From NCBI GenBank assembly GCA_902762355.1, contig CACWNR010000004.1:1-64000 (forward strand): DNA of 64,000 bases, given 5' to 3'. Both the position numbers and the translations under genes were made by a program. Shown here one piece after another: positions 1 through 64,000 of the stretch. Each line of letters starts with the position of its first letter. Positions within the stretch are counted from its first letter, which is position 1. The notes under the pieces were generated by a model that worked only from the letters and a program-made list of their open reading frames with translations, did no database searches and was not told the origin of the DNA. The DNA is from an uncultured Bacteroidales bacterium. Lineage in GTDB: Bacteria; Bacteroidota; Bacteroidia; Bacteroidales; Paludibacteraceae.

Positions 1-271
1 CAAACGTATCAGCAAGGACGAGTTGTACCAACTGCACAAGCAACGTGCACGTCGTATCTTAACGGTGGCTGCGCAGAACGAAGCGGACGTGCTGATATTA
101 GGTGCGTTTGGTTGCGGAGCCTTCCAGAACGACCCGCAAGTGGTGGCTCGTGCATACAACGATGTACTGGCGGAGTTCAGCCATCATTTCCGAACGATTG
201 AGTTTGCGGTCTATTGCCGTCCGAACGACGACAGCAACTACCGCGCATTTAAGGAGATAATAAGAGCATGA
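1..271 (+). CDS. TIGR02452/DUF2263 PARG-like macrodomain protein, 5'-truncated
   Basis: Only the C-terminal part is in the window; the frame is open from base 2 and no convincing start is visible. The motif LGAFGCGAFQNDP (bases ~98-136) is the signature of the TIGR02452/DUF2263 family of microbial PARG-type macrodomain proteins, which bind or hydrolyse ADP-ribose on proteins. The segment before it (LHKQRARRIL) and the end (YRAFKEII) also fit the family C-terminus. The next gene starts 4 bp inside its stop (ATGA), so the two are translationally coupled. Family call is from the motif; activity on ADP-ribosylated protein is inferred from the family. Confidence 0.72.
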   Translation, partial: KRISKDELYQLHKQRARRILTVAAQNEADVLILGAFGCGAFQNDPQVVARAYNDVLAEFSHHFRTIEFAVYCRPNDDSNYRAFKEIIRA

Positions 272-774
272 AAGACTATAAACTAACAGAAGACGGGCTA
301 TATGCCTACCAGTATCCGCGTGCATCGGTAACGGCAGATGCCGTACTATTTGCAAATTATGGGGACCCCGCAAATTTTAATTTGTGGGGAGAGCGGAGGC
401 AATGGTCGCACCCACGATTTAGCAGAGCGGTATCGTCTTTGCGACCCATTTGCCGAACGCGACGGGCATTTCCCGGTGGATTCCTCAATATGGATGAGAC
501 GGTGGCTCGTTGTGCTGAACGAGAGCTGGAGGAAGAGACCGGTATCGTGTTGATCGGCATGCAGTTGGTGGGTATCTATTCCGACGTGGAGCGTGATCCG
601 CGTGGACGCGTCATCACAGCGGCTTATGCTGCTATGACCACCATGCCGGAAGCAACTGCCGCAGACGATGCCGCTGCTGCACAATGGTGGCCGCTGAATG
701 CGCTGCCTAAGTTGGCTTTCGACCATGAGACAATTTTACGGGACGCAAAACGAGTAATGAATATTAAAGATTAA
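268..774 (+). CDS. NUDIX hydrolase with a disrupted core; possible pseudogene
   Basis: The Nudix box is intact at residues 71-93 (GGFLNMDET...RELEEETG), preceded by the usual YPRASVTADAVLF strand and followed by a normal C-terminal region ending in a WWPL motif. These enzymes hydrolyse nucleoside diphosphate derivatives using Mg bound by the REXXEE glutamates. Residues ~31-67, where the family has a beta strand like 'LLIxRGxDPFxGxWAFPGG', read as unrelated sequence. A DPFAER stretch that fits the family occurs in another frame at ~448-466, so a frameshift is likely. A palindrome (366-389) sits in the same place. The last residues (NIKD) and the stop come from a heptamer repeat array. It may be inactive. 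Confidence 0.6.
   Translation: MKDYKLTEDGLYAYQYPRASVTADAVLFANYGDPANFNLWGERRQWSHPRFSRAVSSLRPICRTRRAFPGGFLNMDETVARCAERELEEETGIVLIGMQLVGIYSDVERDPRGRVITAAYAAMTTMPEATAADDAAAAQWWPLNALPKLAFDHETILRDAKRVMNIKD
366..389. repeat. Imperfect palindrome inside the NUDIX gene
   Basis: CCCCGCAAAT and ATTTGTGGGG are inverted copies around a short AT centre, with one mismatch. The element replaces part of the conserved NUDIX core and coincides with loss of the family sequence, so it looks like an inserted palindromic element. Confidence 0.6.
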
Positions 775-784
775 AGATTAAAGA
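763..784. repeat. Heptamer array ATTAAAG x3
   Basis: Three tandem 7-bp units ATTAAAG. They encode the last residues and the TAA stop of the NUDIX gene and form the leader directly before the ATG (786) of the YbjQ-family gene. Confidence 0.85.
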
Positions 785-785
785 T

Positions 786-1106
786 ATGATAGTTACCACT
801 ACACCGACCATTGAGGGTCACACCATTAAGGAGTACAAAGGTCTTGTTTCCGGAGAGGTTATCTTCGGAATGAACTTCCTGAAGGACTTTGGCGCGTCGC
901 TTCGTGATTTCTTCGGAGGACGTACCGACAGTTACGAAAAGGCTATGCTCGAAGGACGCGAGACCGCGCAGAAAGAAATGCGCGAGCGCGCCGAGAAACT
1001 GGGCGCCAATGCCATCGTGGGAGTTAGCTTTGGCTATGAGACGATGGGTCAAGCCAACAGTATGATTATGATTTCCATCAGCGGCACAGCCGTTGTGATT
1101 GACTGA
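786..1106 (+). CDS. YbjQ/UPF0145 family protein (DUF74)
   Basis: A 106-residue protein matching the YbjQ (UPF0145, DUF74) family: the N-terminal TPTIEGHTIKEYKGLVSGE, the central DFFGGRTDSYEKAM block, and the C-terminal 'ANAIVGVSFGYE' and SGTAVV strands are all family hallmarks. YbjQ proteins form small pentameric barrels sometimes called heavy-metal-binding domains; their cellular role is not settled. Full length for the family. Start chosen at the ATG just after the ATTAAAG array. The stop overlaps the next start by one base (TGATG), suggesting coupling. Confidence 0.88.
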   Translation: MIVTTTPTIEGHTIKEYKGLVSGEVIFGMNFLKDFGASLRDFFGGRTDSYEKAMLEGRETAQKEMRERAEKLGANAIVGVSFGYETMGQANSMIMISISGTAVVID

Positions 1107-1312
1107 TGAAATTGGAGGAAGCGATAACGTATGCCATCATGTCGGATGGTCATGGAAAGACGACTGACCAGATAGCCGCCGCTATCAACCGCAATGGTTG
1201 GCACATCCGCAAGGACGGCAAGCCCGTGACGAGTGCACAGGTCTATGCCTGCATTTGCCGTTATCCTTCCATCTTTACTAAAGAGGCAGGGCGCATTTGC
1301 GTAATGTTATAG
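1106..1312 (+). CDS. Small winged-helix protein, HARE-HTH-like
   Basis: A 68-residue protein with the layout of HARE-HTH (HB1/ASXL-type) domains: an N-terminal helix EEAITYAIMSD, a TTDQIAAAINRNG helix-turn segment, a TSAQVYACICRYPSIF recognition-type helix, and a C-terminal strand pair. Such domains bind DNA or proteins and are often found with restriction and repair factors; here the domain stands alone. It is translationally coupled to the YbjQ gene. The domain call rests on pattern only; binding to DNA is inferred. Confidence 0.55.
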   Translation: MKLEEAITYAIMSDGHGKTTDQIAAAINRNGWHIRKDGKPVTSAQVYACICRYPSIFTKEAGRICVML

Positions 1313-1431
1313 AATATGACATTTAGACCAATTTTCTAATGACCCGACGCACGATGTTCGTGCCAACCAAACTCATATAAATTCCAATTTGTCGAACAGA
1401 TGAAATTGTTTAGACCCAATTAGATGATATA

Positions 1432-1836
1432 ATGAAAAAGACAAATAATATGTGGCTACTTTTTGCAATCCTGTCGGCACTATTTGCCGCAGCAACCGCC
1501 ATCGACTCCAATCTTGCCACGGCCATCAGAACAGTTGTGGTGCTGCTGATGGCTTGGGGAATGGTTTTCATAACACATAGTCAAGGCGGCATAGAATCCA
1601 TCACGTCACGCAGTTGGCTGTTTCTGGTTTTGTCCGGACTGGCGACGGGGGCTTCTTGGCTTTGCTATTTCTATGCGATAAAGGTCGGAGAGGTATCGAA
1701 GGTTGTTCCCATTGACAAATGCAGCCTTGTCCTGACTATACTATTTGCTGTTATTTTCCTTGGAGAAGCGTTCACTTGGAAAACTCTTATTGGTTCATTG
1801 CTGCTATTGGCAGGTACTTTAATAATGGTAATATGA
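1432..1836 (+). CDS. EamA-type (DMT superfamily) half transporter with a short internal deletion
   Basis: 134 residues with about five hydrophobic segments and the EamA motifs LFAILSALFAA, LATAIRTVVVL, 'WLFLVLSGLATGASWLCYF' and 'KVVPIDKCSLVLTIL'. This is the single-repeat form of drug/metabolite transporters that presumably acts as a dimer in the inner membrane. Family members usually have about ten residues like 'LAKIGIxxV' between LFAA and DSNLATAIRT; here they are missing, so an in-frame deletion is likely. The stop overlaps the next start (ATGA). The substrate is unknown. Confidence 0.75.
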   Translation: MKKTNNMWLLFAILSALFAAATAIDSNLATAIRTVVVLLMAWGMVFITHSQGGIESITSRSWLFLVLSGLATGASWLCYFYAIKVGEVSKVVPIDKCSLVLTILFAVIFLGEAFTWKTLIGSLLLLAGTLIMVI

Positions 1837-2105
1837 ACATAGAAGACTATCGTGAGTATTGCCTTTCTTTGGGCGAAGACATGGAAGAGAAACTGCCTTT
1901 CACAGCATTCCGATATGCCAGTGGTGTATTGGTGTTCTATGTGCATGGTCACATGTTTTCGTTCTTTGACTGCGACAATTTCAGCGTCATCACGCTTAAA
2001 TGTCAGCCGGAACCGGATAGATGAAATAATCGTGCCCTCGCGGCTAAGAACTGAAAGCCGAGTACGACTGCATCGGCAAGCCCATGATGGTCAACAACCG
2101 GATTA
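1833..2105 (+). pseudogene. MmcQ/YjbR family protein, frameshifted and truncated
   Basis: The first ~63 codons (MNIEDYREYCLSLGEDMEEK... to ITLKCQPE) match the N-terminal half of MmcQ/YjbR-family proteins, a CyaY-like fold of unknown function. The frame then stops at 2022-2024. Continuation is visible in the other frames: RIDEII at ~2011-2029 and ELKAEYDCIGKPMMVNN at ~2050-2100, which align with the next part of the family. At least two frame changes are needed, and the family C-terminus (the HWNT... segment) is absent, replaced by the next gene. This is a decayed gene, or one carrying assembly errors. Confidence 0.75.
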
Positions 2106-2108
2106 ACA

Positions 2109-2459
2109 ATGCCACACTACGAGATACATAGTTGCGAACAGGATAGTATCATCAACCGCGACTTGCGAGCGGCATGCGGCTTCTCCGGTCCGAAGATGCG
2201 GAGCAAGTTCGACGGCTATGTGACGCGCCTTCAAATGGCAACGCGCGTGGTGACGGAAGATTTCGTCTATCCGCGTGACAAGCATAATCGTGAATACGGT
2301 TGGGGATGGTCGTTACTCACTACTCCAGAACGGCTTTATGGCAAGGACTCGTGTTTTGTTGATTGCTCGCCGGAGGAATCGTATCAGTTGATGGTCAAGC
2401 ACTTGCATGCCACAATTCCGTACGCCTCCGACAAACAGATAAGCAAACTATTGAGATAA
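2109..2459 (+). CDS. AlkZ-related protein, probably N-terminally truncated
   Basis: 116 residues containing the segment GFSGPKMRSKFDGYVTRLQM and 'DKHNREYGWGWSLLTTPERL', typical of the C-terminal half of AlkZ-related winged-helix proteins of Bacteroidota. AlkZ enzymes unhook DNA interstrand crosslinks or remove alkylated bases; the related proteins are not well studied. The usual protein is clearly longer at its N-terminus, so this copy is either a fragment or fused out of frame with the preceding YjbR remnant. The ATG is 3 bp after the YjbR remnant. Function is doubtful. Confidence 0.5.
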   Translation: MPHYEIHSCEQDSIINRDLRAACGFSGPKMRSKFDGYVTRLQMATRVVTEDFVYPRDKHNREYGWGWSLLTTPERLYGKDSCFVDCSPEESYQLMVKHLHATIPYASDKQISKLLR

Positions 2460-2480
2460 GCATGACCAAAAGACAATATA

Positions 2481-2576
2481 ATGGAGAAGTTAGAAGAACA
2501 GATACATAGCGACTTGCAGCAGTATTTGCTGAGTGTGAATGAAATGGTATCACATGACCCGCATATAATTAAGTGA
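2481..2576 (+). CDS. Short ORF of 31 codons, possible gene remnant
   Basis: An ATG-started frame with a charged, helical sequence (MEKLEEQIHSDLQQYLLSVNE) lies between the AlkZ-related gene and the next membrane protein, on the same strand. It has no recognisable family and may be the remains of a deleted gene. Confidence 0.2.
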   Translation: MEKLEEQIHSDLQQYLLSVNEMVSHDPHIIK

Positions 2577-2583
2577 TAAACCT

Positions 2584-2976
2584 ATGAAAACGATTATCTT
2601 GTTCATTGGTCTCGGTGCCGTTTGGGGTGCAATGATGATGTGGATTGACCCGACAGGAGTCATGTGGGGCATGGATCTGATGCTGGAATTGCTACGTGCA
2701 AAGATGCCGTGGCCGGATATTTTCTTCCGCAACTTTATTCCTTCCAGTTTTGTGTTGTTGGTAGTCAACGGCATAACGCAATTCATAGCAGCTTATCTGC
2801 TTTTTAAGAGCCATCGTTGGGCGCAACCGGCAGTCCTTGCCTGTGGCATCATTCTCATGCTTTGGATTAGTCTCGAATGGTGGATTTGGGGCTTCAATGC
2901 CATCTGTAATACCTATTTCGCCTTTGGTTTGATAGAAGCCGTATTGGCTATTATTGGTTTGAAGAAACAACAATAG
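2584..2976 (+). CDS. Small integral membrane protein, unknown function
   Basis: 130 residues with about four membrane-spanning segments (residues ~4-22, ~50-72, ~79-97, ~108-126) separated by short loops. I do not recognise the family. It starts 7 bp after the short ORF and ends 2 bp before the alpha/beta hydrolase, so it is part of the same transcription unit. W and M residues are frequent in the first loop. No catalytic motif is visible. Confidence 0.65.
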   Translation: MKTIILFIGLGAVWGAMMMWIDPTGVMWGMDLMLELLRAKMPWPDIFFRNFIPSSFVLLVVNGITQFIAAYLLFKSHRWAQPAVLACGIILMLWISLEWWIWGFNAICNTYFAFGLIEAVLAIIGLKKQQ

Positions 2977-2978
2977 TT

Positions 2979-3728
2979 ATGGACTTTCACATTTACGGAA
3001 CACAAGGCCAACCAACGTTGCTACTCCTGCCAGGTTTGGGTGTGTCGCACGAGATCTTCCTACCGCTCATAGAACGGTTGCAGGATAAGTTCTATATCGT
3101 TGCTGCAGGCGTGGATGGTTTTCTCATAGGCAAGCCGTCACGCTTTACATCAGTGGACGACCAAGCGGCGCAAGCTATCCAATATGTAAAGAACGAGTTA
3201 AGCAAACACCTGGATGTGGCTCATGGTTTATCGTTAGGCGGCAAGATTCTCTCCCGAATGATGGAGCGCAATGAGATTGTGATTGACCATACCATCATGG
3301 ATGCGGCACCTCTATTGCCGCTACCGAAATGGAGTGTTGACCCTTTGCGGTATTATCAGGCGTTTAACGTGTGGACGTGCTACCACTGGACAGGTTTCTG
3401 GCGATGGGTGTTCCATTCGCACTATTTCGATGTGCTGCTGGATGAGGTGCGCAAAGTCTATCCGTCCGGTCGCAGTCAGGCAGTATTGGATGGTTACAAG
3501 TCTGTCTATACCAACCGCTTGGAGTCCATCCACGGCGCAGACATTCACTTCTGGTATGGCACTAAAGAAGCCTTTGTTGCCAAGCCGCAAGTGGAGCACT
3601 TGTTGAAACTATGCCCGTCTGCACATGTAGAAATTTTCGAAGGAATGAACCATGGCCAACTCCTTATCGACCATCCCGAAGAAATTGCCCAACGAATAAT
3701 GAACGTTTTAGAATATGACAGAATATGA
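2979..3728 (+). CDS. Alpha/beta-fold hydrolase
   Basis: 249 residues with the alpha/beta hydrolase layout: LLLLPGLGVSHEIF (oxyanion loop, residues ~14-27), the nucleophile elbow HGLSLGG (Ser85), and a C-terminal EGMNHGQLL with the likely catalytic His225. The acid residue is presumably in the segment before the last strand. Substrate cannot be inferred. The middle lid (residues ~115-170) is rich in aromatic residues, as in esterases acting on hydrophobic substrates. Its stop overlaps the next ATG by 4 bp. Confidence 0.8.
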   Translation: MDFHIYGTQGQPTLLLLPGLGVSHEIFLPLIERLQDKFYIVAAGVDGFLIGKPSRFTSVDDQAAQAIQYVKNELSKHLDVAHGLSLGGKILSRMMERNEIVIDHTIMDAAPLLPLPKWSVDPLRYYQAFNVWTCYHWTGFWRWVFHSHYFDVLLDEVRKVYPSGRSQAVLDGYKSVYTNRLESIHGADIHFWYGTKEAFVAKPQVEHLLKLCPSAHVEIFEGMNHGQLLIDHPEEIAQRIMNVLEYDRI

Positions 3729-4237
3729 AAAAGAGCATTCAAAACATAGCCGGCTATGTGCTTGGCGGAGTGATGTTCGTAGTGCTTTTGCCGACGATTA
3801 TGTGGCTGGCATCAGGAATGCCGGACATGGCTGTACATATCGGTGCGTTGCGCGCATCTTTGACAGGACTGTTGATGCTTGGCGGCCTAACGCTCAGTGT
3901 GTGGACTATTGTCTATATGAAGCGTCGTGGAAAAGGCAATCCGATGGATGCGTTCGGACATGAGGTGGCTCCTCGCACGCAACATCTGATGACAGATGGA
4001 CCTTATCGTCTCAACCGCAATCCGATGCTGACCGGGACGCTTGTCTATCTCGCGTCATTTATCGTCTGGCTATGGACGTGGCAGGCAGTGTTGGTGTGGT
4101 GTATTTTCTTTGCTATCATGTTCGTACAAGTGCTGACTGAGGAGAAACGCCTCCGCCGTGATTTTGGCGATGAATACGAGTCTTATTACCGTCGCACAGG
4201 GCGGTTTTTACCGATTGGATTTAATGGAAACAAATAG
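3725..4237 (+). CDS. Isoprenylcysteine carboxyl methyltransferase (ICMT) family membrane protein
   Basis: 170 residues with four to five membrane segments. The C-terminal half carries the ICMT/PEMT signature: GPYRLNRNPMLTGTLV (residues ~93-108) followed by LTEEKRLRRDFGDEYESYYRRTGRF, which binds S-adenosylmethionine. In bacteria these proteins methylate lipids or other unknown substrates, since prenylated proteins are absent. ATGA overlap with the hydrolase implies coupled translation. The N-terminus (KKSIQNIAGYVLGGV) closely resembles a remnant at 13621-13686. Confidence 0.8.
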   Translation: MKKSIQNIAGYVLGGVMFVVLLPTIMWLASGMPDMAVHIGALRASLTGLLMLGGLTLSVWTIVYMKRRGKGNPMDAFGHEVAPRTQHLMTDGPYRLNRNPMLTGTLVYLASFIVWLWTWQAVLVWCIFFAIMFVQVLTEEKRLRRDFGDEYESYYRRTGRFLPIGFNGNK

Positions 4238-4906
4238 CGTAGATATTACCGCACAACTCTTTGCTTTGCAAGACCAAGCATACGCAGACTTTCAAAGCAA
4301 GTTGCTGCCGACAGTTCAGCGCGAGACGGTTATTGGCGTACGGACACCGGACTTGCGCAAAATGGCGAAGCAAATCTGCAAGACTCCTGCTGCGCAAGAG
4401 TTCTTGCACAGTTTGCCTCATCGCTATTTTGACGAGAACCAAGTGCATGCGTTTATTCTGTCGGAAGAGAAGGATTTCGAAATGTGTATTGACGGATTGG
4501 AGCAATTTCTTCCGTACGTAGATAATTGGGCAACGTGTGACCAATTATCGCCTCGTTGCTTCAATAAGCATATGCAAGAACTATTACCGTTCATTCGCAA
4601 GTGGATGAGGAGCAAGCATACCTATACGAAACGCGGATGCTGATGCGCTACTTTTTGGACGAAGCTTTCCGACCGGAGTACTTAGAGTGGGTAGCCTCTA
4701 TAAAGAGCGAAGAGTATTACATCCGCATGATGCAGGCATGGTTCTTTGCTACGGCGCTTGCCAAACAATGGGATGCCACGCTTCCATATATACAGCAACA
4801 GCGTATGGAGAAAGAAACACACAACAAAACCATCCAGAAAGCCGTTGAGAGTTTCCGTATCGCGGACGAACAAAAGGCTTTGCTAAAGACCCTGCGAGTG
4901 AAATGA
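4224..4906 (+). pseudogene. DNA alkylation repair protein (AlkD-like), broken by a frameshift
   Basis: Two adjacent frames together make one AlkD-family protein of HEAT-like helices. Codons from 4224 give METNSVDITAQLFALQDQAY through RKWMRSKHTYT and then a stop at 4641-4643. A second frame gives MLMRYFLDEAFRPEYLEW to LKTLRVK, ending at 4906. Family members read KHTYT, then about five residues (IRFGI), then MLMRYF, so roughly ten bases are missing at ~4627-4637. AlkD-type glycosylases excise alkylated purines. The gene overlaps the ICMT stop and its end overlaps the next ATG, so polar coupling is kept even though the protein is split. Confidence 0.8.
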
Positions 4907-5511
4907 AAAAGATTCTATTCCTACATGGCTTTTACGCAAGCGGACAATGTGTTCCGGCAATTGCGTTACTCGAAGCATTCGCAGGGCGTGCCGATGTGCT
5001 GACACCGGACTTGCCCATGCATCCGCAGGACGCGCTATGTTTCATTCGCGAACTAATAGATAGCGAGAAGCCCGACTTGCTGATAGGGAACAGTTGTGGC
5101 GCTTTCTATGCGCAGATGATTGCTCCTGTTGTGGACATTCCTGCTTTGCTTGGTAATCCGCATTTTCGAATGTCAGAGTTCCTAAAGCAGCGCATAGGTC
5201 AGCACGAGTATAAATCGCCGCGCAAGGATGGCAAGCAATCATTCGTTATAGATGAAGCCTTGGTTGAAGAGTTTGCTGCACTGGAGGCAACTCAATTCGA
5301 TAACTGCAATCCTCAATTCAGCGATCGTGTGTGGGGATTATTCGGTGAGCAAGACACTTTAGCGCATTTCGAATCGCTCTTCTTAGAGCACTACAACCGT
5401 TCATTCCATTTCCCCGGAGGACATACTCCCACCGCTGATGAAGTCCGCACATGGTATGTACCGCAGGCAGAGAGGATGTTAATTGAACTATCATACACAA
5501 ACGTGGTGTGA
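4903..5511 (+). CDS. YqiA/YcfP family alpha/beta esterase
   Basis: 202 residues. MKKILFLHGFYASGQ opens the fold, IGNSCGAFYA holds the nucleophile Ser64, FGEQDTLAHF supplies the acid Asp, and PGGHTPTADEV the catalytic His174, all as in YqiA/UPF0227 esterases. YqiA-type enzymes show esterase activity on acyl-CoA-like and p-nitrophenyl substrates; the native substrate is unknown. It begins inside the AlkD stop (ATGA) and is the last gene before a strong terminator. Confidence 0.85.
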   Translation: MKKILFLHGFYASGQCVPAIALLEAFAGRADVLTPDLPMHPQDALCFIRELIDSEKPDLLIGNSCGAFYAQMIAPVVDIPALLGNPHFRMSEFLKQRIGQHEYKSPRKDGKQSFVIDEALVEEFAALEATQFDNCNPQFSDRVWGLFGEQDTLAHFESLFLEHYNRSFHFPGGHTPTADEVRTWYVPQAERMLIELSYTNVV

Positions 5512-5561
5512 GGCGTTTGTCGTTTACTATCTAATTCACTTTGACGGTTCCCTTTTCGTCG

Positions 5562-5602
5562 CTACCGCGCTTTTCGTGATGAAACGTGCGGTAGTTTTGT
5601 TT
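5562..5602 (+). terminator. Rho-independent terminator of the 1-5511 operon
   Basis: A 14-position stem (5562-5575 with 5581-5594; one G-T wobble and one mismatch) with a 5-base loop is followed by TTTTGTTT. It lies 50 bp after the YqiA-family stop and would end the long + strand run of small genes. Confidence 0.8.
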
Positions 5603-5607
5603 ATGCA

Positions 5608-5930
5608 AGACCTTATAGGCGCGCGAGCGCAAACAGACTTTTGAGGTGGCGGAGTGGTTAGAGACTCGCGAGGTTGGCGAGCAAACGGAGACTTTTGAGG
5701 TCGCAAAAAGAGAAGACTTTCGGCGCTCAAAAATGGAAGACGATTACGCGCGAAAAATGAGGTGACTTTTGAGGTTATTTTGGAATAGTGGAGACCTATC
5801 AATTTCATGCACAAAATGCGACTTGTGATGTAAGAAAATGAGTGAGACTTTCGTCCTAAAGATTTGAGCCGACTTCGGCAATAAGTTGAAAGTGTTGACT
5901 GCATATTCCGCTCAAAAAGAGCCGATTTTG
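5608..5930. repeat. Degenerate ~27-bp tandem array, about 12 units
   Basis: Units start with AGAC or a close variant at 5608, 5635, 5662, 5689, 5714, 5738, 5763 and 5792, and continue less clearly to about 5930. The consensus of the best units is AGACTTTTGAGGT followed by about 14 variable bases; the first three are each exactly 27 bp. A 122-codon frame on the minus strand (5536-5904) runs through it with a 9-residue periodicity, but unit lengths of 24 and 25 make coding doubtful. No gene is otherwise visible between 5512 and 6226. Confidence 0.6.
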
Positions 5931-5971
5931 GGCAAATTAAGCAGGGCGGTTGGGGCTCTCCAGAGGGAAAA

Positions 5972-5997
5972 GACGAAAGATTTTGCTATCTTTCGTC
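5972..5997 (-). terminator. Hairpin, likely terminator downstream of the integrase
   Basis: A perfect 9-bp stem GACGAAAGA/TCTTTCGTC with an 8-base loop. Read on the minus strand it is followed by TTTTCCCT. It lies 230 bp beyond the integrase stop. The rest of 6000-6226 shows only AT-rich sequence and no gene. Confidence 0.5.
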
Positions 5998-6226
5998 GCT
6001 ATCTGGCTTATTTACAGCGATTTATGATTTTATAGACCGGAAAAACGGAATAAAATAAAAATCTTTTAGCACGAACACGCCAATTTTTTCAACGAGTGTT
6101 CGTGTATTTACAGGGGCGCACGAATTTTCTCCCTACGCGCGCGTTCCTAACTTAATACGAATATACAAAAAAAGAAGCAGTATTCATGTCCTTGAACGCT
6201 ACTTCTTTTCGACCGGAAAAAAGCTC

Positions 6227-7444
6227 TTATTTTACCGGACGGAAACTGGTGCCGCACGAACGTATTTTCTCTATCATATTCGGGTCAATTTTGCGAGCAT
6301 ATTTCATGGCCGTTGTGACATCTTGGTGACCAGCTGCCTGTTGTACCAGATGGATGTTCATATTATGGTCATCAATCATCTCGGTTATACCGTCATCCTT
6401 GAACGAATAGAGTTGCATTTCTTGCGGCAGGTGGAGTGCTTCACGTATCTTCATCCAGTCCTTCTTATACTTGCCATGATAAGCCGGAGCCTCAGACGGA
6501 ACATACTCGGTGCCTAACAGGTAATAATCCTGCGGATACTTCTCCAAATGCATAGCTTTGAGACGTTCAATCAGTTCAGGTGATAGGGGCGCAGCACGCT
6601 CAATGTGTGTCTTCGCTTTCTCTACCGGAATAAGGATGTAACCCTCGTCCAAATGGATGTCGCGCAGTTGAATAAGCGCAATCTCTTTCGGACGGATGAG
6701 TGAGTAGTAAATGAGCATGCAGACGAGAATGTAATTCGGCATGTTTTCTTCGCAGTAATCGAAAATCTGGCCACGAACTTCTGCTGGTATCAATCCACGG
6801 CGTTTCTCTTCTTTCTGTTTGGTCTTAATACGCTCAAACGGATTCTCTTTGCAGTAGCAATGTTCCTCGAACCAACTGAAGATGGCGCGATACTTCTTGA
6901 GGTAGGTGTTCCAAGCGTTAGCAGACAATGCTTTGCGTGGCTGTTTCTTTTGCGCTTTTGCCTTTCGGATTTCTTCCTCGGTAGGTTCTGTAAAGAGGAA
7001 ATCCATGAAGCGAACCGCCAAAGCATGGTTGAACATCGAAGCCGGACAGTCGGGAGAATGCAGTTCTTCGACGATCCAGTTGTTAAGGATGCTGAGAACC
7101 GATTTGTACGCTACCATCGTCGATTGACGTAACTCGCGTTTCTTAATACTGATGAACTCTTCGGTAGCTAAGTTCATCGGCTTAAAGAGGGAAGCATTCT
7201 GCTGCTCGATAAGCGGAGTCCAACCACCGGCTAACTTAAGATTGATGTCTTGCACCATCTTATCCGCATAAGAGCGGAAGTCATTAAGGCGTTTAAAGTT
7301 CTCGCGTACACCATTTAATTTGGTGCGGACGCGCTCTAACTTGTTTGTGACTGGAGAATACACGTAGTACAGAATGTACCAACCATTGGTGTCGTGTTTC
7401 AGTGTCGCGGGTTTGTAACCCAAAATTTCTAAACGATTTTTCAT
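6227..7444 (-). CDS. Tyrosine recombinase (site-specific integrase)
   Basis: 405 residues. An N-terminal arm-binding region, a SAM-like core-binding domain (residues ~85-200) and a C-terminal catalytic domain (~215-395) are recognisable. Catalytic residues visible are Arg251 (SLIRPKEIALI), a Lys in the beta hairpin (~276-278), His373 (AAGHQD) and the nucleophile Tyr382 (AMKYAR). The box II position, HxxR or the KHTG of many Bacteroidota enzymes, reads KDDGI (349-353), so the first His is Asp. It lies next to tRNA-Gln and a displaced tRNA end, as expected for a tRNA-targeting integrative element, but no other element genes are seen. It could be a domesticated remnant. Confidence 0.9.
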   Translation of the reverse strand: MKNRLEILGYKPATLKHDTNGWYILYYVYSPVTNKLERVRTKLNGVRENFKRLNDFRSYADKMVQDINLKLAGGWTPLIEQQNASLFKPMNLATEEFISIKKRELRQSTMVAYKSVLSILNNWIVEELHSPDCPASMFNHALAVRFMDFLFTEPTEEEIRKAKAQKKQPRKALSANAWNTYLKKYRAIFSWFEEHCYCKENPFERIKTKQKEEKRRGLIPAEVRGQIFDYCEENMPNYILVCMLIYYSLIRPKEIALIQLRDIHLDEGYILIPVEKAKTHIERAAPLSPELIERLKAMHLEKYPQDYYLLGTEYVPSEAPAYHGKYKKDWMKIREALHLPQEMQLYSFKDDGITEMIDDHNMNIHLVQQAAGHQDVTTAMKYARKIDPNMIEKIRSCGTSFRPVK

Positions 7445-7450
7445 GTTTTT

Positions 7451-7490
7451 TAAAAAGCGCTGGCACCATTACTGATGTCAGCACTTTTTA
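7451..7490. promoter_or_regulatory. Inverted repeat in the integrase leader
   Basis: TTAAAAAGCGCTG and CAGCACTTTTTAA form a 13-bp stem (one G-T wobble) whose end is 7 bp before the integrase ATG. On the coding (minus) strand the second arm ends in a T-run, so it could act as an attenuator or as a binding site for a repressor or the integrase itself. Confidence 0.5.
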
Positions 7491-7569
7491 AGTCATGAAA
7501 ATTTTTTGACCCGATTTTGACACGGCCTTTTAGCGTCAACACCTCGCGAGGCCAGTATTTATCGGACTT

Positions 7570-7591
7570 TGTTGCTCAACTAGGACTCGAA
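7570..7591 (-). repeat. Displaced tRNA-Gln 3'-end copy, putative att scar
   Basis: TGTTGCTCAACTAGGACTCG matches the tRNA-Gln 3' region at 7685-7706 with one mismatch over 22 bases, in the same orientation. It lies 126 bp upstream of the integrase start. Such a copy is what integration into a tRNA 3' end leaves behind. Confidence 0.65.
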
Positions 7592-7634
7592 AATTGCTTA
7601 GCAATAATCGACAGAGCGAAGTGGCGGAGAACCT

Positions 7635-7656
7635 GGGTTTGAGTCGGTATGAGAAC
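7635..7656 (+). repeat. Inverted, degenerate tRNA 3'-end-like segment
   Basis: GGGTTTGAGTCGGTATGAGA followed by ACA resembles the T-arm and acceptor end of tRNA-Gln on the opposite strand (GGGTTCGAGTCCTGGTTGAG). It is more diverged than the copy at 7570 and may be an older scar. Confidence 0.35.
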
Positions 7657-7660
7657 AAGA

Positions 7661-7681
7661 AAGAGACCCATAAGGTCTCTT
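7661..7681 (-). terminator. Terminator of tRNA-Gln
   Basis: A perfect 8-bp stem AAGAGACC/GGTCTCTT with a 5-base loop lies 6 bp beyond the tRNA 3' end and is followed on the minus strand by the T-rich TCTTGTTCT. Confidence 0.75.
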
Positions 7682-7686
7682 CTATG

Positions 7687-7757
7687 TTGCTCAACCAGGA
7701 CTCGAACCCAGACAGACAGAACCAGAATCTGTAGTGCTACCATTACACCATTGAGCA
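7687..7757 (-). tRNA. tRNA-Gln(CUG)
   Basis: The minus strand folds as a full cloverleaf: acceptor TGCTCAA/TTGAGCA, D arm with TGGTGTAATGGTAGCA, anticodon stem ACAGA/TCTGT around the loop TTCTGGT (anticodon CTG, reads CAG), and the T arm with GGTTCGAGTCC. The discriminator is A and CCA is not encoded, as usual in Bacteroidota. It has its own promoter and terminator. Its 3' end is the apparent target of the neighbouring integrase. Confidence 0.93.
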
Positions 7758-7802
7758 GCTTGCATTGACACTTGCAGGGTGTTCGTTTTTCAAAAGCGGG
7801 TG

Positions 7803-7834
7803 CAAAAGTACTGCTTTTTTATGACATATGCAAA
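7803..7834 (-). promoter_or_regulatory. Promoter of tRNA-Gln
   Basis: Minus strand: TTTG (7831-7834), 20 bp, then TACTTTTG (7803-7810), the Bacteroidota -33/-7 pair. The -33 region extends as TTTGCATATGTCA. Confidence 0.85.
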
Positions 7835-7868
7835 TTTTTGGGCAATTATTTTGCAAAAAAATGCAAAA

Positions 7869-8462
7869 TCAGTTGTTTTTTAGCTTTTCTTTGCACTGTT
7901 GGATGTACATCTCGTTGGCTTTTCGGAGCCAACAGTACTGCCATTTAGGGGCACGGAAATAGGTCTCTGCCTGCTCAAACCACTCCAATGCTTCCTGCTT
8001 ACTGCCGAACGGCTTGGGGGCATAGAAAAGGCTGGTGCCATAATAGGTCAGAACCATCGGATCGGTGGGCGCTAACTTGGTGGCATCTTTGGCGAGCGAC
8101 ATCGCTTTGACCGGATGAATGGACTCTTTCAGGCGTAGTTCGAACACATAGACAGCAGACATATACATCTCATAGTGCCCCTTTGGGAGGGAATTTTTCT
8201 GTGCCTCGACGTGTTGCTTAAACCGCGCTACGTATCGCTTCGCTTCCAGCAGCAGACTCTGTTTACCGTCTTTCTTCGCCTCGGCTACGATATATCCGCA
8301 GTAGCCGTACTCGTACAGCAGATCCGTATGTTGATCCACGTACGCTTTCCAGGCGGTCATATCCTCGCGAAGATAGGCGGCAAAGAGTACGCTGTCTGCG
8401 GTTTGTGCAGCAAGTGGAATACTCAGAAAGAGCGCCAATAATGCAATAATTGTTTTTCTCAT
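7869..8462 (-). CDS. Secreted TPR-like protein
   Basis: 197 residues starting at MRKTIIALLALFLSIPLAAQ, a clear signal peptide with a cleavage site after AAQ. The rest is helical with TPR-like pairs (residues ~30-60, ~95-130 'PVKAMSLAKDATKLAPTD', ~145-185 'EALEWFEQAETYF'). Many Bacteroidota periplasmic TPR proteins of this size exist; the role is unknown, probably scaffold or binding. Start chosen at 8462 rather than an upstream ATG that would extend into the HAD gene and hide the signal peptide. It is 14 bp after the HAD gene and last in its operon. Confidence 0.7.
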   Translation of the reverse strand: MRKTIIALLALFLSIPLAAQTADSVLFAAYLREDMTAWKAYVDQHTDLLYEYGYCGYIVAEAKKDGKQSLLLEAKRYVARFKQHVEAQKNSLPKGHYEMYMSAVYVFELRLKESIHPVKAMSLAKDATKLAPTDPMVLTYYGTSLFYAPKPFGSKQEALEWFEQAETYFRAPKWQYCWLRKANEMYIQQCKEKLKNN

Positions 8463-8476
8463 TTTATTTTTTCTTA

Positions 8477-9181
8477 CTATATTTGCTTTAACACTTTCAT
8501 TACGTCTGCCAAGTTTGGAACGATGTGGGTAGCTGTTTCCGAAGTCTCGCCTTCGTGAATCCATATTTGGTCGATACCGGCAGCTTTGGCACCAGCGATG
8601 TCTGAGGAATAACTATCGCCTATCATGACGGCCTCGTCAGCGGTGATAGCGTTGCGCTCCAAGGCTATTTGGAAGATTCCCGGCTGGGGTTTGTTGATCC
8701 CCACCTCTTCGCTGATGAGCGTGTGTGTGAAGTATGGTGCCAAACCGGAATGCTCGAACTTGTAGTACTGAACCTCCTTGAATCCGTTGCTGATGATGGT
8801 CAGCGGATATTTACTCGCTAAGTACTTCACCACCCTCTCCGCGTCCGGCAACAAGCAGAAATACTTATTCGTCAACAGCAAGAACTCTGCCCCCATCTCG
8901 TGGGCCAATTCCCGTAACCCATCCGCTGTAACCGGTAACCCTTCAATCGGCCTCAAGAACCGCTGCAGGTGCAACCGATCTTTCGTCACTTCGCCGCGAC
9001 CGTACATGCCCCATAACTCGAGATTGTAGGGTTTGTACACGTTCAAGTAGTCCTCGAACGTGGGGTACAACCGATTCAGCTGATAGTGGACATAGATATC
9101 CTGCAGCGCCTTGTGCTCTGCGGTTGTCCAATCGCCGATTGTATCGTCCCAATCCAGAAATATGGCTTTGTAGTGCTTCAT
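8477..9181 (-). CDS. HAD phosphatase, YjjG-like pyrimidine 5'-nucleotidase
   Basis: 234 residues. Motif I is FLDWDDTI (Asp10 nucleophile, Asp12), motif II LTIISNGF, motif III Lys near 'INKPQPGIF', motif IV MIGDSYSSDI. The long helical cap between residues ~17 and ~90 and the NKPxPxIF segment match the YjjG/YfnB group, which dephosphorylates non-canonical pyrimidine nucleotides. The start at 9181 gives the HAD motif at the normal distance and a 4-bp overlap with the upstream DUF1294 gene. Confidence 0.82.
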   Translation of the reverse strand: MKHYKAIFLDWDDTIGDWTTAEHKALQDIYVHYQLNRLYPTFEDYLNVYKPYNLELWGMYGRGEVTKDRLHLQRFLRPIEGLPVTADGLRELAHEMGAEFLLLTNKYFCLLPDAERVVKYLASKYPLTIISNGFKEVQYYKFEHSGLAPYFTHTLISEEVGINKPQPGIFQIALERNAITADEAVMIGDSYSSDIAGAKAAGIDQIWIHEGETSETATHIVPNLADVMKVLKQI

Positions 9182-9462
9182 TTTACGATATAATACATAA
9201 TCGCGCCAACTGTCGCTATCTGCGCAATGAGGATGGCAGGGACGCCCCATGTAAATTTGCGATGCAGCGTTTTGTGGTGCCATACCTTCATACCCAACAG
9301 TGCGCCGATACTTCCTCCGAACACTGCCCACCAAAGCAACGTCGCTTCGTCGATGCGCCATTTGGAGCGCTTGGCTTTCCATTTATCGATGCCGTACAAA
9401 AAGAACGTAACGATATTGATCGCCGCAAGGTAGATAAGTACGCTGTATAGCAAGTATCGCAT
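9178..9462 (-). CDS. DUF1294 membrane protein
   Basis: 94 residues with three hydrophobic segments and the DUF1294 motifs 'YGIDKWKAKRSKWRIDEATL' and 'FGGSIGALLGMKVWHHKT'. The family are small inner-membrane proteins of unknown function, sometimes fused to cold-shock domains. It is coupled to the HAD gene by a 4-bp overlap. Confidence 0.88.
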   Translation of the reverse strand: MRYLLYSVLIYLAAINIVTFFLYGIDKWKAKRSKWRIDEATLLWWAVFGGSIGALLGMKVWHHKTLHRKFTWGVPAILIAQIATVGAIMYYIVK

Positions 9463-9483
9463 AAAAATACAAGTTTTGTTATC

Positions 9484-9618
9484 TTACCGCATAGACCGGA
9501 AGAGACCTTGACAGCCTTGAAGGATATCGTCATAGGCCTTTGTAAAGTCCCGGGTATACCATGGATCGGAGACATCCCGCGTCTCGCCTGCCCACGACAT
9601 GAATAGGATCTTAGTCAT
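9484..9618 (-). pseudogene. Remnant of low-molecular-weight protein tyrosine phosphatase, core deleted
   Basis: A 44-codon frame begins MTKILFM, like the first strand of LMW-PTPases (where CxxxxxR should follow), and jumps directly to the family C-terminus: a DVSDPWYTRDF loop with the general-acid Asp, then KAYDDILQGCQGLFRSM. The catalytic P-loop and about two thirds of the ~155-residue domain are gone. It sits in its normal-looking place between the nitroreductase and DUF1294 genes, so an internal deletion in an operon gene is the simplest reading. The product cannot be an active phosphatase. Confidence 0.75.
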
Positions 9619-9622
9619 ATTT

Positions 9623-10207
9623 TTACTTATACGTCACTGTTTCGCTGAGGGGTTTGCGGGAGAAGTGATGGTCGCTCGGCTTGGCGTTCTCGGACGCGTA
9701 GCCGCAAGGCATCAGGAAGGACGGTTTGTGATTAGCCGGTAAGTCAAAAGCCGCAGCCACTTCGGCCGGATCGAACCACTTCACCCAGCATGTGCCGAGG
9801 CCGAGTTCGGTGGCTTCCATCATCATATGCGTGCCAATGATCGAGCAGTCCATGTCGCCGGAGTTCGTGCCATCTTCTTTGGTCCATACCTGATCGGTGT
9901 CATAGCACACAAGGAACACTACCGGCGCACCGTACGCACAGCGGGTCAGGGCATTGATCTTGATAATCGCATCGGGACTTTGCAGCACGTAGATATGCTG
10001 CGGTTGCACGTTCTTAGCTGTCGGAGCGAGACGTCCTGCTTCGAGGATTGAATCAAGTTTGGCTTGCTCTACCGGTGTTTGTGCGTACTCGCGCACCGCA
10101 AAACGCTGCCGCGCTAAATCCATGAATGACTTGTTCTGTTGAACGGGTTGATTACTGCATGCAGCAAATCCGATTGCCGCTAATGCGAGGATGATTAGTT
10201 TTTTCAT
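9623..10207 (-). CDS. Nitroreductase-family lipoprotein
   Basis: 194 residues. The N-terminus is a lipoprotein signal with lipobox GFAAC (Cys17), so the mature enzyme is membrane-anchored. The rest is a nitroreductase fold: FAVREYAQTPVEQAKLDSIL (FMN-binding Arg), GRLAPTAKNVQPQHIYVL, 'IGTHMMMEATELGLGTCWV' and 'MPCGYASENAKP'. These flavoproteins reduce nitro groups or quinones with NAD(P)H; an exported, lipidated version is unusual but seen in Bacteroidota. It lies 22 bp after the 66-residue gene and 5 bp before the phosphatase remnant. Confidence 0.85.
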   Translation of the reverse strand: MKKLIILALAAIGFAACSNQPVQQNKSFMDLARQRFAVREYAQTPVEQAKLDSILEAGRLAPTAKNVQPQHIYVLQSPDAIIKINALTRCAYGAPVVFLVCYDTDQVWTKEDGTNSGDMDCSIIGTHMMMEATELGLGTCWVKWFDPAEVAAAFDLPANHKPSFLMPCGYASENAKPSDHHFSRKPLSETVTYK

Positions 10208-10228
10208 TATACAAATTGACTTAGTTTA

Positions 10229-10429
10229 TCATCTCGAATGATTTTTGTTTGCGGACTTGCCGGCAAGTACCAGTATCTTTTCCCCGTCGCGGTAAATATG
10301 CAACTGCCGCGAACGAACCACGGCTGTTAATGTCGGGTCGGTCTCTATCTGCTCGCGGATGGCGCGATATTCGCCTTCAAACAGCTTCCGCTGCAAGTGG
10401 CTGCACATGTTAGTTGTGTCGATTGTCAT
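10229..10429 (-). CDS. Small conserved-looking protein, unknown function
   Basis: 66 residues with a helical first half and the ending RSRQLHIYRDGEKILVLAGK, which reads like a two-stranded beta hairpin of a conserved domain. I do not recognise the family with certainty. The start overlaps the stop of the DUF1295 gene (ATGA), which supports translation. It may be the C-terminal half of a longer protein. Confidence 0.5.
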   Translation of the reverse strand: MTIDTTNMCSHLQRKLFEGEYRAIREQIETDPTLTAVVRSRQLHIYRDGEKILVLAGKSANKNHSR

Positions 10430-11301
10430 ATCAATATTCTTGTCTGTTTGCGGTACTCGGCGTAGTCCGGTTTGTTAGCCAATTGTCGCTTCTCCATGAG
10501 TGGAATACTGATACCAAGGAATAGTGCGGTCATGGCAATCGCGCCACCTACATATAGGTCGATACCATTCAAAGACGCGTACATGATCCAAATGCCCCAC
10601 CAGAATTGTATCTCTCCGAAGTAGTTCGGATGGCGGCCGTGTTTCCATAGACCCACATTGCACACTTTACCTGGATTAGCTGCTCGGAAGTCATGGCTTT
10701 GCTTGTCTGCAATGAGTTGGATAGTAGCCGAAGCAAGGCAAACGATGAAACCGAAGCATAGCACAACTATGCTGATTGGTGATTGGTCATTGGTAATTGG
10801 TGATTCAAACAGTTTCAGTCCGGGTAGCATAGCAGCAAAGACCACGAGCGTCGGCATCATGTTCAAACCGAAGAGATTAATGGTGTGGAAAACCAAGGGA
10901 TGCCGGTCGCGATATTTCGTATAGCGCCAATCCTCATGACCGATACCTTTGAACGTAATCGCCCAGTTGCGCGTAAGACGCCATCCCCAATACCACGAAG
11001 CGATAAGTAGCAGAATGACCGGAACCGACCATACGCCGGTATAGAATGCCCAGAGCAGAAAAGCAATCGGCGGAAAGACGCTCCAATAAGGATCATAGAC
11101 AGACACGTTCTCATAGAGTAAGCCGAATGCCCATACGACAACCGTCGCCAGCACGTCAGCCAGGAATAAACGGATTAAGGGATTAGCGGTTAGGGGATTA
11201 GTAGCTAATCCTTCAAATAGCAGCCAACCGGCTACACCTGCGAGCATATAGATGGCCGCAATCAGCGCCACACTACACCATTTGGAATAATCTCGTTTCA
11301 T
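10426..11301 (-). CDS. DUF1295 membrane protein (steroid 5-alpha-reductase-like)
   Basis: 291 residues, about seven membrane segments. DUF1295 motifs are visible: 'YDPYWSVFPPIAFLLWAFY', 'RLTRNWAITFKGIGHEDWRY', and the NADPH/SAM-binding end 'GLWKHGRHPNYFGEIQFWWG'. The family resembles 3-oxo-5-alpha-steroid 4-dehydrogenases and ICMT. Two heptamer arrays lie inside it: ATNPLTANPLIR near residues ~31-43 and SPITNDQSPIS near ~166-176, both in loops between membrane segments. Start 11301 was chosen because it follows the promoter at 11322-11353; the longer frame overlaps it. Confidence 0.85.
   Translation of the reverse strand: MKRDYSKWCSVALIAAIYMLAGVAGWLLFEGLATNPLTANPLIRLFLADVLATVVVWAFGLLYENVSVYDPYWSVFPPIAFLLWAFYTGVWSVPVILLLIASWYWGWRLTRNWAITFKGIGHEDWRYTKYRDRHPLVFHTINLFGLNMMPTLVVFAAMLPGLKLFESPITNDQSPISIVVLCFGFIVCLASATIQLIADKQSHDFRAANPGKVCNVGLWKHGRHPNYFGEIQFWWGIWIMYASLNGIDLYVGGAIAMTALFLGISIPLMEKRQLANKPDYAEYRKQTRILI
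10773..10805. repeat. Heptamer array ATTGGTN in the DUF1295 gene
   Basis: About five 7-bp units (GATTGGT, GATTGGT, CATTGGT, AATTGGT, GATT). On the coding strand they give SPITNDQSPIS. Confidence 0.85.
11172..11206. repeat. Heptamer-like array GGATTAG in the DUF1295 gene
   Basis: Units GGATTAA, GGGATTA, GCGGTTA, GGGGATTA. On the coding strand they give the ATNPLTANPLIR stretch. Confidence 0.7.
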
Positions 11302-11321
11302 GTTATTGCACGTTTTGCGTG

Positions 11322-11353
11322 CAAAAGTACAGAAAAAATCCCATATACGCAAG
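11322..11353 (-). promoter_or_regulatory. Promoter of the DUF1295 operon
   Basis: Minus strand: CTTG (11350-11353), 20 bp, TACTTTTG (11322-11329). The spacer contains TATATGGGATTTTTT, shared with the promoter at 55015. It is nested in the terminator at 11333-11370. Confidence 0.82.
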
Positions 11354-11370
11354 AATATACGGGATTTTTT
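11333..11370. terminator. Bidirectional terminator overlapping the DUF1295 promoter
   Basis: AAAAAATCCC (11333-11342) and GGGATTTTTT (11361-11370) form a 10-bp A/T-flanked stem. It would stop minus-strand transcripts leaving the DUF4491 gene just before the -7 box of the next promoter. Confidence 0.7.
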
Positions 11371-11387
11371 TGCTTTTGCAGTTATTT

Positions 11388-11705
11388 TTAATACTCGTTT
11401 TTGCGTTTGGGGTTCTTAGCCTTAGGGCACGATTTTCTCATAGGAAACCAACCTTTGCGGACTCGTTCGCGTTGGTGAAACACTTCGCCGATCCCCCATA
11501 AGGCTGAGAAAGCAAAGATGCCCAGGAAAATCGACAGGTACGTGTTCTCTACGAATAACGAACCGCCTGCCGCCAATAGACCGACGATGAGAAAAGCCCA
11601 CCAGGACTTGACTCCGAAATAGTACTCCGCCTTGATGACCAGCGGATGAAAAAGTCCGATACACAGGAACGCACCTGCGCCCAATAAAATTCCTTCGTAA
11701 TTCAT
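11388..11705 (-). CDS. DUF4491 membrane protein
   Basis: 105 residues. MNYEGILLGAGAFLCIGLFHPLVIKAEYYFG is the DUF4491 signature, followed by three more hydrophobic segments and a basic tail. The family is restricted largely to Bacteroidota and has no known function. Start set at 11705 (the family starts with MNYEG or similar). It follows the outer-membrane gene by 1 bp. Confidence 0.85.
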   Translation of the reverse strand: MNYEGILLGAGAFLCIGLFHPLVIKAEYYFGVKSWWAFLIVGLLAAGGSLFVENTYLSIFLGIFAFSALWGIGEVFHQRERVRKGWFPMRKSCPKAKNPKRKNEY

Positions 11706-11706
11706 A

Positions 11707-12357
11707 TTAATGACAAAACATAAATCCAAAATAAAGCCGCGGACCGGTAGGCATACATAATTCGCGCTTGTGGAAAGCCAACATCCAGTCCAAACGGAAC
11801 GTGATATGCACCTTACGCGTCAAGCAATAATCGCACCCTACGTACGGCGTGACATAAAAGAACGATTGCTTGTGAAACGTGCTATTGGCATCCGGAGTCC
11901 AACTGTTCTGATCGCCATCCAAAATATACAAGCCTTTCATTGAACCGCCACCAATCACTCCGCCGATATACGGCCATGCCTTCTCCAATCGCCAACAGCA
12001 ATCGGCCAGCACACCGCCACAACCGACCCGCACATAACTGCCGTTTTTGAGTACATCGTGACAATCAGTCATGGCGCTCGGCATCGTACTTACGAAACCT
12101 TCAAAACCTGTCCGTAGATGTTTCCATAAATGCACGCGCAAGGCTCCACCAATACCAAATAACGCCCCTTGTGGACTACAGGATCGTCCGTCTGCCGTCT
12201 TGGGAGCGTTGCCGTCCTGGCCGAACAAATAACCCGTATGTAGCATCATGCCGCCGGAGAAGCCTTGATAGACCTTGTTCTTCTTGATTCCCTCACTCAC
12301 CTGCGCACACGCTACGCACGCTATAAATAAAGATAAAAAAAGTACCTTTGCTCGCAT
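11707..12357 (-). CDS. Exported, probably outer-membrane beta-barrel protein
   Basis: 216 residues with an N-terminal signal (MRAKVLFLSLFIACVACAQ), which could also be a lipoprotein signal with C14 or C17. The remainder alternates hydrophobic and polar residues, is glycine and aromatic rich, and ends 'GPRLYFGFMF', which is typical of small Bacteroidota outer-membrane barrels. Seven cysteines in the mature part are unusual. A -7 box TACCTTTG lies at 12375-12382, but no good -33 was seen 20 bp from it. Confidence 0.55.
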   Translation of the reverse strand: MRAKVLFLSLFIACVACAQVSEGIKKNKVYQGFSGGMMLHTGYLFGQDGNAPKTADGRSCSPQGALFGIGGALRVHLWKHLRTGFEGFVSTMPSAMTDCHDVLKNGSYVRVGCGGVLADCCWRLEKAWPYIGGVIGGGSMKGLYILDGDQNSWTPDANSTFHKQSFFYVTPYVGCDYCLTRKVHITFRLDWMLAFHKRELCMPTGPRLYFGFMFCH

Positions 12358-12415
12358 AAATTCAAAATTCGCGACAAAGGTACAATGTTTTTCTTAATCT
12401 TTGCTTAAGATTTTC

Positions 12416-13030
12416 TTAAGAAGCATCAAATTCCCCATAAATAGGGATACGCAACTCGTTGATAGTACCATTTAGGTCCAACGAGAGGATGAAATATTGC
12501 ATGGTCAGTTTGGAACTCAGCCTTAACACTCCCGGTTGAGCGGAAGGCAATAAAGCGGTCAGCACACTGTCTAACATCTGCCGCAAAGCTTTCGGTTCAA
12601 TAGTTATCTCGTTCACAAAAGGCGTTAGATGTATTTGTGCCACAAGTCCTTTGGCGCTGATCTCCGTCTCACGGCTGCGCAGCCATTCTGTAAGAAACGC
12701 CTGTAAATCAATGGTATAGTGGGTAATTTTCTGCTCTACACGAAATACAAAACCTATTCCTCGAATGGTCTCTATTGGTTCTTTCTTCGTCCACCCTAAC
12801 TTGCGGCGCAAGGCATTAAGGTGCACATCGATCGTACCGGTGTCGTACTGAAAACGGTCTCCCCATACATGGTCTAACAGCATCTGCCGTGTACAGATCC
12901 TATTCGGGTGCGCCGAAAGAAACTCCAACAGGCCATACTCCAATCCGGTCAGATGAACCGTTTGTCCATCCTTGCGCACATGTCGTTGTTCGCGGTCAAG
13001 TTCTATATGGTTTGTTATGGTGGTATACAT
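12416..13030 (-). CDS. OmpR-type winged-helix protein with a C-terminal degenerate histidine-kinase-ATPase-like domain
   Basis: 204 residues. Residues ~8-95 are a complete OmpR/PhoB winged helix (LTGLEYGLLEFLSAHPNRIC, RQMLLDHVWG, TIDVHLNALRRKL, ETIRGIGFVF). There is no receiver domain. Residues ~125-195 resemble the start of a GHKL ATPase (IEPKALRQMLDSVLTALLPS, then VLRLSSKLTMQYFILSLDLNG), but the N-box Asn and G boxes are absent. Thus it looks like a response-regulator output joined to a relic kinase piece. It is 2 bp after msrA and may regulate the gpx-msrA redox unit. Confidence 0.7.
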   Translation of the reverse strand: MYTTITNHIELDREQRHVRKDGQTVHLTGLEYGLLEFLSAHPNRICTRQMLLDHVWGDRFQYDTGTIDVHLNALRRKLGWTKKEPIETIRGIGFVFRVEQKITHYTIDLQAFLTEWLRSRETEISAKGLVAQIHLTPFVNEITIEPKALRQMLDSVLTALLPSAQPGVLRLSSKLTMQYFILSLDLNGTINELRIPIYGEFDAS

Positions 13031-13032
13031 TT

Positions 13033-13545
13033 TTACAACTGTTTGGCTTTTCGTGCGAAAGCAAACAAGGCTTTTGACAAGTGACAGTATCCGTCAGGAT
13101 GCTTATCTAAATAGTCCTGATGGTACTCATCGGCGGGATAGAAGTTCTGCAAAGGCAGTTTCTCCACTACGAAGGGTTGACCACACTTGTTTTGCTCTTC
13201 AGCATAGACTTTTTCAATGGTCTGCAGGTCTGCCGTGTCCGTATAATAGATGCCTGTGCGGTAACGAGTGCCTTCGTCGTGTCCCTGCTTGTTCAGGCTC
13301 GTCGGGTCGATGGCTACAAAGAACATGCGCAGCAGGAAGTCCAGACTCACCTTGTCCGGATCATAGATGACATGCACAGTCTCAGCGTAGCCGGTCGTGT
13401 CGGTATATACTTGCTCGTAGGTCGGGTTTTCTGTCTGCCCGTTCGCGAAGCCCACTTCCGTCTCAACCACTCCGTCAATCTGCTTGAAGAAATGCTCTGT
13501 GCCCCAGAAACATCCTCCTGCTACATATATGTGTTTAAGCTTCAT
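13033..13545 (-). CDS. msrA: Peptide methionine sulfoxide reductase MsrA
   Basis: 170 residues. The active-site GGCFWGTEHFF (Cys12), ETEVGFANGQTENPTYEQV, and the 'DEYHQDYLDKHPDGYC' segment identify MsrA, which reduces Met-S-sulfoxide in proteins using thioredoxin. Length is normal for the single-domain form, and no MsrB domain is fused. It shares a unit with glutathione peroxidase upstream, pointing to an oxidative-stress role. Confidence 0.93.
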   Translation of the reverse strand: MKLKHIYVAGGCFWGTEHFFKQIDGVVETEVGFANGQTENPTYEQVYTDTTGYAETVHVIYDPDKVSLDFLLRMFFVAIDPTSLNKQGHDEGTRYRTGIYYTDTADLQTIEKVYAEEQNKCGQPFVVEKLPLQNFYPADEYHQDYLDKHPDGYCHLSKALFAFARKAKQL

Positions 13546-13686
13546 AATAGTGCTCTTTGTAAGGCTGCGCGACCGAGGTCGGTCATTAGGCCGCGTGATT
13601 CCAAGTCAGCGCAGCGTTGTTTATTCAGTTCGGTCCAATAGCACTCCGCCCAGCACGTAACCTGCGATGTCACGAAACTTCTTCAT
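13542..13686 (-). pseudogene. Fused gene scraps, including an ICMT-like N-terminus
   Basis: An ATG at 13686 opens MKKFRDIAGYVLGGVLLDRTE and stops at 13621. Its first 15 residues match the start of the ICMT-family protein at 3725 (KKSIQNIAGYVLGGV). In a second frame the segment reads ELNKQRCADLESRGLMTDLG and on, stopping inside the msrA ATG. Neither piece is a whole gene. This appears to be the joined remains of two deleted genes between gpx and msrA. Confidence 0.6.
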
Positions 13687-13691
13687 GCTTC

Positions 13692-14243
13692 TTATTTCTT
13701 CTCCAACTCCGCTACGATATGCTGCTCGAAGTCTTTAGGCTCGGCTACCGGCGCATAGCGTTTGATAGTCTTGCCGTCCTTGGAGATGAGGAATTTGGTG
13801 AAGTTCCAGAGGATATCGCTCTCTTTCTCCACACTCTTGCTGATGCGCTTAAGCATAGCGTGTGTAGCTTTCGCTTTGAGACCGTTGTATTCCTCCTTCG
13901 GAGCTTGCGTTTTAAGGAACTCGAAGACCGGATTGGCATTCGCGCCGTTGACGTCGCTCTTGGCCATCAACGGGAAAGTCACACCGTGGTTGAGGCGGCA
14001 AAACTCCTCGATCTGCTCATCACTGCCCGGTTCCTGATTGGCAAACTGGTCGCAGGGGAAACCGAGGATGACGAATCCCCGCTCTTTGTATTTCTTATAC
14101 AGTGCTTCCAGACCGTCGTACTGCGGTGTAAAACCGCACTTGGAAGCGGTATTGACGATGAGAATAACCTGACCTTTATAGTCCGCAAGGTTTATCTCTT
14201 TGCCTCTGTTGGAGAGGACTTTAAAATCATAGATTGTTGCCAT
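13692..14243 (-). CDS. Glutathione peroxidase family (thiol peroxidase)
   Basis: 183 residues. The peroxidatic site is NTASKCGFTPQY (Cys36, in place of selenocysteine), with FPCDQFANQEPGS and 'WNFTKFLISKDGKTIKRY' completing the family pattern (active-site Gln/Trp/Asn). Bacterial Cys-GPx enzymes normally use thioredoxin to reduce hydroperoxides. It is first in the minus-strand unit with msrA and has a clear promoter at 14302-14333. Confidence 0.92.
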   Translation of the reverse strand: MATIYDFKVLSNRGKEINLADYKGQVILIVNTASKCGFTPQYDGLEALYKKYKERGFVILGFPCDQFANQEPGSDEQIEEFCRLNHGVTFPLMAKSDVNGANANPVFEFLKTQAPKEEYNGLKAKATHAMLKRISKSVEKESDILWNFTKFLISKDGKTIKRYAPVAEPKDFEQHIVAELEKK

Positions 14244-14301
14244 AATAATATATTTATAAATGAATTACTTCACCTCCTGACCTTGAATGGTGTTTGCGGC
14301 G

Positions 14302-14333
14302 CAAAGGTACAAAAAAAATCTGACATATGCAAA
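14302..14333 (-). promoter_or_regulatory. Promoter of gpx-msrA unit
   Basis: Minus strand: TTTG (14330-14333), 20 bp, TACCTTTG (14302-14309), with the extended -33 TTTGCATATGTCA. It is back-to-back with the dnaE promoter. Confidence 0.87.
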
Positions 14334-14339
14334 AAAATA

Positions 14340-14371
14340 TTTGTGTATGTCATTTTTTTTATGTAATTTTG
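14340..14371 (+). promoter_or_regulatory. Promoter of dnaE
   Basis: TTTG (14340-14343), 20 bp, TAATTTTG (14364-14371), with extended -33 TTTGTGTATGTCA. The -7 box ends 26 bp before the dnaE ATG. Confidence 0.87.
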
Positions 14372-14397
14372 CACCCAGAAATGATTTTTTGGATTTT

Positions 14398-17300
14398 ATG
14401 AACTTTACGCATTTACATGTGCACTCGCACTACTCGCTGCTGGACGGTTTAAGTAAAGTAGAAGAGATAGTGGATAAATGTATTGACTCCGGCATGAACG
14501 CCGTGGCGCTGACTGACCACGGTAATATGTACGGTATCAAAGACCTGCTGGACTACTGCAAGAAGAAAGAAGGCTTCAAGCCCATCGTGGGTACGGAGGC
14601 TTACTGTGCCCGTCGCGGTCGTCACTCGATGACGGACGACAAGGCCGTCAACGGCGAGGGACGTACCTACTCCATCGACCGTTCGGGTTGGCACCTCATC
14701 CTGCTGGCAAAAAATATGGAGGGCTATCATAACCTCTGCCGACTCGTCTCGCATGGCTACATGTCGGATGCGTTCTATCACACCCCGCGTATTGATAAGG
14801 AGTTGCTGGAACGCTGGCACGAAGGCATCATCTGCTGTTCGGCTTGTCTGGGTGGTGAACTTCCCCAAAAAATCCTCGAGGGCTTCGCCAAAGGCGGGGA
14901 TTTCAGCGAAGCGGAAGAGACCGTACAATGGTTCAAGAACCTCTTTGGCGAAGACTATTATATCGAGCTACAGCGTCACGAGACCCAGAAACCCGGTGCG
15001 GATGTAGAGGTGTATGAACGGCAGAAACAGGTCAACCCGGTGCTTATCGAGTTAGCAAAGAAATACGGCATCAAAGTTATCGCGACCAACGATGCCCACT
15101 TCGTGAACGAAGAGGATGCGGAAGCCCACGACCGGTTGATATGTTTGAGCACGAACCACTTCGTGAACGACGTCAACCGCATGCACTATACCAAACAAGA
15201 GTGGATCAAGACGCCGGAAGAGATGGCGGAGATCTTTGCCGATATCCCGGAGGCGCTGGAGAACACGCAGGAGATCGTCGATAAGGTGGAAGTCTATGAC
15301 ATTGACCACGGGCCTATCATGCCGAAGTTCGACATCCCGGCTTCGTTCGGTAAAGAAGAAGACTACCCCGACCGTCTGGCCTTCGAGAGTGCGTACCTGC
15401 GGTACTTGACGATGGAAGGTGCCAAGCAACGTTACGGCGAGGAGCGGTTGGCCAACGACGATGAACTCAAAGAGCGAATCGAGTTCGAACTCAACACCAT
15501 CATCTCGATGGGTTTCCCGGGATATTTCTTGATCGTGATGGACTTTATTCGTGCGGCGCGCGAGGAACTCGACGTATCCGTCGGACCCGGTCGTGGTAGT
15601 GCGGCCGGATCGGTGGTGGCCTACTGTCTGAAGATCACGGATCTGGATCCGCTCAAGTACGATCTCCTGTTCGAGCGTTTCCTGAACCCCGACCGTATAT
15701 CGCTGCCCGATATCGATACCGACTTCGAGGATTGCGGTCGCGGAAAGGTGCTGGAATACGTGAGTCGTAAGTACGGTGAGACGCATGTGGCACATATCGT
15801 GACCTACGGCAAGATGGCAACCAAGTCGGCGCTCGCGGATGTGGGTCGTGTACAGCAAGTACCGCTGGCGTTTGTGAACGAACTGAAGAGTTACGTGCCC
15901 GACCGCGATTTCCCAGATAGCGTATTGAAAGACCTGCCCAAAGACGCCAAGCGTCCGAAAGTGAACCTCAAGAACTGTTATAAGTACATCGAGGAGTTGA
16001 AGCGTGAGTACGAAACGGGTGATCCGAACACGCGCTCGATGCTCGAGTACGCGGCGCGATTGGAAGGAACGATCCGTCAAGTGGGTGTACACGCCTGCGG
16101 CGTGATCATCGGCGCTGACGACCTGACGAACTTCGCCCCGCTGTCTTCCGTCGAAGATAAGAACAGCAAGAAACGTGTGCTGGTAACGGAGTACGACGGG
16201 CATGTGGTCGAGTCCGTAGGACTGATCAAGATGGACTTCCTCGGCCTCATCACGCTGACCATCATCAAGGAGTGTCTGCGTAACATCAAGAAAGCGCACG
16301 GCATCGATATCGACATCGATCATATACCTATCGACGACGAGTTGACCTACAAGCTCTTCCAGGAAGGCCGCACGGTAGCCGTGTTCCAATTCGAGTCGGC
16401 GGGCATGCAGAAATACCTGCGCGAGTTAAAACCGACCGTCATCGGCGACCTCATCGCCATGAACGCCCTCTACCGACCGGGTCCGATGGATTATATCCCG
16501 CAGTTCATCAAGCGTAAGCAGGGACTCGAAGAGGTGACGTACGACATTCCCGTGATGGAGAAATACCTCAAGGACACCTATGGTGTCACCGTCTATCAGG
16601 AGCAAGTCATGCTGCTAAGCCGACTGCTGGCTAACTTCACCCGCGGCGAGAGTGACAAGCTCCGTAAGGCCATGGGTAAGAAACAGATGGCGGTACTGGC
16701 ATCCCTCAAAGACAAGTTCATGGACGGCGGTAAAGCCAACGGACATGACGAGAAAACCCTCAATAAGATCTGGGCAGACTGGGAAAAGTTCGCGTCCTAT
16801 GCCTTCAATAAATCGCATGCGGCATGCTACTCGTGGGTGGCATACCAAACGGGTTATCTCAAAGCCCACTACCCCGCGGAGTTCATGGCGGCTAACCTCA
16901 CCGTCCATAAGGACGATATCAAAGAGGTGACCAAACTCATGGACGAATGCAAGGCGCTCGGCCTCAGTGTACTGGAGCCGGATGTGAACGAGTCGGAGTT
17001 AACCTTCACAGTCAATAAAGAAGGCGCTATCCGTTTCGGTTTGGGTGGTATCAAGGGTGTAGGCGAAGGAGCTGCCGATGCCATCATCACCGAGCGCGAG
17101 AAGAACGGCAAGTACAAAGATATATTCGATTTCCTGGAGCGTGTCAACCTGCAGAGTTGCAACCGTAAGACGATCGAGAACCTCGCAGCGGCGGGTGCTT
17201 TCGAGTGCTTCAAAGACCTCTATCGCGAGCAGTTCTTCGGCGTGGACGAGTACGGTCAGTCAGGTCTGGATCTGCTGATGAACTACGGCCAGAAATGGCA

Positions 17301-18195
17301 GGCTGACCAAGCCTCGAACACCAACTCGCTCTTCTCGGATTTCGATATCGCCATCGACATCAAGCATCCTGAACTGCCACAAGTGCCGCGCTGGAACACG
17401 ATCGAGCGGCTCAACAAAGAGAAAGACCTCATCGGTATCTACCTCTCGGCGCACCCGCTGGACGAGTATGAGTTCGAGGTACGCGAGTTATGCAACGTGA
17501 CGGCCAATGAGTTGACGCAGTTCGAGCAGTGGCGCAAACCCGATGTACGCAAGGATGCGGAGGTACGTATCAAACAGGAGTTGGCAGCCGAACCGGACGA
17601 ACCGAAGATCATCCCGTCGGAGTTCATCGCCAAGCATAAGAACCAAGCCTGCCTCATCGGCGGTATCATCACGTCGGCGGAGCAGCGCATCAGTCAGAAA
17701 GGCAACCCCTACGGCCGCTATGTCATCACCGACTACACAGGTACGTACGAGTTCGCGCTCTTCGGAAACGCCTACTCGCAGTTCGCGCATATGATGCTCA
17801 AAGACCTGTACGTGCTCGTCACGGGTGTGGTACAGCAGAAAGGTGCCGGACAGAAATGGTTCCGTGAAGCACCGGACGAGTCGGCGGAGTTTGAGTTCGT
17901 CGTGCAGAGCGTGACCATGCTCAACGAGGTGCAAGACAAGCGCACCGAGGGTATCAACATACGTCTCAATCTGGATCTGGTTAATAACGAACTGATCGAC
18001 GAACTGGCGGATGAGATCAAGGCCAACCGCGGTAACGGACGACTGCATGTATCGATCTTCAACCCCATCAACCACCATCAGGTAGCGCTCACCAGCCGCT
18101 CCAACGCGATTCACGTCACGCCGAGGTTCTATAAATGGCTGGTGGACAAACGCACCGACGGCGTACTGGATTTTAACGCCATCACCAAACAATGA
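14398..18195 (+). CDS. dnaE: DNA polymerase III alpha subunit
   Basis: 1265 residues from the ATG at 14398, chosen because it gives the family start MNFTHLHVHSHYSLLDG and follows the promoter. Order: PHP domain (residues ~1-280, with HLHVHSHYS, TDHGNMYG, and ATNDAHFV), polymerase core with the catalytic PDIDTDFED (~436-444) and the third acidic residue in 'LIKMDFLGL' (~610), beta-clamp and tau-binding regions, then a C-terminal OB fold (~1055-1140). Replicative polymerase of the chromosome. The stop overlaps nadD by 4 bp. Confidence 0.97.
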   Translation: MNFTHLHVHSHYSLLDGLSKVEEIVDKCIDSGMNAVALTDHGNMYGIKDLLDYCKKKEGFKPIVGTEAYCARRGRHSMTDDKAVNGEGRTYSIDRSGWHLILLAKNMEGYHNLCRLVSHGYMSDAFYHTPRIDKELLERWHEGIICCSACLGGELPQKILEGFAKGGDFSEAEETVQWFKNLFGEDYYIELQRHETQKPGADVEVYERQKQVNPVLIELAKKYGIKVIATNDAHFVNEEDAEAHDRLICLSTNHFVNDVNRMHYTKQEWIKTPEEMAEIFADIPEALENTQEIVDKVEVYDIDHGPIMPKFDIPASFGKEEDYPDRLAFESAYLRYLTMEGAKQRYGEERLANDDELKERIEFELNTIISMGFPGYFLIVMDFIRAAREELDVSVGPGRGSAAGSVVAYCLKITDLDPLKYDLLFERFLNPDRISLPDIDTDFEDCGRGKVLEYVSRKYGETHVAHIVTYGKMATKSALADVGRVQQVPLAFVNELKSYVPDRDFPDSVLKDLPKDAKRPKVNLKNCYKYIEELKREYETGDPNTRSMLEYAARLEGTIRQVGVHACGVIIGADDLTNFAPLSSVEDKNSKKRVLVTEYDGHVVESVGLIKMDFLGLITLTIIKECLRNIKKAHGIDIDIDHIPIDDELTYKLFQEGRTVAVFQFESAGMQKYLRELKPTVIGDLIAMNALYRPGPMDYIPQFIKRKQGLEEVTYDIPVMEKYLKDTYGVTVYQEQVMLLSRLLANFTRGESDKLRKAMGKKQMAVLASLKDKFMDGGKANGHDEKTLNKIWADWEKFASYAFNKSHAACYSWVAYQTGYLKAHYPAEFMAANLTVHKDDIKEVTKLMDECKALGLSVLEPDVNESELTFTVNKEGAIRFGLGGIKGVGEGAADAIITEREKNGKYKDIFDFLERVNLQSCNRKTIENLAAAGAFECFKDLYREQFFGVDEYGQSGLDLLMNYGQKWQADQASNTNSLFSDFDIAIDIKHPELPQVPRWNTIERLNKEKDLIGIYLSAHPLDEYEFEVRELCNVTANELTQFEQWRKPDVRKDAEVRIKQELAAEPDEPKIIPSEFIAKHKNQACLIGGIITSAEQRISQKGNPYGRYVITDYTGTYEFALFGNAYSQFAHMMLKDLYVLVTGVVQQKGAGQKWFREAPDESAEFEFVVQSVTMLNEVQDKRTEGINIRLNLDLVNNELIDELADEIKANRGNGRLHVSIFNPINHHQVALTSRSNAIHVTPRFYKWLVDKRTDGVLDFNAITKQ

Positions 18196-18713
18196 ACATA
18201 GGCATCTACGGCGGCAGTTTCAACCCCGTGCATTTCGGGCATGTGGGCTTGGCGAAGTGGGTCATCGAGCATACCGACCTCGATGAAGTGTGGCTGCTCG
18301 TCAGCCCGAATAATCCCCTCAAACCCGCCGGTATACTCGCCCCCGAAGAGGAGCGCTTGGCAGCAGTAAGGGAAGCGATAAAAGGCATCACCGGACTGGT
18401 GGCTTCGGATTTTGAGTTCTCTCTCCCCCGCCCTTCTTACACGGCGAACACGCTGCGTGCGTTACAGAAAGCCTATCCCGAGCACACGTTCACACTCCTC
18501 ATCGGCGAAGACAACCTCGCTATCTTCGACCAATGGCGCGAGTACGACTTCATTCTCGATCATTTCCGGCTGTTCGTTTACCCGCGTCACGGAAGCGAAT
18601 CTGCCCCCCTACCCGCATGCATCAAAAAAGCCAGGAACATTACATTCCTGGCTGATGCTCCGTATTTCGATGTGTCTTCTACACAAATACGGGAGAAAGC
18701 GATTAGAAATTAA
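18192..18713 (+). CDS. nadD: Nicotinate-nucleotide adenylyltransferase
   Basis: 173 residues. IGIYGGSFNPVHFGHVGLA is the nucleotidyltransferase T/HIGH segment, WLLVSPNNPLKP binds nicotinate mononucleotide, and FDVSSTQIREKA is the ISSTxIR-type motif. It makes deamido-NAD from NaMN and ATP. It is coupled to dnaE by an ATGA overlap. Its 3' end overlaps the convergent lipoprotein gene by 11 bp, and its coding sequence holds that gene's terminator. Confidence 0.94.
   Translation: MNIGIYGGSFNPVHFGHVGLAKWVIEHTDLDEVWLLVSPNNPLKPAGILAPEEERLAAVREAIKGITGLVASDFEFSLPRPSYTANTLRALQKAYPEHTFTLLIGEDNLAIFDQWREYDFILDHFRLFVYPRHGSESAPLPACIKKARNITFLADAPYFDVSSTQIREKAIRN
18624..18653 (-). terminator. Terminator of the lipoprotein pair, located inside nadD
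   Basis: A perfect 9-bp stem AGCCAGGAA/TTCCTGGCT (18629-18653) is followed on the minus strand by TTTTTTGATG. It lies 50 bp after the minus-strand lipoprotein stop but within nadD codons (encoding KKARNITFLAD). Confidence 0.82.
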
Positions 18714-19743
18714 ATCCTATCTTCGCTACAACGTTCAGCGTAAAGAGCACGTCGTTGTACTCAGCTGCTCCACCTAAGAACTGATCCGAACCAACGGAGA
18801 GGTTGAAGTGCTTGCCGAACTCGAGTCCGAGGAAGGCGGCATAGTACATACCTCCCATGAACGTACCCTTCCAGTTGTTGGCACTCACTTTGGCTTGTCC
18901 TACGCCCATCCAGGCACCGAGACGGAAGTCAAAGAACGGTGCCACAGCGGTCTTTGACCAGTAGAAGCGGTTGTGCCAGTACATCGGGATGAGCCACTCA
19001 CGGTAATACTTATCGAACGTAGCATTCACACCAATACCCATACCTTCGTAGATATGCGGGTTCTTCATGCGCCACAGGTAATTCGTGTTAACCAGGAAAC
19101 CGTGTGCTATATCGTTTCCGCCGGTGATCGGGAAGAACAGGTTATAACCCATCTCGAGGGAGGAGTAGAACGGTTTTCTCAGGTAACCTTTGCCTGCACT
19201 CTTCGGTGCTACATTCGGCGCCGGCGTGATGGCTTTAGCCACCGCGCTGCCTACTACCGGAGAGAGGGTCGGTCCTTGCTGTGCACCCGATCCGATGTAG
19301 ATCGTGTTGTAGTTAGCCGGCTTCGGGTCGATGCCGTTGAGGATGCGGAGGTCTTCTTCCGTAGCGGTACGGAAATTGCGATAACGAGCCGGGTAGCCGT
19401 ATATCTCCATGCGCATAAGTTGCTTCGAGGACTGCGACTTAACGACGAGGTTCTCGCGCGGTTGGATGATCACATCGGCATTCGCCTTCTCCATCATCGC
19501 GCCGATCAGCAGCTCACGCATCGCCGCCTTCGTCGTGAACGACTTGGAGGTGTTCGTCCAAGTGGTATCCTTACGCACATAAACAGTATCCACAACGAGA
19601 TCCGCTACCGTCGGCATCTGCTTGATGTCCGATTTGATCTCGAGCGAACGAGCGGTGCGGGTGGTCGTCAGATAGTTGGATACTGTACACGAAGACATAC
19701 CCGCCAGGATAACCATCAATGATATAATGCGAATATGTTTCAT
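18703..19743 (-). CDS. Outer-membrane-type lipoprotein, paralogue of the next gene at its N-terminus
   Basis: 346 residues. Signal with lipobox GMSSC. Residues ~25-130 share TTRTARSLE, EKANADVIIQP and YGYPARYRNFRTAT with the smaller protein upstream (19750-20226). Residues ~190-346 alternate as beta strands (YSSLEMGYNLFFP to VVAKIGFNF), like a small outer-membrane barrel. Function unknown; the fusion of a lipoprotein-like head and a barrel-like tail is notable. Part of a two-gene unit; terminator inside nadD. Confidence 0.68.
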   Translation of the reverse strand: MKHIRIISLMVILAGMSSCTVSNYLTTTRTARSLEIKSDIKQMPTVADLVVDTVYVRKDTTWTNTSKSFTTKAAMRELLIGAMMEKANADVIIQPRENLVVKSQSSKQLMRMEIYGYPARYRNFRTATEEDLRILNGIDPKPANYNTIYIGSGAQQGPTLSPVVGSAVAKAITPAPNVAPKSAGKGYLRKPFYSSLEMGYNLFFPITGGNDIAHGFLVNTNYLWRMKNPHIYEGMGIGVNATFDKYYREWLIPMYWHNRFYWSKTAVAPFFDFRLGAWMGVGQAKVSANNWKGTFMGGMYYAAFLGLEFGKHFNLSVGSDQFLGGAAEYNDVLFTLNVVAKIGFNF

Positions 19744-19749
19744 GGTTGC

Positions 19750-20226
19750 TTACTTTTTAACCTCGTTAATGATCTCACCGCCGTTGATAACTACTTGCGG
19801 TACGTTCTCTGCTTTCGACTTGTCGATTAGATACTTCGTCTGCTCTTCGTACGAGATAGTACGGAAATTACGATGTTTTGCAGGATAACCGCTTACGGTG
19901 ATGCTCTCCAGACGACCGTTACGATAGTCCAACTTGAACAACGGGTTAACCAATACGTCTGCGTTGCTCTTCTCCAACAACTCGCCGACAGCGTTCTGCT
20001 TGTACTGATCTACACTGACCATCATGTTGTCGTTCTGCGGAACAGCAACCGTCAGTTTTACGCGTTGATCCGATACTTCCAGATCAGCTGTGGTCCAAGA
20101 ACTCCAAGTCTCTACCGGCATCTCTTGGGTACGAGCGGTACGGGTCGAATACATCGACGACGGAGCTTGACAAGAACTCAGACATGCGCCTAACGCAATG
20201 ACTGTAAATAAAAAGATTTTTTTCAT
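19750..20226 (-). CDS. Lipoprotein, paralogue of the N-terminal part of the downstream gene
   Basis: 158 residues with lipobox CLSSC. It shares STRTARTQE, EKSNADVLVNP and SGYPAKHRNFRT with the next gene in the unit, so the two arose by duplication. No known domain is recognised. The spacing between them is 6 bp. Confidence 0.68.
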   Translation of the reverse strand: MKKIFLFTVIALGACLSSCQAPSSMYSTRTARTQEMPVETWSSWTTADLEVSDQRVKLTVAVPQNDNMMVSVDQYKQNAVGELLEKSNADVLVNPLFKLDYRNGRLESITVSGYPAKHRNFRTISYEEQTKYLIDKSKAENVPQVVINGGEIINEVKK

Positions 20227-20266
20227 GTGGGTAATAATGATTGTTTGTTAACGCCTACTCTATTGC

Positions 20267-21544
20267 TTAGGATTTTCGGCATTCTCCTTTGTTATCAAAA
20301 TATGTGATAGCTTCTGCTACGAGGTAATTGCTTCCTCCGATAAAAATCGCATCTTCCGGTGCAGCCTGTTTGAGCGCGTATGCGATCGCTTGCTGCGGAT
20401 CTTCGATGGCGACTCCTGACTCCTGACTCCTGACTCCTGAATCCTTCCATAACGCCAGCATCTCTTCGCCTGTTCGTGCGCGTTGCGTGTTCGGGCGTGT
20501 AAATATATAATGATAGCGCTCGCCCGCAGGCATCAGTCGCATCACGACCTCCGTGTCTTTGTCGTTCACCATCCCAAACACCAACCATACGTGGTTGGTC
20601 TCCAACTCCTTCAGTTGCCGCGCCACGTACTGCAGTCCGTGACTGTTATGGCCTGTGTCGCAGAGCACGAGCGGTTGTTCACGCAGGATCTCCCATCGTC
20701 CCCGCAGACCCGTCATCGTACACACGTGGGCAAAGCCCTCTCTGATCGCTGAATACTGAATACTGATAGCTCTTAATGCTACAAACGCCGTCTGCAAGTT
20801 ATGCTCCTGGTAGTTGCCTTTTAACTCGCATTCGGGCGCTACCTTCAGGCGTGTGCGGCGCAGGTACTCACATTGGTCAGCAAAATATATATCCGAACCG
20901 CATTCCTGTGCTTTAGCCAAGAACACGTTCATCGTCTGCGGGTGACTCTCGCCGATCACTACCGGCACACCGGGTTTGATGATACCCGCCTTCTCCTTCG
21001 CGATCTGCGTCAGCGTGTTGCCCAAAAACTCCGTATGATCCAATCCTATGTTCGTGATCACGCTCAACACCGGCGTCAGCACATTGGTGCTGTCCAGTCG
21101 TCCGCCAAGCCCTACTTCCACCACGGCGATATCCACGCCCTGCTGCACGAAATACCAGAAGCCCAGCGCCGTCATTGTCTCAAAGAACGAAGGTTGCAGT
21201 GCGTCCAGGAAGTCCTTGTGCTCCGTAACGAACGCCGCCACCGTCTCTTCGGGTATCGGTTGGCCGTTGATACGGATGCGTTCGGTCAAGCTCACCAGAT
21301 GCGGACTGGTGAAGAGACCCACCTTCAGTCCTGCTGCCTGTAACGCCGCCGCGATCAGATGACTCGTCGAACCCTTGCCGTTCGTACCTGCCACATGAAT
21401 CGCCTTCAGCCGCTCGTGGGGATTGCCCACATGCGCCATCAGTCGGAGCGTGTTCTCCAACCCGGGTTTGTATGCACTCGCTCCTACCTCATGAAACGGC
21501 GGCCGCGCGTTATACAAATATGTGACAGCTTCGCTAAAGTTCAT
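20267..21544 (-). CDS. folC: Bifunctional folylpolyglutamate/dihydrofolate synthase
   Basis: 425 residues. The P-loop is VAGTNGKGSTSH (53-60), then LTERIRINGQPI, 'VEVGLGGRLDSTNV', and the C-terminal ligase domain with CDTGHNSHGLQ and 'DAIFIGGSNYLVAEA'. It adds glutamate to dihydropteroate and folates. Two heptamer arrays lie inside: ISIQYSAIR (20748-20768) and SGVRSQESGVA (20411-20444), the latter in the loop before the last strand of the C-terminal domain. The ATG sits at the end of the large 21543-21632 array, which forms its whole leader. Confidence 0.93.
   Translation of the reverse strand: MNFSEAVTYLYNARPPFHEVGASAYKPGLENTLRLMAHVGNPHERLKAIHVAGTNGKGSTSHLIAAALQAAGLKVGLFTSPHLVSLTERIRINGQPIPEETVAAFVTEHKDFLDALQPSFFETMTALGFWYFVQQGVDIAVVEVGLGGRLDSTNVLTPVLSVITNIGLDHTEFLGNTLTQIAKEKAGIIKPGVPVVIGESHPQTMNVFLAKAQECGSDIYFADQCEYLRRTRLKVAPECELKGNYQEHNLQTAFVALRAISIQYSAIREGFAHVCTMTGLRGRWEILREQPLVLCDTGHNSHGLQYVARQLKELETNHVWLVFGMVNDKDTEVVMRLMPAGERYHYIFTRPNTQRARTGEEMLALWKDSGVRSQESGVAIEDPQQAIAYALKQAAPEDAIFIGGSNYLVAEAITYFDNKGECRKS
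20411..20444. repeat. Heptamer array GACTCCT in folC
   Basis: Four exact GACTCCT units and a variant. Coding strand gives SGVRSQESGV. Confidence 0.9.
20748..20768. repeat. Heptamer array CTGAATA in folC
   Basis: CTGAATA, CTGAATA and a shortened third unit CTGATAG, also found (as CTGAATA/CTGAATG) at 38095-38118. Confidence 0.7.
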
Positions 21545-21632
21545 CTATCATCTATCATCTATAATCTATAATCTATAATCTATAATCTATAATCTATAAT
21601 CTATCATCTATAATCTATCATCTATCTTCTAT
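21543..21632. repeat. Large heptamer array ATCTATA/ATCTATC between folC and gmk
   Basis: About 13 tandem 7-bp units fill the whole folC-gmk gap. On the minus strand the array encodes the last codons and TGA of gmk and reaches the ATG of folC. Confidence 0.93.
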
Positions 21633-22169
21633 GATCGCATCCAACTGCTCGAACGCATGCGTCAGGTCGTCATTGACCACCACCTTATCGAACTGCGGCT
21701 GAAAACTCATCTCGTACTCTGCTTTCGCCAACCGCTTCTCGATCATCTCGGGGCTCGTGTCACCGCGCCCTTCCAATCGACGGCGTAACTCCTCGATGGA
21801 CGGCGGGCAGATGAAGATCGAGGTAGCCTTATCGCCCAAGATCCGCTTGAGGTTCAGTCCGCCTTTCACATCAACATCGAACAGCACTTGCCGTCCTGCC
21901 GCTTCGATACGGTCGATCTCCTCCTTGAGTGTACCGTAATAAAGGCCGTCGTACACCTGCTCGTACTCAATAAAATCATCGTTCTCAATGCGTTTTTGGA
22001 ACTCCTCCACGGAGATGAAATAGTACTCCCGGCCATGTACTTCTTCGCCGCGCGGAGCACGCGTCGTACAGGACACGGACAGTTCAAACAGATCCGGATG
22101 CATGGTCAGCAGATGCTTGACCATCGTCGATTTACCACTGCCGCTAGGAGCGCAGAATATATAAATCAT
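21618..22169 (-). CDS. gmk: Guanylate kinase
   Basis: 183 residues. P-loop FCAPSGSGKSTMVKHLL (residues ~5-21), the GMP-binding SCTTRAPRGEEVHGREYYF and EYEQVYDGLYYGT, and the lid 'RLEGRGDTSPEMIEKRL' are all present. Converts GMP and ATP to GDP and ADP. The stop codon and last residues (EDR) come from the ATCTATA array, so the natural C-terminus may have been replaced. The start is embedded in an AT-rich stretch with a repeated AAATCATAAAT. Confidence 0.96.
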   Translation of the reverse strand: MIYIFCAPSGSGKSTMVKHLLTMHPDLFELSVSCTTRAPRGEEVHGREYYFISVEEFQKRIENDDFIEYEQVYDGLYYGTLKEEIDRIEAAGRQVLFDVDVKGGLNLKRILGDKATSIFICPPSIEELRRRLEGRGDTSPEMIEKRLAKAEYEMSFQPQFDKVVVNDDLTHAFEQLDAIIEDR

Positions 22170-22193
22170 AAATCAAAAATTTAAAATCATAAA

Positions 22194-23084
22194 TTAGAGC
22201 ACATTAAGGACTTGTTCCTTAATTTGCTCAAGTATATCTTTCATTTTGACCACGATGATCTGCATCTCGCTTTGGTTCGATTTACTGCCGAGCGTATTGA
22301 TCTCGCGTCCCATCTCCTGGGCGATGAACCCGAGTTTCTTGCCGACACCGCTACCCTCGCCGTCCATCGTTTCACGGAAATACTTGATGTGGTTCGTGAG
22401 GCGCACTTTCTCTTCGGTGATATCGAGTTTCTCGAGGTAGTAGATCATCTCCTGCTCCAGACGGTTGCGATCGGTCTGCGCCTGGGTCTCCGCACTCAGT
22501 TGGGCGAGGTTAGCCTCCAGCCGTTCACGGATCTTCGCGATGCGGCCTTTCTCGAAGGGTTCCACTTGTGCCAGCAGGTCTGCTATACCGTCCAACTTCT
22601 CGGTGAACATCGCCTGCAGTGCCGCTCCTTCTTGGGTACGGAAAGCAATAAAACCATCGATGGCGGCGTTGAGCAGCGCCTGAATCTGCTGCCACTCCTC
22701 GTCCGTCAGATCACCGGCTTCTTCCTGTTGCTTCAGCACGTCCGGGAAACGCATGATCGCGGCCATCACCTCTGCCGGCACCTCACCGAACTGCGCTTTG
22801 TACTGCGCCGCATACGTGTGAACGGCTTGCCAGTTAATCGGACTTACATCATTGAGCGACTTTGTCGCGCTCATTTCATCATTTATCAATAATAAGTCCA
22901 CTTTCCCTCGCTCCAGACGCTGGTTAACGATCGTGCGGATATCCAGTTCTTTCGCCCTTAGACACGGTGCCAAACGAACACTCAAGTCCATCGATTTGGA
23001 GTTGAGCGAACGGATCTCGCAGATCAGTTTATGATTTCGGAAAGTTATCTCGGCCTTCCCGTAGCCCGTCATCGATAATATCAT
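22194..23084 (-). CDS. YicC/YloC family endoribonuclease
   Basis: 296 residues. ILSMTGYGKAEI at the start, 'CEIRSLNSKSMDLSVRLAP', and the C-terminal DUF1732 part 'GSGVGKKLGFIAQEMGREINTLGSKS' identify the YicC family, an RNase that cleaves small or structured RNA. Full length. It is coupled to mnmE upstream (4-bp overlap, ATGA) and lies just before gmk, a common arrangement. Confidence 0.92.
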   Translation of the reverse strand: MILSMTGYGKAEITFRNHKLICEIRSLNSKSMDLSVRLAPCLRAKELDIRTIVNQRLERGKVDLLLINDEMSATKSLNDVSPINWQAVHTYAAQYKAQFGEVPAEVMAAIMRFPDVLKQQEEAGDLTDEEWQQIQALLNAAIDGFIAFRTQEGAALQAMFTEKLDGIADLLAQVEPFEKGRIAKIRERLEANLAQLSAETQAQTDRNRLEQEMIYYLEKLDITEEKVRLTNHIKYFRETMDGEGSGVGKKLGFIAQEMGREINTLGSKSNQSEMQIIVVKMKDILEQIKEQVLNVL

Positions 23085-24439
23085 TTGCCTATACAGAATT
23101 TACTGAAAATATTTGCCAGCACCTCGCTGTTGGTGATCTGTCCGGTCACCTCACCGAGTGCATTCAGACAGTCGTTCAAGTCCATCGACAGCAACTCACC
23201 ACTCAAGCCCTCCTTCAATCCCTCTTGCACGCGCTCTATCGCAGCATGAGCCCGTGTCACCGCCTCGTAATGCCGCGCGTTACTCAGCATCACCGCACTC
23301 GTCTGCATCGTCCCCTTTGCTATCCGCACCAACTCCCGCTTCAGCGGCTCGATATCGCCATTCTTAGCCGAGATTCGAAGCTCTTGACTCTTGACTCTTG
23401 ACTCTTGACTCAAAAGATCCGCTTTGTTAAGCACATTTATCACCGTCCCGCTCACCTGTAGCGCAGCGTCCTGTAACGAAGTGTCCTGTAGCGAAGCGTC
23501 CTGTACGTGCACAACAATTTGTGCGCGTTCCATTGCCCTCCGCGAGCGCTCAATCCCCATGCTCTCTATCGTGTCGTTCGTCTCGCGAAGACCTGCCGTG
23601 TCGATGAGCCGGAACAAGATGCCGTCCAGCACCAACGTGTCCTCCACCGTGTCGCGCGTCGTACCTTGTATATCACTCACGATCGCGCGTTGTTCACCGA
23701 GCAGCGCATTGAGCAACGTCGATTTGCCTACGTTCGGTGCACCGATGATCGCTACCGGTATACCGTTGCGAATCGCATTGCCGGTACGGAAAGAAGCCAT
23801 CAGCGCTGCGAGTTTCGCCTCTATCTCTGCCGCCAAGTCTTTCAACTCCGTGCGGTCGGCGAACTCTAACTCCTCATGGTCGGCAAAGTCCAACTCGAGC
23901 TCAACGAGCGATGTGAAATGCAGCAATCGTTCGCGTAGCGAACCCAACTCCGTGGATACCGAACCCCGCAACTGACTCAACGCCAAGTCTTTCTCCGCCT
24001 TACTCTGCGCAGCGATCAGATCCGCCACCGCCTCCGCTTGCGTCAAGTCCATCTTGCCGTTCAAGAACGCCCGCCGTGTGAACTCACCCGGCTCTGCCGC
24101 CCGGCAACCCGCATCGATGAGCCATTGGACCAAGGTCTGCTGGATATACATGCTCCCGTGACAAGCGATCTCCACCGTGTCCTCGCCCGTGAATGAATGC
24201 GGCGCACGGAACACCGAACACAACACCTCATCCAGCACCTCAGTATCCCGTAACCCGTCACCCGTCACCCGTAACCTTTCAATCCTCCCGTGACGAACGG
24301 TATTCGCCGGCGTATCCGCCAATGCCACACGCCCCTTAAACAGCGTATCCACAATGGCTATACTCTCCTCTCCCGAGACACGGATAACGGCTATTCCACC
24401 CGTCCCGTACGCCGTCGATATCGCACAAATTGTTCCCAT
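23081..24439 (-). CDS. mnmE: tRNA modification GTPase
   Basis: 452 residues. N-terminal TrmE domain (TICAISTAYGTGGIAVIRVSG), central helical domain, G domain with IIGAPNVGKSTLLN (231-244), DTAGLRE (280-286) and NKAD (338-341), and C-terminal CIGK with the essential Cys. With MnmG it modifies U34 of tRNAs. Three repeat-made inserts sit in loops: RVTGDGLRDTE (57-67), a 15-bp repeat giving DASLQDTSLQDAALQ (314-328), and SQESRVKSQELR (344-355) just after the NKAD motif. Promoter at 24456-24487. Confidence 0.96.
   Translation of the reverse strand: MGTICAISTAYGTGGIAVIRVSGEESIAIVDTLFKGRVALADTPANTVRHGRIERLRVTGDGLRDTEVLDEVLCSVFRAPHSFTGEDTVEIACHGSMYIQQTLVQWLIDAGCRAAEPGEFTRRAFLNGKMDLTQAEAVADLIAAQSKAEKDLALSQLRGSVSTELGSLRERLLHFTSLVELELDFADHEELEFADRTELKDLAAEIEAKLAALMASFRTGNAIRNGIPVAIIGAPNVGKSTLLNALLGEQRAIVSDIQGTTRDTVEDTLVLDGILFRLIDTAGLRETNDTIESMGIERSRRAMERAQIVVHVQDASLQDTSLQDAALQVSGTVINVLNKADLLSQESRVKSQELRISAKNGDIEPLKRELVRIAKGTMQTSAVMLSNARHYEAVTRAHAAIERVQEGLKEGLSGELLSMDLNDCLNALGEVTGQITNSEVLANIFSKFCIGK
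23381..23411. repeat. Heptamer array GACTCTT in mnmE
   Basis: Four units of CTCTTGA/GACTCTT. Coding strand gives SQESRVKSQEL, between the NKAD motif and the SAK (G5) motif. Confidence 0.9.
23464..23506. repeat. 15-bp tandem repeat in mnmE
   Basis: Three copies of a 15-bp unit like CGTCCTGTAGCGAAG; coding strand gives ASLQD, TSLQD, AALQ. Confidence 0.85.
24247..24276. repeat. Heptamer array CCCGTAA/CCCGTCA in mnmE
   Basis: CCCGTAA, CCCGTCA, CCCGTCA, CCCGTAA. Coding strand gives LRVTGDGLRD in the N-terminal domain. Confidence 0.9.
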
Positions 24440-24455
24440 TTCACAAATTTGCCTG

Positions 24456-24487
24456 CAAATTTACATCTTTTTTTTCATTTGTGCAAG
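24456..24487 (-). promoter_or_regulatory. Promoter of mnmE
   Basis: Minus strand: CTTG (24484-24487), 20 bp, TAAATTTG (24456-24463), 16 bp before the ATG. Confidence 0.78.
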
Positions 24488-24524
24488 CATCTCGTTATTT
24501 TTCACAGAAAAAAACGCATGCGGG

Positions 24525-24556
24525 CTTGCATATGTCAAAAAAAAGCAGTACCTTTG
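24525..24556 (+). promoter_or_regulatory. Promoter of nrnA operon
   Basis: CTTG (24525-24528), 20 bp, TACCTTTG (24549-24556), with extended -33 CTTGCATATGTCA. Confidence 0.87.
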
Positions 24557-24611
24557 CAGCCGATTTGTGTGCGTATGTGAGTACACATGCACACGAGAGA
24601 ATATAAAAGGT

Positions 24612-25640
24612 ATGAAAGAGCTGATAGAAAAAGCGCAACATATTGTGATCTTCACGCACATGGCGCCGGACGGCGACGCGATGGGATCGAGTCTGGCGTT
24701 GTGGCACTGGCTGAAGGGGTTACCGGTTACGGGTTACGGGTTACGGGACGTGACCGTCATCGTGCCGAATGCGTTTCCGGGGTTCTTGGCTTGGATGCCG
24801 GGAGCGGATCAAATACGGATATACGAGAAGGAGAGTGCGGCGTGCGATAAGTTGATTGCCGAAGCGGATCTGTTCATCTGCACGGATTTCAATGACCCCA
24901 AGCGTATCGGGCCGATGGGCGAGAAGATGTTGGCGAACCCGGCAAAGAAGATACTCATCGATCACCACCTCAATCCGGTGGATTTTGCGGACGAGGTGCA
25001 CTCCGATCCGAGCGCCAGTTCATCCTGCGAGATCGTGTATCGGCTGTTAGCCGATGAGGGGTTACAGTTTACGGGTGACGGGTTAACGACCGACATCGCG
25101 ACTTGTATCTACACGGGATTGATGACGGATACGGGGAATTTCAGTTATAACTCGGCGCGGTGCGAGATCTACGAGATCGTAGCGGATCTTGTACGCGCGG
25201 GCGTGGAGAAGGAGAAGGTGTATGACGCGGTGTTCAACCAGTACTCGACCGACCGCGTACGTCTGACGGGGTATGCGCTGTACCGCAAGATGCGTATCTA
25301 TCCGGAGTATCACTTGGCGCTGATCACACTGGATGCCGACGAGTTAGATCGGTTCCATTACCAACCGGGCGACTGCGAGGGGCTGGTGAACATGCCGCTG
25401 CAGATAGCGGATGTATGCTACTCCGTTTGTATGCGTGAGGAGCGTGCCAAACCGGGTACACCCAAATCGCGGATACGCATCTCGTTCCGCTCGCAAGGAG
25501 ACCGACCGGTCAATATATGGGCAAGTGAGGTCTTCCACGGTGGCGGACACATGAACGCCTCCGGAGGAGAGATCTTCGGTACGATCGAGCAAGCGGTCAA
25601 ACTATTTGAACAAACATATTCGAAATATTTAAAGAAATGA
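24612..25640 (+). CDS. DHH/DHHA1 phosphoesterase, NrnA-like oligoribonuclease/pAp phosphatase
   Basis: 342 residues from the ATG at 24612, chosen because it lies downstream of the promoter and begins with the family helix. HMAPDGDAMGSS (16-27), FICTDFNDP (~88-96), DHHLNP (117-122) and TGLMTDTGNF supply the metal-binding acids and histidines; FHGGGHMNASGGE is the DHHA1 substrate-binding motif. It degrades nanoRNA and pAp. Heptamer arrays add LPVTGYGLRD (37-46) between helix and strand of the DHH domain and GLQFTGDGLT (150-159) before the IATCIYTG segment. Confidence 0.92.
   Translation: MKELIEKAQHIVIFTHMAPDGDAMGSSLALWHWLKGLPVTGYGLRDVTVIVPNAFPGFLAWMPGADQIRIYEKESAACDKLIAEADLFICTDFNDPKRIGPMGEKMLANPAKKILIDHHLNPVDFADEVHSDPSASSSCEIVYRLLADEGLQFTGDGLTTDIATCIYTGLMTDTGNFSYNSARCEIYEIVADLVRAGVEKEKVYDAVFNQYSTDRVRLTGYALYRKMRIYPEYHLALITLDADELDRFHYQPGDCEGLVNMPLQIADVCYSVCMREERAKPGTPKSRIRISFRSQGDRPVNIWASEVFHGGGHMNASGGEIFGTIEQAVKLFEQTYSKYLKK
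24718..24747. repeat. Heptamer array GGTTACG in nrnA
   Basis: GGTTACC then three GGTTACG units and GG; codes for PVTGYGLR. Confidence 0.92.
25058..25087. repeat. Second heptamer array in nrnA
   Basis: GGTTACA, GTTTACG, GGTGACG, GGTTAAC; codes for LQFTGDGLT. Confidence 0.85.
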
Positions 25641-27394
25641 AAAAAGCATTTTTGATTTTAGTGGCAGCGATGAGCCTCAGCGTGATGGCCGGGGAACCGC
25701 TGATGACGATTAACGGCAAACCCGTTAGTGCAGAGGAGTTTTTGTACATCTACGAGAAGAACAACCAAGCCGGTGCAGTCGATCCGAAGACGATGGACGA
25801 GTACTTGGACATGTTCATCAATTTCAAGCTCAAAGTGGCGGAAGCTGAAGCACAGGGCATCGACACGACGGAGAGTTTTCTCAAGGAGCTGAAGGGCTAC
25901 CGCGCACAGGCTACACCGAAGTACCTGCAGGACGAGGCAGCAATGGACAGTCTGATTGAGATGAGTTGGCGCCATCTGTCCAAAGACCGCCGTGCGGCAC
26001 ATATCGCTATCCAGTGCCCGATGAACGCTAACGATTCCGCACAGGAAGCCGCTTTGGCGAAGATCAACGAGGCATACGAGCGCGTGACGATCGGTAAGGG
26101 TGTGCTCAAAGGCAAGGGAAAGAAAGCCAAACTCGTTCGTCAGAAAGTGGAAGCATTCGATGCGGTTGCCCGCGCGATAAGCACCGACCCGAACGTACAA
26201 GAGACGGGTGGCGAGTTGGGTTGGATCACGCCGTTCCGTTATGTCTATCCGCTGGAAGAGGCGGTGTATAACACGGAGGTAGGTAAGGTCAGCCAACCTT
26301 TCCGCACGCAGTACGGTTGGCATATCGTGCTGGTAGAGGAAGAGCGCGACCACATCGACGTGAAGGCCAGTCATATCATGAAGATGGTGCCGGCTGACAG
26401 TCTGGACGCTATCAAGAAAGCCCTCATCGACAGCATCGCCAAGGTAGTGACGGCAGCTAACTTCGCAGAGGTAGCACGCGTGGAATCCGAAGACCGCGGC
26501 AGCAGTGCCCGCGGCGGTGACCTGGGTTGGTTCGGCAAGGGCATGATGGTCAAGCCGTTCGAAGATGCCGCTTTCGGCATGAAGGTAGGTGAGGTCAGTG
26601 CACCTGTTCGCAGTCAGTACGGTTGGCACCTGATCTATAAAGAGGACGAGCGCGGTATCCAACCGCTCGACTCGATGCGCGCACAGATAGAGCGTCAAGT
26701 GAAACGCGATGAGCGCGCCAAAGAGGCCGATAAGAGTTTCATCCGCAAGACGCGTGCCGAGTACAACCTGCCGGCTGAGATGAGCGATGCGGATGTGAAG
26801 GCTTATGCAGATGCCCATCTGGAGGAGAAATATCCGGAACTGCGCCACTTGGTTCAGGAGTACCACGACGGCATTCTGCTGTTCGAGGTATCGCTGCGCG
26901 AGGTATGGGACAAGGCCGCTAAAGACACAGTCGGTCTGGAGGCTTATTTCAAAGCCAACAAAGCCAAATATCCGTGGGAGAAGATGCATTACAAAGGCTG
27001 GTTGATCCAAGCCAAAGACGAAACGAGTGCCAAGGCCGCCAAGTCGATCATTATGGCCGCCGACAAAGACTCGGTGGATAGCTATATCGCCAAACGTCTG
27101 AATAACGACAGCGTGCAGTACGTCAAAGTGCAGCACGGTCTGTGGGAGATGGGCAAGAACAAACTCGTGGATCGTTTCGGTTTCAAACTGCGTTATGCCT
27201 ACAAGCCGAATCCGGACTATCCGATCGTTGTATGCGTGGGTAAGAAACTGAAAGCACCCGAGTGCTGGGAAGACGAGAAAGGCAAAGTGACCACCGACTA
27301 CCAGGACTATCTGGAAGCACAATGGGTGAAGATGCTCCGCGAGAAATATCCGGTTGTAATTAACGAAGAGGTTTGGAACGCTATAAAGAAATAA
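25637..27394 (+). CDS. SurA/PpiC-type periplasmic peptidyl-prolyl isomerase
   Basis: 585 residues with a signal peptide (MKKAFLILVAAMSLSVMAG). A helical chaperone region (~25-110) is followed by two parvulin domains, about 115-238 and 240-345, each ending in a YGWHIVLVEEE or YGWHLIYKEDE strand, as in Bacteroidota SurA-like proteins. Likely helps fold outer-membrane proteins. It is coupled to nrnA by an ATGA overlap and overlaps gldG by 22 bp. Confidence 0.9.
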   Translation: MKKAFLILVAAMSLSVMAGEPLMTINGKPVSAEEFLYIYEKNNQAGAVDPKTMDEYLDMFINFKLKVAEAEAQGIDTTESFLKELKGYRAQATPKYLQDEAAMDSLIEMSWRHLSKDRRAAHIAIQCPMNANDSAQEAALAKINEAYERVTIGKGVLKGKGKKAKLVRQKVEAFDAVARAISTDPNVQETGGELGWITPFRYVYPLEEAVYNTEVGKVSQPFRTQYGWHIVLVEEERDHIDVKASHIMKMVPADSLDAIKKALIDSIAKVVTAANFAEVARVESEDRGSSARGGDLGWFGKGMMVKPFEDAAFGMKVGEVSAPVRSQYGWHLIYKEDERGIQPLDSMRAQIERQVKRDERAKEADKSFIRKTRAEYNLPAEMSDADVKAYADAHLEEKYPELRHLVQEYHDGILLFEVSLREVWDKAAKDTVGLEAYFKANKAKYPWEKMHYKGWLIQAKDETSAKAAKSIIMAADKDSVDSYIAKRLNNDSVQYVKVQHGLWEMGKNKLVDRFGFKLRYAYKPNPDYPIVVCVGKKLKAPECWEDEKGKVTTDYQDYLEAQWVKMLREKYPVVINEEVWNAIKK

Positions 27395-29052
27395 TCGTTC
27401 TGGCGATATGCGCTGCGTTGGTAGCGCTGTCGTATGTGTTTGTCGTGCGTTGGGACTTGACGGACGACAAGCACTATAGTCTGTCTGCTGCGAGCAAGAC
27501 GCTGCTCAAGCAGACCGACGCGCCTATTGAGGTGACGCTGCTCCTGGACGGCGATCTCAATGCCGGCTTCCGCCGACTCAAGAAAGCCACGGAAGAGACG
27601 ATCGAGGAGCTCGATGTCTATGCGGATATCGTAAGGGTTACAGGTGACGGGTTACAGGTGACGGGGGATTCGCTCGGCTTGCAGCCGATCATCATCCATG
27701 AGCGGGAACAGAACGGCAAGACGGCGCAGACGACGGTCTATCCGTACGCGCTCATGAAGTACAAGGGCAGAAAGGCGGTGGTGACGCTGCTCAAAAACAC
27801 ACGCGGGTTGAGCGGCGAGGAGAACCTGAACGCCAGCATTGAGCAACTCGAGTTCGCCTTCATGGAAGCGCTCCACCTGTTGCAGCAGACCGAGACCCCG
27901 CGTGTAGCGATTCTGGAAGGACACGGTGAACCGGACGAGGCACATACCTACGACCTGATGGCCGCACTGAGTAAGTATTTCCAGATCGATAGAGGGAGCC
28001 TCACCCCGCCCTCCCCTGAAGGGAAGGGAGACAGCATCGCTATCGATGCGCATATGCTTGATGGATACAAAGCCATCATCATCGCGAGTCCGCAGACGGC
28101 GTTCAGCGATGCCGAGCGGTTTGTGATCGACCAGTATATCATGCGTGGCGGTGCAGTACTATGGGCACTCAACGGGGTTCGTTTCAGCGAGCAGGTCTTG
28201 CAACGCGAAGGCTTCACGCCGATCATCGCACTCGATCTGGGATTGACGGAGATGTTGTTCAAGTACGGCATTCGTGTGAACCCGGCCTTGGTGCAAGACG
28301 TCCAGTGCTTGCCCATACCGGTGAACGTGAGCAGTGACCCGCAACAACCGAACCTGCAACCCATGCCGTGGACGTACGCACCGCTGTTACTGACGAGTCA
28401 GGGTTCGCCCATCACCAAGAGCATGGGACAGGTCATGAGTACGTTCGTCAGTCCGATCGATGCCGTAGGAGGCGAAGACGGGATAGAGAAACGGGTGCTG
28501 TTGGCCACGAGTACGGCGAGTCGTGTGACCGGTACGCCGGGCGAGGTGGACTTGAGCGACATGAACCCCGACATGAGTACGTTCGTGTATCAATACGTGC
28601 CGGTAGCGGTATCGTTAGAGGGTTGTTTCGCGAGCGCGTATGCCCACCGTATGGTGCCGGAAGGAGTTACAGGTGACGGGTTACAGGTGACGGAGAAAGA
28701 TATCATCAAGACGGGCGTCAAGACACGGCAAGTGGTGATCGGTAGCGGCAGTGTGCTGCTCAACGAGACGCAGAAAGGGCAAGTGCTGCCGATGGGCTAC
28801 GACCGCTACAGCGGAATGCAGTTCAGTAACCGCGATTTTGCAACGAATGCAGTGTTGTGGTTAACGGACAGCGAAGGCCTGATCTCGCTCCGGGAGAAGA
28901 GTGTCGCACTGCGTCTGCTTAACGACAAACGGGCACATGACAAACGCACGCAAGTGCAACTGATCAGTACCATCAGTCCGGTGGCGATCCTGGCACTGAT
29001 AGGCGGAATAGTTTGGATAGTAAGAAAACGAAAATATGAATATAAAGGTTAA
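27373..29052 (+). CDS. gldG: GldG-family ABC transporter auxiliary protein
   Basis: 559 residues from a TTG start inside the preceding gene. N-terminal membrane anchor (~7-25), RWDLTDDKHYSLSAASKTLL, 'RVAILEGHGEPD', 'VLWALNGVR' and a C-terminal membrane helix then basic tail are typical of GldG, partner of GldF in the gliding/T9SS-linked transporter. No gldF or gldA is adjacent. Three inserts are visible: RVTGDGLQVTGD (88-99), a palindromic SLTPPSPEGKGD (209-220) and GVTGDGLQVTE (432-442). The last codons (YKG) and stop lie in the array at 29043. Confidence 0.85.
   Translation: MERYKEIIVLAICAALVALSYVFVVRWDLTDDKHYSLSAASKTLLKQTDAPIEVTLLLDGDLNAGFRRLKKATEETIEELDVYADIVRVTGDGLQVTGDSLGLQPIIIHEREQNGKTAQTTVYPYALMKYKGRKAVVTLLKNTRGLSGEENLNASIEQLEFAFMEALHLLQQTETPRVAILEGHGEPDEAHTYDLMAALSKYFQIDRGSLTPPSPEGKGDSIAIDAHMLDGYKAIIIASPQTAFSDAERFVIDQYIMRGGAVLWALNGVRFSEQVLQREGFTPIIALDLGLTEMLFKYGIRVNPALVQDVQCLPIPVNVSSDPQQPNLQPMPWTYAPLLLTSQGSPITKSMGQVMSTFVSPIDAVGGEDGIEKRVLLATSTASRVTGTPGEVDLSDMNPDMSTFVYQYVPVAVSLEGCFASAYAHRMVPEGVTGDGLQVTEKDIIKTGVKTRQVVIGSGSVLLNETQKGQVLPMGYDRYSGMQFSNRDFATNAVLWLTDSEGLISLREKSVALRLLNDKRAHDKRTQVQLISTISPVAILALIGGIVWIVRKRKYEYKG
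27633..27666. repeat. Heptamer array GGTTACA/GGTGACG in gldG (first)
   Basis: GGTTACA, GGTGACG, GGTTACA, GGTGACG, GG; codes for VTGDGLQVTGD. Confidence 0.92.
27995..28031. repeat. Palindromic element inside gldG
   Basis: CTCCCCTGAAGGGAAGGGAG with preceding GGGAGCCTCACCCCGCC forms an imperfect palindrome centred near 28018. It is in frame and codes for GSLTPPSPEGKGD. Confidence 0.8.
28664..28694. repeat. Heptamer array GGTTACA/GGTGACG in gldG (second)
   Basis: AGTTACA, GGTGACG, GGTTACA, GGTGACG. Nearly identical to the array at 27633, 1 kb upstream in the same gene. Confidence 0.92.
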
Positions 29053-29086
29053 AGGTTATGGGTTATAGGTTAAAGGTTATGGGGTT
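29043..29086. repeat. Heptamer array AAGGTTA/TGGGTTA at the gldG-LysM gene junction
   Basis: Six units such as AAGGTTA, AAGGTTA, TGGGTTA, TAGGTTA. It supplies the gldG stop and two in-frame ATG codons of the next gene, exactly 21 bp apart. Confidence 0.9.
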
Positions 29087-30452
29087 GATGACTCTTTGTT
29101 CTTTGCTCTTTATGCAGGCAAAGGCACAGGAGTTATTGAATTACCCGCTGGATACGATCAACGGCGAAGAGGTTTACCGTTATCAAGTGGAGAAGAGTAT
29201 CGGTTTGTACCGTGTAGGCGTGAACTTCAACGTACCGCAGAGCGAGATCATCCGATTGAACCCGCAGCTGCGTGAACGCGGTCTGCACTACGGCGAGATC
29301 CTGCTGATCCCGACCCACCGCCCGGTGGTCATTGAGACGAAGCCGCAGGTAGTAGAGGCCGTGGTTACGGAGACGAAGGTACTTCCTGCACCGGCGCCGA
29401 AGGACACCATCGTACCAACAGACACTGTGGTAGCTGCACCGGATAGTGCCGTGGTAGCAGATACCCTCGCCGCTGCACCGGACACCCGTCGGGTGATGGA
29501 ACTGGCGTTGATGTTGCCTTTCGAGAGTCATCAGACCAAGCGCAGCGGCAATGCCGAGCGCATGATGGAGGTGTACCAAGGCGCGTTGTTGGCGCTGCGG
29601 GATATGCAGAACGACAGCACGTTGTATCGTCTGCGGGTCTATGACTCGGAGCGCAGCGAACGTCGTGTACAAGCATTGTGTGACAGCACGGAGTTGGATA
29701 GTGTACAAGCCATCATGGGTCTGGTGTATCCGATCCAGATAGAGCGTATGGCCACCTGGTGCGCCGCGCATCAAGTGCCACTCCTCTTGCCGTTCAGCGA
29801 TGATATCGATCTGAACAGTCATCCGTACGTGCTGCAGTTCAACTCAACCGATGAGCAAGAAGCAGACAGCCTGTGCGCCTGGATCAAGCAGCGAGGCGAC
29901 AGTATGCACTGCGTGCTGGTGGAGGTACGTGAGGCCGATTTATCGAGTTCGATCCGTACGCTGCGCAAACGTATGAGTGCCCACGGGATCAGTTATAGTG
30001 CCCTACCCTTACGTGACCTGCTGAACGACAGCGCGGCGTATGCGATGGATTTGGAGAAAGAGAACCTGATCATCCTTCATAGCGACCGGTATCAGCAAGC
30101 GCGTGTGGTGCTCCCGCATATCGCTTCGCTGCATAAGGTAGGACATAAGGTGCGCATCGTGAGCCAGTATGCATGGCAGAAAGAGAACATCGAGTTGCCG
30201 CAAGTATATACCTCGGTCTTCACCGCGGACACCAATCGGGAAGCGTATGACGCCTTGTGGTCGCAAGCGTACGTGAGTGAGCATGTGAGCGAGAGTCCGC
30301 GCTATGACCTGCTGGGTTACGACCTGATGCAGGCACTGGTGGCATGGTTGAACGGAGCAAAAGAGACCAACGGATTGCAGTCCACTATCCGTTGGAATCA
30401 AGTGAATAACGGCGGATGGCAAAACGCATGCGTGCAAGTTCTTACATATTAG
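29058..30452 (+). CDS. LysM plus type I periplasmic-binding-like protein
   Basis: 464 residues. After a signal ending MQAKA there is a LysM domain (~40-87: YRYQVEKSIGLYRVGVNFNV ... LNPQLRERGLHYGEILLIP), a Pro/Ala/Val-rich linker (~88-145), and a branched-chain-amino-acid-binding-like domain (ELALMLPFESHQTKRSGNAERMMEVYQGAL and on). This architecture is common in Bacteroidota and is thought to act at the cell wall. The ATG at 29058 or 29079 could start it; the second gives a shorter signal peptide (MGLMTLCSLLF). Confidence 0.8.
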   Translation: MGYRLKVMGLMTLCSLLFMQAKAQELLNYPLDTINGEEVYRYQVEKSIGLYRVGVNFNVPQSEIIRLNPQLRERGLHYGEILLIPTHRPVVIETKPQVVEAVVTETKVLPAPAPKDTIVPTDTVVAAPDSAVVADTLAAAPDTRRVMELALMLPFESHQTKRSGNAERMMEVYQGALLALRDMQNDSTLYRLRVYDSERSERRVQALCDSTELDSVQAIMGLVYPIQIERMATWCAAHQVPLLLPFSDDIDLNSHPYVLQFNSTDEQEADSLCAWIKQRGDSMHCVLVEVREADLSSSIRTLRKRMSAHGISYSALPLRDLLNDSAAYAMDLEKENLIILHSDRYQQARVVLPHIASLHKVGHKVRIVSQYAWQKENIELPQVYTSVFTADTNREAYDALWSQAYVSEHVSESPRYDLLGYDLMQALVAWLNGAKETNGLQSTIRWNQVNNGGWQNACVQVLTY

Positions 30453-31132
30453 CTGTCTGTCTGAGTCTGATGGCGCTGATCGCGAGTGCGCAGCCGCGCA
30501 TGAAAGTGCCGGAATACTGGATCGGTGCGCATGGAGGCGTGACCGCCAGTTCGGTGATCTTCCGACCGGAAGCACCGTACATGACGCCTATCACCAATGC
30601 GTGCGTATTGGGCGGTAACGCGGGATTGGTGTTCCGTTTTGCCGCACATAAGTACTGCCATTTCCAGATGGAACTGAACTATCAGCATCGCGGTTGGGCA
30701 ACGGGCAATGACACCGTTGCTCGTACTGCGCATAACATGCATTACGTGGAGTTACCTATCTTCATGCACCTCAATTTCGGTAGTCAGGTGTGCCGGTGGT
30801 TCTTTAATCTGGGACCTCAGATCGGTTACTGCGTATGGGATGAGAACAAGAGCATTGAGAATCGCTTCAACTGGGGATTAGCAGCAGGCACAGGTTTGTA
30901 TGTACGCACTAAACATGCGGGTGTCTATGAACTGGAGATCCGCTTCGACTACTCGTTCGGTGGCATCGTAGGCACCGGCGTGACCGATAAATACAATATG
31001 GCCAGCCCGATGGACTTGAGTATCAACTTAGGGTACTACTGGCCGATACAAAAGAAATTCAAACATAAAAAACATACACATAATGAAAACCAATTATCAA
31101 GTGCGTTACGCCTCGAACCCGACGGACGCTAA
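30416..31132 (+). CDS. PorT-like outer-membrane beta-barrel protein
   Basis: 238 residues, signal peptide ending IASAQ, then GAHGGVTASSVIF, 'LGGNAGLVFRFAAHKYCHFQMELNYQHRGW', 'YVELPIFMHLNFG', 'FFNLGPQIGYCV' and 'DLSINLGYYWPI', the typical PorT-family strand pattern. The start overlaps the LysM gene by 37 bp and its last 50 bp overlap kduI, so both ends are shared with neighbours. An internal ATG at 30428 is an alternative start. Confidence 0.78.
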   Translation: MAKRMRASSYILAVCLSLMALIASAQPRMKVPEYWIGAHGGVTASSVIFRPEAPYMTPITNACVLGGNAGLVFRFAAHKYCHFQMELNYQHRGWATGNDTVARTAHNMHYVELPIFMHLNFGSQVCRWFFNLGPQIGYCVWDENKSIENRFNWGLAAGTGLYVRTKHAGVYELEIRFDYSFGGIVGTGVTDKYNMASPMDLSINLGYYWPIQKKFKHKKHTHNENQLSSALRLEPDGR

Positions 31133-31925
31133 GAGTTATGACACCACACGTCTGCGTCAGGACTTCCTGATCGAGCGCGTGTTTGTAGCCAACGAAGTGA
31201 ACATGATCTATTCGATGTACGACCGCATGATCGTAGGCGGTGCGATGCCGGTAGGCGAGACCCTGCTGCTCGAAGCCATCGATCCGCTCAAAGCACCGTA
31301 TTTCCTGACCCGCCGCGAGATGGGTATCTTCAACGTAGGCGGCAAAGGTCGTGTCATCGCCGGTGACGAGGTGTTTGAACTGGATTATAAAGAGGCGCTT
31401 TACCTCGGTCGCGGTGACCGCGAAGTGAAGTTCGAGAGTCTCGATACCAAGCACCCGGCGCTCTTCTACTTCAACTCGACCACTGCACACTGCGCGTATC
31501 CGAACAAGAAAGTGACGAAAGCCGACGCGGTTGTAGCGCACATGGGAAGCCTGGAGATGAGCAACGAGCGCGATATCAACAAGATGCTCGTTAACCAAGT
31601 GCTGCCGACCTGCCAGCTGCAGATGGGTATGACCGAACTGAACACCGGTAGCGTATGGAACACCATGCCGGCACACGTGCACAGCCGTCGTATGGAGGCG
31701 TATTTCTATTTTGAAGTACCCGAAGACCAGGCCGTTTGCCATTTCATGGGCGAGGTAGATGAGACCCGGCACATATGGATGAAAGGCAACCAAGCCGTGC
31801 TGTCGCCGGAGTGGTCGATCCACTCGGCTGCCGCTACGCATAACTACACCTTCATCTGGGGTATGGGTGGTGAGAACCTCGACTACAGCGATCAGGACTT
31901 CAGCAAAATCACGGACCTCAAATAA
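31083..31925 (+). CDS. kduI: 5-dehydro-4-deoxy-D-glucuronate isomerase
   Basis: 280 residues matching KduI along its length: YASNPTDAKSYDTTRLRQDFL, GGAMPVGETLLLE, 'LTRREMGIFNVGGKG', 'MPAHVHSRRMEAYFYFEV' with the metal-binding His pair and Glu, and the C-terminal 'WSIHSAAATHNYTFIWGMGGEN' with the last His. It converts the unsaturated uronate 5-keto form to 3-deoxy-D-glycero-2,5-hexodiulosonate. Paired with kduD downstream. Confidence 0.96.
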   Translation: MKTNYQVRYASNPTDAKSYDTTRLRQDFLIERVFVANEVNMIYSMYDRMIVGGAMPVGETLLLEAIDPLKAPYFLTRREMGIFNVGGKGRVIAGDEVFELDYKEALYLGRGDREVKFESLDTKHPALFYFNSTTAHCAYPNKKVTKADAVVAHMGSLEMSNERDINKMLVNQVLPTCQLQMGMTELNTGSVWNTMPAHVHSRRMEAYFYFEVPEDQAVCHFMGEVDETRHIWMKGNQAVLSPEWSIHSAAATHNYTFIWGMGGENLDYSDQDFSKITDLK

Positions 31926-31942
31926 TTTAGAATTTCAAAATT

Positions 31943-32749
31943 ATGATTTCAAATTTATTTAGTTTGGAAGGCAAGAACGCCTGGGTGACCGGCGGTTGTT
32001 ACGGCATCGGTTTTGCGATCGCAAAGGCTTTTGCACAAGCCGGCGCAAGTAATATCATCTTCAACGCCCGCAGTCAAGAAGCTATCGATAAGGCCTATGA
32101 GTTGTACCACGCAGAGGGTATCGAGAACGCACACGGCTACGTATGCGACGTGACGGACGAGCACGCCGTGAAAGCACTGGTAGAGCAGATTCACCAAGAA
32201 GTGGGTCAGATCGACATCCTCGTTAATAACGCCGGCATCATCAAGCGCATCCCGATGCACGAGATGACACGCGAGGAGTTCCAGCAGGTGATTGACATCG
32301 ACCTCGTGGCACCGTATATCGTATCTGCAGCCGTGCTGCCGGAGATGATGGCGCGGCGCGAAGGCAAGATCATCAATATATGCTCGATGATGAGTGAGTT
32401 GGGCCGTGAGACCGTCAGCGCATATGCCGCAGCCAAGGGTGGACTGAAGATGCTGACGCGTAACATATGCTCAGAGTACGGCGAGTACAACATCCAGTGT
32501 AATGGTCTGGCACCCGGTTATATCGCTACGCCGCAGACCGCACCGCTGCGTGAACCGCAGGCAGACGGCAGCAAACATCCGTTTGATGCGTTCATCTGCG
32601 CGAAGACACCGGCAGGTCGTTGGTTGGAGCCGGACGAGTTAGGTGCACCGGCCGTGTTCCTGGCAAGCCACGCATCCGATGCCGTGAACGGACATATACT
32701 CTTTGTAGATGGCGGTATCCTCGCCTATATCGGACGTCAACCGAAATGA
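31943..32749 (+). CDS. kduD: 2-dehydro-3-deoxy-D-gluconate 5-dehydrogenase (SDR)
   Basis: 268 residues. Rossmann motif VTGGCYGIGFAIAKAF (~15-30), NNAGIIKR, catalytic Ser (ICSMMSE) and YAAAKGG (Tyr, Lys), all in SDR order, plus the KduD/gluconate-5-dehydrogenase C-terminus. It reduces 2,5-diketo-3-deoxygluconate to KDG in breakdown of pectin or glycosaminoglycan uronates. Its stop overlaps the DUF4861 gene start (ATGA). Confidence 0.93.
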   Translation: MISNLFSLEGKNAWVTGGCYGIGFAIAKAFAQAGASNIIFNARSQEAIDKAYELYHAEGIENAHGYVCDVTDEHAVKALVEQIHQEVGQIDILVNNAGIIKRIPMHEMTREEFQQVIDIDLVAPYIVSAAVLPEMMARREGKIINICSMMSELGRETVSAYAAAKGGLKMLTRNICSEYGEYNIQCNGLAPGYIATPQTAPLREPQADGSKHPFDAFICAKTPAGRWLEPDELGAPAVFLASHASDAVNGHILFVDGGILAYIGRQPK

Positions 32750-33588
32750 AAAAGATATTTTTTATAGGATTAGTAGCTCTCTGCCTGACGGCATGTCAGA
32801 AACAGACGGTGCAGCCGAAAGTGTACGGTCGTTTTGTGCCCGAGCGCAAGGATGACTTCGCATGGGAGAATGAGTATGCAGCCTATCGTATGTACGGTCC
32901 GAGTCTGCGTCCGGAGAACCCGTCCAACGGTGTGGATCTATGGCTCAAGGCGAGTCCGGAACTGGTAGTGGATAGTTTCTATTACCGCGAGCATGTGTTG
33001 GGTCTGCCGTACCACATCAACTACGGTAAGGGTCTCGACTGCTACAAGGTCGGACACACAGCTGGTTGTGGAGGTTTGATCGTTATGGCGAGTGACACGA
33101 CGTATGTAGGCGGCGCGTATGACCGCTGGGAGATCCTGGAGCAGACGCCGGAGAAGTTCGTCTTCAAGTTAGAGTACGATAGTCTGCTTGTGGCCGGACA
33201 TGTATTGAAAGAGTCCATCACCATTACCGCCGAAGCAGGTACAGCACTCAACCAAGCGGATGTAGTGCTGACCGGCGAGTATGACGGCGAGTTGTTGGTC
33301 GGCGGCGGTATATTCATGCACGACACGATCGATCACTTCGAGGTGTACGAAAATATCGGCATGATCTTCTACGAGGAAGACGCGCTGAGTGACAAGACGG
33401 CTGCTAAGATGAACTACGACTACAACGGTAGTACAAGTCAAGGACGTATCTACATCACGGTTCAGACACCGGATGCCACCGTAACGGATATCCAAGACGG
33501 TAACCTCGTGGCTGTAAAACCGTACACCTTAGGTGACACATTAACGTATTATTTCGGGGCAACCTGGAGTGAGTGGAAAGAACAATGA
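32746..33588 (+). CDS. DUF4861 lipoprotein, probable uronate-pathway accessory
   Basis: 280 residues from 32746; lipobox LTAC at the end of a short signal. 'VYGRFVPERKDDFAWENEYAAYRMYGP' and 'GKGLDCYKVGHTAGCGG' are DUF4861 hallmarks. DUF4861 proteins accompany uronate lyases and KduI/KduD in Bacteroidota; activity is not established, although the beta-sandwich with conserved acidic residues suggests a carbohydrate enzyme. Start chosen by the signal peptide and the 4-bp overlap with kduD. Confidence 0.85.
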   Translation: MKKIFFIGLVALCLTACQKQTVQPKVYGRFVPERKDDFAWENEYAAYRMYGPSLRPENPSNGVDLWLKASPELVVDSFYYREHVLGLPYHINYGKGLDCYKVGHTAGCGGLIVMASDTTYVGGAYDRWEILEQTPEKFVFKLEYDSLLVAGHVLKESITITAEAGTALNQADVVLTGEYDGELLVGGGIFMHDTIDHFEVYENIGMIFYEEDALSDKTAAKMNYDYNGSTSQGRIYITVQTPDATVTDIQDGNLVAVKPYTLGDTLTYYFGATWSEWKEQ

Positions 33589-34574
33589 CATATCTGATTA
33601 TTCGTTTGGCGACTTTAGGCAATGTGGCGATGACAGTTCCTGTCGTGGCTTCGTTGAGTAAGCGCTATCCGAATGATCGGTTCATTGTAGCAAGCAAGAA
33701 AGACCTGGCGGCGATGTTCGCCTCGATGCCGAACGTAGAGTTCCGGGAGGTGGACAACCACTTGGGATGGAAAGGTGTGTTCGCTATCTGGCGGGCATGG
33801 CGAGATGGGGTCGATGCGGTGATTGACCTGCAGGACTTACCTCGGACACGACTCTTTGACTTATTAATGTGGCTGAGCGGCAAGAAGGTAACGAAAGTAC
33901 GTTACGGACGTTTTCACAAACACCTGATCACCAAGTTAGGGGTATGGAAGCAACAGTTGCCTTCTGAGTTCGAGCGCTACAGAGATGCTTTCCGCAGAGC
34001 AGGGCTGGAGACGGACGACCAATTCACCGCGATCACGAAGAACCTCGCTGCGTTCAAGAAAGTGACGGAGCGTTTTGGGGAGAAGAAAGGTCGTTGGATA
34101 GGTCTGGCGCCCTTTGCCAAGAGTCGGTCGAACATGCTCCCCTACCGCGTGACCAAAGAGGTCATTGAGCGGTTGACCAGAGACAAGAAGACGCGTGTGT
34201 TCCTCTTCGGCGCGGGTAAGATCGAATGCGAGATGCTGCGCCAATGGTCCACCGTCTTCCCGAACACAACGAGTGTCGCGGGGCAACTGAAACTGAAAGA
34301 AGAACTGGAACTGATGCGTATGTTGGACGTGATGATCTGTATGGACAGTGCGAACCAACACCTGTCGAGTCTGGTAGGCTTACGGGCTATCAGCGTATGG
34401 TGCGCCACGCATCCGATGATCGGCTTTGCGGGTTGGAAACAGAACCCCGACGACATCATCCAACGGCATGACTTACGATGCCGGCCGTGCACTTGTCACG
34501 GTACAAATCACTGCCGGTACGGTAACTACGCCTGCCGACAGATAGAAGCAGAAACAATAGTAAAACAGATATGA
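33585..34574 (+). CDS. Glycosyltransferase family 9 (heptosyltransferase-like)
   Basis: 329 residues. MTYLIIRLATLGNVAMTVPVVASL is the GT9 N-terminus, with a second Rossmann-type half: WIGLAPFAKSRSNMLP, 'VFLFGAGKIECEML', and 'MLDVMICMDSANQHLSSLVGLRAISVW', which binds the sugar nucleotide. Likely adds heptose or another residue to lipopolysaccharide core. ATGA overlap with the gene before and with parA after. Confidence 0.88.
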   Translation: MTYLIIRLATLGNVAMTVPVVASLSKRYPNDRFIVASKKDLAAMFASMPNVEFREVDNHLGWKGVFAIWRAWRDGVDAVIDLQDLPRTRLFDLLMWLSGKKVTKVRYGRFHKHLITKLGVWKQQLPSEFERYRDAFRRAGLETDDQFTAITKNLAAFKKVTERFGEKKGRWIGLAPFAKSRSNMLPYRVTKEVIERLTRDKKTRVFLFGAGKIECEMLRQWSTVFPNTTSVAGQLKLKEELELMRMLDVMICMDSANQHLSSLVGLRAISVWCATHPMIGFAGWKQNPDDIIQRHDLRCRPCTCHGTNHCRYGNYACRQIEAETIVKQI

Positions 34575-35335
34575 GTAAAATTATTTCATTAGCAAACCAA
34601 AAAGGAGGAGTCGGCAAAACGACCACTTCCATCAACTTGGCGGCGGCACTTGCCAAGATGGGCAAACATGTGTTGCTCGTCGATGCCGATCCGCAGGCGA
34701 ACACCTCGTCCGGTCTGGGCGTGGAGATCCGCGAGTTGGACAACACAATCTACGAGTGCCTCGTGAACGGTGTGGATCCGCATTCGGCGATTGTACACAC
34801 GAAGACCAAGAACCTGGACATGATGCCGAGTCATATCGACTTGGTGGGAGCAGAGATCGAGATGCTGAACCTGGAGCACCGCGAGCAGTTGCTCAAAAAT
34901 ATCCTGACGCAGGTACGTGACGAGTACGACTACATTTTGATTGACTGCAGTCCTTCGTTGGGTCTGATTACCGTCAACGCCCTAACGGCCAGCGACAGCG
35001 TGATCATTCCGGTACAATGCGAGTTCTTCGCGCTGGAAGGTATCGCGAAGTTGCTGAACACGATCAAGATCATCAAGTCCAAACTGAACCCGGCGCTGAA
35101 GATCGAGGGCTTCCTGCTGACGATGTTCGACAATCGTCTGCGACTGAGTAATCAGGTGTACGAAGAAGTCAAACGTCACTTCGGCGATCTGGTGTTCAAC
35201 ACCGTTATCGCACGTAACGTACGTCTGAGTGAGGCGCCGTCGCACGGCGTGTCGGTACTTGAGTACGACTCCAGTTCACGAGGCGCAAAACATTACACGG
35301 CCTTAGCCAAAGAATTAATTGCACGGAACAAATGA
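34571..35335 (+). CDS. parA: Chromosome-partitioning ATPase ParA (Soj)
   Basis: 254 residues. Deviant Walker A QKGGVGKTTTSINLAAAL (residues ~9-26), Walker A' DADPQANTSSGLG, Walker B DYILIDCSPSLG. ParA moves the origin region with ParB. Coupled to parB (ATGA). Confidence 0.96.
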   Translation: MSKIISLANQKGGVGKTTTSINLAAALAKMGKHVLLVDADPQANTSSGLGVEIRELDNTIYECLVNGVDPHSAIVHTKTKNLDMMPSHIDLVGAEIEMLNLEHREQLLKNILTQVRDEYDYILIDCSPSLGLITVNALTASDSVIIPVQCEFFALEGIAKLLNTIKIIKSKLNPALKIEGFLLTMFDNRLRLSNQVYEEVKRHFGDLVFNTVIARNVRLSEAPSHGVSVLEYDSSSRGAKHYTALAKELIARNK

Positions 35336-36162
35336 AAAAGATGACAGGTTTAGGACGAGGTCTTGATGCATTGATCGACACCTCGCATGTAGATACCAAC
35401 GGTGGCAGTTCGATCTCGGAGATTGAACTGAGCGCCATAGTAGCCAACCCCGATCAGCCGCGTAGGACGTTCGATGAGGAGGCGTTGCAAGAGTTAGCGG
35501 ACTCGATTCGTGAGCACGGTGTGATATCGCCTATCACGCTGCGCGACAACGGCGACGGTACGTATATGATCATTGCCGGAGAGCGTCGTTTCCGCGCGAG
35601 TAAGTTAGCCGGCCTGGAGCGTATCCCGGCGTACATCCGCACGGCCAAGGACGAGCAGGTGATGGAATGGGCCCTTATCGAGAACATCCAGCGTGAGGAC
35701 TTGGATGCTATCGAGATCGCTTTGGCATACCAGCGTCTGATGGACGAGTACGACCTGACGCAAGAGCGTATGGCCGAGCGCGTGGGAAAGAAACGTGCGA
35801 CGGTAGCCAATTACCTGCGTCTGCTCAAACTACCGGCAGAGATTCAAGTGGGAATCAAGGAGAAGAAGATCGAGATGGGTCACGCCCGCGCTATTTTAGC
35901 CACTCCTTTTGCAGAACGACAATTGGCGCTGTACCAGCGCATCCTCAAAGAAGGACTCTCGGTGCGCAAAGTGGAGGAACTGGCACAAGCAGACAAAGCG
36001 GAGAGCATCAAGCCCAAAGAGAAAAGCGTTAATCCCTATGCCGCTCTGGAGAAAGAGCTGAGTTACACCAGCGGACTCAAAGTGAAGATCCAGGCAGGCA
36101 AGGTGACGATCGCCTTCAACAACGAAGAAGAATTAACATATATTGCACAACGACTGCGTTGA
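35332..36162 (+). CDS. parB: Chromosome-partitioning protein ParB
   Basis: 276 residues. GLGRGLDALID start, CTP-binding ParB/Srx domain with NPDQPRRTFDEEALQELADSI, GERRFRASKLAG and ENIQREDL, then the HTH 'RVGKKRATVANYLRLLKLP' that binds parS, and a C-terminal dimerisation domain. I did not find a clear 16-bp parS site in the window. Its stop overlaps a TTG start of the next gene. Confidence 0.95.
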   Translation: MKKMTGLGRGLDALIDTSHVDTNGGSSISEIELSAIVANPDQPRRTFDEEALQELADSIREHGVISPITLRDNGDGTYMIIAGERRFRASKLAGLERIPAYIRTAKDEQVMEWALIENIQREDLDAIEIALAYQRLMDEYDLTQERMAERVGKKRATVANYLRLLKLPAEIQVGIKEKKIEMGHARAILATPFAERQLALYQRILKEGLSVRKVEELAQADKAESIKPKEKSVNPYAALEKELSYTSGLKVKIQAGKVTIAFNNEEELTYIAQRLR

Positions 36163-36752
36163 AACGTTGGATTGTCATAGTATTGCTGAGCGTGCTCTCG
36201 TTGCCGATCTTGGCACACGAACCGGACAGCGTTTATTTCCGTAAACCGGACGCCATCAAGGCCGTTTGGCTGGGGGCGATCGTGCCCGGCGCGGGACAGA
36301 TTTACAACAAGTCCTACTGGAAACTGCCGATCGTGTACGGTGCGTTCATGGGCTGCGGATACGCCATCCAATGGACGAACAACCGCTATTCGGGTTTCAG
36401 GACGGCGTATCTGGATCTGTATAACGACATCCAGGCAGGCACGGTGAGTGAAGACCCGAGTAAGACGTATATAGCCGTCATTCCGGAGGGGTATGATTTG
36501 AACCGTGTGGGTGGTCAAGAGCGATGGATGAACACGCTCAAGAACCAGCAGAGTATCTACCGGCGTTACCGGGATTACTCCATCCTGGCTACCGTCATCG
36601 TGTATGCGCTGAGCCTGATTGATGCGTACGTCGATGCGCAGTTATTCGATTTTGATATATCGCCCGACTTGACGCTCAATGTAGAACCACAGATTTATTA
36701 TGACCTCCAGCACCAACAGAGTGCAGAACTTAAATTAGCGATACAATTTTGA
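36159..36752 (+). CDS. DUF5683 membrane protein
   Basis: 197 residues from a TTG overlapping the parB stop. Signal or first helix, then KAVWLGAIVPGAGQIYNKSYW, the conserved DUF5683 motif, and further membrane segments 'WKLPIVYGAFMGCGYAIQW' and 'ATVIVYALSLIDAYVDA'. It is commonly encoded between parB and a lytic transglycosylase in Bacteroidota. Function unknown. Confidence 0.85.
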   Translation: MKRWIVIVLLSVLSLPILAHEPDSVYFRKPDAIKAVWLGAIVPGAGQIYNKSYWKLPIVYGAFMGCGYAIQWTNNRYSGFRTAYLDLYNDIQAGTVSEDPSKTYIAVIPEGYDLNRVGGQERWMNTLKNQQSIYRRYRDYSILATVIVYALSLIDAYVDAQLFDFDISPDLTLNVEPQIYYDLQHQQSAELKLAIQF

Positions 36753-38095
36753 AAAAGTTTTTTATACTGATAGCCTGTCTGGCTACGCTGAGTGCGTATG
36801 CCGAAGAGTTGGCTCCGGATAGCATCGACAACCCGGAAGTCATGGGACAACTGGACAGCATGACCATCGACAGTCTCGTTCTCCTGGATAGTCTGGAACT
36901 GGCCGAAGATACGATCATTCCCGTTCGTCCGTTCTATGAAGCATGGAACGACAGCGACCTGACGGACATCGAGATGCGGGCCTTGGACTGGAGCCTGCGG
37001 TGGCTGGACACGACCGACTGCGTCTCGGTGCATGACACCACTACCCTGCCCGACTCTGTCTATAAGGCGCGTTTACAGGCATTGCCCTGCGTGATTGAGT
37101 TGCCATATAACGAGCGCGTGCGCGCGTTTATATTACGGTACGTGAAGCGCAGCCCCAAACAGGTCGCACGTATGATGCGAATGAGCGAGTACTATTTCCC
37201 GCTGTTCGAAGATGTATTGGGGCATTATGACCTGCCGTACGAACTGAAATACCTGCCGATCATTGAGTCGGCGCTCAATCCGATAGCACGTTCGCATGTC
37301 GGTGCAGCGGGTCTGTGGCAATTCATGCCGGCGACGGGTAAGTTGTTCGGCTTGGAGGTCAACTCGTTGGTGGACGAGCGTATGGATCCGCTCAAATCGA
37401 CCGAAGCAGCTTGTCGCTTCTTGAGTAGCATGTACGCCATCTACCATGACTGGAACCTCGTCATCGCGGCCTATAACTGCGGTGCGGGTAATGTGAACAA
37501 GGCCATCCGCAAAGCCGGTGGTAAGCGCGATTTCTGGTCGATATATCCTTTCCTTCCCCGCGAGACACGTAACTACGTGCCGATCTTCATTGCCGCTAAC
37601 TACGCCATGAACTACGGTCAGGAACACGGCATCTGCAAAGCACCGATAGAGGACAAAGCCATGGTGACGGACACGATCCGTACCAATCAGCGTATGCACC
37701 TCCAACAGATCAGCGATAACTTAGGTATTGAGATGGCCGAACTGAGACGTCTCAACCCGCAGTATTCGCGCGATATCCTGCCGGGCGGAAGCATGTACAC
37801 GCTCTGCCTGCCGACGGATAAAATGGGACCGTTCATCGACATGCAAGACTCGATCATTGCCTATAAGGCAGACAGCCTGATCAACAACCGCCGCGCAGAG
37901 ATCGATTTGGCAAAAGTGACATCTGTCAGCGGTGCGTACCGCGTGAACGGCGTGACGTATTATAAAATCAAGCGAGGCGACACCTTAGGCGGCATTGCAA
38001 AGAAATTCCACTGCACCGTCAAACAACTCAAACAATGGAACGGCTTGAAGAACGATAATATCCGCGAAGGTCAAAAACTGAAGATTTGCAGATAA
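36749..38095 (+). CDS. Membrane-bound lytic murein transglycosylase D-like, with LysM
   Basis: 448 residues from a TTG. Signal peptide; SLT domain with YLPIIESALNPIARSHVGAAG (catalytic Glu172), 'LWQFMPATGK' and 'AAYNCGAGNVNKAI'; two LysM-like repeats near the C-terminus, the last being YYKIKRGDTLGGIAKKFH to GQKLKICR. It cleaves peptidoglycan between MurNAc and GlcNAc. Its long acidic N-terminal stretch (D/S/L-rich, ~20-60) is of unknown use. Confidence 0.92.
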   Translation: MKKFFILIACLATLSAYAEELAPDSIDNPEVMGQLDSMTIDSLVLLDSLELAEDTIIPVRPFYEAWNDSDLTDIEMRALDWSLRWLDTTDCVSVHDTTTLPDSVYKARLQALPCVIELPYNERVRAFILRYVKRSPKQVARMMRMSEYYFPLFEDVLGHYDLPYELKYLPIIESALNPIARSHVGAAGLWQFMPATGKLFGLEVNSLVDERMDPLKSTEAACRFLSSMYAIYHDWNLVIAAYNCGAGNVNKAIRKAGGKRDFWSIYPFLPRETRNYVPIFIAANYAMNYGQEHGICKAPIEDKAMVTDTIRTNQRMHLQQISDNLGIEMAELRRLNPQYSRDILPGGSMYTLCLPTDKMGPFIDMQDSIIAYKADSLINNRRAEIDLAKVTSVSGAYRVNGVTYYKIKRGDTLGGIAKKFHCTVKQLKQWNGLKNDNIREGQKLKICR

Positions 38096-38118
38096 CTGAC
38101 TACTGAATGCTGAATACT
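38095..38118. repeat. Heptamer array CTGAATA/CTGACTA at the start of merR-like gene
   Basis: CTGACTA, CTGAATG, CTGAATA, CTGAA. The ATG of the next gene is inside the second unit. Confidence 0.85.
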
Positions 38119-38439
38119 GAAAAAATATATTATTCGCTGCGCGAGACGGAGACCGAGACCGGTGTGCAGGCTTCTACGTTGCGCTATTGGGAGAAAGAGT
38201 TCGAGCAACTCAACCCGCGCAAGGACGGACACGGCAATCGATACTACACGCTCGAGGATCAGGAACTGATCAAGCGCATCAAGTATATACGCGACGAACT
38301 GAAGATCACGCGTATCGAGGCCATCCGCAAGGAACTCGCCTCCAACGCCAAACGCTCCGACGAACGGCAAGCGGCTCTGGAAATCCTCCAGCGCGTTCGC
38401 GAGGAATTATGTGAAATCCGCAAAATGATTAAGCAATGA
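38107..38439 (+). CDS. MerR-family transcriptional regulator
   Basis: 110 residues. 'YYSLRETETETGVQASTLRYWEKEF' is a MerR helix-turn-helix, followed by the wing (GHGNRYYTLEDQELIKRIKYI) and a short dimerisation helix rich in E and R. It is one of the short MerR proteins common in Bacteroidota. The start codon is given by a heptamer array, so translation initiation lacks a normal leader. It ends 4 bp inside the next gene. Confidence 0.9.
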   Translation: MLNTEKIYYSLRETETETGVQASTLRYWEKEFEQLNPRKDGHGNRYYTLEDQELIKRIKYIRDELKITRIEAIRKELASNAKRSDERQAALEILQRVREELCEIRKMIKQ

Positions 38440-38873
38440 GTACTCCCCAAAATCCGTTTATAGCGCGCCTGCTGACATCGCAAGAGACTTTCTTTCAGAT
38501 GATCCGGTACGGCTTTGTCGGAGGAGTCGCTTTTGTGGCTGACTACGGTTCATTATATGCATTCACGGAATGGTTAGGCGTACAATACCTGGTATCAGCT
38601 GCATTGGCGTTTATTATCGGTCTCACCGTCAACTACATCCTGAGCAACCTCATTGTGTTTACCACCCACCGTTTAGAGAACCGATGGCTGGAATTCGCCA
38701 TTTTTGCCATCATCGGTGTCATCGGTTTGGGCTTAAACGAAGGTATCATGTATTGCTCTTGCGAACTGGCGGGTATACACTATATGATTGCCAAATTAAT
38801 ATCTACGGCACTGGTGTTCTTCTGGAACTTCTTTGCCCGCAAACTAACTCTATTCTATAAACAAAAAGCATGA
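38436..38873 (+). CDS. GtrA-family membrane protein
   Basis: 145 residues with four membrane segments. [22 protein letters not shown] and '[14 protein letters not shown]' plus '[12 protein letters not shown]' match GtrA, thought to flip polyprenyl-linked sugars or help bactoprenol glucosylation. ATGA overlaps at both ends tie it to MerR and the oxidoreductase. Confidence 0.9.
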
Positions 38874-40432
38874 AAACTGCCCTCATTATAGGTGCCGGTC
38901 CGGCCGGTTTAACAGCAGCAACCGAATTATTACAACGTACGGATATTCATCCGATTGTACTGGAAGCCACCGATCAAATCGGAGGTATTTCACAAACAGT
39001 CAACTATCACGGTAACCGTATGGACATCGGTGGTCACCGTTTCTTCTCCAAGAACGAACGTGTGACGCAATGGTGGCAGGAACTGATGCCGATGCAAGGA
39101 GCACCGGCTTTGGATGATATCCTGCTACAGAAAAACAAACCGCTCGTCCAAGACGGTCCCGACCCGGAGAAGACCGACCGGGTCATGCTGAATCGCGAGC
39201 GTGTATCCAGAATCTTCTTCCTGCGTAAGTTCTTCGATTATCCTATCTCTGTCAAGTGGGCTACCTTCGCCGGTCTAGGACTGAAGAACACGTTCCGTGC
39301 CGGATTTGGTTACATGAAAGCCGTGTTCCATAAACTGCCGGAGACATCGCTGGAAAATTTCTACATCAATCGCTTCGGACGTCCTTTATATGAGATGTTC
39401 TTCGAAGACTACACCACCAAAGTGTGGGGCGTTCACCCCTCGCAAATAGGAGCCAGTTGGGGTGCGCAACGCGTGAAAGGACTCTCCATCTTCGCGCTAC
39501 TAAAGGATGTACTGACACGACCGTTCCGGCGTGCTAATGACGGACAGAAGAACGTAGAGACATCCCTCATTGAGCAATTCGTTTATCCCAAGTACGGCCC
39601 CGGACAATTATGGACATTGGCAGCAGAGCGCGTTAAAGCCCTCGGCGGTGAAGTGTGGATGGAAAGCGAAGTCGTCGGCATTAACATCAAGAACAATCAA
39701 GTTGTTTCGGTCGATGTACAGACACCGAAAGGAAAACAAACCATCCCGTGTGACTACTGCTTCTCCAGTATGCCTATTCGTGACCTGATAGCGGCCTTCC
39801 ATGGCATAACTATTCCTTCCAATGTCGCTAAGACGGCTGATGGTTTACCTTATCGCGATTTCATTACTGTAGGTGTTCTTGTTAAGAAACTGCGTATCAC
39901 CAACGGCACTACTATTCGTACGTGGGAGGAGCGTGTGCCCGATACGTGGATTTATGTGCAGGAACGCGATGTGAAGGTAGGACGCTTGCAGATTTTCAAC
40001 AACTGGTCTCCATACATGGTCAAGAACTACAAAGAGAATATGTTCATCGGCATGGAGTATTTCTGCAACGAAGGAGACGAATTATGGCAGATGTCGCAAG
40101 AAGATTTCATCCGTATGGCCATCGAGGAACTGGCGAAGATCGATGTGGTCGATCCGGCTGATGTACTGGATGCGACACAAGTGAAGATCAAAAAGGCGTA
40201 CCCTGCATATTTCGGAACATATGATGACCTGCCAACCGTTCGCGAATTCCTGGACACCATCCCTAACCTCTGGTGTATCGGCCGAAACGGGCAACATCGT
40301 TATAACAATATGGACCACTCGATGCTGACCGCCATGGAGGCTGTAGATAACATTGCTGCAGGTAGCACCGACAAACAAAATGTATGGAACGTCAATACTG
40401 AAACAGAGTATCATGAACAGAAAAACAAATAA
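38870..40432 (+). CDS. NAD(P)/FAD-dependent oxidoreductase (UDP-galactopyranose-mutase/protoporphyrinogen-oxidase fold)
   Basis: 520 residues. FAD-binding [18 protein letters not shown] (~5-22), [14 protein letters not shown] and [15 protein letters not shown] are typical, with a second FAD contact in '[22 protein letters not shown]'. Such proteins flank GtrA and glycosyltransferases in Bacteroidota surface loci. Substrate is not known; mutase, desaturase or oxidase activity on a lipid-linked sugar is possible. Confidence 0.85.
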
Positions 40433-41909
40433 TAAACCGACTCCCGAACTAAAGCGCGACAGTTATTGGCAATTCCTCTTCCAAAAGCCACAACTGGCGG
40501 ACTGGTTGACCATCCTGTTGTCCTGTCTTGTCGGATATATCTTGATTCGCGTATGCTACCCGACTCCGGCAACCTACTCGGATGCGTTCAGTTATGTCGC
40601 AGCCGCAGAATCCGATCAATTCAGCATCTACCGTCCGTTCGGTTATTCGATGTTTCTGCAGATAGTACATGCTTTGTCTCATAGCATGCAGGCAGTTATT
40701 GCAAGCCAGTTTATTTTGTATGCATTTTCTCTCGGATTGTTTCTGCTGGCCGTCAAACGCTATTATCCGATTCTGCAGACTTGGCTTCGCTCCTTACTGG
40801 AGGTAGTTATCACCCTTGCACCGACGGTCATTTATATGCTGAATGCGCTGATGTCGGATGCACTCTTCTGCTGCCTGATCTTCATTATGCTGGCGATGCT
40901 GCTCGTGCTGATACACGACGATTCGTGGGTAGCGGCAGGCATCTATCTGGCAGCTTTCTTCTGCAGTCTTTTTGTCCGCTATTCGGCTATGTTCTTCCCG
41001 ATAGCTATTATTCCGATACTCCTGTGGGCAGCCAAACCGATACAGCGGTGGGTTACTATCGCCTTAACCTGTGCTCTCTTCGGGGTTTTCTATCAAAACA
41101 TCACCACCAACATGCGTGAGGTCATTCACCGTTCTCAGTTCTCGACAGGTTTTGACGGATGGCAACTCGCGAACAACGGAATGCATGTATTACCGTATAT
41201 TGACGACGAGCAACAACCTGACAACAAACGACTGCGTGATTTGCATCATTTTGTCCAGCCGGCATTCAACGATGTGATTATTGCCAGCACGGACAGCGGC
41301 CGACATGTCACTGCTGCCTTCCTATGGCAGAGCCATTTCCCGCTAAAACAGTATATGTACCGTTACATGCAAACAAATCGTATCGCGTATCCTGTAGCAT
41401 GGGCGCGTTTGGGAGGTGGTTTATATGCCGAGTACGGTAAATGGCTTATTATGCACTATCCGACACTGTTCTGGAAATACTATCTTGGATTGAACACCAA
41501 AAGCGCTTTCTACCCCACCAATCTGGAAATGGTCGGACATTATTCGGAAATACCTTCCGACCAAAAAGACATCGCTTCTTGGTTTGACTTCGACACACAA
41601 CAACCGCATGCAGCCCGATATCCGATTTATGAAAACAAGCTGAAAGACTTTCTGCCCGTCATCGATTTGCTCACATGGCTACTTTTTGCCGGAGCCTTTG
41701 TAATGATCATCGTTCGCCGGCGAACCCTTCTGGCATCCCGCCCGCAACGACTTGCTTTTGCGCTACTCTTTGTTTTCGGGTTTGTCTATTACGGAACAAC
41801 TACCTTTGCATCACCTATAGTCATCCGTTACTGGCTACCGATGTATGCTATCAAGCTGGCATTCGTTTGGATGCTATTGAGCAATTACGTGAAATCCCAA
41901 AATGACTAA
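40413..41909 (+). CDS. Multi-pass membrane protein, probable lipid-linked glycosyltransferase
   Basis: 498 residues from the ATG at 40413 (20 bp inside the previous gene). About ten hydrophobic segments, with a soluble loop near residues 230-385 and a C-terminal pair. The early [17 protein letters not shown] loop after the first helix contains acidic residues in the place of the GT-C catalytic D/E motif. GT-C-like layout, but no family confirmed. Between the oxidoreductase and the YfhO protein. Confidence 0.6.
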
Positions 41910-41914
41910 ATAAC

Positions 41915-44353
41915 ATGAAGATAGATTGGAAAAAATTAGCGCCGTACATTGTGGCGATCGTCGTATTTATTGGTTTTGCGTTAGTGTACTGCAGTCCGCT
42001 CTTGGACGGCAAAGTGCTGCAATCCGGAGATATCAATACGTGGCAAGGAGCATCGCACGAGTTACGCGAATACAAAGAAGCCACCGGACGTACAGCCTGG
42101 TGGACGAACTCTATGTTCGGCGGCATGCCGGCTTTTCAAGTGAGCGGAAGTACGCCGGCTAACTCGTTCCGTGCGAAAATAGAGAATGCCACCCACCTCG
42201 GATTCCAAGAGAACCTGGGCGCGATAGGTATTCTGATTGCCTACCTGTTCGGCTTCTTCTTTATGCTGCGTTGTTTCAAAATCAACCCGTGGCTGAGTAT
42301 TCTCGGTGCGTTTGCCCTCACGCTCTCCACCTATTATATGCTCATCATCCCTGCCGGTCATATGACCAAAGCCAACGCCTTAGCCTCATTGGCTCCTGTC
42401 ATTGGAGGTGTGTATGCAGTCTTCCGAAAGAACTACTGGCTAGGTGCGCCGCTGATTCTTATATACGGCATCATAGGCGTCACGCTACACCCGCAAATGA
42501 CTTATTACATGGTGCTGCTGATCGCCATCATGGCCTGCGCGGAATTGTACATACATATTCGAGAGAAACGCTGGAAAGACCTCGGCATTGGCGCCGGCAT
42601 ATGTATCCTGTGTGCATTGCTCGTTTTCAGTACCAAACTGAGCTGGTTCCAAATGAACAACGAGTACCTCAAAGAGACCATGCGCGGCGGACATAGTGAG
42701 TTGCGCCAGGCAGAGAAGACGGATGAACAAAAAGCCGGTCTGGATATCAAGTATGCTACCGATTGGAGCTATGGTAAGGCAGAGACATTCACGCTTCTGG
42801 TGCCCAACTTCATGGGCGGCGCCAGCGGATACGATGTAGGAGAGAAATCGGTTCTGTACGACGAACTGGTCAAGGCCCGCGTACCCAAAAGCAGTGCCAA
42901 ACAATTCTGCCAAAGCGCGCCGACTTATTGGGGAGAGAAGATGTTTACCAGCGGAGCCGTGTATGTAGGCGCGGTCATTTGTTTCCTGTTTGTGTTGGGT
43001 CTGATCATTGTGCCCGGAGCATATAAATGGGGATTGCTCATCGCAACTATCCTATCGATCCTTCTTGCGTGGGGAAAGAACTTCATGCCGCTCACGGAAT
43101 GGTTCTTCTATCATTTCCCAATGTACAATAAGTTCCGCGCAGTAGAGTCCATTCTCGTCATCGCCGAGATCACGATGCCGCTATTGGGTTTCTTGGCACT
43201 GCAACAACTCTGGGAGCACCGCGAAGAGAAAGCCAACTATAGCAAACAAGTGCTCCTTGCCGGAGGTATCACGGCCGGTATCTGCCTAATCTTGGCGTTG
43301 TTTGGTGGGGCAATGTTTGATTTCACATCGAGCTACGACAACCAATGGAAAGGGCAAGTGGGAGATGATATCTACGGCATGATCATCGACCAGCGCGCCG
43401 CGATGATGAAGGCCGATGCATGGCGTTCGTTCGGATTTATAGCCGCTGCCGCAGTCGTCGTTTGGCTCTACACATTGGACAAACTCAAGAGCAGCTATAC
43501 CATTGCTATTCTGGCTGCACTTATCTTGATAGATCTCGTACCGGTTGATCGGCGCTTCTTTGGCAGCAAGAATTTTGTTCCCAGGAAAGAGGACAGCCGC
43601 TACTTCGCTATGCAACCATGGGAAGAGCAGATTCTCCAAGACGAGAGTCTCGACTATCGTGTGCTGAATCTCAACACCAACACCTTCAATGACTCGCGTA
43701 CCAGTTATCGTTTCAAATCCATCGGTGGTTACTCGGCCGTCAAACTACGCCGTTATCAGGACTTGATCGATGAGCATATCAGTAAGATGAACTGGAGCGT
43801 ACTCAACATGCTCAACACCAAATATATCGTTACGCGTCAGGGCGTATATCCGAATCCCGATGCAATGGGCAATGCGTGGTTTGTGAATGATGTCCGTTTT
43901 GTTCCGACACCCGACGATGAAAGTGCCGCACTGAACACACTCGACCTCAACCACACGGCGGTAGCAGACGAGCAGTTCCGCGAGGTACTGACCGCTACAG
44001 GTACGCCGAGCAAAGGCGATCAGATCGTATTGACCAAATACGAGTTGGACCGTTTGGACTATACCTATTCGCTGACCAACGAGCGCGTGGCGGTCTTCTC
44101 GGAGATCTACTATCCGACCGGCTGGCATTTGTACTGTGATGGAGAGGAGATTCCTCTCGGTCGCGTGAACTACACGCTCCGTGCCGCAGTACTCCCTGCC
44201 GGAGAACACACCTTACACATGGAGTTTGTCCCTGCTGCCCTCGCCACCGACAAATGGTGCATGGCGCTTTTGATACTGAGCATATTACTCAGCTGCGGAG
44301 GTCTCACATGGCCGTTGTATAAGAAGTATATCCCTTGCAAAAAATGTGCATAA
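41915..44353 (+). CDS. YfhO-family large membrane protein
   Basis: 812 residues. About 12 membrane helices (first at ~10-28), a long periplasmic loop after the first (GDINTWQGASHELREYKEATGRTAW), and a C-terminal beta-rich domain (~590-790), the usual YfhO plan. B. subtilis YfhO glycosylates lipoteichoic acid with a lipid-linked sugar, so a role in surface glycosylation is plausible. Full length. Neighbours are surface-glycan genes. Confidence 0.82.
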   Translation: MKIDWKKLAPYIVAIVVFIGFALVYCSPLLDGKVLQSGDINTWQGASHELREYKEATGRTAWWTNSMFGGMPAFQVSGSTPANSFRAKIENATHLGFQENLGAIGILIAYLFGFFFMLRCFKINPWLSILGAFALTLSTYYMLIIPAGHMTKANALASLAPVIGGVYAVFRKNYWLGAPLILIYGIIGVTLHPQMTYYMVLLIAIMACAELYIHIREKRWKDLGIGAGICILCALLVFSTKLSWFQMNNEYLKETMRGGHSELRQAEKTDEQKAGLDIKYATDWSYGKAETFTLLVPNFMGGASGYDVGEKSVLYDELVKARVPKSSAKQFCQSAPTYWGEKMFTSGAVYVGAVICFLFVLGLIIVPGAYKWGLLIATILSILLAWGKNFMPLTEWFFYHFPMYNKFRAVESILVIAEITMPLLGFLALQQLWEHREEKANYSKQVLLAGGITAGICLILALFGGAMFDFTSSYDNQWKGQVGDDIYGMIIDQRAAMMKADAWRSFGFIAAAAVVVWLYTLDKLKSSYTIAILAALILIDLVPVDRRFFGSKNFVPRKEDSRYFAMQPWEEQILQDESLDYRVLNLNTNTFNDSRTSYRFKSIGGYSAVKLRRYQDLIDEHISKMNWSVLNMLNTKYIVTRQGVYPNPDAMGNAWFVNDVRFVPTPDDESAALNTLDLNHTAVADEQFREVLTATGTPSKGDQIVLTKYELDRLDYTYSLTNERVAVFSEIYYPTGWHLYCDGEEIPLGRVNYTLRAAVLPAGEHTLHMEFVPAALATDKWCMALLILSILLSCGGLTWPLYKKYIPCKKCA

Positions 44354-44355
44354 AC

Positions 44356-45093
44356 ATGCCGCTTCGATCCTTACATATCGTCATGCCGATGGCAGGAGAA
44401 GGGAGTCGGTTCCTAAAAGAAGGATGGACCACTCCGAAACCGTTGATTCAGTTGCACGGGATGCCGCTGTTTAAGCGTGCCATCGGAAGTGTGCAGGCGG
44501 ACGGAATGCGGATGAAGTATTCGTTTATTGTGCGACAGAACCACATTGACGAATACAGCATAGACAAGGGAATACAATCCTTTTTGCCTGAAGCCAACAT
44601 CTTCTCTGTTAAGCAGACAACACGCGGAGCGGTTGAGACATGCCTGATGGCCGAGAGTGCCATTGACGATAATGATGCGGTAGTAGTGATGGATTGTGAC
44701 TTAGAGTTTCGGAGCAAGCGGTTCATCGAACTGATCAAGTCTGCGTTGGCCAAGTGCGGAGAAGAAGCCGAAGGAGGCGCACTGGTGTCGTTTGAGAGCG
44801 ATAGTCCCAAATACAGTTATGCGCAGATAGATGAGAACAATGTGGTGCTACGCACCGCAGAGAAAGAAGTAATCAGCCACCATGCATTGTGCGGTGCGTA
44901 CTTCTTCAGTTCCGGCAGACGATTCAAACAGGTGGCGCACTTATTGATGAACGAACAGAACTTTGCCAAGCCGGAGTACTACGTGTCGCTGTTGTATAAC
45001 TATCTGATTGCCGCCGGAGAAAAAATAATTTTGGCTCCAATGGAGGAATATTACTCATACGGAACACCCGAAGAATTAAAACGCTACTTATGA
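44356..45093 (+). CDS. LicC-like nucleotidyltransferase
   Basis: 245 residues from the ATG at 44356, two bases after the YfhO stop (upstream TTG/ATG starts overlap YfhO). 'VMPMAGEGSRFLKEGWTTPK' is the nucleotide-binding signature and VVVMDCDLEF holds the metal-binding Asp pair. SHHALCGAYFF and EYYSYGTPEEL complete a sugar- or choline-phosphate nucleotidyltransferase fold. It probably makes an NDP-activated group for the surface glycan. Coupled to the HAD gene by 4 bp. Confidence 0.78.
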   Translation: MPLRSLHIVMPMAGEGSRFLKEGWTTPKPLIQLHGMPLFKRAIGSVQADGMRMKYSFIVRQNHIDEYSIDKGIQSFLPEANIFSVKQTTRGAVETCLMAESAIDDNDAVVVMDCDLEFRSKRFIELIKSALAKCGEEAEGGALVSFESDSPKYSYAQIDENNVVLRTAEKEVISHHALCGAYFFSSGRRFKQVAHLLMNEQNFAKPEYYVSLLYNYLIAAGEKIILAPMEEYYSYGTPEELKRYL

Positions 45094-45650
45094 TTAAAGC
45101 TGTTATATGCGATTTTGATGGTACGTTAGCCGATACGTTTGCGGCGAACTACCATGCCTACCAAAAGGCCTTCGAAGAGCAGGGACTTGCTCTGACCGAG
45201 GAGGCCTATCGTGCCGCTTTTGGTTTGCGTTATGATGATTTCATGCGCAAGATGGACATTCACGATTCGCACATAGCACAAGCGATTCGGGAACGTAAGA
45301 AAGAACTCTATCCGCATTCCTTCCATTTGCTGCGCCCGAATAACAGGCTGCTGGATTTTGTTCGCGCAATGCACCATAGCGATGTAAAAACGGCGATCGC
45401 GTCAACGGCACGCAAAGAGAACCTACAAAATGTGGTGGCCTATCTGGGGATCGAAAAAGACTTTGATCTGATTCAATGTGGTAATGATGTACGCCACGGC
45501 AAACCCGATCCGGAGATCTACGTACGCGTCATGGAGGCGCTGCACGTTCGTCCGGAAGAGACGCTGATTTTTGAAGATACAGAAATAGGTATCCAAGCGG
45601 CACAAGCCAGCGGAGCACAATGTATTCAAGTAACAAGCAGTTGGTATTGA
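45090..45650 (+). CDS. HAD-family phosphatase
   Basis: 186 residues. CDFDGTLADTF (nucleophile Asp and general acid), a helical cap, KTAIASTARK, and IFEDTEIGIQAAQASGA identify a subfamily I HAD of the phosphoglycolate/beta-phosphoglucomutase type. In this cassette it may dephosphorylate the precursor activated by the nucleotidyltransferase. Confidence 0.85.
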   Translation: MIKAVICDFDGTLADTFAANYHAYQKAFEEQGLALTEEAYRAAFGLRYDDFMRKMDIHDSHIAQAIRERKKELYPHSFHLLRPNNRLLDFVRAMHHSDVKTAIASTARKENLQNVVAYLGIEKDFDLIQCGNDVRHGKPDPEIYVRVMEALHVRPEETLIFEDTEIGIQAAQASGAQCIQVTSSWY

Positions 45651-45657
45651 GATTAAA

Positions 45658-46521
45658 ATGGAACTAATCGTAAAGGGACATAGCGGATTCAGCATAGATA
45701 TCGTTCGGGAAGGAACGAACCTATATGTGTATAAGCGCTGTAGCGATGCCGATAAAGCGGAACGATTGATGCGGCAGGCAGCGAAACAAGAACAGGCTAC
45801 CGGCTTTCATTATAGCGGTTTTCAAACCCCGCATATTATTGCTACCGAACACAACGCAAACGGTGCGTCCATCAAGATGGATTATATCTACTCCCGCAAT
45901 TTTATGGAGTATTTTGAGTCCGCAGGCTTTGAGCAAATAGATTATTTCATCCAGACCCTGATCCGGTTTATCGAAGAAGAGTTGGCGCATTCGCCCATAC
46001 AAGTCATTCCGGTAGAAATAGTGAATAGCAAATTCCTATCCGTCAAAAAGACCATCGCCTCCAATGCGCATATTCGCAAAGATAATACGCTATCATCCAT
46101 CATGGAGAAGGCAGAGCGATTACTTACCGGTATTACCGAATGGCGTTTGCCTGTCGGTATCTGTCATGGTGATCTGACTTTCTCGAATATACTCTTTACT
46201 GCCAACACGTATTACCTCATCGATTTTCTGGATTCGTTCATTGAGTCGCCGCTGATGGATATCGTTAAACTGCGGCAGGACTCGGCGCATATCTGGTCGG
46301 CAAAACTATACACCAAACCCTATGACCCGATTCGTTTGGGGATTATCTCCCGTAAGATTGATACAGAACTGGAAACTTACTTCCAACAATACAATTGGTA
46401 CAATGCATACTATCTGCCGCTGCAAGTGCTGAATTTGTTGCGCGTGCTGCAGTACGCCACAGAAGACGCTATTGTTGATGATTTAGAAACCGAACTAACC
46501 ACATTGCTCTATGCCGTTTAA
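45658..46521 (+). CDS. Aminoglycoside/choline-kinase-like phosphotransferase
   Basis: 287 residues. The Brenner motif GICHGDLTFSNILF (~169-182) and the DFG-like LIDFLDSF (~189-196) mark a small-molecule kinase of the APH/choline-kinase fold. It lies between a HAD phosphatase and the nucleotidyltransferase paralogue, so phosphorylation of a sugar or amino alcohol ahead of nucleotide activation is likely. Overlaps the next gene by 11 bp. Confidence 0.75.
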   Translation: MELIVKGHSGFSIDIVREGTNLYVYKRCSDADKAERLMRQAAKQEQATGFHYSGFQTPHIIATEHNANGASIKMDYIYSRNFMEYFESAGFEQIDYFIQTLIRFIEEELAHSPIQVIPVEIVNSKFLSVKKTIASNAHIRKDNTLSSIMEKAERLLTGITEWRLPVGICHGDLTFSNILFTANTYYLIDFLDSFIESPLMDIVKLRQDSAHIWSAKLYTKPYDPIRLGIISRKIDTELETYFQQYNWYNAYYLPLQVLNLLRVLQYATEDAIVDDLETELTTLLYAV

Positions 46522-47191
46522 CCTCATCGTCCCTATAGCATCCTATAAGAGTGAGTTTTTAAATGCTCTTCCACCTGTTTTCGTCAAGGACGAAGAAGGA
46601 CTGATGCCGTGTATCAAAGCTGTCCAAGCATTGGATCTTTCGCTCTTTGATCATATCTATTTCACGATTCTGCGTTCATTGGACAACCGGCATGACTTAC
46701 AAGCGCGCCTTCAGGAACAGTTCTATCGTATCGGACTATCGAAAGCCGAGATCGTGGTACTGGAGAACCCGACGATTTCTCAACCGGAGACGATCTACCA
46801 AACGATTCAACAAGCACATATTGAAGGCGCTATCTTTATTAAAGATGCCGACTGCAGTTTCACCGGAGAAGTATTACCACAAAATGGCGTGGTCATCTAT
46901 CCGCTGGAATCTCTGCCCTGGGTAAATCCGCAAAACAAGAGTTATGTGGCGGTCGATGATAATTTTTATGTGACCAACATCATCGAAAAGAAAATCATCA
47001 GCCATTATTTCCTTGCCGGAGGGTATTGTTTCGAAGATGCACAATTGTACTGCCGATACTATGAGCCCTTTGCCGGACAAAAAGGATTGTATCTGTCGCA
47101 TATCATCTATTCCATGCTTTTGGACAAACACCTCTTCCGACCGATTTTAGCCACCGAATATACTGATTTTGAAATGCCGAAAACTGTATGA
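46511..47191 (+). CDS. Degenerate nucleotidyltransferase paralogue
   Basis: 226 residues that align by eye with the LicC-like protein at 44356: FIKDADCSF for VVMDCDLEF, KKIISHYFLAGGYCF for KEVISHHALCGAYFF, and GLYLSHIIYSMLL for YYVSLLYNYLI. The N-terminal nucleotide-binding loop GEGSRF is replaced by SYKSEF, so it probably does not bind NTP in the usual way. It could be an inactive regulatory subunit or act on a different donor. Coupled to the next gene by 4 bp. Confidence 0.6.
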   Translation: MPFNLIVPIASYKSEFLNALPPVFVKDEEGLMPCIKAVQALDLSLFDHIYFTILRSLDNRHDLQARLQEQFYRIGLSKAEIVVLENPTISQPETIYQTIQQAHIEGAIFIKDADCSFTGEVLPQNGVVIYPLESLPWVNPQNKSYVAVDDNFYVTNIIEKKIISHYFLAGGYCFEDAQLYCRYYEPFAGQKGLYLSHIIYSMLLDKHLFRPILATEYTDFEMPKTV

Positions 47192-48387
47192 GCAAGAATA
47201 TACCTACTGTTGTTATCACCAAGATGTCGCCTCGCTGGCGTCCGTTCCAAATATTTATTTTGGGACTATACGAAATGGAACGCTTGGGAGAAATCAAACT
47301 AAAATTCCGTTGTGATTGGTTCTACCGGATATCTACTATTCTTCCTGATCTTCCCCATTTAGGCGGCATTATGCATCAATTGGCAGCCTACTTCCTCAAC
47401 GATTCATATACGATGGAAGGATACGTAGAGAAAGAGGGTAAGCGTCGCACCTTTTGTATTGATAGTGATGATAGTCCTCATTGTTATGATGGGCAACTAT
47501 TAGATAATGTAGACATATATTTCAAGACACAATGCCCTAAAGAAATCGATATTGAAAAGGGATTCCGATTAACAGATGATGTTTATCTGCCGTATTGCGA
47601 TCACAGACATGTCAATCCAAAACTATCTTTAACCGCACGCGGAGAACGAATACCCTTGCCGAACCTAAAGCAGAATATACATAAGATTCGTCCTTCGGTA
47701 GTCGGTTTCCGCCGTTTAGCTGACGGCAATAGTTATAGCGCATTGCGCAATGGGTTTGATTCGTATCGCAAGGGTATTTTGCAAAAAGCGAACAAAAAAC
47801 TCATGTGCTATTTCGGAAATGCACAAGGACCTATTCCTATGCATGATTTGCATGGTCCTGATTATGAGAGTGACGGATTCATTATGGGTGCTTTTCCCCA
47901 ATTACACCACCCGAACGAAAAAAGAGCCACTATTGCGGATATTATAGGCCAATTAGGAGAACAATATGACGCACGTGTTATTTCCCAACAAGCCACCAAT
48001 GACAAACAAGCCGTCAAACGCACTGATTTGATTATCCCCATTGAGGATTTTTGTGCACATATATCCAATTTCCAATACAACTGCAATGTGTCGGGACTTC
48101 GAATGAGCATGCCCAATCGCTTCATGGAAAGTTTTATAGTCGGAACAGCCATCGTGACCGACAAATTGGCGGTCAAATGGTACTTACCGTTTGAAGAGGA
48201 AGTAGTGGAACTGGAAGAAATGGGGTATTTACCCAAAGATAGCGTCAACTGGAACAGAGTAACCCAACAAATAAAGGCTCTTCCCGAAATTAGCAAAGAG
48301 ACCGTCAATAAACATTTTGAAGAGAAATGGGCACCGGTTCCTGTGGCTCGCTATTTAGTCAAGACCGTCTTAGACGCAGCCAAGTAA
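47188..48387 (+). CDS. Probable glycosyltransferase of the surface-glycan locus, family unclear
   Basis: 399 residues, soluble, no signal. The end contains 'RMSMPNRFMESFIVGTAIVTDKLAVKWYLPF', similar to the nucleotide-sugar-binding half of GT-B enzymes (a target for an E/R pair), but I cannot place it in a numbered family. Lower GC than genes such as dnaE. Last gene of the + run; its 3' end overlaps the convergent GT2 gene by 18 bp. Confidence 0.5.
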   Translation: MSKNIPTVVITKMSPRWRPFQIFILGLYEMERLGEIKLKFRCDWFYRISTILPDLPHLGGIMHQLAAYFLNDSYTMEGYVEKEGKRRTFCIDSDDSPHCYDGQLLDNVDIYFKTQCPKEIDIEKGFRLTDDVYLPYCDHRHVNPKLSLTARGERIPLPNLKQNIHKIRPSVVGFRRLADGNSYSALRNGFDSYRKGILQKANKKLMCYFGNAQGPIPMHDLHGPDYESDGFIMGAFPQLHHPNEKRATIADIIGQLGEQYDARVISQQATNDKQAVKRTDLIIPIEDFCAHISNFQYNCNVSGLRMSMPNRFMESFIVGTAIVTDKLAVKWYLPFEEEVVELEEMGYLPKDSVNWNRVTQQIKALPEISKETVNKHFEEKWAPVPVARYLVKTVLDAAK

Positions 48388-49278
48388 CCCTTTCGTCACA
48401 TTTCTTCTGAACAATACCAGTTTCCATCCTTTCATCGGGTGGAAACTTATTGTATATAGGCATAGTAAAACGAGTGTGCCGCCCCACTTAATCGCTTCTT
48501 TGAAAAGGCGGTTGATGTATTTGCCTTTGCCGATTGCTAAGGTTCGTTGCCGCTCACTCATACCAATTTGCTTAGTCAAGCGGTCGAAATAATCACGCTC
48601 TAGTTTCTTCTGAGGAATGATATGATGCAGAATCATCTTCGGCAGATACATAAACCGCATTCCTTGCGCTTTCATCTTATCGAAGATATCCTTCTCTTCC
48701 GAGCCCATGAGTCCGTTGCCTTTGCGTCCTAAGGCCGTATTGAATAAGCCTACTTTCTTAAATACTTCTGCTCGATAGGCAGCATTCCCGCCTCCCGGAT
48801 AACGTTCGCCCGGGAAAGGACGTATCTCGTCTCCAAAATACAAATACCCGCATAGCAGCTCCTTCGTATAACGCGTCATCCATTTCGGTTCCTGCGTATC
48901 TTCGTAAAGCGGAATGATCGGCCCTCCAACAGCATCTATCTCTTCGTGCGCGCACAGGTATTCCGTTATCGTGCGCAGATACCATGTATCTATCAGTGCA
49001 TCGTCGTCGATATAAACGATCAGATCCCCTTTTGCCTCCTTGATACCCTTATTGCGCGCAGCAGACAATCCCTGCTCGGGCTCCACACAATAACGGAAAT
49101 TAACGTCTTTATGAGCCGCAGCAAAGGCCTCACATATCTCGCGGGTGTTATCCGTGCAGTTATTATCCACGAGCACGATCTCGTACTCGCTTTTGGGCAA
49201 ATCATTCGCAGCAATACTCTCCAACAGATTGCCAATATATTTCGCCCGGTTATAGGTACAGATGATGGCTGTTAGCAT
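48370..49278 (-). CDS. Glycosyltransferase family 2
   Basis: 302 residues. MLTAIICTYNRAKYIGNLLES, EIVLVDNNCTD, GLSAARNKGI, LIVYIDDDAL (DXD metal site) and 'GGNAAYRAEVFKKVGLFN' are GT2 hallmarks. A C-terminal amphipathic region near residue 255 (TLVLLCLYTISFHP) suggests membrane association. It is 4 genes from the first gene of the minus-strand unit and overlaps the next by 7 bp. Confidence 0.92.
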   Translation of the reverse strand: MLTAIICTYNRAKYIGNLLESIAANDLPKSEYEIVLVDNNCTDNTREICEAFAAAHKDVNFRYCVEPEQGLSAARNKGIKEAKGDLIVYIDDDALIDTWYLRTITEYLCAHEEIDAVGGPIIPLYEDTQEPKWMTRYTKELLCGYLYFGDEIRPFPGERYPGGGNAAYRAEVFKKVGLFNTALGRKGNGLMGSEEKDIFDKMKAQGMRFMYLPKMILHHIIPQKKLERDYFDRLTKQIGMSERQRTLAIGKGKYINRLFKEAIKWGGTLVLLCLYTISFHPMKGWKLVLFRRNVTKGLLGCV

Positions 49279-50168
49279 GGCTTATTCCCGTTTATTAAGA
49301 CATCATAAAATGTGCCCTTCTTAGTAATATCAATGCCGTACTCATCAAACTTATAGGTCAGCTTATGAATCGAAGATAGTTGTGTCGCCAATTGATAAGC
49401 CTTATCACTATATGGCTTTGATAATAAGTGTATAAGGTAATCCATTTTATACCAATAAACAAATGGCATTTTCTCCAATGACCTCCTGTTTGCTTCTGAT
49501 GCGTCAAATGCTATAGCAAAGAAGAGATGTATGATACTATAAGAAATCAATTTGTTCTCATGCTCCCAATACTCATAGTGCAAAGACAACACATCATTTA
49601 TAACCGGATGATTAGCGCATGCTGATATAAATGGAGATTCTACTTTGATAGCTCCCCTTCTGTCCGTGCTAAAGCAGAATATCTCTGCATTTTGAATATA
49701 ATCTGGTAAGATGTCTGTGAGCAAAATTGTTGCATCTATCCAAGTACCTCCGTATTTTTGGAGTAAAGATAAGCGAATTATATCAGCAAACTGCGTATGC
49801 TTGATGATCCCCTTATCATGCTTTTCGCATATATAGTCAGGGAGAGATATATACTTTTGTATATTATTCGCATCTATTACAACAACTTCGTTTCCTCCGG
49901 CATATTGCCTCATTGAAGATATACATTTTTTTACAAGAAGAGGAGCATTGTCTTCTCCTTGCCACCAACATGTCCATATAATCTTCGCTTTCGGAGATAA
50001 TTCACTATTAGGATTCGACTTGCAAGCATACTTATAACGCTGCAAATATTCATAAGCACCATAACGGGCACAAACATCTTGAACCTCTGCATTCGGCCTA
50101 AGCCATTGTTTCAACTTATGCCACATGGCAACTATGCCTATTTGCTTTGTGCGTTGCAATATTTTCAT
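49272..50168 (-). CDS. Capsular-polysaccharide-synthesis-type glycosyltransferase (GT32-like)
   Basis: 298 residues. 'KAKIIWTCWWQGEDNAPLLVKKCISSMR' and 'HTQFADIIRLSLLQKYGGTWIDAT', with the DXD-like GGTWIDA, mark the capsule synthesis/GT32 group that transfers a hexose. AT-rich compared with the chromosome around it. Surface-glycan assembly is inferred. Confidence 0.8.
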   Translation of the reverse strand: MKILQRTKQIGIVAMWHKLKQWLRPNAEVQDVCARYGAYEYLQRYKYACKSNPNSELSPKAKIIWTCWWQGEDNAPLLVKKCISSMRQYAGGNEVVVIDANNIQKYISLPDYICEKHDKGIIKHTQFADIIRLSLLQKYGGTWIDATILLTDILPDYIQNAEIFCFSTDRRGAIKVESPFISACANHPVINDVLSLHYEYWEHENKLISYSIIHLFFAIAFDASEANRRSLEKMPFVYWYKMDYLIHLLSKPYSDKAYQLATQLSSIHKLTYKFDEYGIDITKKGTFYDVLINGNKPC

Positions 50169-50196
50169 TGTATCGACTATTTATTATTAAACAGCA

Positions 50197-50985
50197 TTAT
50201 GCCTCATCCAAAAATGTTATTTTTGCCAAGTGCGTTTCACGCTTATCTTCTGGTGGTATTTGCATGTAATCACCATACAGTGTTGTCAGATAAGCATCTG
50301 GATTATGGGGTGCATAAAAAAGATGCCCTTCAAACTCAATTTCGCTTAATGGAAATATGTCATTTTCCGCTATGTGATTATACGAAAGCCAACCATAAGT
50401 ATGTCCCCATTGATGAGAGTGAAATAATTTTGTCCATAGACGGCATACTCCCACGCAAAATATTGCCGGCAAATAGCATAGATATCCTAATAATTTCTCT
50501 ATAAATCTGTCACTATAATGGCGCATTCCTCTAAGACAACGTATGTACACGAAATCGATAATGTCTTTTAATCGTTGTGAAACAACTTCTTCAACTGGAA
50601 TCAAATCTACAAATATACCTCTTTCCGTCATTCGTTTACATCCGGGATCTTCAAAAATAGAATTTTTATCACGTACTTTGCTAATAATTAGATGGTGATT
50701 CATATCTAGTGTTATGTCTTGATAACACATATTGGGGGGCAATTCTGCTTGAAGTATTTTGCGAATTTTAGGGATATCCTTCCATAATACATTGATATCT
50801 AAATCGTCATCCCAAGGAATAAATCCTCCATGTCTAACTGCACCAAGAAGCGTTCCTCCCTCTAACCAGTATTCAATGCCATTTTTTCGAAAAATCTTAT
50901 CAATCTCAAGCATAATATCCAACATCCGCATTTGTGCCTTGCGGAGTGTTGATCCTTCTGGATTATATTTTCGTAGATCCTCCAT
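50197..50985 (-). CDS. LicD-family phosphotransferase
   Basis: 262 residues. EYWLEGGTLLGAVRHGGFIP followed by WDDDLDINV (residues ~38-66) is the LicD signature with the metal-binding acidic cluster. LicD proteins transfer phosphocholine or another phospho-alcohol from a CDP carrier to a glycan. The start shares one base with the stop of the upstream fusion gene (TAATG), so the two form a coupled pair with a cytidylyltransferase. Low GC, which suggests horizontal transfer of this block. Confidence 0.9.
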   Translation of the reverse strand: MEDLRKYNPEGSTLRKAQMRMLDIMLEIDKIFRKNGIEYWLEGGTLLGAVRHGGFIPWDDDLDINVLWKDIPKIRKILQAELPPNMCYQDITLDMNHHLIISKVRDKNSIFEDPGCKRMTERGIFVDLIPVEEVVSQRLKDIIDFVYIRCLRGMRHYSDRFIEKLLGYLCYLPAIFCVGVCRLWTKLFHSHQWGHTYGWLSYNHIAENDIFPLSEIEFEGHLFYAPHNPDAYLTTLYGDYMQIPPEDKRETHLAKITFLDEA

Positions 50986-52445
50986 TATTTATTCTCTTCA
51001 CGCAAACGAATTAATGTCTCATTAATCAAAGTACTACTCGTTCCTTTTGTATATGGGAAATACACCACTTTCGCACCCACTTCTGCAAGGTCTTTCTCTA
51101 TCTTATTCCATTTATCTGTACCTTTCCAGTCGTCACCTACAAACATCACATCAAAATGGTACTTCTTCCAAGCGCCCAATTTGTCCATATTTTCCTGAGT
51201 AACTACCTCATCAACGTACTTAATGGCACCTACTATCTCCTTGCGCTCCTCAAACGGAATAACTGACCGTTTGCCTTTATACTCTACCAAATCATCCGTA
51301 GAGACACCTACAATCAAATAGTCACACTGCGCTTTGGCCTTACGTAGCAGATTCAAATGCCCGATATGAAACAAGTCATACACGCCTGTTGTATATCCAA
51401 TTTTCAAAGGCTCATACATATTGAGGAACTGCTCCAAACAATACAACTGCCATTTTTGATTTCCGGTAAGCGCAGACATGTCAATATCTCTGCGGAACTC
51501 CGGACGCGTCGGACCCTGCCAATCTTTGAAATAAATATCCACCGGACGGGGCATAGGTAATTTCTCGGGCAGAGGAAGATCGGGATATTTTTTCTTATAG
51601 AGCTCACGTATTACATATTTGGATTCGCCAGCTCTAATTCGATTCAAATCCAACGGTATTGCCAATTTCAATTTATCGTATGGATCAGTATATGGCATTT
51701 GCGCTGCCGAAAATGCATTTTCGTAGGAGCTATAACTTTCTTCTGTTGAGACCACATCGTTCATAGCGAACCAATCCACATTGGTTGCATCAATCCTATA
51801 ACGTTCAAATAAATACTCCCAATTGCCCGGCTCTCTTAGCACATTATTAGGATTCAAATATATAAAGCGATTTTTCCATTCCTCATATTTCCAATCCTTA
51901 GATAATAACTTATCCATGCCACCGAACACGTAATCGCTACCATCACCTATTATCAAACGTGTTATACCATCCTTCTGCGCTTGTTTTGCTGCGATGTACA
52001 ATTGAGGTTCTATAGAATGCACAGGTGCCCCTTTGCATCGCATTACTATCGGCAATGCCTTCTGTACTTCCTCCCAATTAATATCCACATAGTGCAAAGT
52101 CATATGATTATACTCAGCAAAACGCTCCGCTCGCTGCAATTCCTCTTTCTGAAACTCTCCTCCCAAGAAGCGAAAAGTATATGCATCACACCCCTTCATA
52201 TACGAAGCTAAAGTTGCCGAATCCATTCCTCCTGACAACAACAAGCCTAGACGTTCCCCTTTTAACGTATCAAACACTTGCTGTATTGCAGCATCAGTCT
52301 CTGTACTATCTTTCACCAGCACTTTCTCACTGTCGGGTATACGGACAATAGGACGATGTTTCATTCCTTCGAAAAAATCCATATCATCACGTTCTATATA
52401 TCTGTAAGCCAGATACGAACTCATGCAAAATTTCTTATCTACCAT
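50985..52445 (-). CDS. Fusion: asparagine-synthase-like PP-loop domain plus TagD-type cytidylyltransferase
   Basis: 486 residues. Residues ~55-330 form an adenylating PP-loop domain: LGLLLSGGMDSATLASYM (67-84), YTFRFLGGEF, IGDGSDYVFGGMDKLL, as in Asn synthase-type enzymes, but with no glutaminase N-terminal Cys domain. Residues 348-486 are a glycerol-3-phosphate cytidylyltransferase: YTTGVYDLFHIGHLNLL (HxGH 360-363), FVGDDWKGT, and KGTSSTLI in place of RTxGISTT. The combination suggests making an amide-bearing substrate and activating a phospho-alcohol as a CDP derivative. First gene of the unit with LicD. Confidence 0.85.
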   Translation of the reverse strand: MVDKKFCMSSYLAYRYIERDDMDFFEGMKHRPIVRIPDSEKVLVKDSTETDAAIQQVFDTLKGERLGLLLSGGMDSATLASYMKGCDAYTFRFLGGEFQKEELQRAERFAEYNHMTLHYVDINWEEVQKALPIVMRCKGAPVHSIEPQLYIAAKQAQKDGITRLIIGDGSDYVFGGMDKLLSKDWKYEEWKNRFIYLNPNNVLREPGNWEYLFERYRIDATNVDWFAMNDVVSTEESYSSYENAFSAAQMPYTDPYDKLKLAIPLDLNRIRAGESKYVIRELYKKKYPDLPLPEKLPMPRPVDIYFKDWQGPTRPEFRRDIDMSALTGNQKWQLYCLEQFLNMYEPLKIGYTTGVYDLFHIGHLNLLRKAKAQCDYLIVGVSTDDLVEYKGKRSVIPFEERKEIVGAIKYVDEVVTQENMDKLGAWKKYHFDVMFVGDDWKGTDKWNKIEKDLAEVGAKVVYFPYTKGTSSTLINETLIRLREENK

Positions 52446-52496
52446 CTATCTTCGCTATTTAGTTTCTTTCTAAAAATTTGCTCTGAGAAAAGTGAG

Positions 52497-52612
52497 AATT
52501 CTCAAAATTCTTACAATTCTTATGTCATTTTTTTGCATGAGATTCTTGAGACTCTTGAGACACTTTCATCTCCAACTGTCTCAACTATCTCAACTGTCTC
52601 ATGTCATTTTTT
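52497..52612. repeat. Three period-9 tandem arrays with a shared tail
   Basis: Array 1 (52497-52523) AATTCTCAA, AATTCTTAC, AATTCTTAT; array 2 (52541-52563) GATTCTTGA, GACTCTTGA, then GACAC; array 3 (52574-52600) AACTGTCTC, AACTATCTC, AACTGTCTC. Arrays 1 and 3 each run into ATGTCATTTTTT. The 289-bp gap 52446-52734 holds no gene; a repeated TTATTCCTTAG (52683-52693 and 52705-52715) lies further right. Confidence 0.8.
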
Positions 52613-52650
52613 CTTTCTTTTTTGGACCGTTTGGAGCATCTTTTGACTGT

Positions 52651-52671
52651 AAAAAACGTTCATAGAACGTT
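52651..52671 (-). terminator. Terminator after kdsC
   Basis: A perfect 7-bp stem AACGTTC/GAACGTT with a 3-base loop, followed on the minus strand by TTTTTACAG (six Ts counting the stem end). It is 63 bp past the kdsC stop. Confidence 0.8.
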
Positions 52672-52734
52672 CCTAACGTTAGTTATTCCTTAGATATTCG
52701 TTAATTATTCCTTAGTTATTGCCCTACCTATTAC

Positions 52735-53226
52735 CTACTCTCGTTCCTTCAAAATCTCATCCGCTATCTCTCGTATCGCTCCTTGCCCACCGGGAGTTTT
52801 CAGTACATGTATGCCCTTTACAGCCAATACTTCCGGCCGAGCATTCGGCGGACAACAAGCATACCCTACCTTACTCAGCAGCTCCACATCATTAATATCA
52901 TCCCCCACAAAGCATACATCCTTCAGCGCAATTCCCAACTGATCACATATCTCCTGTGCGGCCTGTAATTTAGTCAAACAATTCGGATTAACCTTACTGC
53001 CTACGCCCAGATAAAGATACTGCAATTTCAGTTTCTCTGCCCGCGCCTTGACGATCGGACTGTTCTCCGAGGTCAGGATGCCACAAGGGACACCCGCTTG
53101 CTGCAGACACACCATACCCATGCCATCGTACACGCAGAAGCGTTTCATCACTTCGCCTTCGGCGGTATAGTACATCCCGCCGTCCGTCAGACATCCGTCC
53201 ACATCCGTCAAAAATAACCTTACCAT
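52735..53226 (-). CDS. kdsC: KDO-8-phosphate phosphatase (KdsC)
   Basis: 163 residues from the ATG at 53226, chosen because the family begins just before FLTDVDGCLTDGGMYY; an upstream in-frame ATG at 53238 lies in a repeat. HAD motif I is DVDGCLTD, motif IV GDDINDVELLSKVG. Lacks a cap, as in KdsC. It releases phosphate from KDO-8-P for lipid A core assembly. Follows kdsD. Confidence 0.9.
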   Translation of the reverse strand: MVRLFLTDVDGCLTDGGMYYTAEGEVMKRFCVYDGMGMVCLQQAGVPCGILTSENSPIVKARAEKLKLQYLYLGVGSKVNPNCLTKLQAAQEICDQLGIALKDVCFVGDDINDVELLSKVGYACCPPNARPEVLAVKGIHVLKTPGGQGAIREIADEILKERE

Positions 53227-53230
53227 AACA

Positions 53231-53258
53231 CTAACCAATTACCAATCACCAATTATCA
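53231..53258. repeat. Heptamer array CCAATTA/CCAATCA between kdsD and kdsC
   Basis: CCAATTA, CCAATCA, CCAATTA, TCAATGA. Gives the TGA of kdsD and lies in the kdsC leader. Confidence 0.85.
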
Positions 53259-54230
53259 ATGATAGAATCGTGTTCCCGGCAGGCAGGAGAACGAGTCAAT
53301 AACACCGCAAACCTTATTACTATTGTCTAGGACAACTAGGGAGTGAATCGAATAATGGTTCATCGTTTCTCCGGCCTCTACGATCTTCGCGTTCTGACTG
53401 ATGGTCTTCGGGTGACGCGCCATGATGTCAGATACCGGTGTGGTAAAGAATTTCTGCCCCAGCTTCTGCATCGCACGACGGATATCGCCATCGGTCACGA
53501 TACCTACCAATCGGTCGTTGTCCACCACGATGCCTACCCCCAACTTGCCGTTCGTCACGATCTCTATAGCCTCACTCATCGGTGCGTTGGGAGCTAAGAA
53601 CGGCAGGTTCTCTTTGACCATCACCTCCTCCACTTGTGCCAAGAGCTTACGTCCGAGGTCTCCTCCCGGATGCAGCATTGCGAAGTCTGAAGGTTGGAAA
53701 TGTGCTGCTTCTATCAACGCACACGCCAAAGCATCGCCTAAGGCCAAGGTCACCGTCGTAGAGGAGGTCGGCACCAGATTCAGCGGATCGGCCTCACGCT
53801 CCACCGAGATGTCCAGATGCACCTCTGCGTACTTCGCCAAGAGCGAAGAGGGGTTACCGGACATGCCGATGATCGGTATATGCTTCGCTTGAATCAGCGG
53901 CAGGAAACGCAACAGCTCTTCGGTGGCACCCGAATAGGAGATTGCCAACACCAGATCGTTCGTGCCTAACATACCCAAGTCTCCATGGTACGCGTCCAGC
54001 GGATTGAGGAAGAAAGCCGGCGTGCCTGTCGAAGCCAGCGTAGCTGCTATCTTCGATCCGATATGACCGGACTTACCGACACCGGTCACCACAATCTTAC
54101 CCTTGCAGTCATGAATCAGTTGTACCGCTCGAACGAAGGACTCGTCCAGACGCGGGATGAGCGATTGAATGGCCTCCGCTTCGCACTGGAGGCATTCGGT
54201 TGCCCGTTGAATAATTGCTTGTGATTGCAT
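53256..54230 (-). CDS. kdsD: D-arabinose-5-phosphate isomerase (KpsF/KdsD)
   Basis: 324 residues. SIS domain (~30-170) with KIVVTGVGKSGHIGSKIAATLASTGTP and a Ser/Thr-rich loop, then two CBS domains (~200-320). It makes arabinose-5-P from ribulose-5-P for KDO. The last codon and TGA sit at the heptamer array. Encoded between ispD and kdsC, and translated as one unit. Confidence 0.93.
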   Translation of the reverse strand: MQSQAIIQRATECLQCEAEAIQSLIPRLDESFVRAVQLIHDCKGKIVVTGVGKSGHIGSKIAATLASTGTPAFFLNPLDAYHGDLGMLGTNDLVLAISYSGATEELLRFLPLIQAKHIPIIGMSGNPSSLLAKYAEVHLDISVEREADPLNLVPTSSTTVTLALGDALACALIEAAHFQPSDFAMLHPGGDLGRKLLAQVEEVMVKENLPFLAPNAPMSEAIEIVTNGKLGVGIVVDNDRLVGIVTDGDIRRAMQKLGQKFFTTPVSDIMARHPKTISQNAKIVEAGETMNHYSIHSLVVLDNSNKVCGVIDSFSCLPGTRFYH

Positions 54231-54234
54231 TATA

Positions 54235-54921
54235 TTAAGTATTTAAATCTTCCTTGTAAGTTATTTTCTTGTTGGCCTCTTCGCCCGTCACGATGAAGAT
54301 GGGTTCTTCCGGCATGTATTTATGCACTATGCCCGCATCGTCCGTGGCAAGGATGTCGCCACTTGCGAGCGCGCGATCGAAGGCCGTTTGGATCGTCTCT
54401 AAGTGGAACGCCTGCGGCGTCTGCGCACGCATGTACTCCGCCCGCGACGGAATACTCTCGACCTGTAACCCCTTCACTTTATAGATCGTATCCGTCACCG
54501 GTACTGCCACCGTCACCGCCTTATGTTCTTGCAGTGCCTCCGCCACATCCGCTAAGATACGTTGACTCACGAACGGCCGTGCCGCATCGTGGAACCACAA
54601 AGTGATTGGTGATTGGTCATTGGTCATTGGTGATTGGAAAGCTTCTATCGCTTTCCATGACGACTCCCAGCGTTCGTGGCCACCCTCGATGATCTTCGCC
54701 ACTTTTTGCCATCCGTTCTGCAGACACATCCGCTGCGCCTCAGCGATCCAGTCCGCATGCATCACGATGCAGATCTTTTCGATACACGGCGCGGCTTCAA
54801 AAGTCTCCACCGAGTGCTCCAAGATCGAACGACCGTCACCCAGAGGCATGAGTTGTTTGGGCGTTTGTCCGCCAACCCTGCTTCCCGTTCCGCCGGCTAA
54901 TATAACAGCAATGTGCTTCAT
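54235..54921 (-). CDS. ispD: 2-C-methyl-D-erythritol 4-phosphate cytidylyltransferase
   Basis: 228 residues from 54921 (the frame's earlier ATG would put the CTP loop 45 residues in and overlap the promoter). 'VILAGGTGSRVGGQTPKQLM' binds CTP, FHDAARPFV is the conserved core motif, and 'RAQTPQAFHLETIQ' the C-terminal substrate segment. A heptamer array codes for SPMTNDQSPIT (97-107) directly before LWFHDAARP, where the family has a short turn. A TarI-type ribitol-5-P enzyme is the alternative, less likely. Confidence 0.85.
   Translation of the reverse strand: MKHIAVILAGGTGSRVGGQTPKQLMPLGDGRSILEHSVETFEAAPCIEKICIVMHADWIAEAQRMCLQNGWQKVAKIIEGGHERWESSWKAIEAFQSPMTNDQSPITLWFHDAARPFVSQRILADVAEALQEHKAVTVAVPVTDTIYKVKGLQVESIPSRAEYMRAQTPQAFHLETIQTAFDRALASGDILATDDAGIVHKYMPEEPIFIVTGEEANKKITYKEDLNT
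54602..54638. repeat. Heptamer array ATTGGTG in ispD
   Basis: ATTGGTG, ATTGGTC, ATTGGTC, ATTGGTG, ATTGG. Coding strand SPMTNDQSPIT; same family as 10773 and 55751. Confidence 0.93.
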
Positions 54922-54948
54922 AAGTCCACTTTTACCCAAATTAGCATG

Positions 54949-54980
54949 CAAAAGTACGCAAAAGTTTTTATTTGTGCAAA
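54949..54980 (-). promoter_or_regulatory. Promoter of ispD-kdsD-kdsC
   Basis: Minus strand: TTTG (54977-54980), 20 bp, TACTTTTG (54949-54956). Divergent to the GT promoter. Confidence 0.83.
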
Positions 54981-55014
54981 TAAAAAGGGATATTTTCGTA
55001 ATTTTTCTTAAAAA

Positions 55015-55046
55015 TTTGTTTATATGGGATTTTTTTTGTAATTTTG
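55015..55046 (+). promoter_or_regulatory. Promoter of the heptose/GT operon
   Basis: TTTG (55015-55018), 20 bp, TAATTTTG (55039-55046); spacer TATATGGGATTTTTT as at 11322-11353. Confidence 0.83.
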
Positions 55047-55072
55047 CGCCCAAATTGTAAAATTGCGTTATT

Positions 55073-56224
55073 GTGCGAATAGGAATATTAGGTACGACAT
55101 GGCCTTATAGAGGCGGATTAACAGCGTTCAATGAGCGCCTGGCAAGGCAGTTTGCAGCAGAAGGCAACGAGGTGGAGATCTTCACGTTCACTATGCAATA
55201 CCCGGACTTCTTGTTCCCCGGAAAGACCCAGTATTCGGACACTCCCAAGCCCGCGGATCTATCCATCACCCGCACAATGAACAGCATCAATCCCTTCACT
55301 TGGATCCGTACGGCGCGCGCTATTCGCAAGGCCGGCATCGAACTGCTGGTGATTAAGTTCTGGATTCCGCTGATGGCGCCCTGTTTGGGAACGATCGCAT
55401 GCCTGTGCCGCCGCAAAGGCATTCGCGTGGTCTCCATCCTCGATAATGTCATCCCCCACGAACCGCATTTCTGGGACAAATGGCTCATCCGTTATTTCAT
55501 CGGGAGTGTAGACCGCTTCATCGCGATGTCGGAGAGTGTACAAAAAGACTGCCGCATGTTCTTGCCTGCCCAACGGCATGATTCCGTGGCGTTCAATCCC
55601 CACCCGCTGTACGATAATTTCGGTCAAGCGGTGTCCAAAGCGGAGGCACGTCAGCACTTGAACCTGCCGCAAGACAAAACCATTCTCCTTTTCTTCGGCT
55701 TCATACGCGACTACAAAGGCCTTGACCTGCTGATGAAGGCGTATGCGAAGACAATCACCAATCACCAATCACCAATCACCAATCTACTACTTGTAGTAGC
55801 CGGTGAGTTCTACAACAACGGTGCGCAATATGGAGAACTGGAGAAAGAGTTGGGGCTGAAAGGTACCATCGAATGGCGCACGGATTTCATTCCCGATGAC
55901 CAGGTACGCTATTATTTCTCTGCCGCCGACTTGATTGTACAACCCTATAAAACCGCCACACAAAGCGGTGTCACCCAGATCGCCTACCATTTCGAGCGAC
56001 CGATGTTAGTCACCCGTGTCGGTGGTCTGGCAGAGATCGTTCCGAACGGCAAAGTGGGCTACGTATGCGAAGTCAATGAAGACGACATCGCGCAAGCGAT
56101 CAGTTCATTCGCGCAGATGGACACCAAACAACGAGACGAGTTATTCCTCAAGAATATACAAAAAGAAAAACAAAAATACGCTTGGTCACGCATGACCGAA
56201 AAGATTTATGATAATACGAAGTAA
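55073..56224 (+). CDS. Glycosyltransferase family 4
   Basis: 383 residues from a GTG start 26 bp after the -7 box. N-terminal GT-B half with GILGTTWPYRGGLTAFNERLA, C-terminal half with 'ILLFFGFIRDYKGLDLLMKAY' and 'YYFSAADLIVQPYKTATQSGVTQIA' (the E/x7E-type donor site). A heptamer array inserts TITNHQSPITN (~227-237) between the helix and the VVAGEF strand of the C-terminal half, a non-catalytic loop. First gene of the GDP-heptose operon. Transfers a sugar, likely to LPS or surface glycan. Confidence 0.88.
   Translation: MRIGILGTTWPYRGGLTAFNERLARQFAAEGNEVEIFTFTMQYPDFLFPGKTQYSDTPKPADLSITRTMNSINPFTWIRTARAIRKAGIELLVIKFWIPLMAPCLGTIACLCRRKGIRVVSILDNVIPHEPHFWDKWLIRYFIGSVDRFIAMSESVQKDCRMFLPAQRHDSVAFNPHPLYDNFGQAVSKAEARQHLNLPQDKTILLFFGFIRDYKGLDLLMKAYAKTITNHQSPITNLLLVVAGEFYNNGAQYGELEKELGLKGTIEWRTDFIPDDQVRYYFSAADLIVQPYKTATQSGVTQIAYHFERPMLVTRVGGLAEIVPNGKVGYVCEVNEDDIAQAISSFAQMDTKQRDELFLKNIQKEKQKYAWSRMTEKIYDNTK
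55751..55784. repeat. Heptamer array CAATCAC in the GT4 gene
   Basis: Four to five AATCACC units; codes for TITNHQSPITN. Reverse complement of the ispD family. Confidence 0.93.
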
Positions 56225-57233
56225 AGCACCCTTACGGCTTGGGTTAGCAGGAGGCGGCACAGATGTATCCCCCTACTCTGACCTCTACGGCGGAGCGATC
56301 CTCAATGCGACGATCTCGCTCTATGCGTACACTACCATCGAACCGCTCAACAACGGAAAAATCGTTTTCTCTTCCCCCGATGCAGGGCTCGAAGAGGTGT
56401 ACGACGCAGCCGAAGTGCTGGACGCCAAAGGATATTTCGTGTTGGCCAAAGGTGTCTATAACCGCGTCGTCAAAGACTACTGCCATCAGCCGCTATCCTT
56501 CCGCATCACCAGTCACGTGGACTCCCCTGCCGGAAGCGGTTTAGGTACGTCCAGTACGTTGGTAGTCAGCATCTTAGGTGCTTTTGCTGAATGGCTCAAA
56601 CTGCCGCTCGGCGAGTACGATCTGGCGCGCTTGGCGTACGAGATAGAGCGTATCGACCTCGCCATGGCGGGGGGTAAACAAGACCAGTACGCCGCTACGT
56701 TCGGTGGGTTCAACTACATGCAGTTCCTGCAGGATGACAAAGTTATCGTCAATCCCCTTCGTATTCGCCAACGCTACCAAGACGAGTTGGCGCATAACTT
56801 ACTGCTCTACTACACCGAGACCAGTCATGTCAGCGCCGAGATCATCCAAGGACAGATCGATAACGTCAAGGCCAAAAATAACAAGTCCATCGAAGCCATG
56901 CACCAACTCAAAGAACAGGCCGTTTGGATGAAAGAGAGCCTTCTCAAAGGCGATATTGATGCCATCGGAGAGATCCTTAATTTCGGATGGGAACATAAGA
57001 AAAAGACTGCCTCGGGCATCACCAATCCGCTGCTCGATGACATCTACCAAACAGCCATCCAAGCCGGTGCTACGGGCGGTAAGGTCAGCGGCGCAGGCGG
57101 TGGAGGATTTATGTTCTTCTACTGTCCCGGCACCAGCCGATACGCCGTAGAACAAGCCCTGACCTCCAAGTTCTCCGGGCAAGTCAAACGATATGAATTT
57201 ACACAAGAAGGATTAAAGACATGGACACTATAA
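56208..57233 (+). CDS. hddA: D-glycero-alpha-D-manno-heptose-7-phosphate kinase
   Basis: 341 residues. GHMP-kinase fold with RSKAPLRLGLAGGGTDVSPY at the N-terminus, the ATP loop SPAGSGLGTSSTLVVS (~104-119), and 'GGKVSGAGGGGFMFFY'. Phosphorylates heptose-7-P at C1 in the GDP-heptose path. Overlaps the GT gene by 17 bp and gmhA by 13 bp. Confidence 0.88.
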   Translation: MIIRSKAPLRLGLAGGGTDVSPYSDLYGGAILNATISLYAYTTIEPLNNGKIVFSSPDAGLEEVYDAAEVLDAKGYFVLAKGVYNRVVKDYCHQPLSFRITSHVDSPAGSGLGTSSTLVVSILGAFAEWLKLPLGEYDLARLAYEIERIDLAMAGGKQDQYAATFGGFNYMQFLQDDKVIVNPLRIRQRYQDELAHNLLLYYTETSHVSAEIIQGQIDNVKAKNNKSIEAMHQLKEQAVWMKESLLKGDIDAIGEILNFGWEHKKKTASGITNPLLDDIYQTAIQAGATGGKVSGAGGGGFMFFYCPGTSRYAVEQALTSKFSGQVKRYEFTQEGLKTWTL

Positions 57234-57802
57234 TTCGTTCTATCACAGACAGCATCGCCACCAAGCAAACCATCTTGGGTAACGGCGAACTGATCGGTAC
57301 TATTCAAGCCGTGGCGAACGTCATGATCAAAGCGTTGAAGGACGGCAAACGCATCCTTTGGTGCGGCAACGGCGGTAGTGCAGCCGATGCCCAACACCTC
57401 GCAGCCGAGTTATCCGGACGTTTCTATTACGACCGTCCGCCGCTCAACTCCGAGGCCATGCATTGCAACACGTCCTACATGACGGCAGTGGCCAACGACT
57501 ACGGCTACGACCTCATCTATGCGCGTATGATCGACGGCGCCTGCAAGCCGGGCGATGTGCTGGTAGGTATCTCTACTTCGGGTAACTCGAAGAATATATG
57601 CAACGCTTTTCGCAAAGCGAAAGAGTTAGGCGTCATCACCGTGGCCATGACCGGAGAGACCGGTGGCGAGATGAAAGCGATGGCGGACTACCTGCTCAAT
57701 GTTCCCTCCTCCGACACCCCGCGTATCCAAGAGGCACATATCATGATCGGACATATCATCTGCGAAATCGTAGAAGCCCAACTCTTCCCCCGTAACCTGT
57801 AA
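57221..57802 (+). CDS. gmhA: Sedoheptulose-7-phosphate isomerase
   Basis: 193 residues. SIS fold with LWCGNGGSAADAQHLAAELSGR and VGISTSGNSKNICNAF; Glu and His of the GmhA site are present (AHIMIGHIICEIVE). First step, from sedoheptulose-7-P to glycero-manno-heptose-7-P. A TTG-start gene follows after 4 bp. Confidence 0.93.
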   Translation: MDTIIRSITDSIATKQTILGNGELIGTIQAVANVMIKALKDGKRILWCGNGGSAADAQHLAAELSGRFYYDRPPLNSEAMHCNTSYMTAVANDYGYDLIYARMIDGACKPGDVLVGISTSGNSKNICNAFRKAKELGVITVAMTGETGGEMKAMADYLLNVPSSDTPRIQEAHIMIGHIICEIVEAQLFPRNL

Positions 57803-57806
57803 CCCC

Positions 57807-58970
57807 TTGTTCCGCGAAGCGATCATATTAGCCGGAGGATTCGGCACACGACTCAGTCATGTTGTGAGCGATGTCCCCAAACCCATGGCGTCGGTGTACG
57901 GACGGCCTTTCTTATGCTATCTGCTGGATCGCTTGGTGGACGCCGGCGTGAGCCGTGTCGTCTTGGCTACCGGCTATAAACACGAGTGTATCGAGACTTA
58001 TTTCGGTACACAGTACCGAGGCATCGAGATCGTCTATTCGAATGAAGACCAACCCCTCTTCACGGGTGGTGCGATTCGTCAAGCCGCGCAGTATATTTCG
58101 TCCGATGAATTGGTGGTGCTGAACGGGGACACACTCTTCGATATTGACCTGCGCAACCTATACGTTTTTCATGTAGAACGGCAAGCGAACCTGAGTATTG
58201 CATTACGTCATGTGACCGACACAAGCCGTTATGGTGCAGTCTCTTGCGCCAACGACCGCATCGTGGCTTTTCATGAAAAAACAGAGAGTCAGGGAGCCGG
58301 AGATATCAACGGCGGCATCTATGCTATCCACCGTGCATGGCTGATGAGCCAAGATCTGCCGACCAAGTTCTCTTTCGAGAAAGAACTCATGCAACCCATG
58401 GCCGGGCAAGCAGGTTTTTACGGACTCCGTTTTACGGACTATTTCATCGATATCGGCGTACCGGAAGACTATTATCGGGCACAAGAAGAGTTTAAGTCGC
58501 TCTTCCCGCAAGACCGGTTCCTTTTCTTAGACCGCGACGGGATCCTGAATAAACATCTGCCGGGCGACTACGTCCGCAATTGGAATATGTGGGAATGGTT
58601 ACCGGGTGTACTGGACGCCATGCCCAAACTGGCGCAACGCTACCAACGCATCTTCATCGTCTCCAACCAACAGGGCGTGGGCAAAGGTCTCATGACCGAA
58701 GCCGATTTGGAGGATGTACACCGACATATGTTAGCGGATATAGCAGCTGCCGGCGGACGCATAGACAAAGTCTATGTATGTACCGAACTGGAGTCCGCAC
58801 ACAGTCCAAACCGTAAACCGGAGATAGGAATGGCCTTACAAGCAAAAATCGACTTTCCTGAAGTCGATTTTCACCGTTCGGTTATGGTGGGGGATAGTGC
58901 GTCCGACGAACTCTTTGCGCAGCGATCAGGCATGCGCTTCTTCAAAAGCATTCCAGCCTTGAGCCTTTAA
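57807..58970 (+). CDS. HddC-type guanylyltransferase fused to GmhB-type phosphatase
   Basis: 387 residues from a TTG start. Residues ~1-235 are a nucleotidyltransferase: 'AIILAGGFGTRLSHVVSDVPK', LVVLNGDTLFDIDL, and 'DYFIDIGVPEDYYRAQEEF', like HddC, which makes GDP-D-glycero-alpha-D-manno-heptose. Residues ~238-387 are a HAD phosphatase of GmhB type: FLFLDRDGILNKH, 'IFIVSNQQGVGKGLM', SVMVGDSASDELFAQ. It lacks clear zinc-loop cysteines in full (only CTELESAHS). The fusion joins steps 3 and 4. Its end overlaps thiL by 45 bp on the other strand. Confidence 0.88.
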   Translation: MFREAIILAGGFGTRLSHVVSDVPKPMASVYGRPFLCYLLDRLVDAGVSRVVLATGYKHECIETYFGTQYRGIEIVYSNEDQPLFTGGAIRQAAQYISSDELVVLNGDTLFDIDLRNLYVFHVERQANLSIALRHVTDTSRYGAVSCANDRIVAFHEKTESQGAGDINGGIYAIHRAWLMSQDLPTKFSFEKELMQPMAGQAGFYGLRFTDYFIDIGVPEDYYRAQEEFKSLFPQDRFLFLDRDGILNKHLPGDYVRNWNMWEWLPGVLDAMPKLAQRYQRIFIVSNQQGVGKGLMTEADLEDVHRHMLADIAAAGGRIDKVYVCTELESAHSPNRKPEIGMALQAKIDFPEVDFHRSVMVGDSASDELFAQRSGMRFFKSIPALSL

Positions 58971-59951
58971 AGGCAACTCTTCGCCGTTGCGGCCGATGAG
59001 GTTACATCCGTATTCGGGTTTCGTGATATGCCCGATGATGTACAGGTCTTCCACCGGAATCAGTTTCTCGTAGTCGTCCAGCGAGCAGGTGAACAGCAGT
59101 TCGTAGTCTTCGCCACCGTTCAAAGCACAGGTCACAATATTGAGGTTCATCTCCTCTGCCAGCGAAGCTGCCTCGAAATCAATCGGCAGTTTATCCTCGT
59201 AGATACAGCATCCGACACCCGACTGACTGCATATATGCAGCAGTTCGGACGACAGTCCGTCACTCACGTCCATCATCGCGGTGGGCTTGATGCCGGCTTT
59301 CTTTAAGGCCTCGATGATATCGCGTCTTGCCTCGGGTTTAAGTTGTCGCTCCAACAGATACTCCTTGCCGGAAAAGTCCGGTTGTTCAGCATTCGCGAGC
59401 CGTTCCCGTTCGAGCAGTTGGAGTCCCATATAGGCCGTTCCTAAGTTACCGCTCACGCAGATGAGGTCGTTCAGTTTGGCTCCGTTACGATAGACGATAT
59501 CCTTCGCGTTGGCGGTTCCAAGACAGGTGATCGAGATAGTCAGTCCCGTCATCGAAGCGCAGGTGTCACCACCCACGAGATCCACGCCGTAACGCTCGCA
59601 TGCCAGACGGATGCCGCTATACAGCGCCTCGATGTCCTCCACCGAGAAACGCTTGCTGATACCCAGACTCACCGTGATCTGTGTCGGCGTGCCGTTCATC
59701 GCGTAGATGTCCGAGAAATTGACCACCGCAGCTTTATAACCGAGGTGTTTCAGCGGTACATACTCCAAATTAAAATGGATGCCTTCGAGCAGCATGTCGG
59801 TGGTCATCAGCACTTTCTTTGCACCGAAATCCATGACGGCACAATCGTCGCCGACACCCTTCTTCGTGCTCGGTTGAACGGGTTTCAGATCCTTGGTCAG
59901 ATGCTTGATCAAACCAAACTCACCCATCGTCGATATTTCAGTTCTTGCCAT
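58926..59951 (-). CDS. thiL: Thiamine-monophosphate kinase
   Basis: 341 residues. EFGLIKHLTK, GVGDDCAVMDFG, TTDMLLEGIHF, SLGISKRFS, GGDTCAS, and VSGNLGTAYMGLQLL are all ThiL motifs that bind ATP, magnesium and TMP. Makes thiamine diphosphate. Its stop lies inside the 3' end of the HddC-GmhB gene. A -7-type box TATCTTTG lies at 59972-59979 on the minus strand, with a TTTG only 17 bp from it. Confidence 0.94.
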   Translation of the reverse strand: MARTEISTMGEFGLIKHLTKDLKPVQPSTKKGVGDDCAVMDFGAKKVLMTTDMLLEGIHFNLEYVPLKHLGYKAAVVNFSDIYAMNGTPTQITVSLGISKRFSVEDIEALYSGIRLACERYGVDLVGGDTCASMTGLTISITCLGTANAKDIVYRNGAKLNDLICVSGNLGTAYMGLQLLERERLANAEQPDFSGKEYLLERQLKPEARRDIIEALKKAGIKPTAMMDVSDGLSSELLHICSQSGVGCCIYEDKLPIDFEAASLAEEMNLNIVTCALNGGEDYELLFTCSLDDYEKLIPVEDLYIIGHITKPEYGCNLIGRNGEELPLKAQGWNAFEEAHA

Positions 59952-60059
59952 AATACGCCTAATTTAGCGTGCAAAGATAGTAATAAATCCTGAAAGCAAA
60001 AAACGAAAAGCAGAAAATTTATCAAAATGAGCACATTTTTTGCTAAAAATGCGCGCGCA

Positions 60060-60091
60060 CTTGCGTATATCAAATAAAATTTGTATCTTTG
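60060..60091 (+). promoter_or_regulatory. Promoter of ruvA-sprA
   Basis: CTTG (60060-60063), 20 bp, TATCTTTG (60084-60091), extended -33 CTTGCGTATATCA. Confidence 0.87.
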
Positions 60092-60110
60092 CAGGCTTTT
60101 TGTATGCATT

Positions 60111-60716
60111 ATGATAGAATATATTAAAGGAATATTAACGGATTTGAACCCGACGGAGGCGGTGATAGAGGCTGCGGGCGTGGGGTACGGAATCGCGATC
60201 ACGTTGCCCTCCTACTCGGCTTTAGTCGGCAGCGAAGACAAAGAAGTGAAGCTCTTCATCACGGAGATCATCCGCGAGGATACGCATGAGGTGTATGGGT
60301 TCGTGACGAAGACAGAGCGGCAGATCTTCGAGTTGCTGATGACGGTGAGCGGTATCGGTGCCGCCACGGCGCGTATGATCCTCTCTGCGTTCACGGCCGA
60401 AGAGTTGCGTATGCTCATCGCGACGGGTAACGCCAAGGCGATGGCGAAGGTGAAGGGTCTGGGAACGAAGACTGCCGAGCGTATCATCGTCGATCTCAAA
60501 GATAAAGCCATCAAGCTCGATCTGGGTGGTGATCCGACGGAGATTCCGATGCTCGATGTAGAAGCGGAGAGCGGTGTCAAGGCCGAAGCGATCAGTGCAC
60601 TGACAATGCTTGGTTTTGCGGCGAACGCCAGCGGTAAGGCCGTGGATAAGATTCTCAAAGCAGACCCGAGTCTCAAGGTAGAAGCCGTTATTCGTGAAGC
60701 ATTAAAAATGCTCTAA
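60111..60716 (+). CDS. ruvA: Holliday junction branch migration protein RuvA
   Basis: 201 residues from 60111, since MIEYIKGILTDLNPTEAVIEAAGVGYGI is the family start. OB fold (1-63), two HhH motifs ('LLMTVSGIGAATARMILSAF', 'KVKGLGTKTAERIIVDLKDK'), a linker, and the C-terminal domain III (~155-201) that contacts RuvB. The sprA gene follows with no gap, a common order in Bacteroidota. Confidence 0.96.
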   Translation: MIEYIKGILTDLNPTEAVIEAAGVGYGIAITLPSYSALVGSEDKEVKLFITEIIREDTHEVYGFVTKTERQIFELLMTVSGIGAATARMILSAFTAEELRMLIATGNAKAMAKVKGLGTKTAERIIVDLKDKAIKLDLGGDPTEIPMLDVEAESGVKAEAISALTMLGFAANASGKAVDKILKADPSLKVEAVIREALKML

Positions 60717-63700
60717 TTGAAAAAACTCCTATACATAGTATTGTTGCTGTGGCTGCCGTTAGGAACGGTAGTTCAGCATACATATGCCCAGAAGACGCTG
60801 AAGGAGCTCGTGGCGGAGGAGAAAGCGCGTAAGGAGGCGGAGAAGAAAGCCAAAGAGGAGGAGAAAGCGCGAGAGGAAGCGGAACGAGCTAAGAGAGAAG
60901 AGCAAAGAGCTAAGAGGGAAGAGCAACGGGCTAAGTTAGAAGCCGGTGAGCTGACGCCCGAGGAGGCGGCGGACTTCGTGACGGAGACAGACAGCTCGTA
61001 TTGGGCGCCGACGCGCGTGAAGCAACTCGGGGCGCAGAACTACGGCGAGTTGACACGCCCGAACAGTTCGCTCGATCTGAATGATCCGGAAAACATCACC
61101 ACCACCGTGGAGTACCAACCCGAGACGGGCACGTACGTCATCCGCACCAAACTCGGCGACACGGACATCACGACGCCGTACATGCTCACGCAGGACGAGT
61201 ACAACCACTACGCCGAGCGCCAGATCATGCATTCGTACTGGCAACAGAAGATTGGCGAAGTGGAGCACAACAACGAGAAGAAGTTCGACATTACGGACAT
61301 GAAGTTCAACATCGGTCCGGCTGATAAAGTGTTCGGTCCGGGTGGTGTCCAACTGAAGATGCAGGGATCGGCCGAGTTGCTGTTCGGTTTCAAGCACCAA
61401 TACATCAACAACCCCTCGCTCACTGTACGCGCGCGCAATAATAACATCTTCGATTTCGACGAGAAGATCCAGGCGAGCATCCAGGGTAAGGTGGGCTCGA
61501 AGCTCAATTTCAACATGAGTTATAACACGGAGGCATCGTTCGCCTTCGACCAGCAGAACCTCAAACTCAACTACAAGGGCGAAGAGGACGATATCATCCA
61601 GTCCCTCGAGGCGGGAAACGTGACGATGGACTTGCCCTCCAACCTCATCCGAGGCAGTCAGGCGCTGTTCGGTATCAAGGCAAACCTCAAATTCGGTAAG
61701 TTGAAGATCCAAGCTTTGGTGAGCCAGCAGAACAGTGAGGCGCAGACGGTGAGCAGTAAGGGCGGTGCGCAGATGACGAAGTTCGATGTGTCCGGCGATA
61801 ACTACGACGAGAACCGACATTTCTTCCTCAGTCATTTCTTCCGCGATTTCTATGAGCGCGCGATGGAGACCGTGCCGTACGTGTCGAGTGGTTTCACGAT
61901 CAATAAGATCGAGGTCTGGATCACAAACAAACGCGGTAACTACGACCAGGCACGTAATATCGTGGCATTCGTCGATCTGGGAGAGAACACGAGCCACACG
62001 CAGTACGCCTGGGGCGGCAGTCCGAGTGCTGCGCCGGATAACAAGACCAATGTACTCTACTCGACCGTGAGTGCGACCGATTTCCGTGATTTCCAGCAGA
62101 CGACCTCGGCGCTCGAAGGGCTGGGCATGGAGAGCGGAACGGACTTCGAGAAAGTCGAGTCCGCGCGCCTGCTGACGAGCGGTGAGTACACGCTCAACAG
62201 TGCGTTGGGTTATATATCGCTCAAGTCGGCGCTCAACCAAGACGAGGTGCTCGCCGTGGCATTCGAATATACGTATAACGGTCAGGTGTATCAGGTGGGT
62301 GAGTTCTCGACGGATAACGTGGCGGACACGGCTACCAGTCTCTCGCCGAAGACCCCGTCTGCGTTGGCATTGAAGATGTTGAAGTCCAGCGCCAACGCGC
62401 CGCGATTTAAGAACCGAGGCACGTGGGACTTGATGATGAAGAACATATACTCTTTGGGGGCGACATCGATCCAGCAGGATAAGTTCGAGCTCTACGTGAC
62501 CTACCGTAATGACTCGGTCGGCACGGATCTGCAGTACCTCGACGAAGGACCGATCAAGGGCAAACAACTGCTGCGCGTGATGAACCTCGACCGCCTCGAC
62601 CAGAAGCATAACATCACCTCCGACGGACGATTCGACTTCATCGAAGGTCTGACGGTGTACTCGAGCGGCGGTAAGATCATCTTCCCGGTGCTGGAGCCTT
62701 TCGGTAGTCACTTGGCAGCGACCTTGGGCAACGACCCTGCGTTGACAGCCAAATACTGCTTCCAAGAACTGTACGACTCGACGCTCGTGGTGGCGCAGGA
62801 GTTGAGCGAGAAGAATAAGTTCCACCTGACCGGTAAGTACAAAGGTACGAACGGCAGCGAGATCCGTCTGGGCGCGATGAACGTGCCGCGCGGATCGGTG
62901 ACCGTCACCGCCGGTGGTGCCACCCTCATCGAGAACGTGGACTACACCGTGGACTACACGATGGGAACGGTGACGATCCTCAACACGTCGATCCTCGAGT
63001 CCGGTACGAACGTTGATGTCAAGTTGGAGAACCAATCAACCTTCTCCATGCAGCGTAAGAGTCTCTTCGGTGCGCACCTCGAGTATGAGTTCAACAAAGA
63101 CCTCGTCATCGGCGGTACGATCATGCACCTGCGCGAGCGTCCGTTGACCACGAAAGTGAACACGGGTTCAGAGCCACTGGCGAACACGATCTGGGGTGTG
63201 AACGGAAGCTGGAAGACCGAACTGCAGTGGCTCACCAATGCCATCGATAAGATCCCTTGGATCACGGCGACCGCTCCTTCTACGTTCCAGATCAGCGCCG
63301 AGTTCGCGCATCTCATCCCGGGTCACACCCGCGATGTGGGCTCCGTCGGAACGGCGTACATAGACGATTTTGAAAACACGACCACCAATATCGACGTGCA
63401 TTATCCGAGTTATTGGTTCTTAGCCTCCACGCCGACGGTCTTCCCGGAATCGAAGATCAACCTCACGCGTGACACAGCGGCGTATAACATCAACCGCGCG
63501 CACATCGGTTGGTTCGCCGTCGACCCTATCTTCGGTTACCCGCAGTCGAACACACCGGCGCACCTGCGCGATGACCTGCGAGCACTCAGTGACCACCGTA
63601 CACGTATCGTCTATCAGGATGAGATCTACCCAAACCGCCAGGAAGCAAGCAACGTGGATACGAAGTTAGCCGTCCTCAACCTGGCGTACTACCCCGAGGA

Positions 63701-64000
63701 GCGCGGTCCGTATAACCTCAATGCGAGCGAACTCAATGCGGACGGTAAACTCAAGAACCCGAAGCAGCGTTGGGGTGGTATCATGCGGCGACTGGATAAC
63801 ACGGATTTTGAGAAAGCCAATATCGAGTATATTCAGTTCTGGCTGATGGATCCGGCACTCACCAACCCAGAGCATGCGACCGATTACGAAGGTGTGCTGT
63901 ACTTCAACCTCGGTGACGTGAGTGAGGATATCTTACGGGACGGCAAGAAATCGTTTGAGCACGGTATGCCGCTCGCCGAGACCGATCAGGGACGTATCGA
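60717..64000 (+). CDS. sprA: Type IX secretion translocon SprA (Sov), 3'-truncated by the window
   Basis: Frame open from a TTG at 60717 directly after the ruvA TAA to the end (1094 codons seen; complete SprA is ~2300-2500). Signal peptide ends YAQ. A highly charged coil (~25-76) is followed by SprA segments: TRVKQLGAQNYGELTRPNSS, 'LTQDEYNHYAERQIMHSYW', 'FNIGPADKVFGPGGVQLKMQ', 'KVGSKLNFNMSYNTEASFAF', and at the right end RGPYNLNAS and 'RWGGIMRRLDNTDFEKANIE'. SprA forms the giant 36-strand outer-membrane pore of the T9SS. Part of the N-terminal coil is encoded by a heptamer array (60887-60942). Confidence 0.95.
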   Translation, partial: MKKLLYIVLLLWLPLGTVVQHTYAQKTLKELVAEEKARKEAEKKAKEEEKAREEAERAKREEQRAKREEQRAKLEAGELTPEEAADFVTETDSSYWAPTRVKQLGAQNYGELTRPNSSLDLNDPENITTTVEYQPETGTYVIRTKLGDTDITTPYMLTQDEYNHYAERQIMHSYWQQKIGEVEHNNEKKFDITDMKFNIGPADKVFGPGGVQLKMQGSAELLFGFKHQYINNPSLTVRARNNNIFDFDEKIQASIQGKVGSKLNFNMSYNTEASFAFDQQNLKLNYKGEEDDIIQSLEAGNVTMDLPSNLIRGSQALFGIKANLKFGKLKIQALVSQQNSEAQTVSSKGGAQMTKFDVSGDNYDENRHFFLSHFFRDFYERAMETVPYVSSGFTINKIEVWITNKRGNYDQARNIVAFVDLGENTSHTQYAWGGSPSAAPDNKTNVLYSTVSATDFRDFQQTTSALEGLGMESGTDFEKVESARLLTSGEYTLNSALGYISLKSALNQDEVLAVAFEYTYNGQVYQVGEFSTDNVADTATSLSPKTPSALALKMLKSSANAPRFKNRGTWDLMMKNIYSLGATSIQQDKFELYVTYRNDSVGTDLQYLDEGPIKGKQLLRVMNLDRLDQKHNITSDGRFDFIEGLTVYSSGGKIIFPVLEPFGSHLAATLGNDPALTAKYCFQELYDSTLVVAQELSEKNKFHLTGKYKGTNGSEIRLGAMNVPRGSVTVTAGGATLIENVDYTVDYTMGTVTILNTSILESGTNVDVKLENQSTFSMQRKSLFGAHLEYEFNKDLVIGGTIMHLRERPLTTKVNTGSEPLANTIWGVNGSWKTELQWLTNAIDKIPWITATAPSTFQISAEFAHLIPGHTRDVGSVGTAYIDDFENTTTNIDVHYPSYWFLASTPTVFPESKINLTRDTAAYNINRAHIGWFAVDPIFGYPQSNTPAHLRDDLRALSDHRTRIVYQDEIYPNRQEASNVDTKLAVLNLAYYPEERGPYNLNASELNADGKLKNPKQRWGGIMRRLDNTDFEKANIEYIQFWLMDPALTNPEHATDYEGVLYFNLGDVSEDILRDGKKSFEHGMPLAETDQGRI
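60887..60942. repeat. Heptamer array GAGCTAA/GAGGGAA in sprA
   Basis: Eight 7-bp units: GAGCTAA, GAGAGAA, GAGCAAA, GAGCTAA, GAGGGAA, GAGCAAC, GGGCTAA, GTTAGAA. Codes for RAKREEQ repeats of 7 residues. Confidence 0.88.

Follow-up and report, generated by a model that had tools for sequence, protein, structure and literature searches.

Why does one stretch of a Paludibacteraceae genome hold so many short tandem arrays with a unit of 7 bp, and what kind of process writes them? The first-pass annotation of this stretch (64 kb, hereafter the window) listed 18 such arrays with unrelated units, and attributed them to one generating mechanism other than slippage. Its assignment of the host to Bacteroidota agrees with our searches, as the closest mnmE loci belong to Bacteroidales or Paludibacteraceae MAGs.

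Heptanucleotide arrays in the window and across the genus

By running TRF on the window (score of at least 30), we obtained 16 rows with a period of 7, and 3, 1 and 5 rows with periods of 6, 8 and 9, respectively. The period-7 rows coincide with 14 of the 18 listed positions (Table 1), and two more arrays, at 27635 and 28666, have 14-bp units that are each built from two different heptamers (GGGTTAC and AGGTGAC). The best period at 11172 is 8 bp; the array at 25058 is weak, has no TRF row and was found solely by a pattern search allowing two mismatches; and at 60886 (listed as 60887) a 21-bp solution scores 86 against 40 for the 7-bp one. Therefore, 15 of the 18 arrays stand, as 7-bp or 7+7-bp repeats. 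The array at 60886 is probably a coding 21-bp repeat, that is, a different kind of thing. Two weaker arrays, at 22161 and 29092, had been overlooked. Counting exact runs of at least 10 matches in the window gave 10 runs at lag 7 and none at lags 6, 8 and 9, with 0.2 lag-7 runs expected by chance (20 second-order Markov shuffles of the window).

Table 1. Tandem arrays in the window; period-7 starts are given for those listed positions that coincide with a period-7 TRF row
Unit and copies	Coordinates	Period-7 start	Context
ATTAAAG x3.3	763..785	763	spans stop codon of ORF 268-774; ends just 5' of ORF 786-1106 start
TGATTGG x4.7 (ATTGGTN family)	10773..10805	10773	within DUF1295 match of ORF 10426-11352 (-)
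GACTCCT x5	20411..20445	20411	within Mur_ligase_C match of ORF 20267-21544 (-)
CTGAATA x2.6	20749..20766	20749	ORF 20267-21544 (-), between its two Pfam matches
ATCTATM x13.4	21541..21636	21543	spacer of ORFs 20267-21544 / 21618-22169 and its surroundings
ATAAATC x4.9	22161..22194		weak, 77% matches
CTCTTGA x4.4	23381..23411	23381	mnmE (-), second length-variable stretch, about residues 343-353
GTAACCC x4.9 (sense strand GGTNACN)	24243..24276	24243	mnmE (-), loop 1
GGGTTAC x4.4	24717..24747	24717	within DHH-family ORF 24354-25640 (+)
GGGTTACAGTTTACGGGTGAC, weak	25059..25079		within DHH-family ORF 24354-25640 (+)
GGGTTACAGGTGAC x2.2	27635..27665		ABC_transp_aux (GldG-like) ORF 27373-29052 (+), variable loop A
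14-mer GGGTTACAGGTGAC x2	28666..28693		ABC_transp_aux (GldG-like) ORF 27373-29052 (+), loop C
TAAAGGT x5.3	29043..29079	29043	junction, ORFs 27373-29052 / 29058-30452
ACTGAAT x3.9	38095..38121	38095	junction, ORFs 36749-38095 / 38107-38439
ACCAATT x3.9 (ATTGGTN family, minus)	53234..53260	53234	junction, ORFs 52735-53238 / 53256-54230
GTGATTG x5.1 (ATTGGTN)	54602..54637	54602	within IspD ORF 54235-55053 (-)
CAATCAC x4.7 (ATTGGTN, minus)	55752..55784	55752	within glycosyltransferase ORF 55073-56224 (+)
	60886	60886	within long ORF

The same preference is found well beyond the window. Loci from 80 congeners (1.47 Mb) contain 165 period-7 arrays, the next commonest periods being 11 (36 arrays) and 8 (35), with 7 arrays of period 9 and 2 of period 6; the Markov control for these loci gave no arrays, and twenty other Bacteroidales families yielded 2 period-7 arrays in 0.26 Mb. 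For 20 further stretches of the window's own genome, picked partly around GGTTAC matches (390 kb, score 12), we counted 54, 0, 4 and 1 arrays of periods 7, 6, 8 and 9, respectively. Period 7 is also preferred in the genomes G034, G005, G002 and G033, and again in four replication genomes (G029, G025, G031 and G013). Thus, the genome-wide excess proposed as a check by the first-pass annotation is present in the genome samples. The period is not strictly uniform, as periods 8, 11 and 15 are likewise raised in the genus, 15 often being 7+8. Nevertheless, such a strong genus-wide preference for 7 bp supports a common generating process.

Placement in genes and variable protein loops

Arrays of the window often lie within genes, as had been noted (those at 10773, 20411, 20749, 23381, 24243, 24717, 27635, 28666, 54602 and 55752). 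According to crude ORF-based gene calls, 453 period-7 arrays divide into 234 within ORFs, 138 at ORF edges and 81 that are fully intergenic; with the same crude calls, divergent spacers hold 14 arrays in 45 kb and other spacers 62 in 116 kb. In a search for orthologs of the DHH-family protein, most matches started well inside ORF 24354-25640, whose true start therefore probably lies 3' of 24354.

In the two genes that we examined, arrays are located in variable loops. First, mnmE carries 41 detected arrays (periods 7, 8, 11 or 15, with 20 of period 7) in 33 of 80 species, and all 41 fall into the two regions that vary in length in alignment A1, nt 160-202 and nt 909-1070. Reading frames remain open through these arrays, with no stops, in 80/80 loci. 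The array at 24243 encodes an LRVTGDGLR insert in MnmE loop 1; the remaining 28 proteins in A1 lack it, but the near relative L039 has it as well. Second, the array at 28666 makes a 6-residue insert in loop C of the GldG-like protein, unique to the window's genome among 18 aligned. Coding arrays of two families keep one orientation each in G000, GGT[TG]AC being sense in 6/6 and ATTGGT antisense in 12/12. Palindromic inserts occupy the same loops as arrays in these genomes. Rickettsia palindromic elements are likewise in-frame inserts in ordinary proteins; unlike 7-bp arrays, those elements are longer palindromes.

Turnover between sister species and sharing of units

We compared arrays at orthologous sites in 12 pairs of sister species, calling a site the same when it had equal length and at least 80% identity. 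Counted reciprocally, 54 located array comparisons gave 26 same, 12 changed by multiples of 7, 14 replaced and 2 with other indels. Class-matched controls (123 located, 22 more unlocatable) gave 115 same, 4 replaced, 3 other indels and 1 change of 7n. When each site was counted once, the 35 distinct sites comprised 14 same (6 of them letter-identical), 8 changed by 7n, 12 replaced and 1 other, after dropping 28 of 82 arrays that were unlocatable. Length changes that keep the unit were thus multiples of 7 bp at 8 of 9 distinct sites between species (12 of 14 reciprocally), hence slippage, which the first-pass annotation had discounted, is probably part of the process. Several block replacements have sharp edges within near-identical flanks. 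In L092/L110 and L087/L089 the array of one sister faces an array of a different unit, and in L060/L057 it faces a palindromic element. In L071/L080 (at 12289) and L043/L044 (at 12202), the array extends a shorter one of the sister.

Although the window does hold several unit families, their sequences are less unrelated than first described, since families recur within its genome and genomes tend to reuse units. Identical units were found in 184/5504 pairs within genomes versus 185/19113 between genomes, a level reached by 0 of 300 permutations. This roughly threefold excess was replicated in four other genomes (19/651 versus 22/2304; 2 of 300 permutations); G005, taken alone, gave no clear excess between stretches (8/483). 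Spread among congeners is patchy: of 36 searched for GGTTACN, 7 have at least 10 matches and 19 have none. As the reversed GGTTAC control pattern (CATTGG...) resembles the ATTGGTN family, it provides no null for GGTTAC.

Two further regularities were rejected as general laws. In G000, identical units made up 12/58 pairs at 100-3000 bp versus 2/137 farther pairs in the same stretch, and G000 and G005 were the only genomes with a strong neighbour effect; at distances up to 3 kb, clustering of identical units was not significant in G034 and G033, nor was it replicated in G029, G025, G031 and G013 (1/36 near pairs versus 1.6 expected). Similarly, variation was strongly restricted by position in the first five genomes, where 91 of 148 events involved a single position of the unit or two neighbouring ones (shuffle mean 72), but not significantly so in the replication set (19/34 versus a mean of 17, P 0.17). 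A constant core with variable positions is seen in individual families. Position 7 of ATTGGTN in G000 departs from the commonest base in 21 of 63 units and positions 1-3 in 0, 1 and 2, and 5 of the 7 positions of AATTCAC are invariant across 35 units in G033. Free slippage does not predict such position-restricted variation, which might mean sequence-specific recognition. The units are AT-rich, with CAA/TTG, TCA/TGA and AATT enriched and CTA, ATA and GTA poor; this was measured against letter-shuffled units rather than genomic background, and we claim no genus-wide core motif.

Origin of the arrays and relation to known repeats

Taking these observations together, we favour, with a probability of about 0.6, slippage in 7-nt steps combined with the transfer of unit copies from one array to another, both tolerated wherever the sequence is free of constraint. 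The arrays of the window would be local members of a genus-wide heptanucleotide-repeat population, born and resized in 7-nt steps when replication slips or a small tandem duplication arises. Units or short blocks would then be copied from array to array, with template switching in replication or repair as the simplest route, and this copying would spread and partially homogenise them in each genome and may account for both shared units and block replacement. They would persist in spacers, at gene junctions and in those loops of ordinary enzymes that tolerate changes in length, retained in the orientations that keep the reading frame open, and any single array most likely lacks a function specific to its site. 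The 14 of 35 sister sites with an unchanged array count against this explanation, as do the neighbour effect that was not replicated, the want of a clear sharing excess between stretches in G005 and the position-restricted variation of the first five genomes.

Slippage alone, from independent local seeds that then drift, with the 7-nt preference a property of the polymerase (a general proposal of Mrazek et al. 2007, as described in PMC4679880), would suit the steps of 7 and the lengthening of shorter sister arrays. We nonetheless find it unlikely, because it predicts neither the excess of unit sharing within over between genomes, nor that 12 of 35 sites carry a replaced array, nor the patchiness of GGTTACN. 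Loss of mismatch repair does not explain the repeats, as mutS and mutL are present: both are above cut-off in G000 and each was matched in 23 of 23 genomes that are at least 90% complete and at most 5% contaminated; mutL went unmatched in three genomes of lower completeness and in G011, which is 92% complete and 6% contaminated. The arrays might instead offer multiple binding sites to proteins that recognise DNA or RNA, as a constant core with variable positions (ATTGGTN in G000, AATTCAC in G033) and the position-concentration test in the first five genomes would suggest. This seems improbable given that the test failed to replicate, that about half of the arrays are intragenic in stretches variable between species, that arrays turn over quickly with several families side by side per genome, and that divergent spacers, where promoter sites would be, are if anything the poorest in spacer arrays.

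It is far less credible that a telomerase-like reverse transcriptase writes the arrays from an RNA template, or that a tiny mobile element carries them. Units common within a genome speak for such an origin, as does GGTTACN, which resembles the fission-yeast telomere repeat. However, the array-richest genomes lack a match to RVT_1, the sole model used (no match in G000, G005, G033 and G034, of which G000 is 76% and G033 and G034 about 97% complete), and we rejected reverse-transcriptase writing on this ground; RVT_1 matches are present in some congeners, e.g. G002 and G029. No shared flanks or target duplications stood out beside arrays in a non-systematic survey of nine sister alignments. Finally, the genomes are MAGs, yet an assembly artefact is scarcely conceivable: arrays are retained at 14 of 35 orthologous sites in separately assembled species, most measure 20-60 bp, less than the length of a typical short read, and 80 mnmE genes have no stops, arrays included.

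The arrays belong to a known class, heptanucleotide repeats, here in an extreme and largely intragenic form. As described in the available part of PMC4679880, Mrazek et al. 2007 reported long simple sequence repeats (LSSR) with units of 5-11 nt, heptanucleotides being the commonest, and proposed slippage for them. Here too, 7-nt tandem arrays exceed chance, 7 nt is the commonest unit among 5-11 nt, and the arrays are short and phylogenetically scattered; in contrast to that description, arrays turn over between sister species across a genus, about half lie in ORFs and units are shared more within genomes. The same source reports TAACTGA direct repeats in Beggiatoaceae, in Cyanobacteria and in certain Bacteroidetes, Paludibacter among them, suggests that those upstream of Beggiatoaceae genes bind DNA- or RNA-binding proteins, and finds that the repeats of two close Cyanothece strains differ by indels that are mostly 7-nt steps. 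Those repeats and ours share patchiness among relatives and 7-nt-step indels, but TAACTGA is one motif, in Maribeggiatoa mostly just 5' of start codons (PMC4679880), whereas many motifs, largely intragenic, occur here. Among the 228 arrays of the 80 loci, TAACTGA (canonical rotation AACTGAT) occurs once; in this rarity and in the low share of fully intergenic period-7 arrays (81/453, crude gene calls), our arrays differ from regulatory repeats of this type.

The available text of PMC4692102 describes GGGANTN / GGGGA(T/C)T families in Xanthomonas and Nostoc that are G-rich, with G-quadruplex potential, and over-represented intergenically. They share with ours conserved and variable unit positions, many loci per genome and prominent arrays that lie at different genes in two related species, but ours are mostly AT-rich with many families. 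Tandem heptanucleotides/STRR of the cyanobacterium Calothrix (PMC4692102) also show several families in one genome, in a different phylum. Our literature search found nothing on tandem repeats in Paludibacteraceae and no paper on heptamer repeats naming Bacteroidales, and the available part of Mrazek and Huang 2014 (PMC4060949) does not mention heptamers.

Beyond slippage with unit copying, we consider, more speculatively and as rather doubtful, an active enzyme-driven, reverse-transcriptase-independent process that would copy heptamer blocks between arrays and write them into tolerant sites genome-wide, loops of essential proteins included. If so, the arrays of a species would evolve in concert, with some 5 nt of each unit held constant as a core and one or two positions free, and such copying would be a rapid source of new protein loop sequence.

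This genus bears on why bacteria prefer tandem repeats of 7 nt, a subject for which the available text of PMC4692102 stated in 2015 that detailed literature on heptameric repeats was lacking. It includes at least 60 species, with sister pairs that are 89-96% identical, and offers a natural experiment: arrays at orthologous sites can be followed while they are resized, swapped and replaced. A unit that is not a multiple of 3 also supplies new sequence to loops of housekeeping enzymes such as MnmE, and these arrays therefore bear on the origin of variable protein loops.

Period-7 arrays in the window and across the genus

By searching the window, 64 kb of contig C4 in a genome (G000) of 1.94 Mb, 36 contigs and 76% completeness, we found 16 TRF rows of period 7 against 3, 1 and 5 of periods 6, 8 and 9. 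We counted 10 exact lag-7 runs with 10 or more matches (0.2 expected), and none of that length at periods 6, 8 or 9. The first-pass annotation had listed 18 heptanucleotide arrays, of which 15 hold as 7-bp or 14-bp (7+7) arrays; the one at 11172 has a period of 8 bp, the one at 25058 is weak and detected only when two mismatches are allowed, and the one at 60886 fits a period of 21 bp better (TRF). The 21- and 24-bp repeats of that region (see table) probably form a protein repeat without relation to the heptamer arrays.

The GTDB mnmE loci nearest to that of the window carry record titles of Bacteroidales or Paludibacteraceae, and many of these titles name gut samples of ruminants (goat, sheep, cattle, buffalo, deer, yak), a single title a pig. 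The genus is rich in species, 60 congeners having been taken out of a larger group. In 80 congener loci (1,467,503 bp, score 12), we counted 165 arrays of period 7 and 2, 35 and 7 of periods 6, 8 and 9, while periods 10, 11, 12, 13 and 15 gave 4, 36, 7, 1 and 26; one second-order Markov copy of these loci yielded 0 arrays at every listed period except period 10 (1). Period 7 also exceeded periods 6, 8 and 9 in all eight congeners sampled by stretches, albeit at a low level in G002 (9 period-7 arrays in 200 kb, plus 5 of period 8). Twenty stretches that represent 20 further Bacteroidales families, eight of these stretches being shorter than 10 kb, total 261,701 bp and held 2 period-7 arrays at score 12, or 5 when the score was lowered to 10. 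Many period-15 arrays in the 80 loci resemble 7+8 compounds. Period-11 arrays such as TACGTATGATA (L104, L105, L102, L115, L097, L110 and other loci) are about as frequent as those of period 8 and, unlike period-7 arrays, mostly intergenic (59/85).

Turnover between sister species and unit sharing within genomes

We compared arrays between 12 pairs of sister species (about 89-96% identity). Of 82 arrays, 54 had a site that we could place in the sister genome, and the other 28 were dropped. Taking equal length with at least 80% identity as "same" and less than 80% identity as "replaced", a class that includes some partial changes, the reciprocal count gave 26 same, 12 changed by 7n, 2 of other lengths and 14 block-replaced. 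With each site entered a single time, the 35 sites divide into 14 same, 8 changed by 7n, 1 of other length and 12 replaced; 6/35 were letter-identical. Class-matched non-array controls gave 115 same, 4 replaced, 3 other indels and 1 change by 7n, with 22 unlocatable. Several alignments had sharp array borders: in L092/L110, whose flanks here are almost identical, an AATCACM array stands opposite an AATTNTC array; arrays are likewise opposed in L087/L089, and the L060/L057 pair sets an array against a palindromic element.

Then, we compared units, up to rotation and strand, between arrays on different stretches only. In the first genome set, 184/5504 within-genome pairs were identical versus 185/19113 between genomes, a difference reached by 0/300 permutations of stretches; G000 stretches were partly picked around GGTTAC hits, which overweights that family. 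Taken singly, G000, G033 and G034 showed a clear excess and G005 did not (8/483), and G002 offered few pairs (1/63). A replication set of four other genomes, sampled at the starts of contigs, gave 19/651 versus 22/2304 (2/300 permutations). GGTTACN matched 50, 51 and 70 times in G000, G005 and G034; at least 10 matches occurred in 7/36 congeners and none in 19/36, nor in any of 24 genomes of other families. In G000 these loci are clustered, 15/48 having a neighbour no more than 1.5 kb away where uniform placement would give 3.4.

Two further effects of the first set were not borne out in the replication genomes; each may exist in individual genomes, and neither counts here as a general result. 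Array pairs 100-3000 bp apart with the same unit (23/174 vs 7.2 expected) fell to 1/36 vs 1.6, and variation confined to a single unit position or two adjacent ones (91/148, shuffle mean 72) was weaker and not significant (19/34 vs mean 17).

Arrays in genes and in variable protein loops

By crude gene calls (longest ORF of at least 80 aa, covering 93% of bases, certainly an overestimate), ORFs contain 234 of the 453 period-7 arrays, whereas 138 sit at ORF edges and 81 in the gaps from one ORF to the next. Ten window arrays fall in ORFs with Pfam matches (MnmE, Mur ligase, DHH, GldG-like ABC_transp_aux, IspD, glycosyltransferase, DUF1295), eight called coding by the gene caller and those at 27635 and 28666 assigned by coordinates. 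Most matches of DHH-family orthologs start at query residue 45-90 or later, therefore the listed start of ORF 24354-25640 is probably too early. In G000 coding arrays, GGT[TG]AC lies on the sense strand (6/6) and ATTGGT on the antisense strand (12/12). As read from the sequence, the opposite orientation would bring stop codons in most variants, so this bias looks like a filter rather than a function.

Scanning mnmE in the 80 congeners (periods 7, 8, 11 and 15; score 9), we found 41 arrays in 33 species (20, 15, 5 and 1, respectively; sister species are included, hence the counts are non-independent). All lie within the two length-variable stretches of the protein alignment, 8 within nt 160-202 and 33 within nt 909-1070. 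The first MnmE loop is a short R-x-G-E-like stretch in most species, LRVTGDGLR encoded by a GGTNACN array in the window species and L039, and elsewhere carries inserts from AAAGGTT, GAAAGGT, GGCGAGA, AATCGAT or 8-mers; in L076 it reads APQPPEGG, a palindromic-element peptide. Inserts in the GldG-like protein vary at three loops (18 species aligned; 30 loci fetched).

Short, partly palindromic dispersed elements, with peptides such as APQPPEGG, PPSPEGKG and RSKTKDRDEVAQRP, take protein loops that hold heptamer arrays in other species, some in several copies within one stretch. In the window mnmE, the 15-bp array shares a variable stretch with the heptamer array at 23381-23411. G028 (contigs C30 and C21; contamination 7%) has one full mnmE match and a second in two pieces, with the gap located at the second variable stretch.

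Coordinates of palindromic elements and of repeats in the window
Feature	Locus	Position	Detail
15-bp array, CCTGTAGCGAAGCGT x3.4 (TRF)	window	23455-23505	SLQDTSLQDA in MnmE
Heptamer array	window	23381-23411	MnmE
21- and 24-bp repeats (TRF)	window	60812-60942	in ORF 60717-63998
Palindromic elements	L057	13695-13746	
Palindromic elements	L076	1562, 1828, 2605	
Palindromic elements	L264		
Palindromic element PPSPEGKG	window species		GldG-like loop B

Possible mechanism and relation to known repeats

Because array lengths change by 7n, slippage would resize arrays in 7-nt steps. Units would also be copied from array to array, which we infer from shared unit repertoires and block replacement. Both mutS and mutL are present in G000; an RVT_1 domain was not found in G000 (76% complete), G005, G033 or G034, and is present in G002, G029 and a small number of further congeners.

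Heptanucleotide repeats are a recognised class (PMC4679880, PMC4692102), with examples in TAACTGA arrays of some Bacteroidetes (PMC4679880) and in Xanthomonas heptamer families with conserved and variable unit positions (PMC4692102). Going by the open-access literature, and as far as our searches show, what is new is that such arrays extend across a whole genus of gut Bacteroidales, that they sit in housekeeping-gene loops, and that turnover is measured jointly with within-genome unit sharing.
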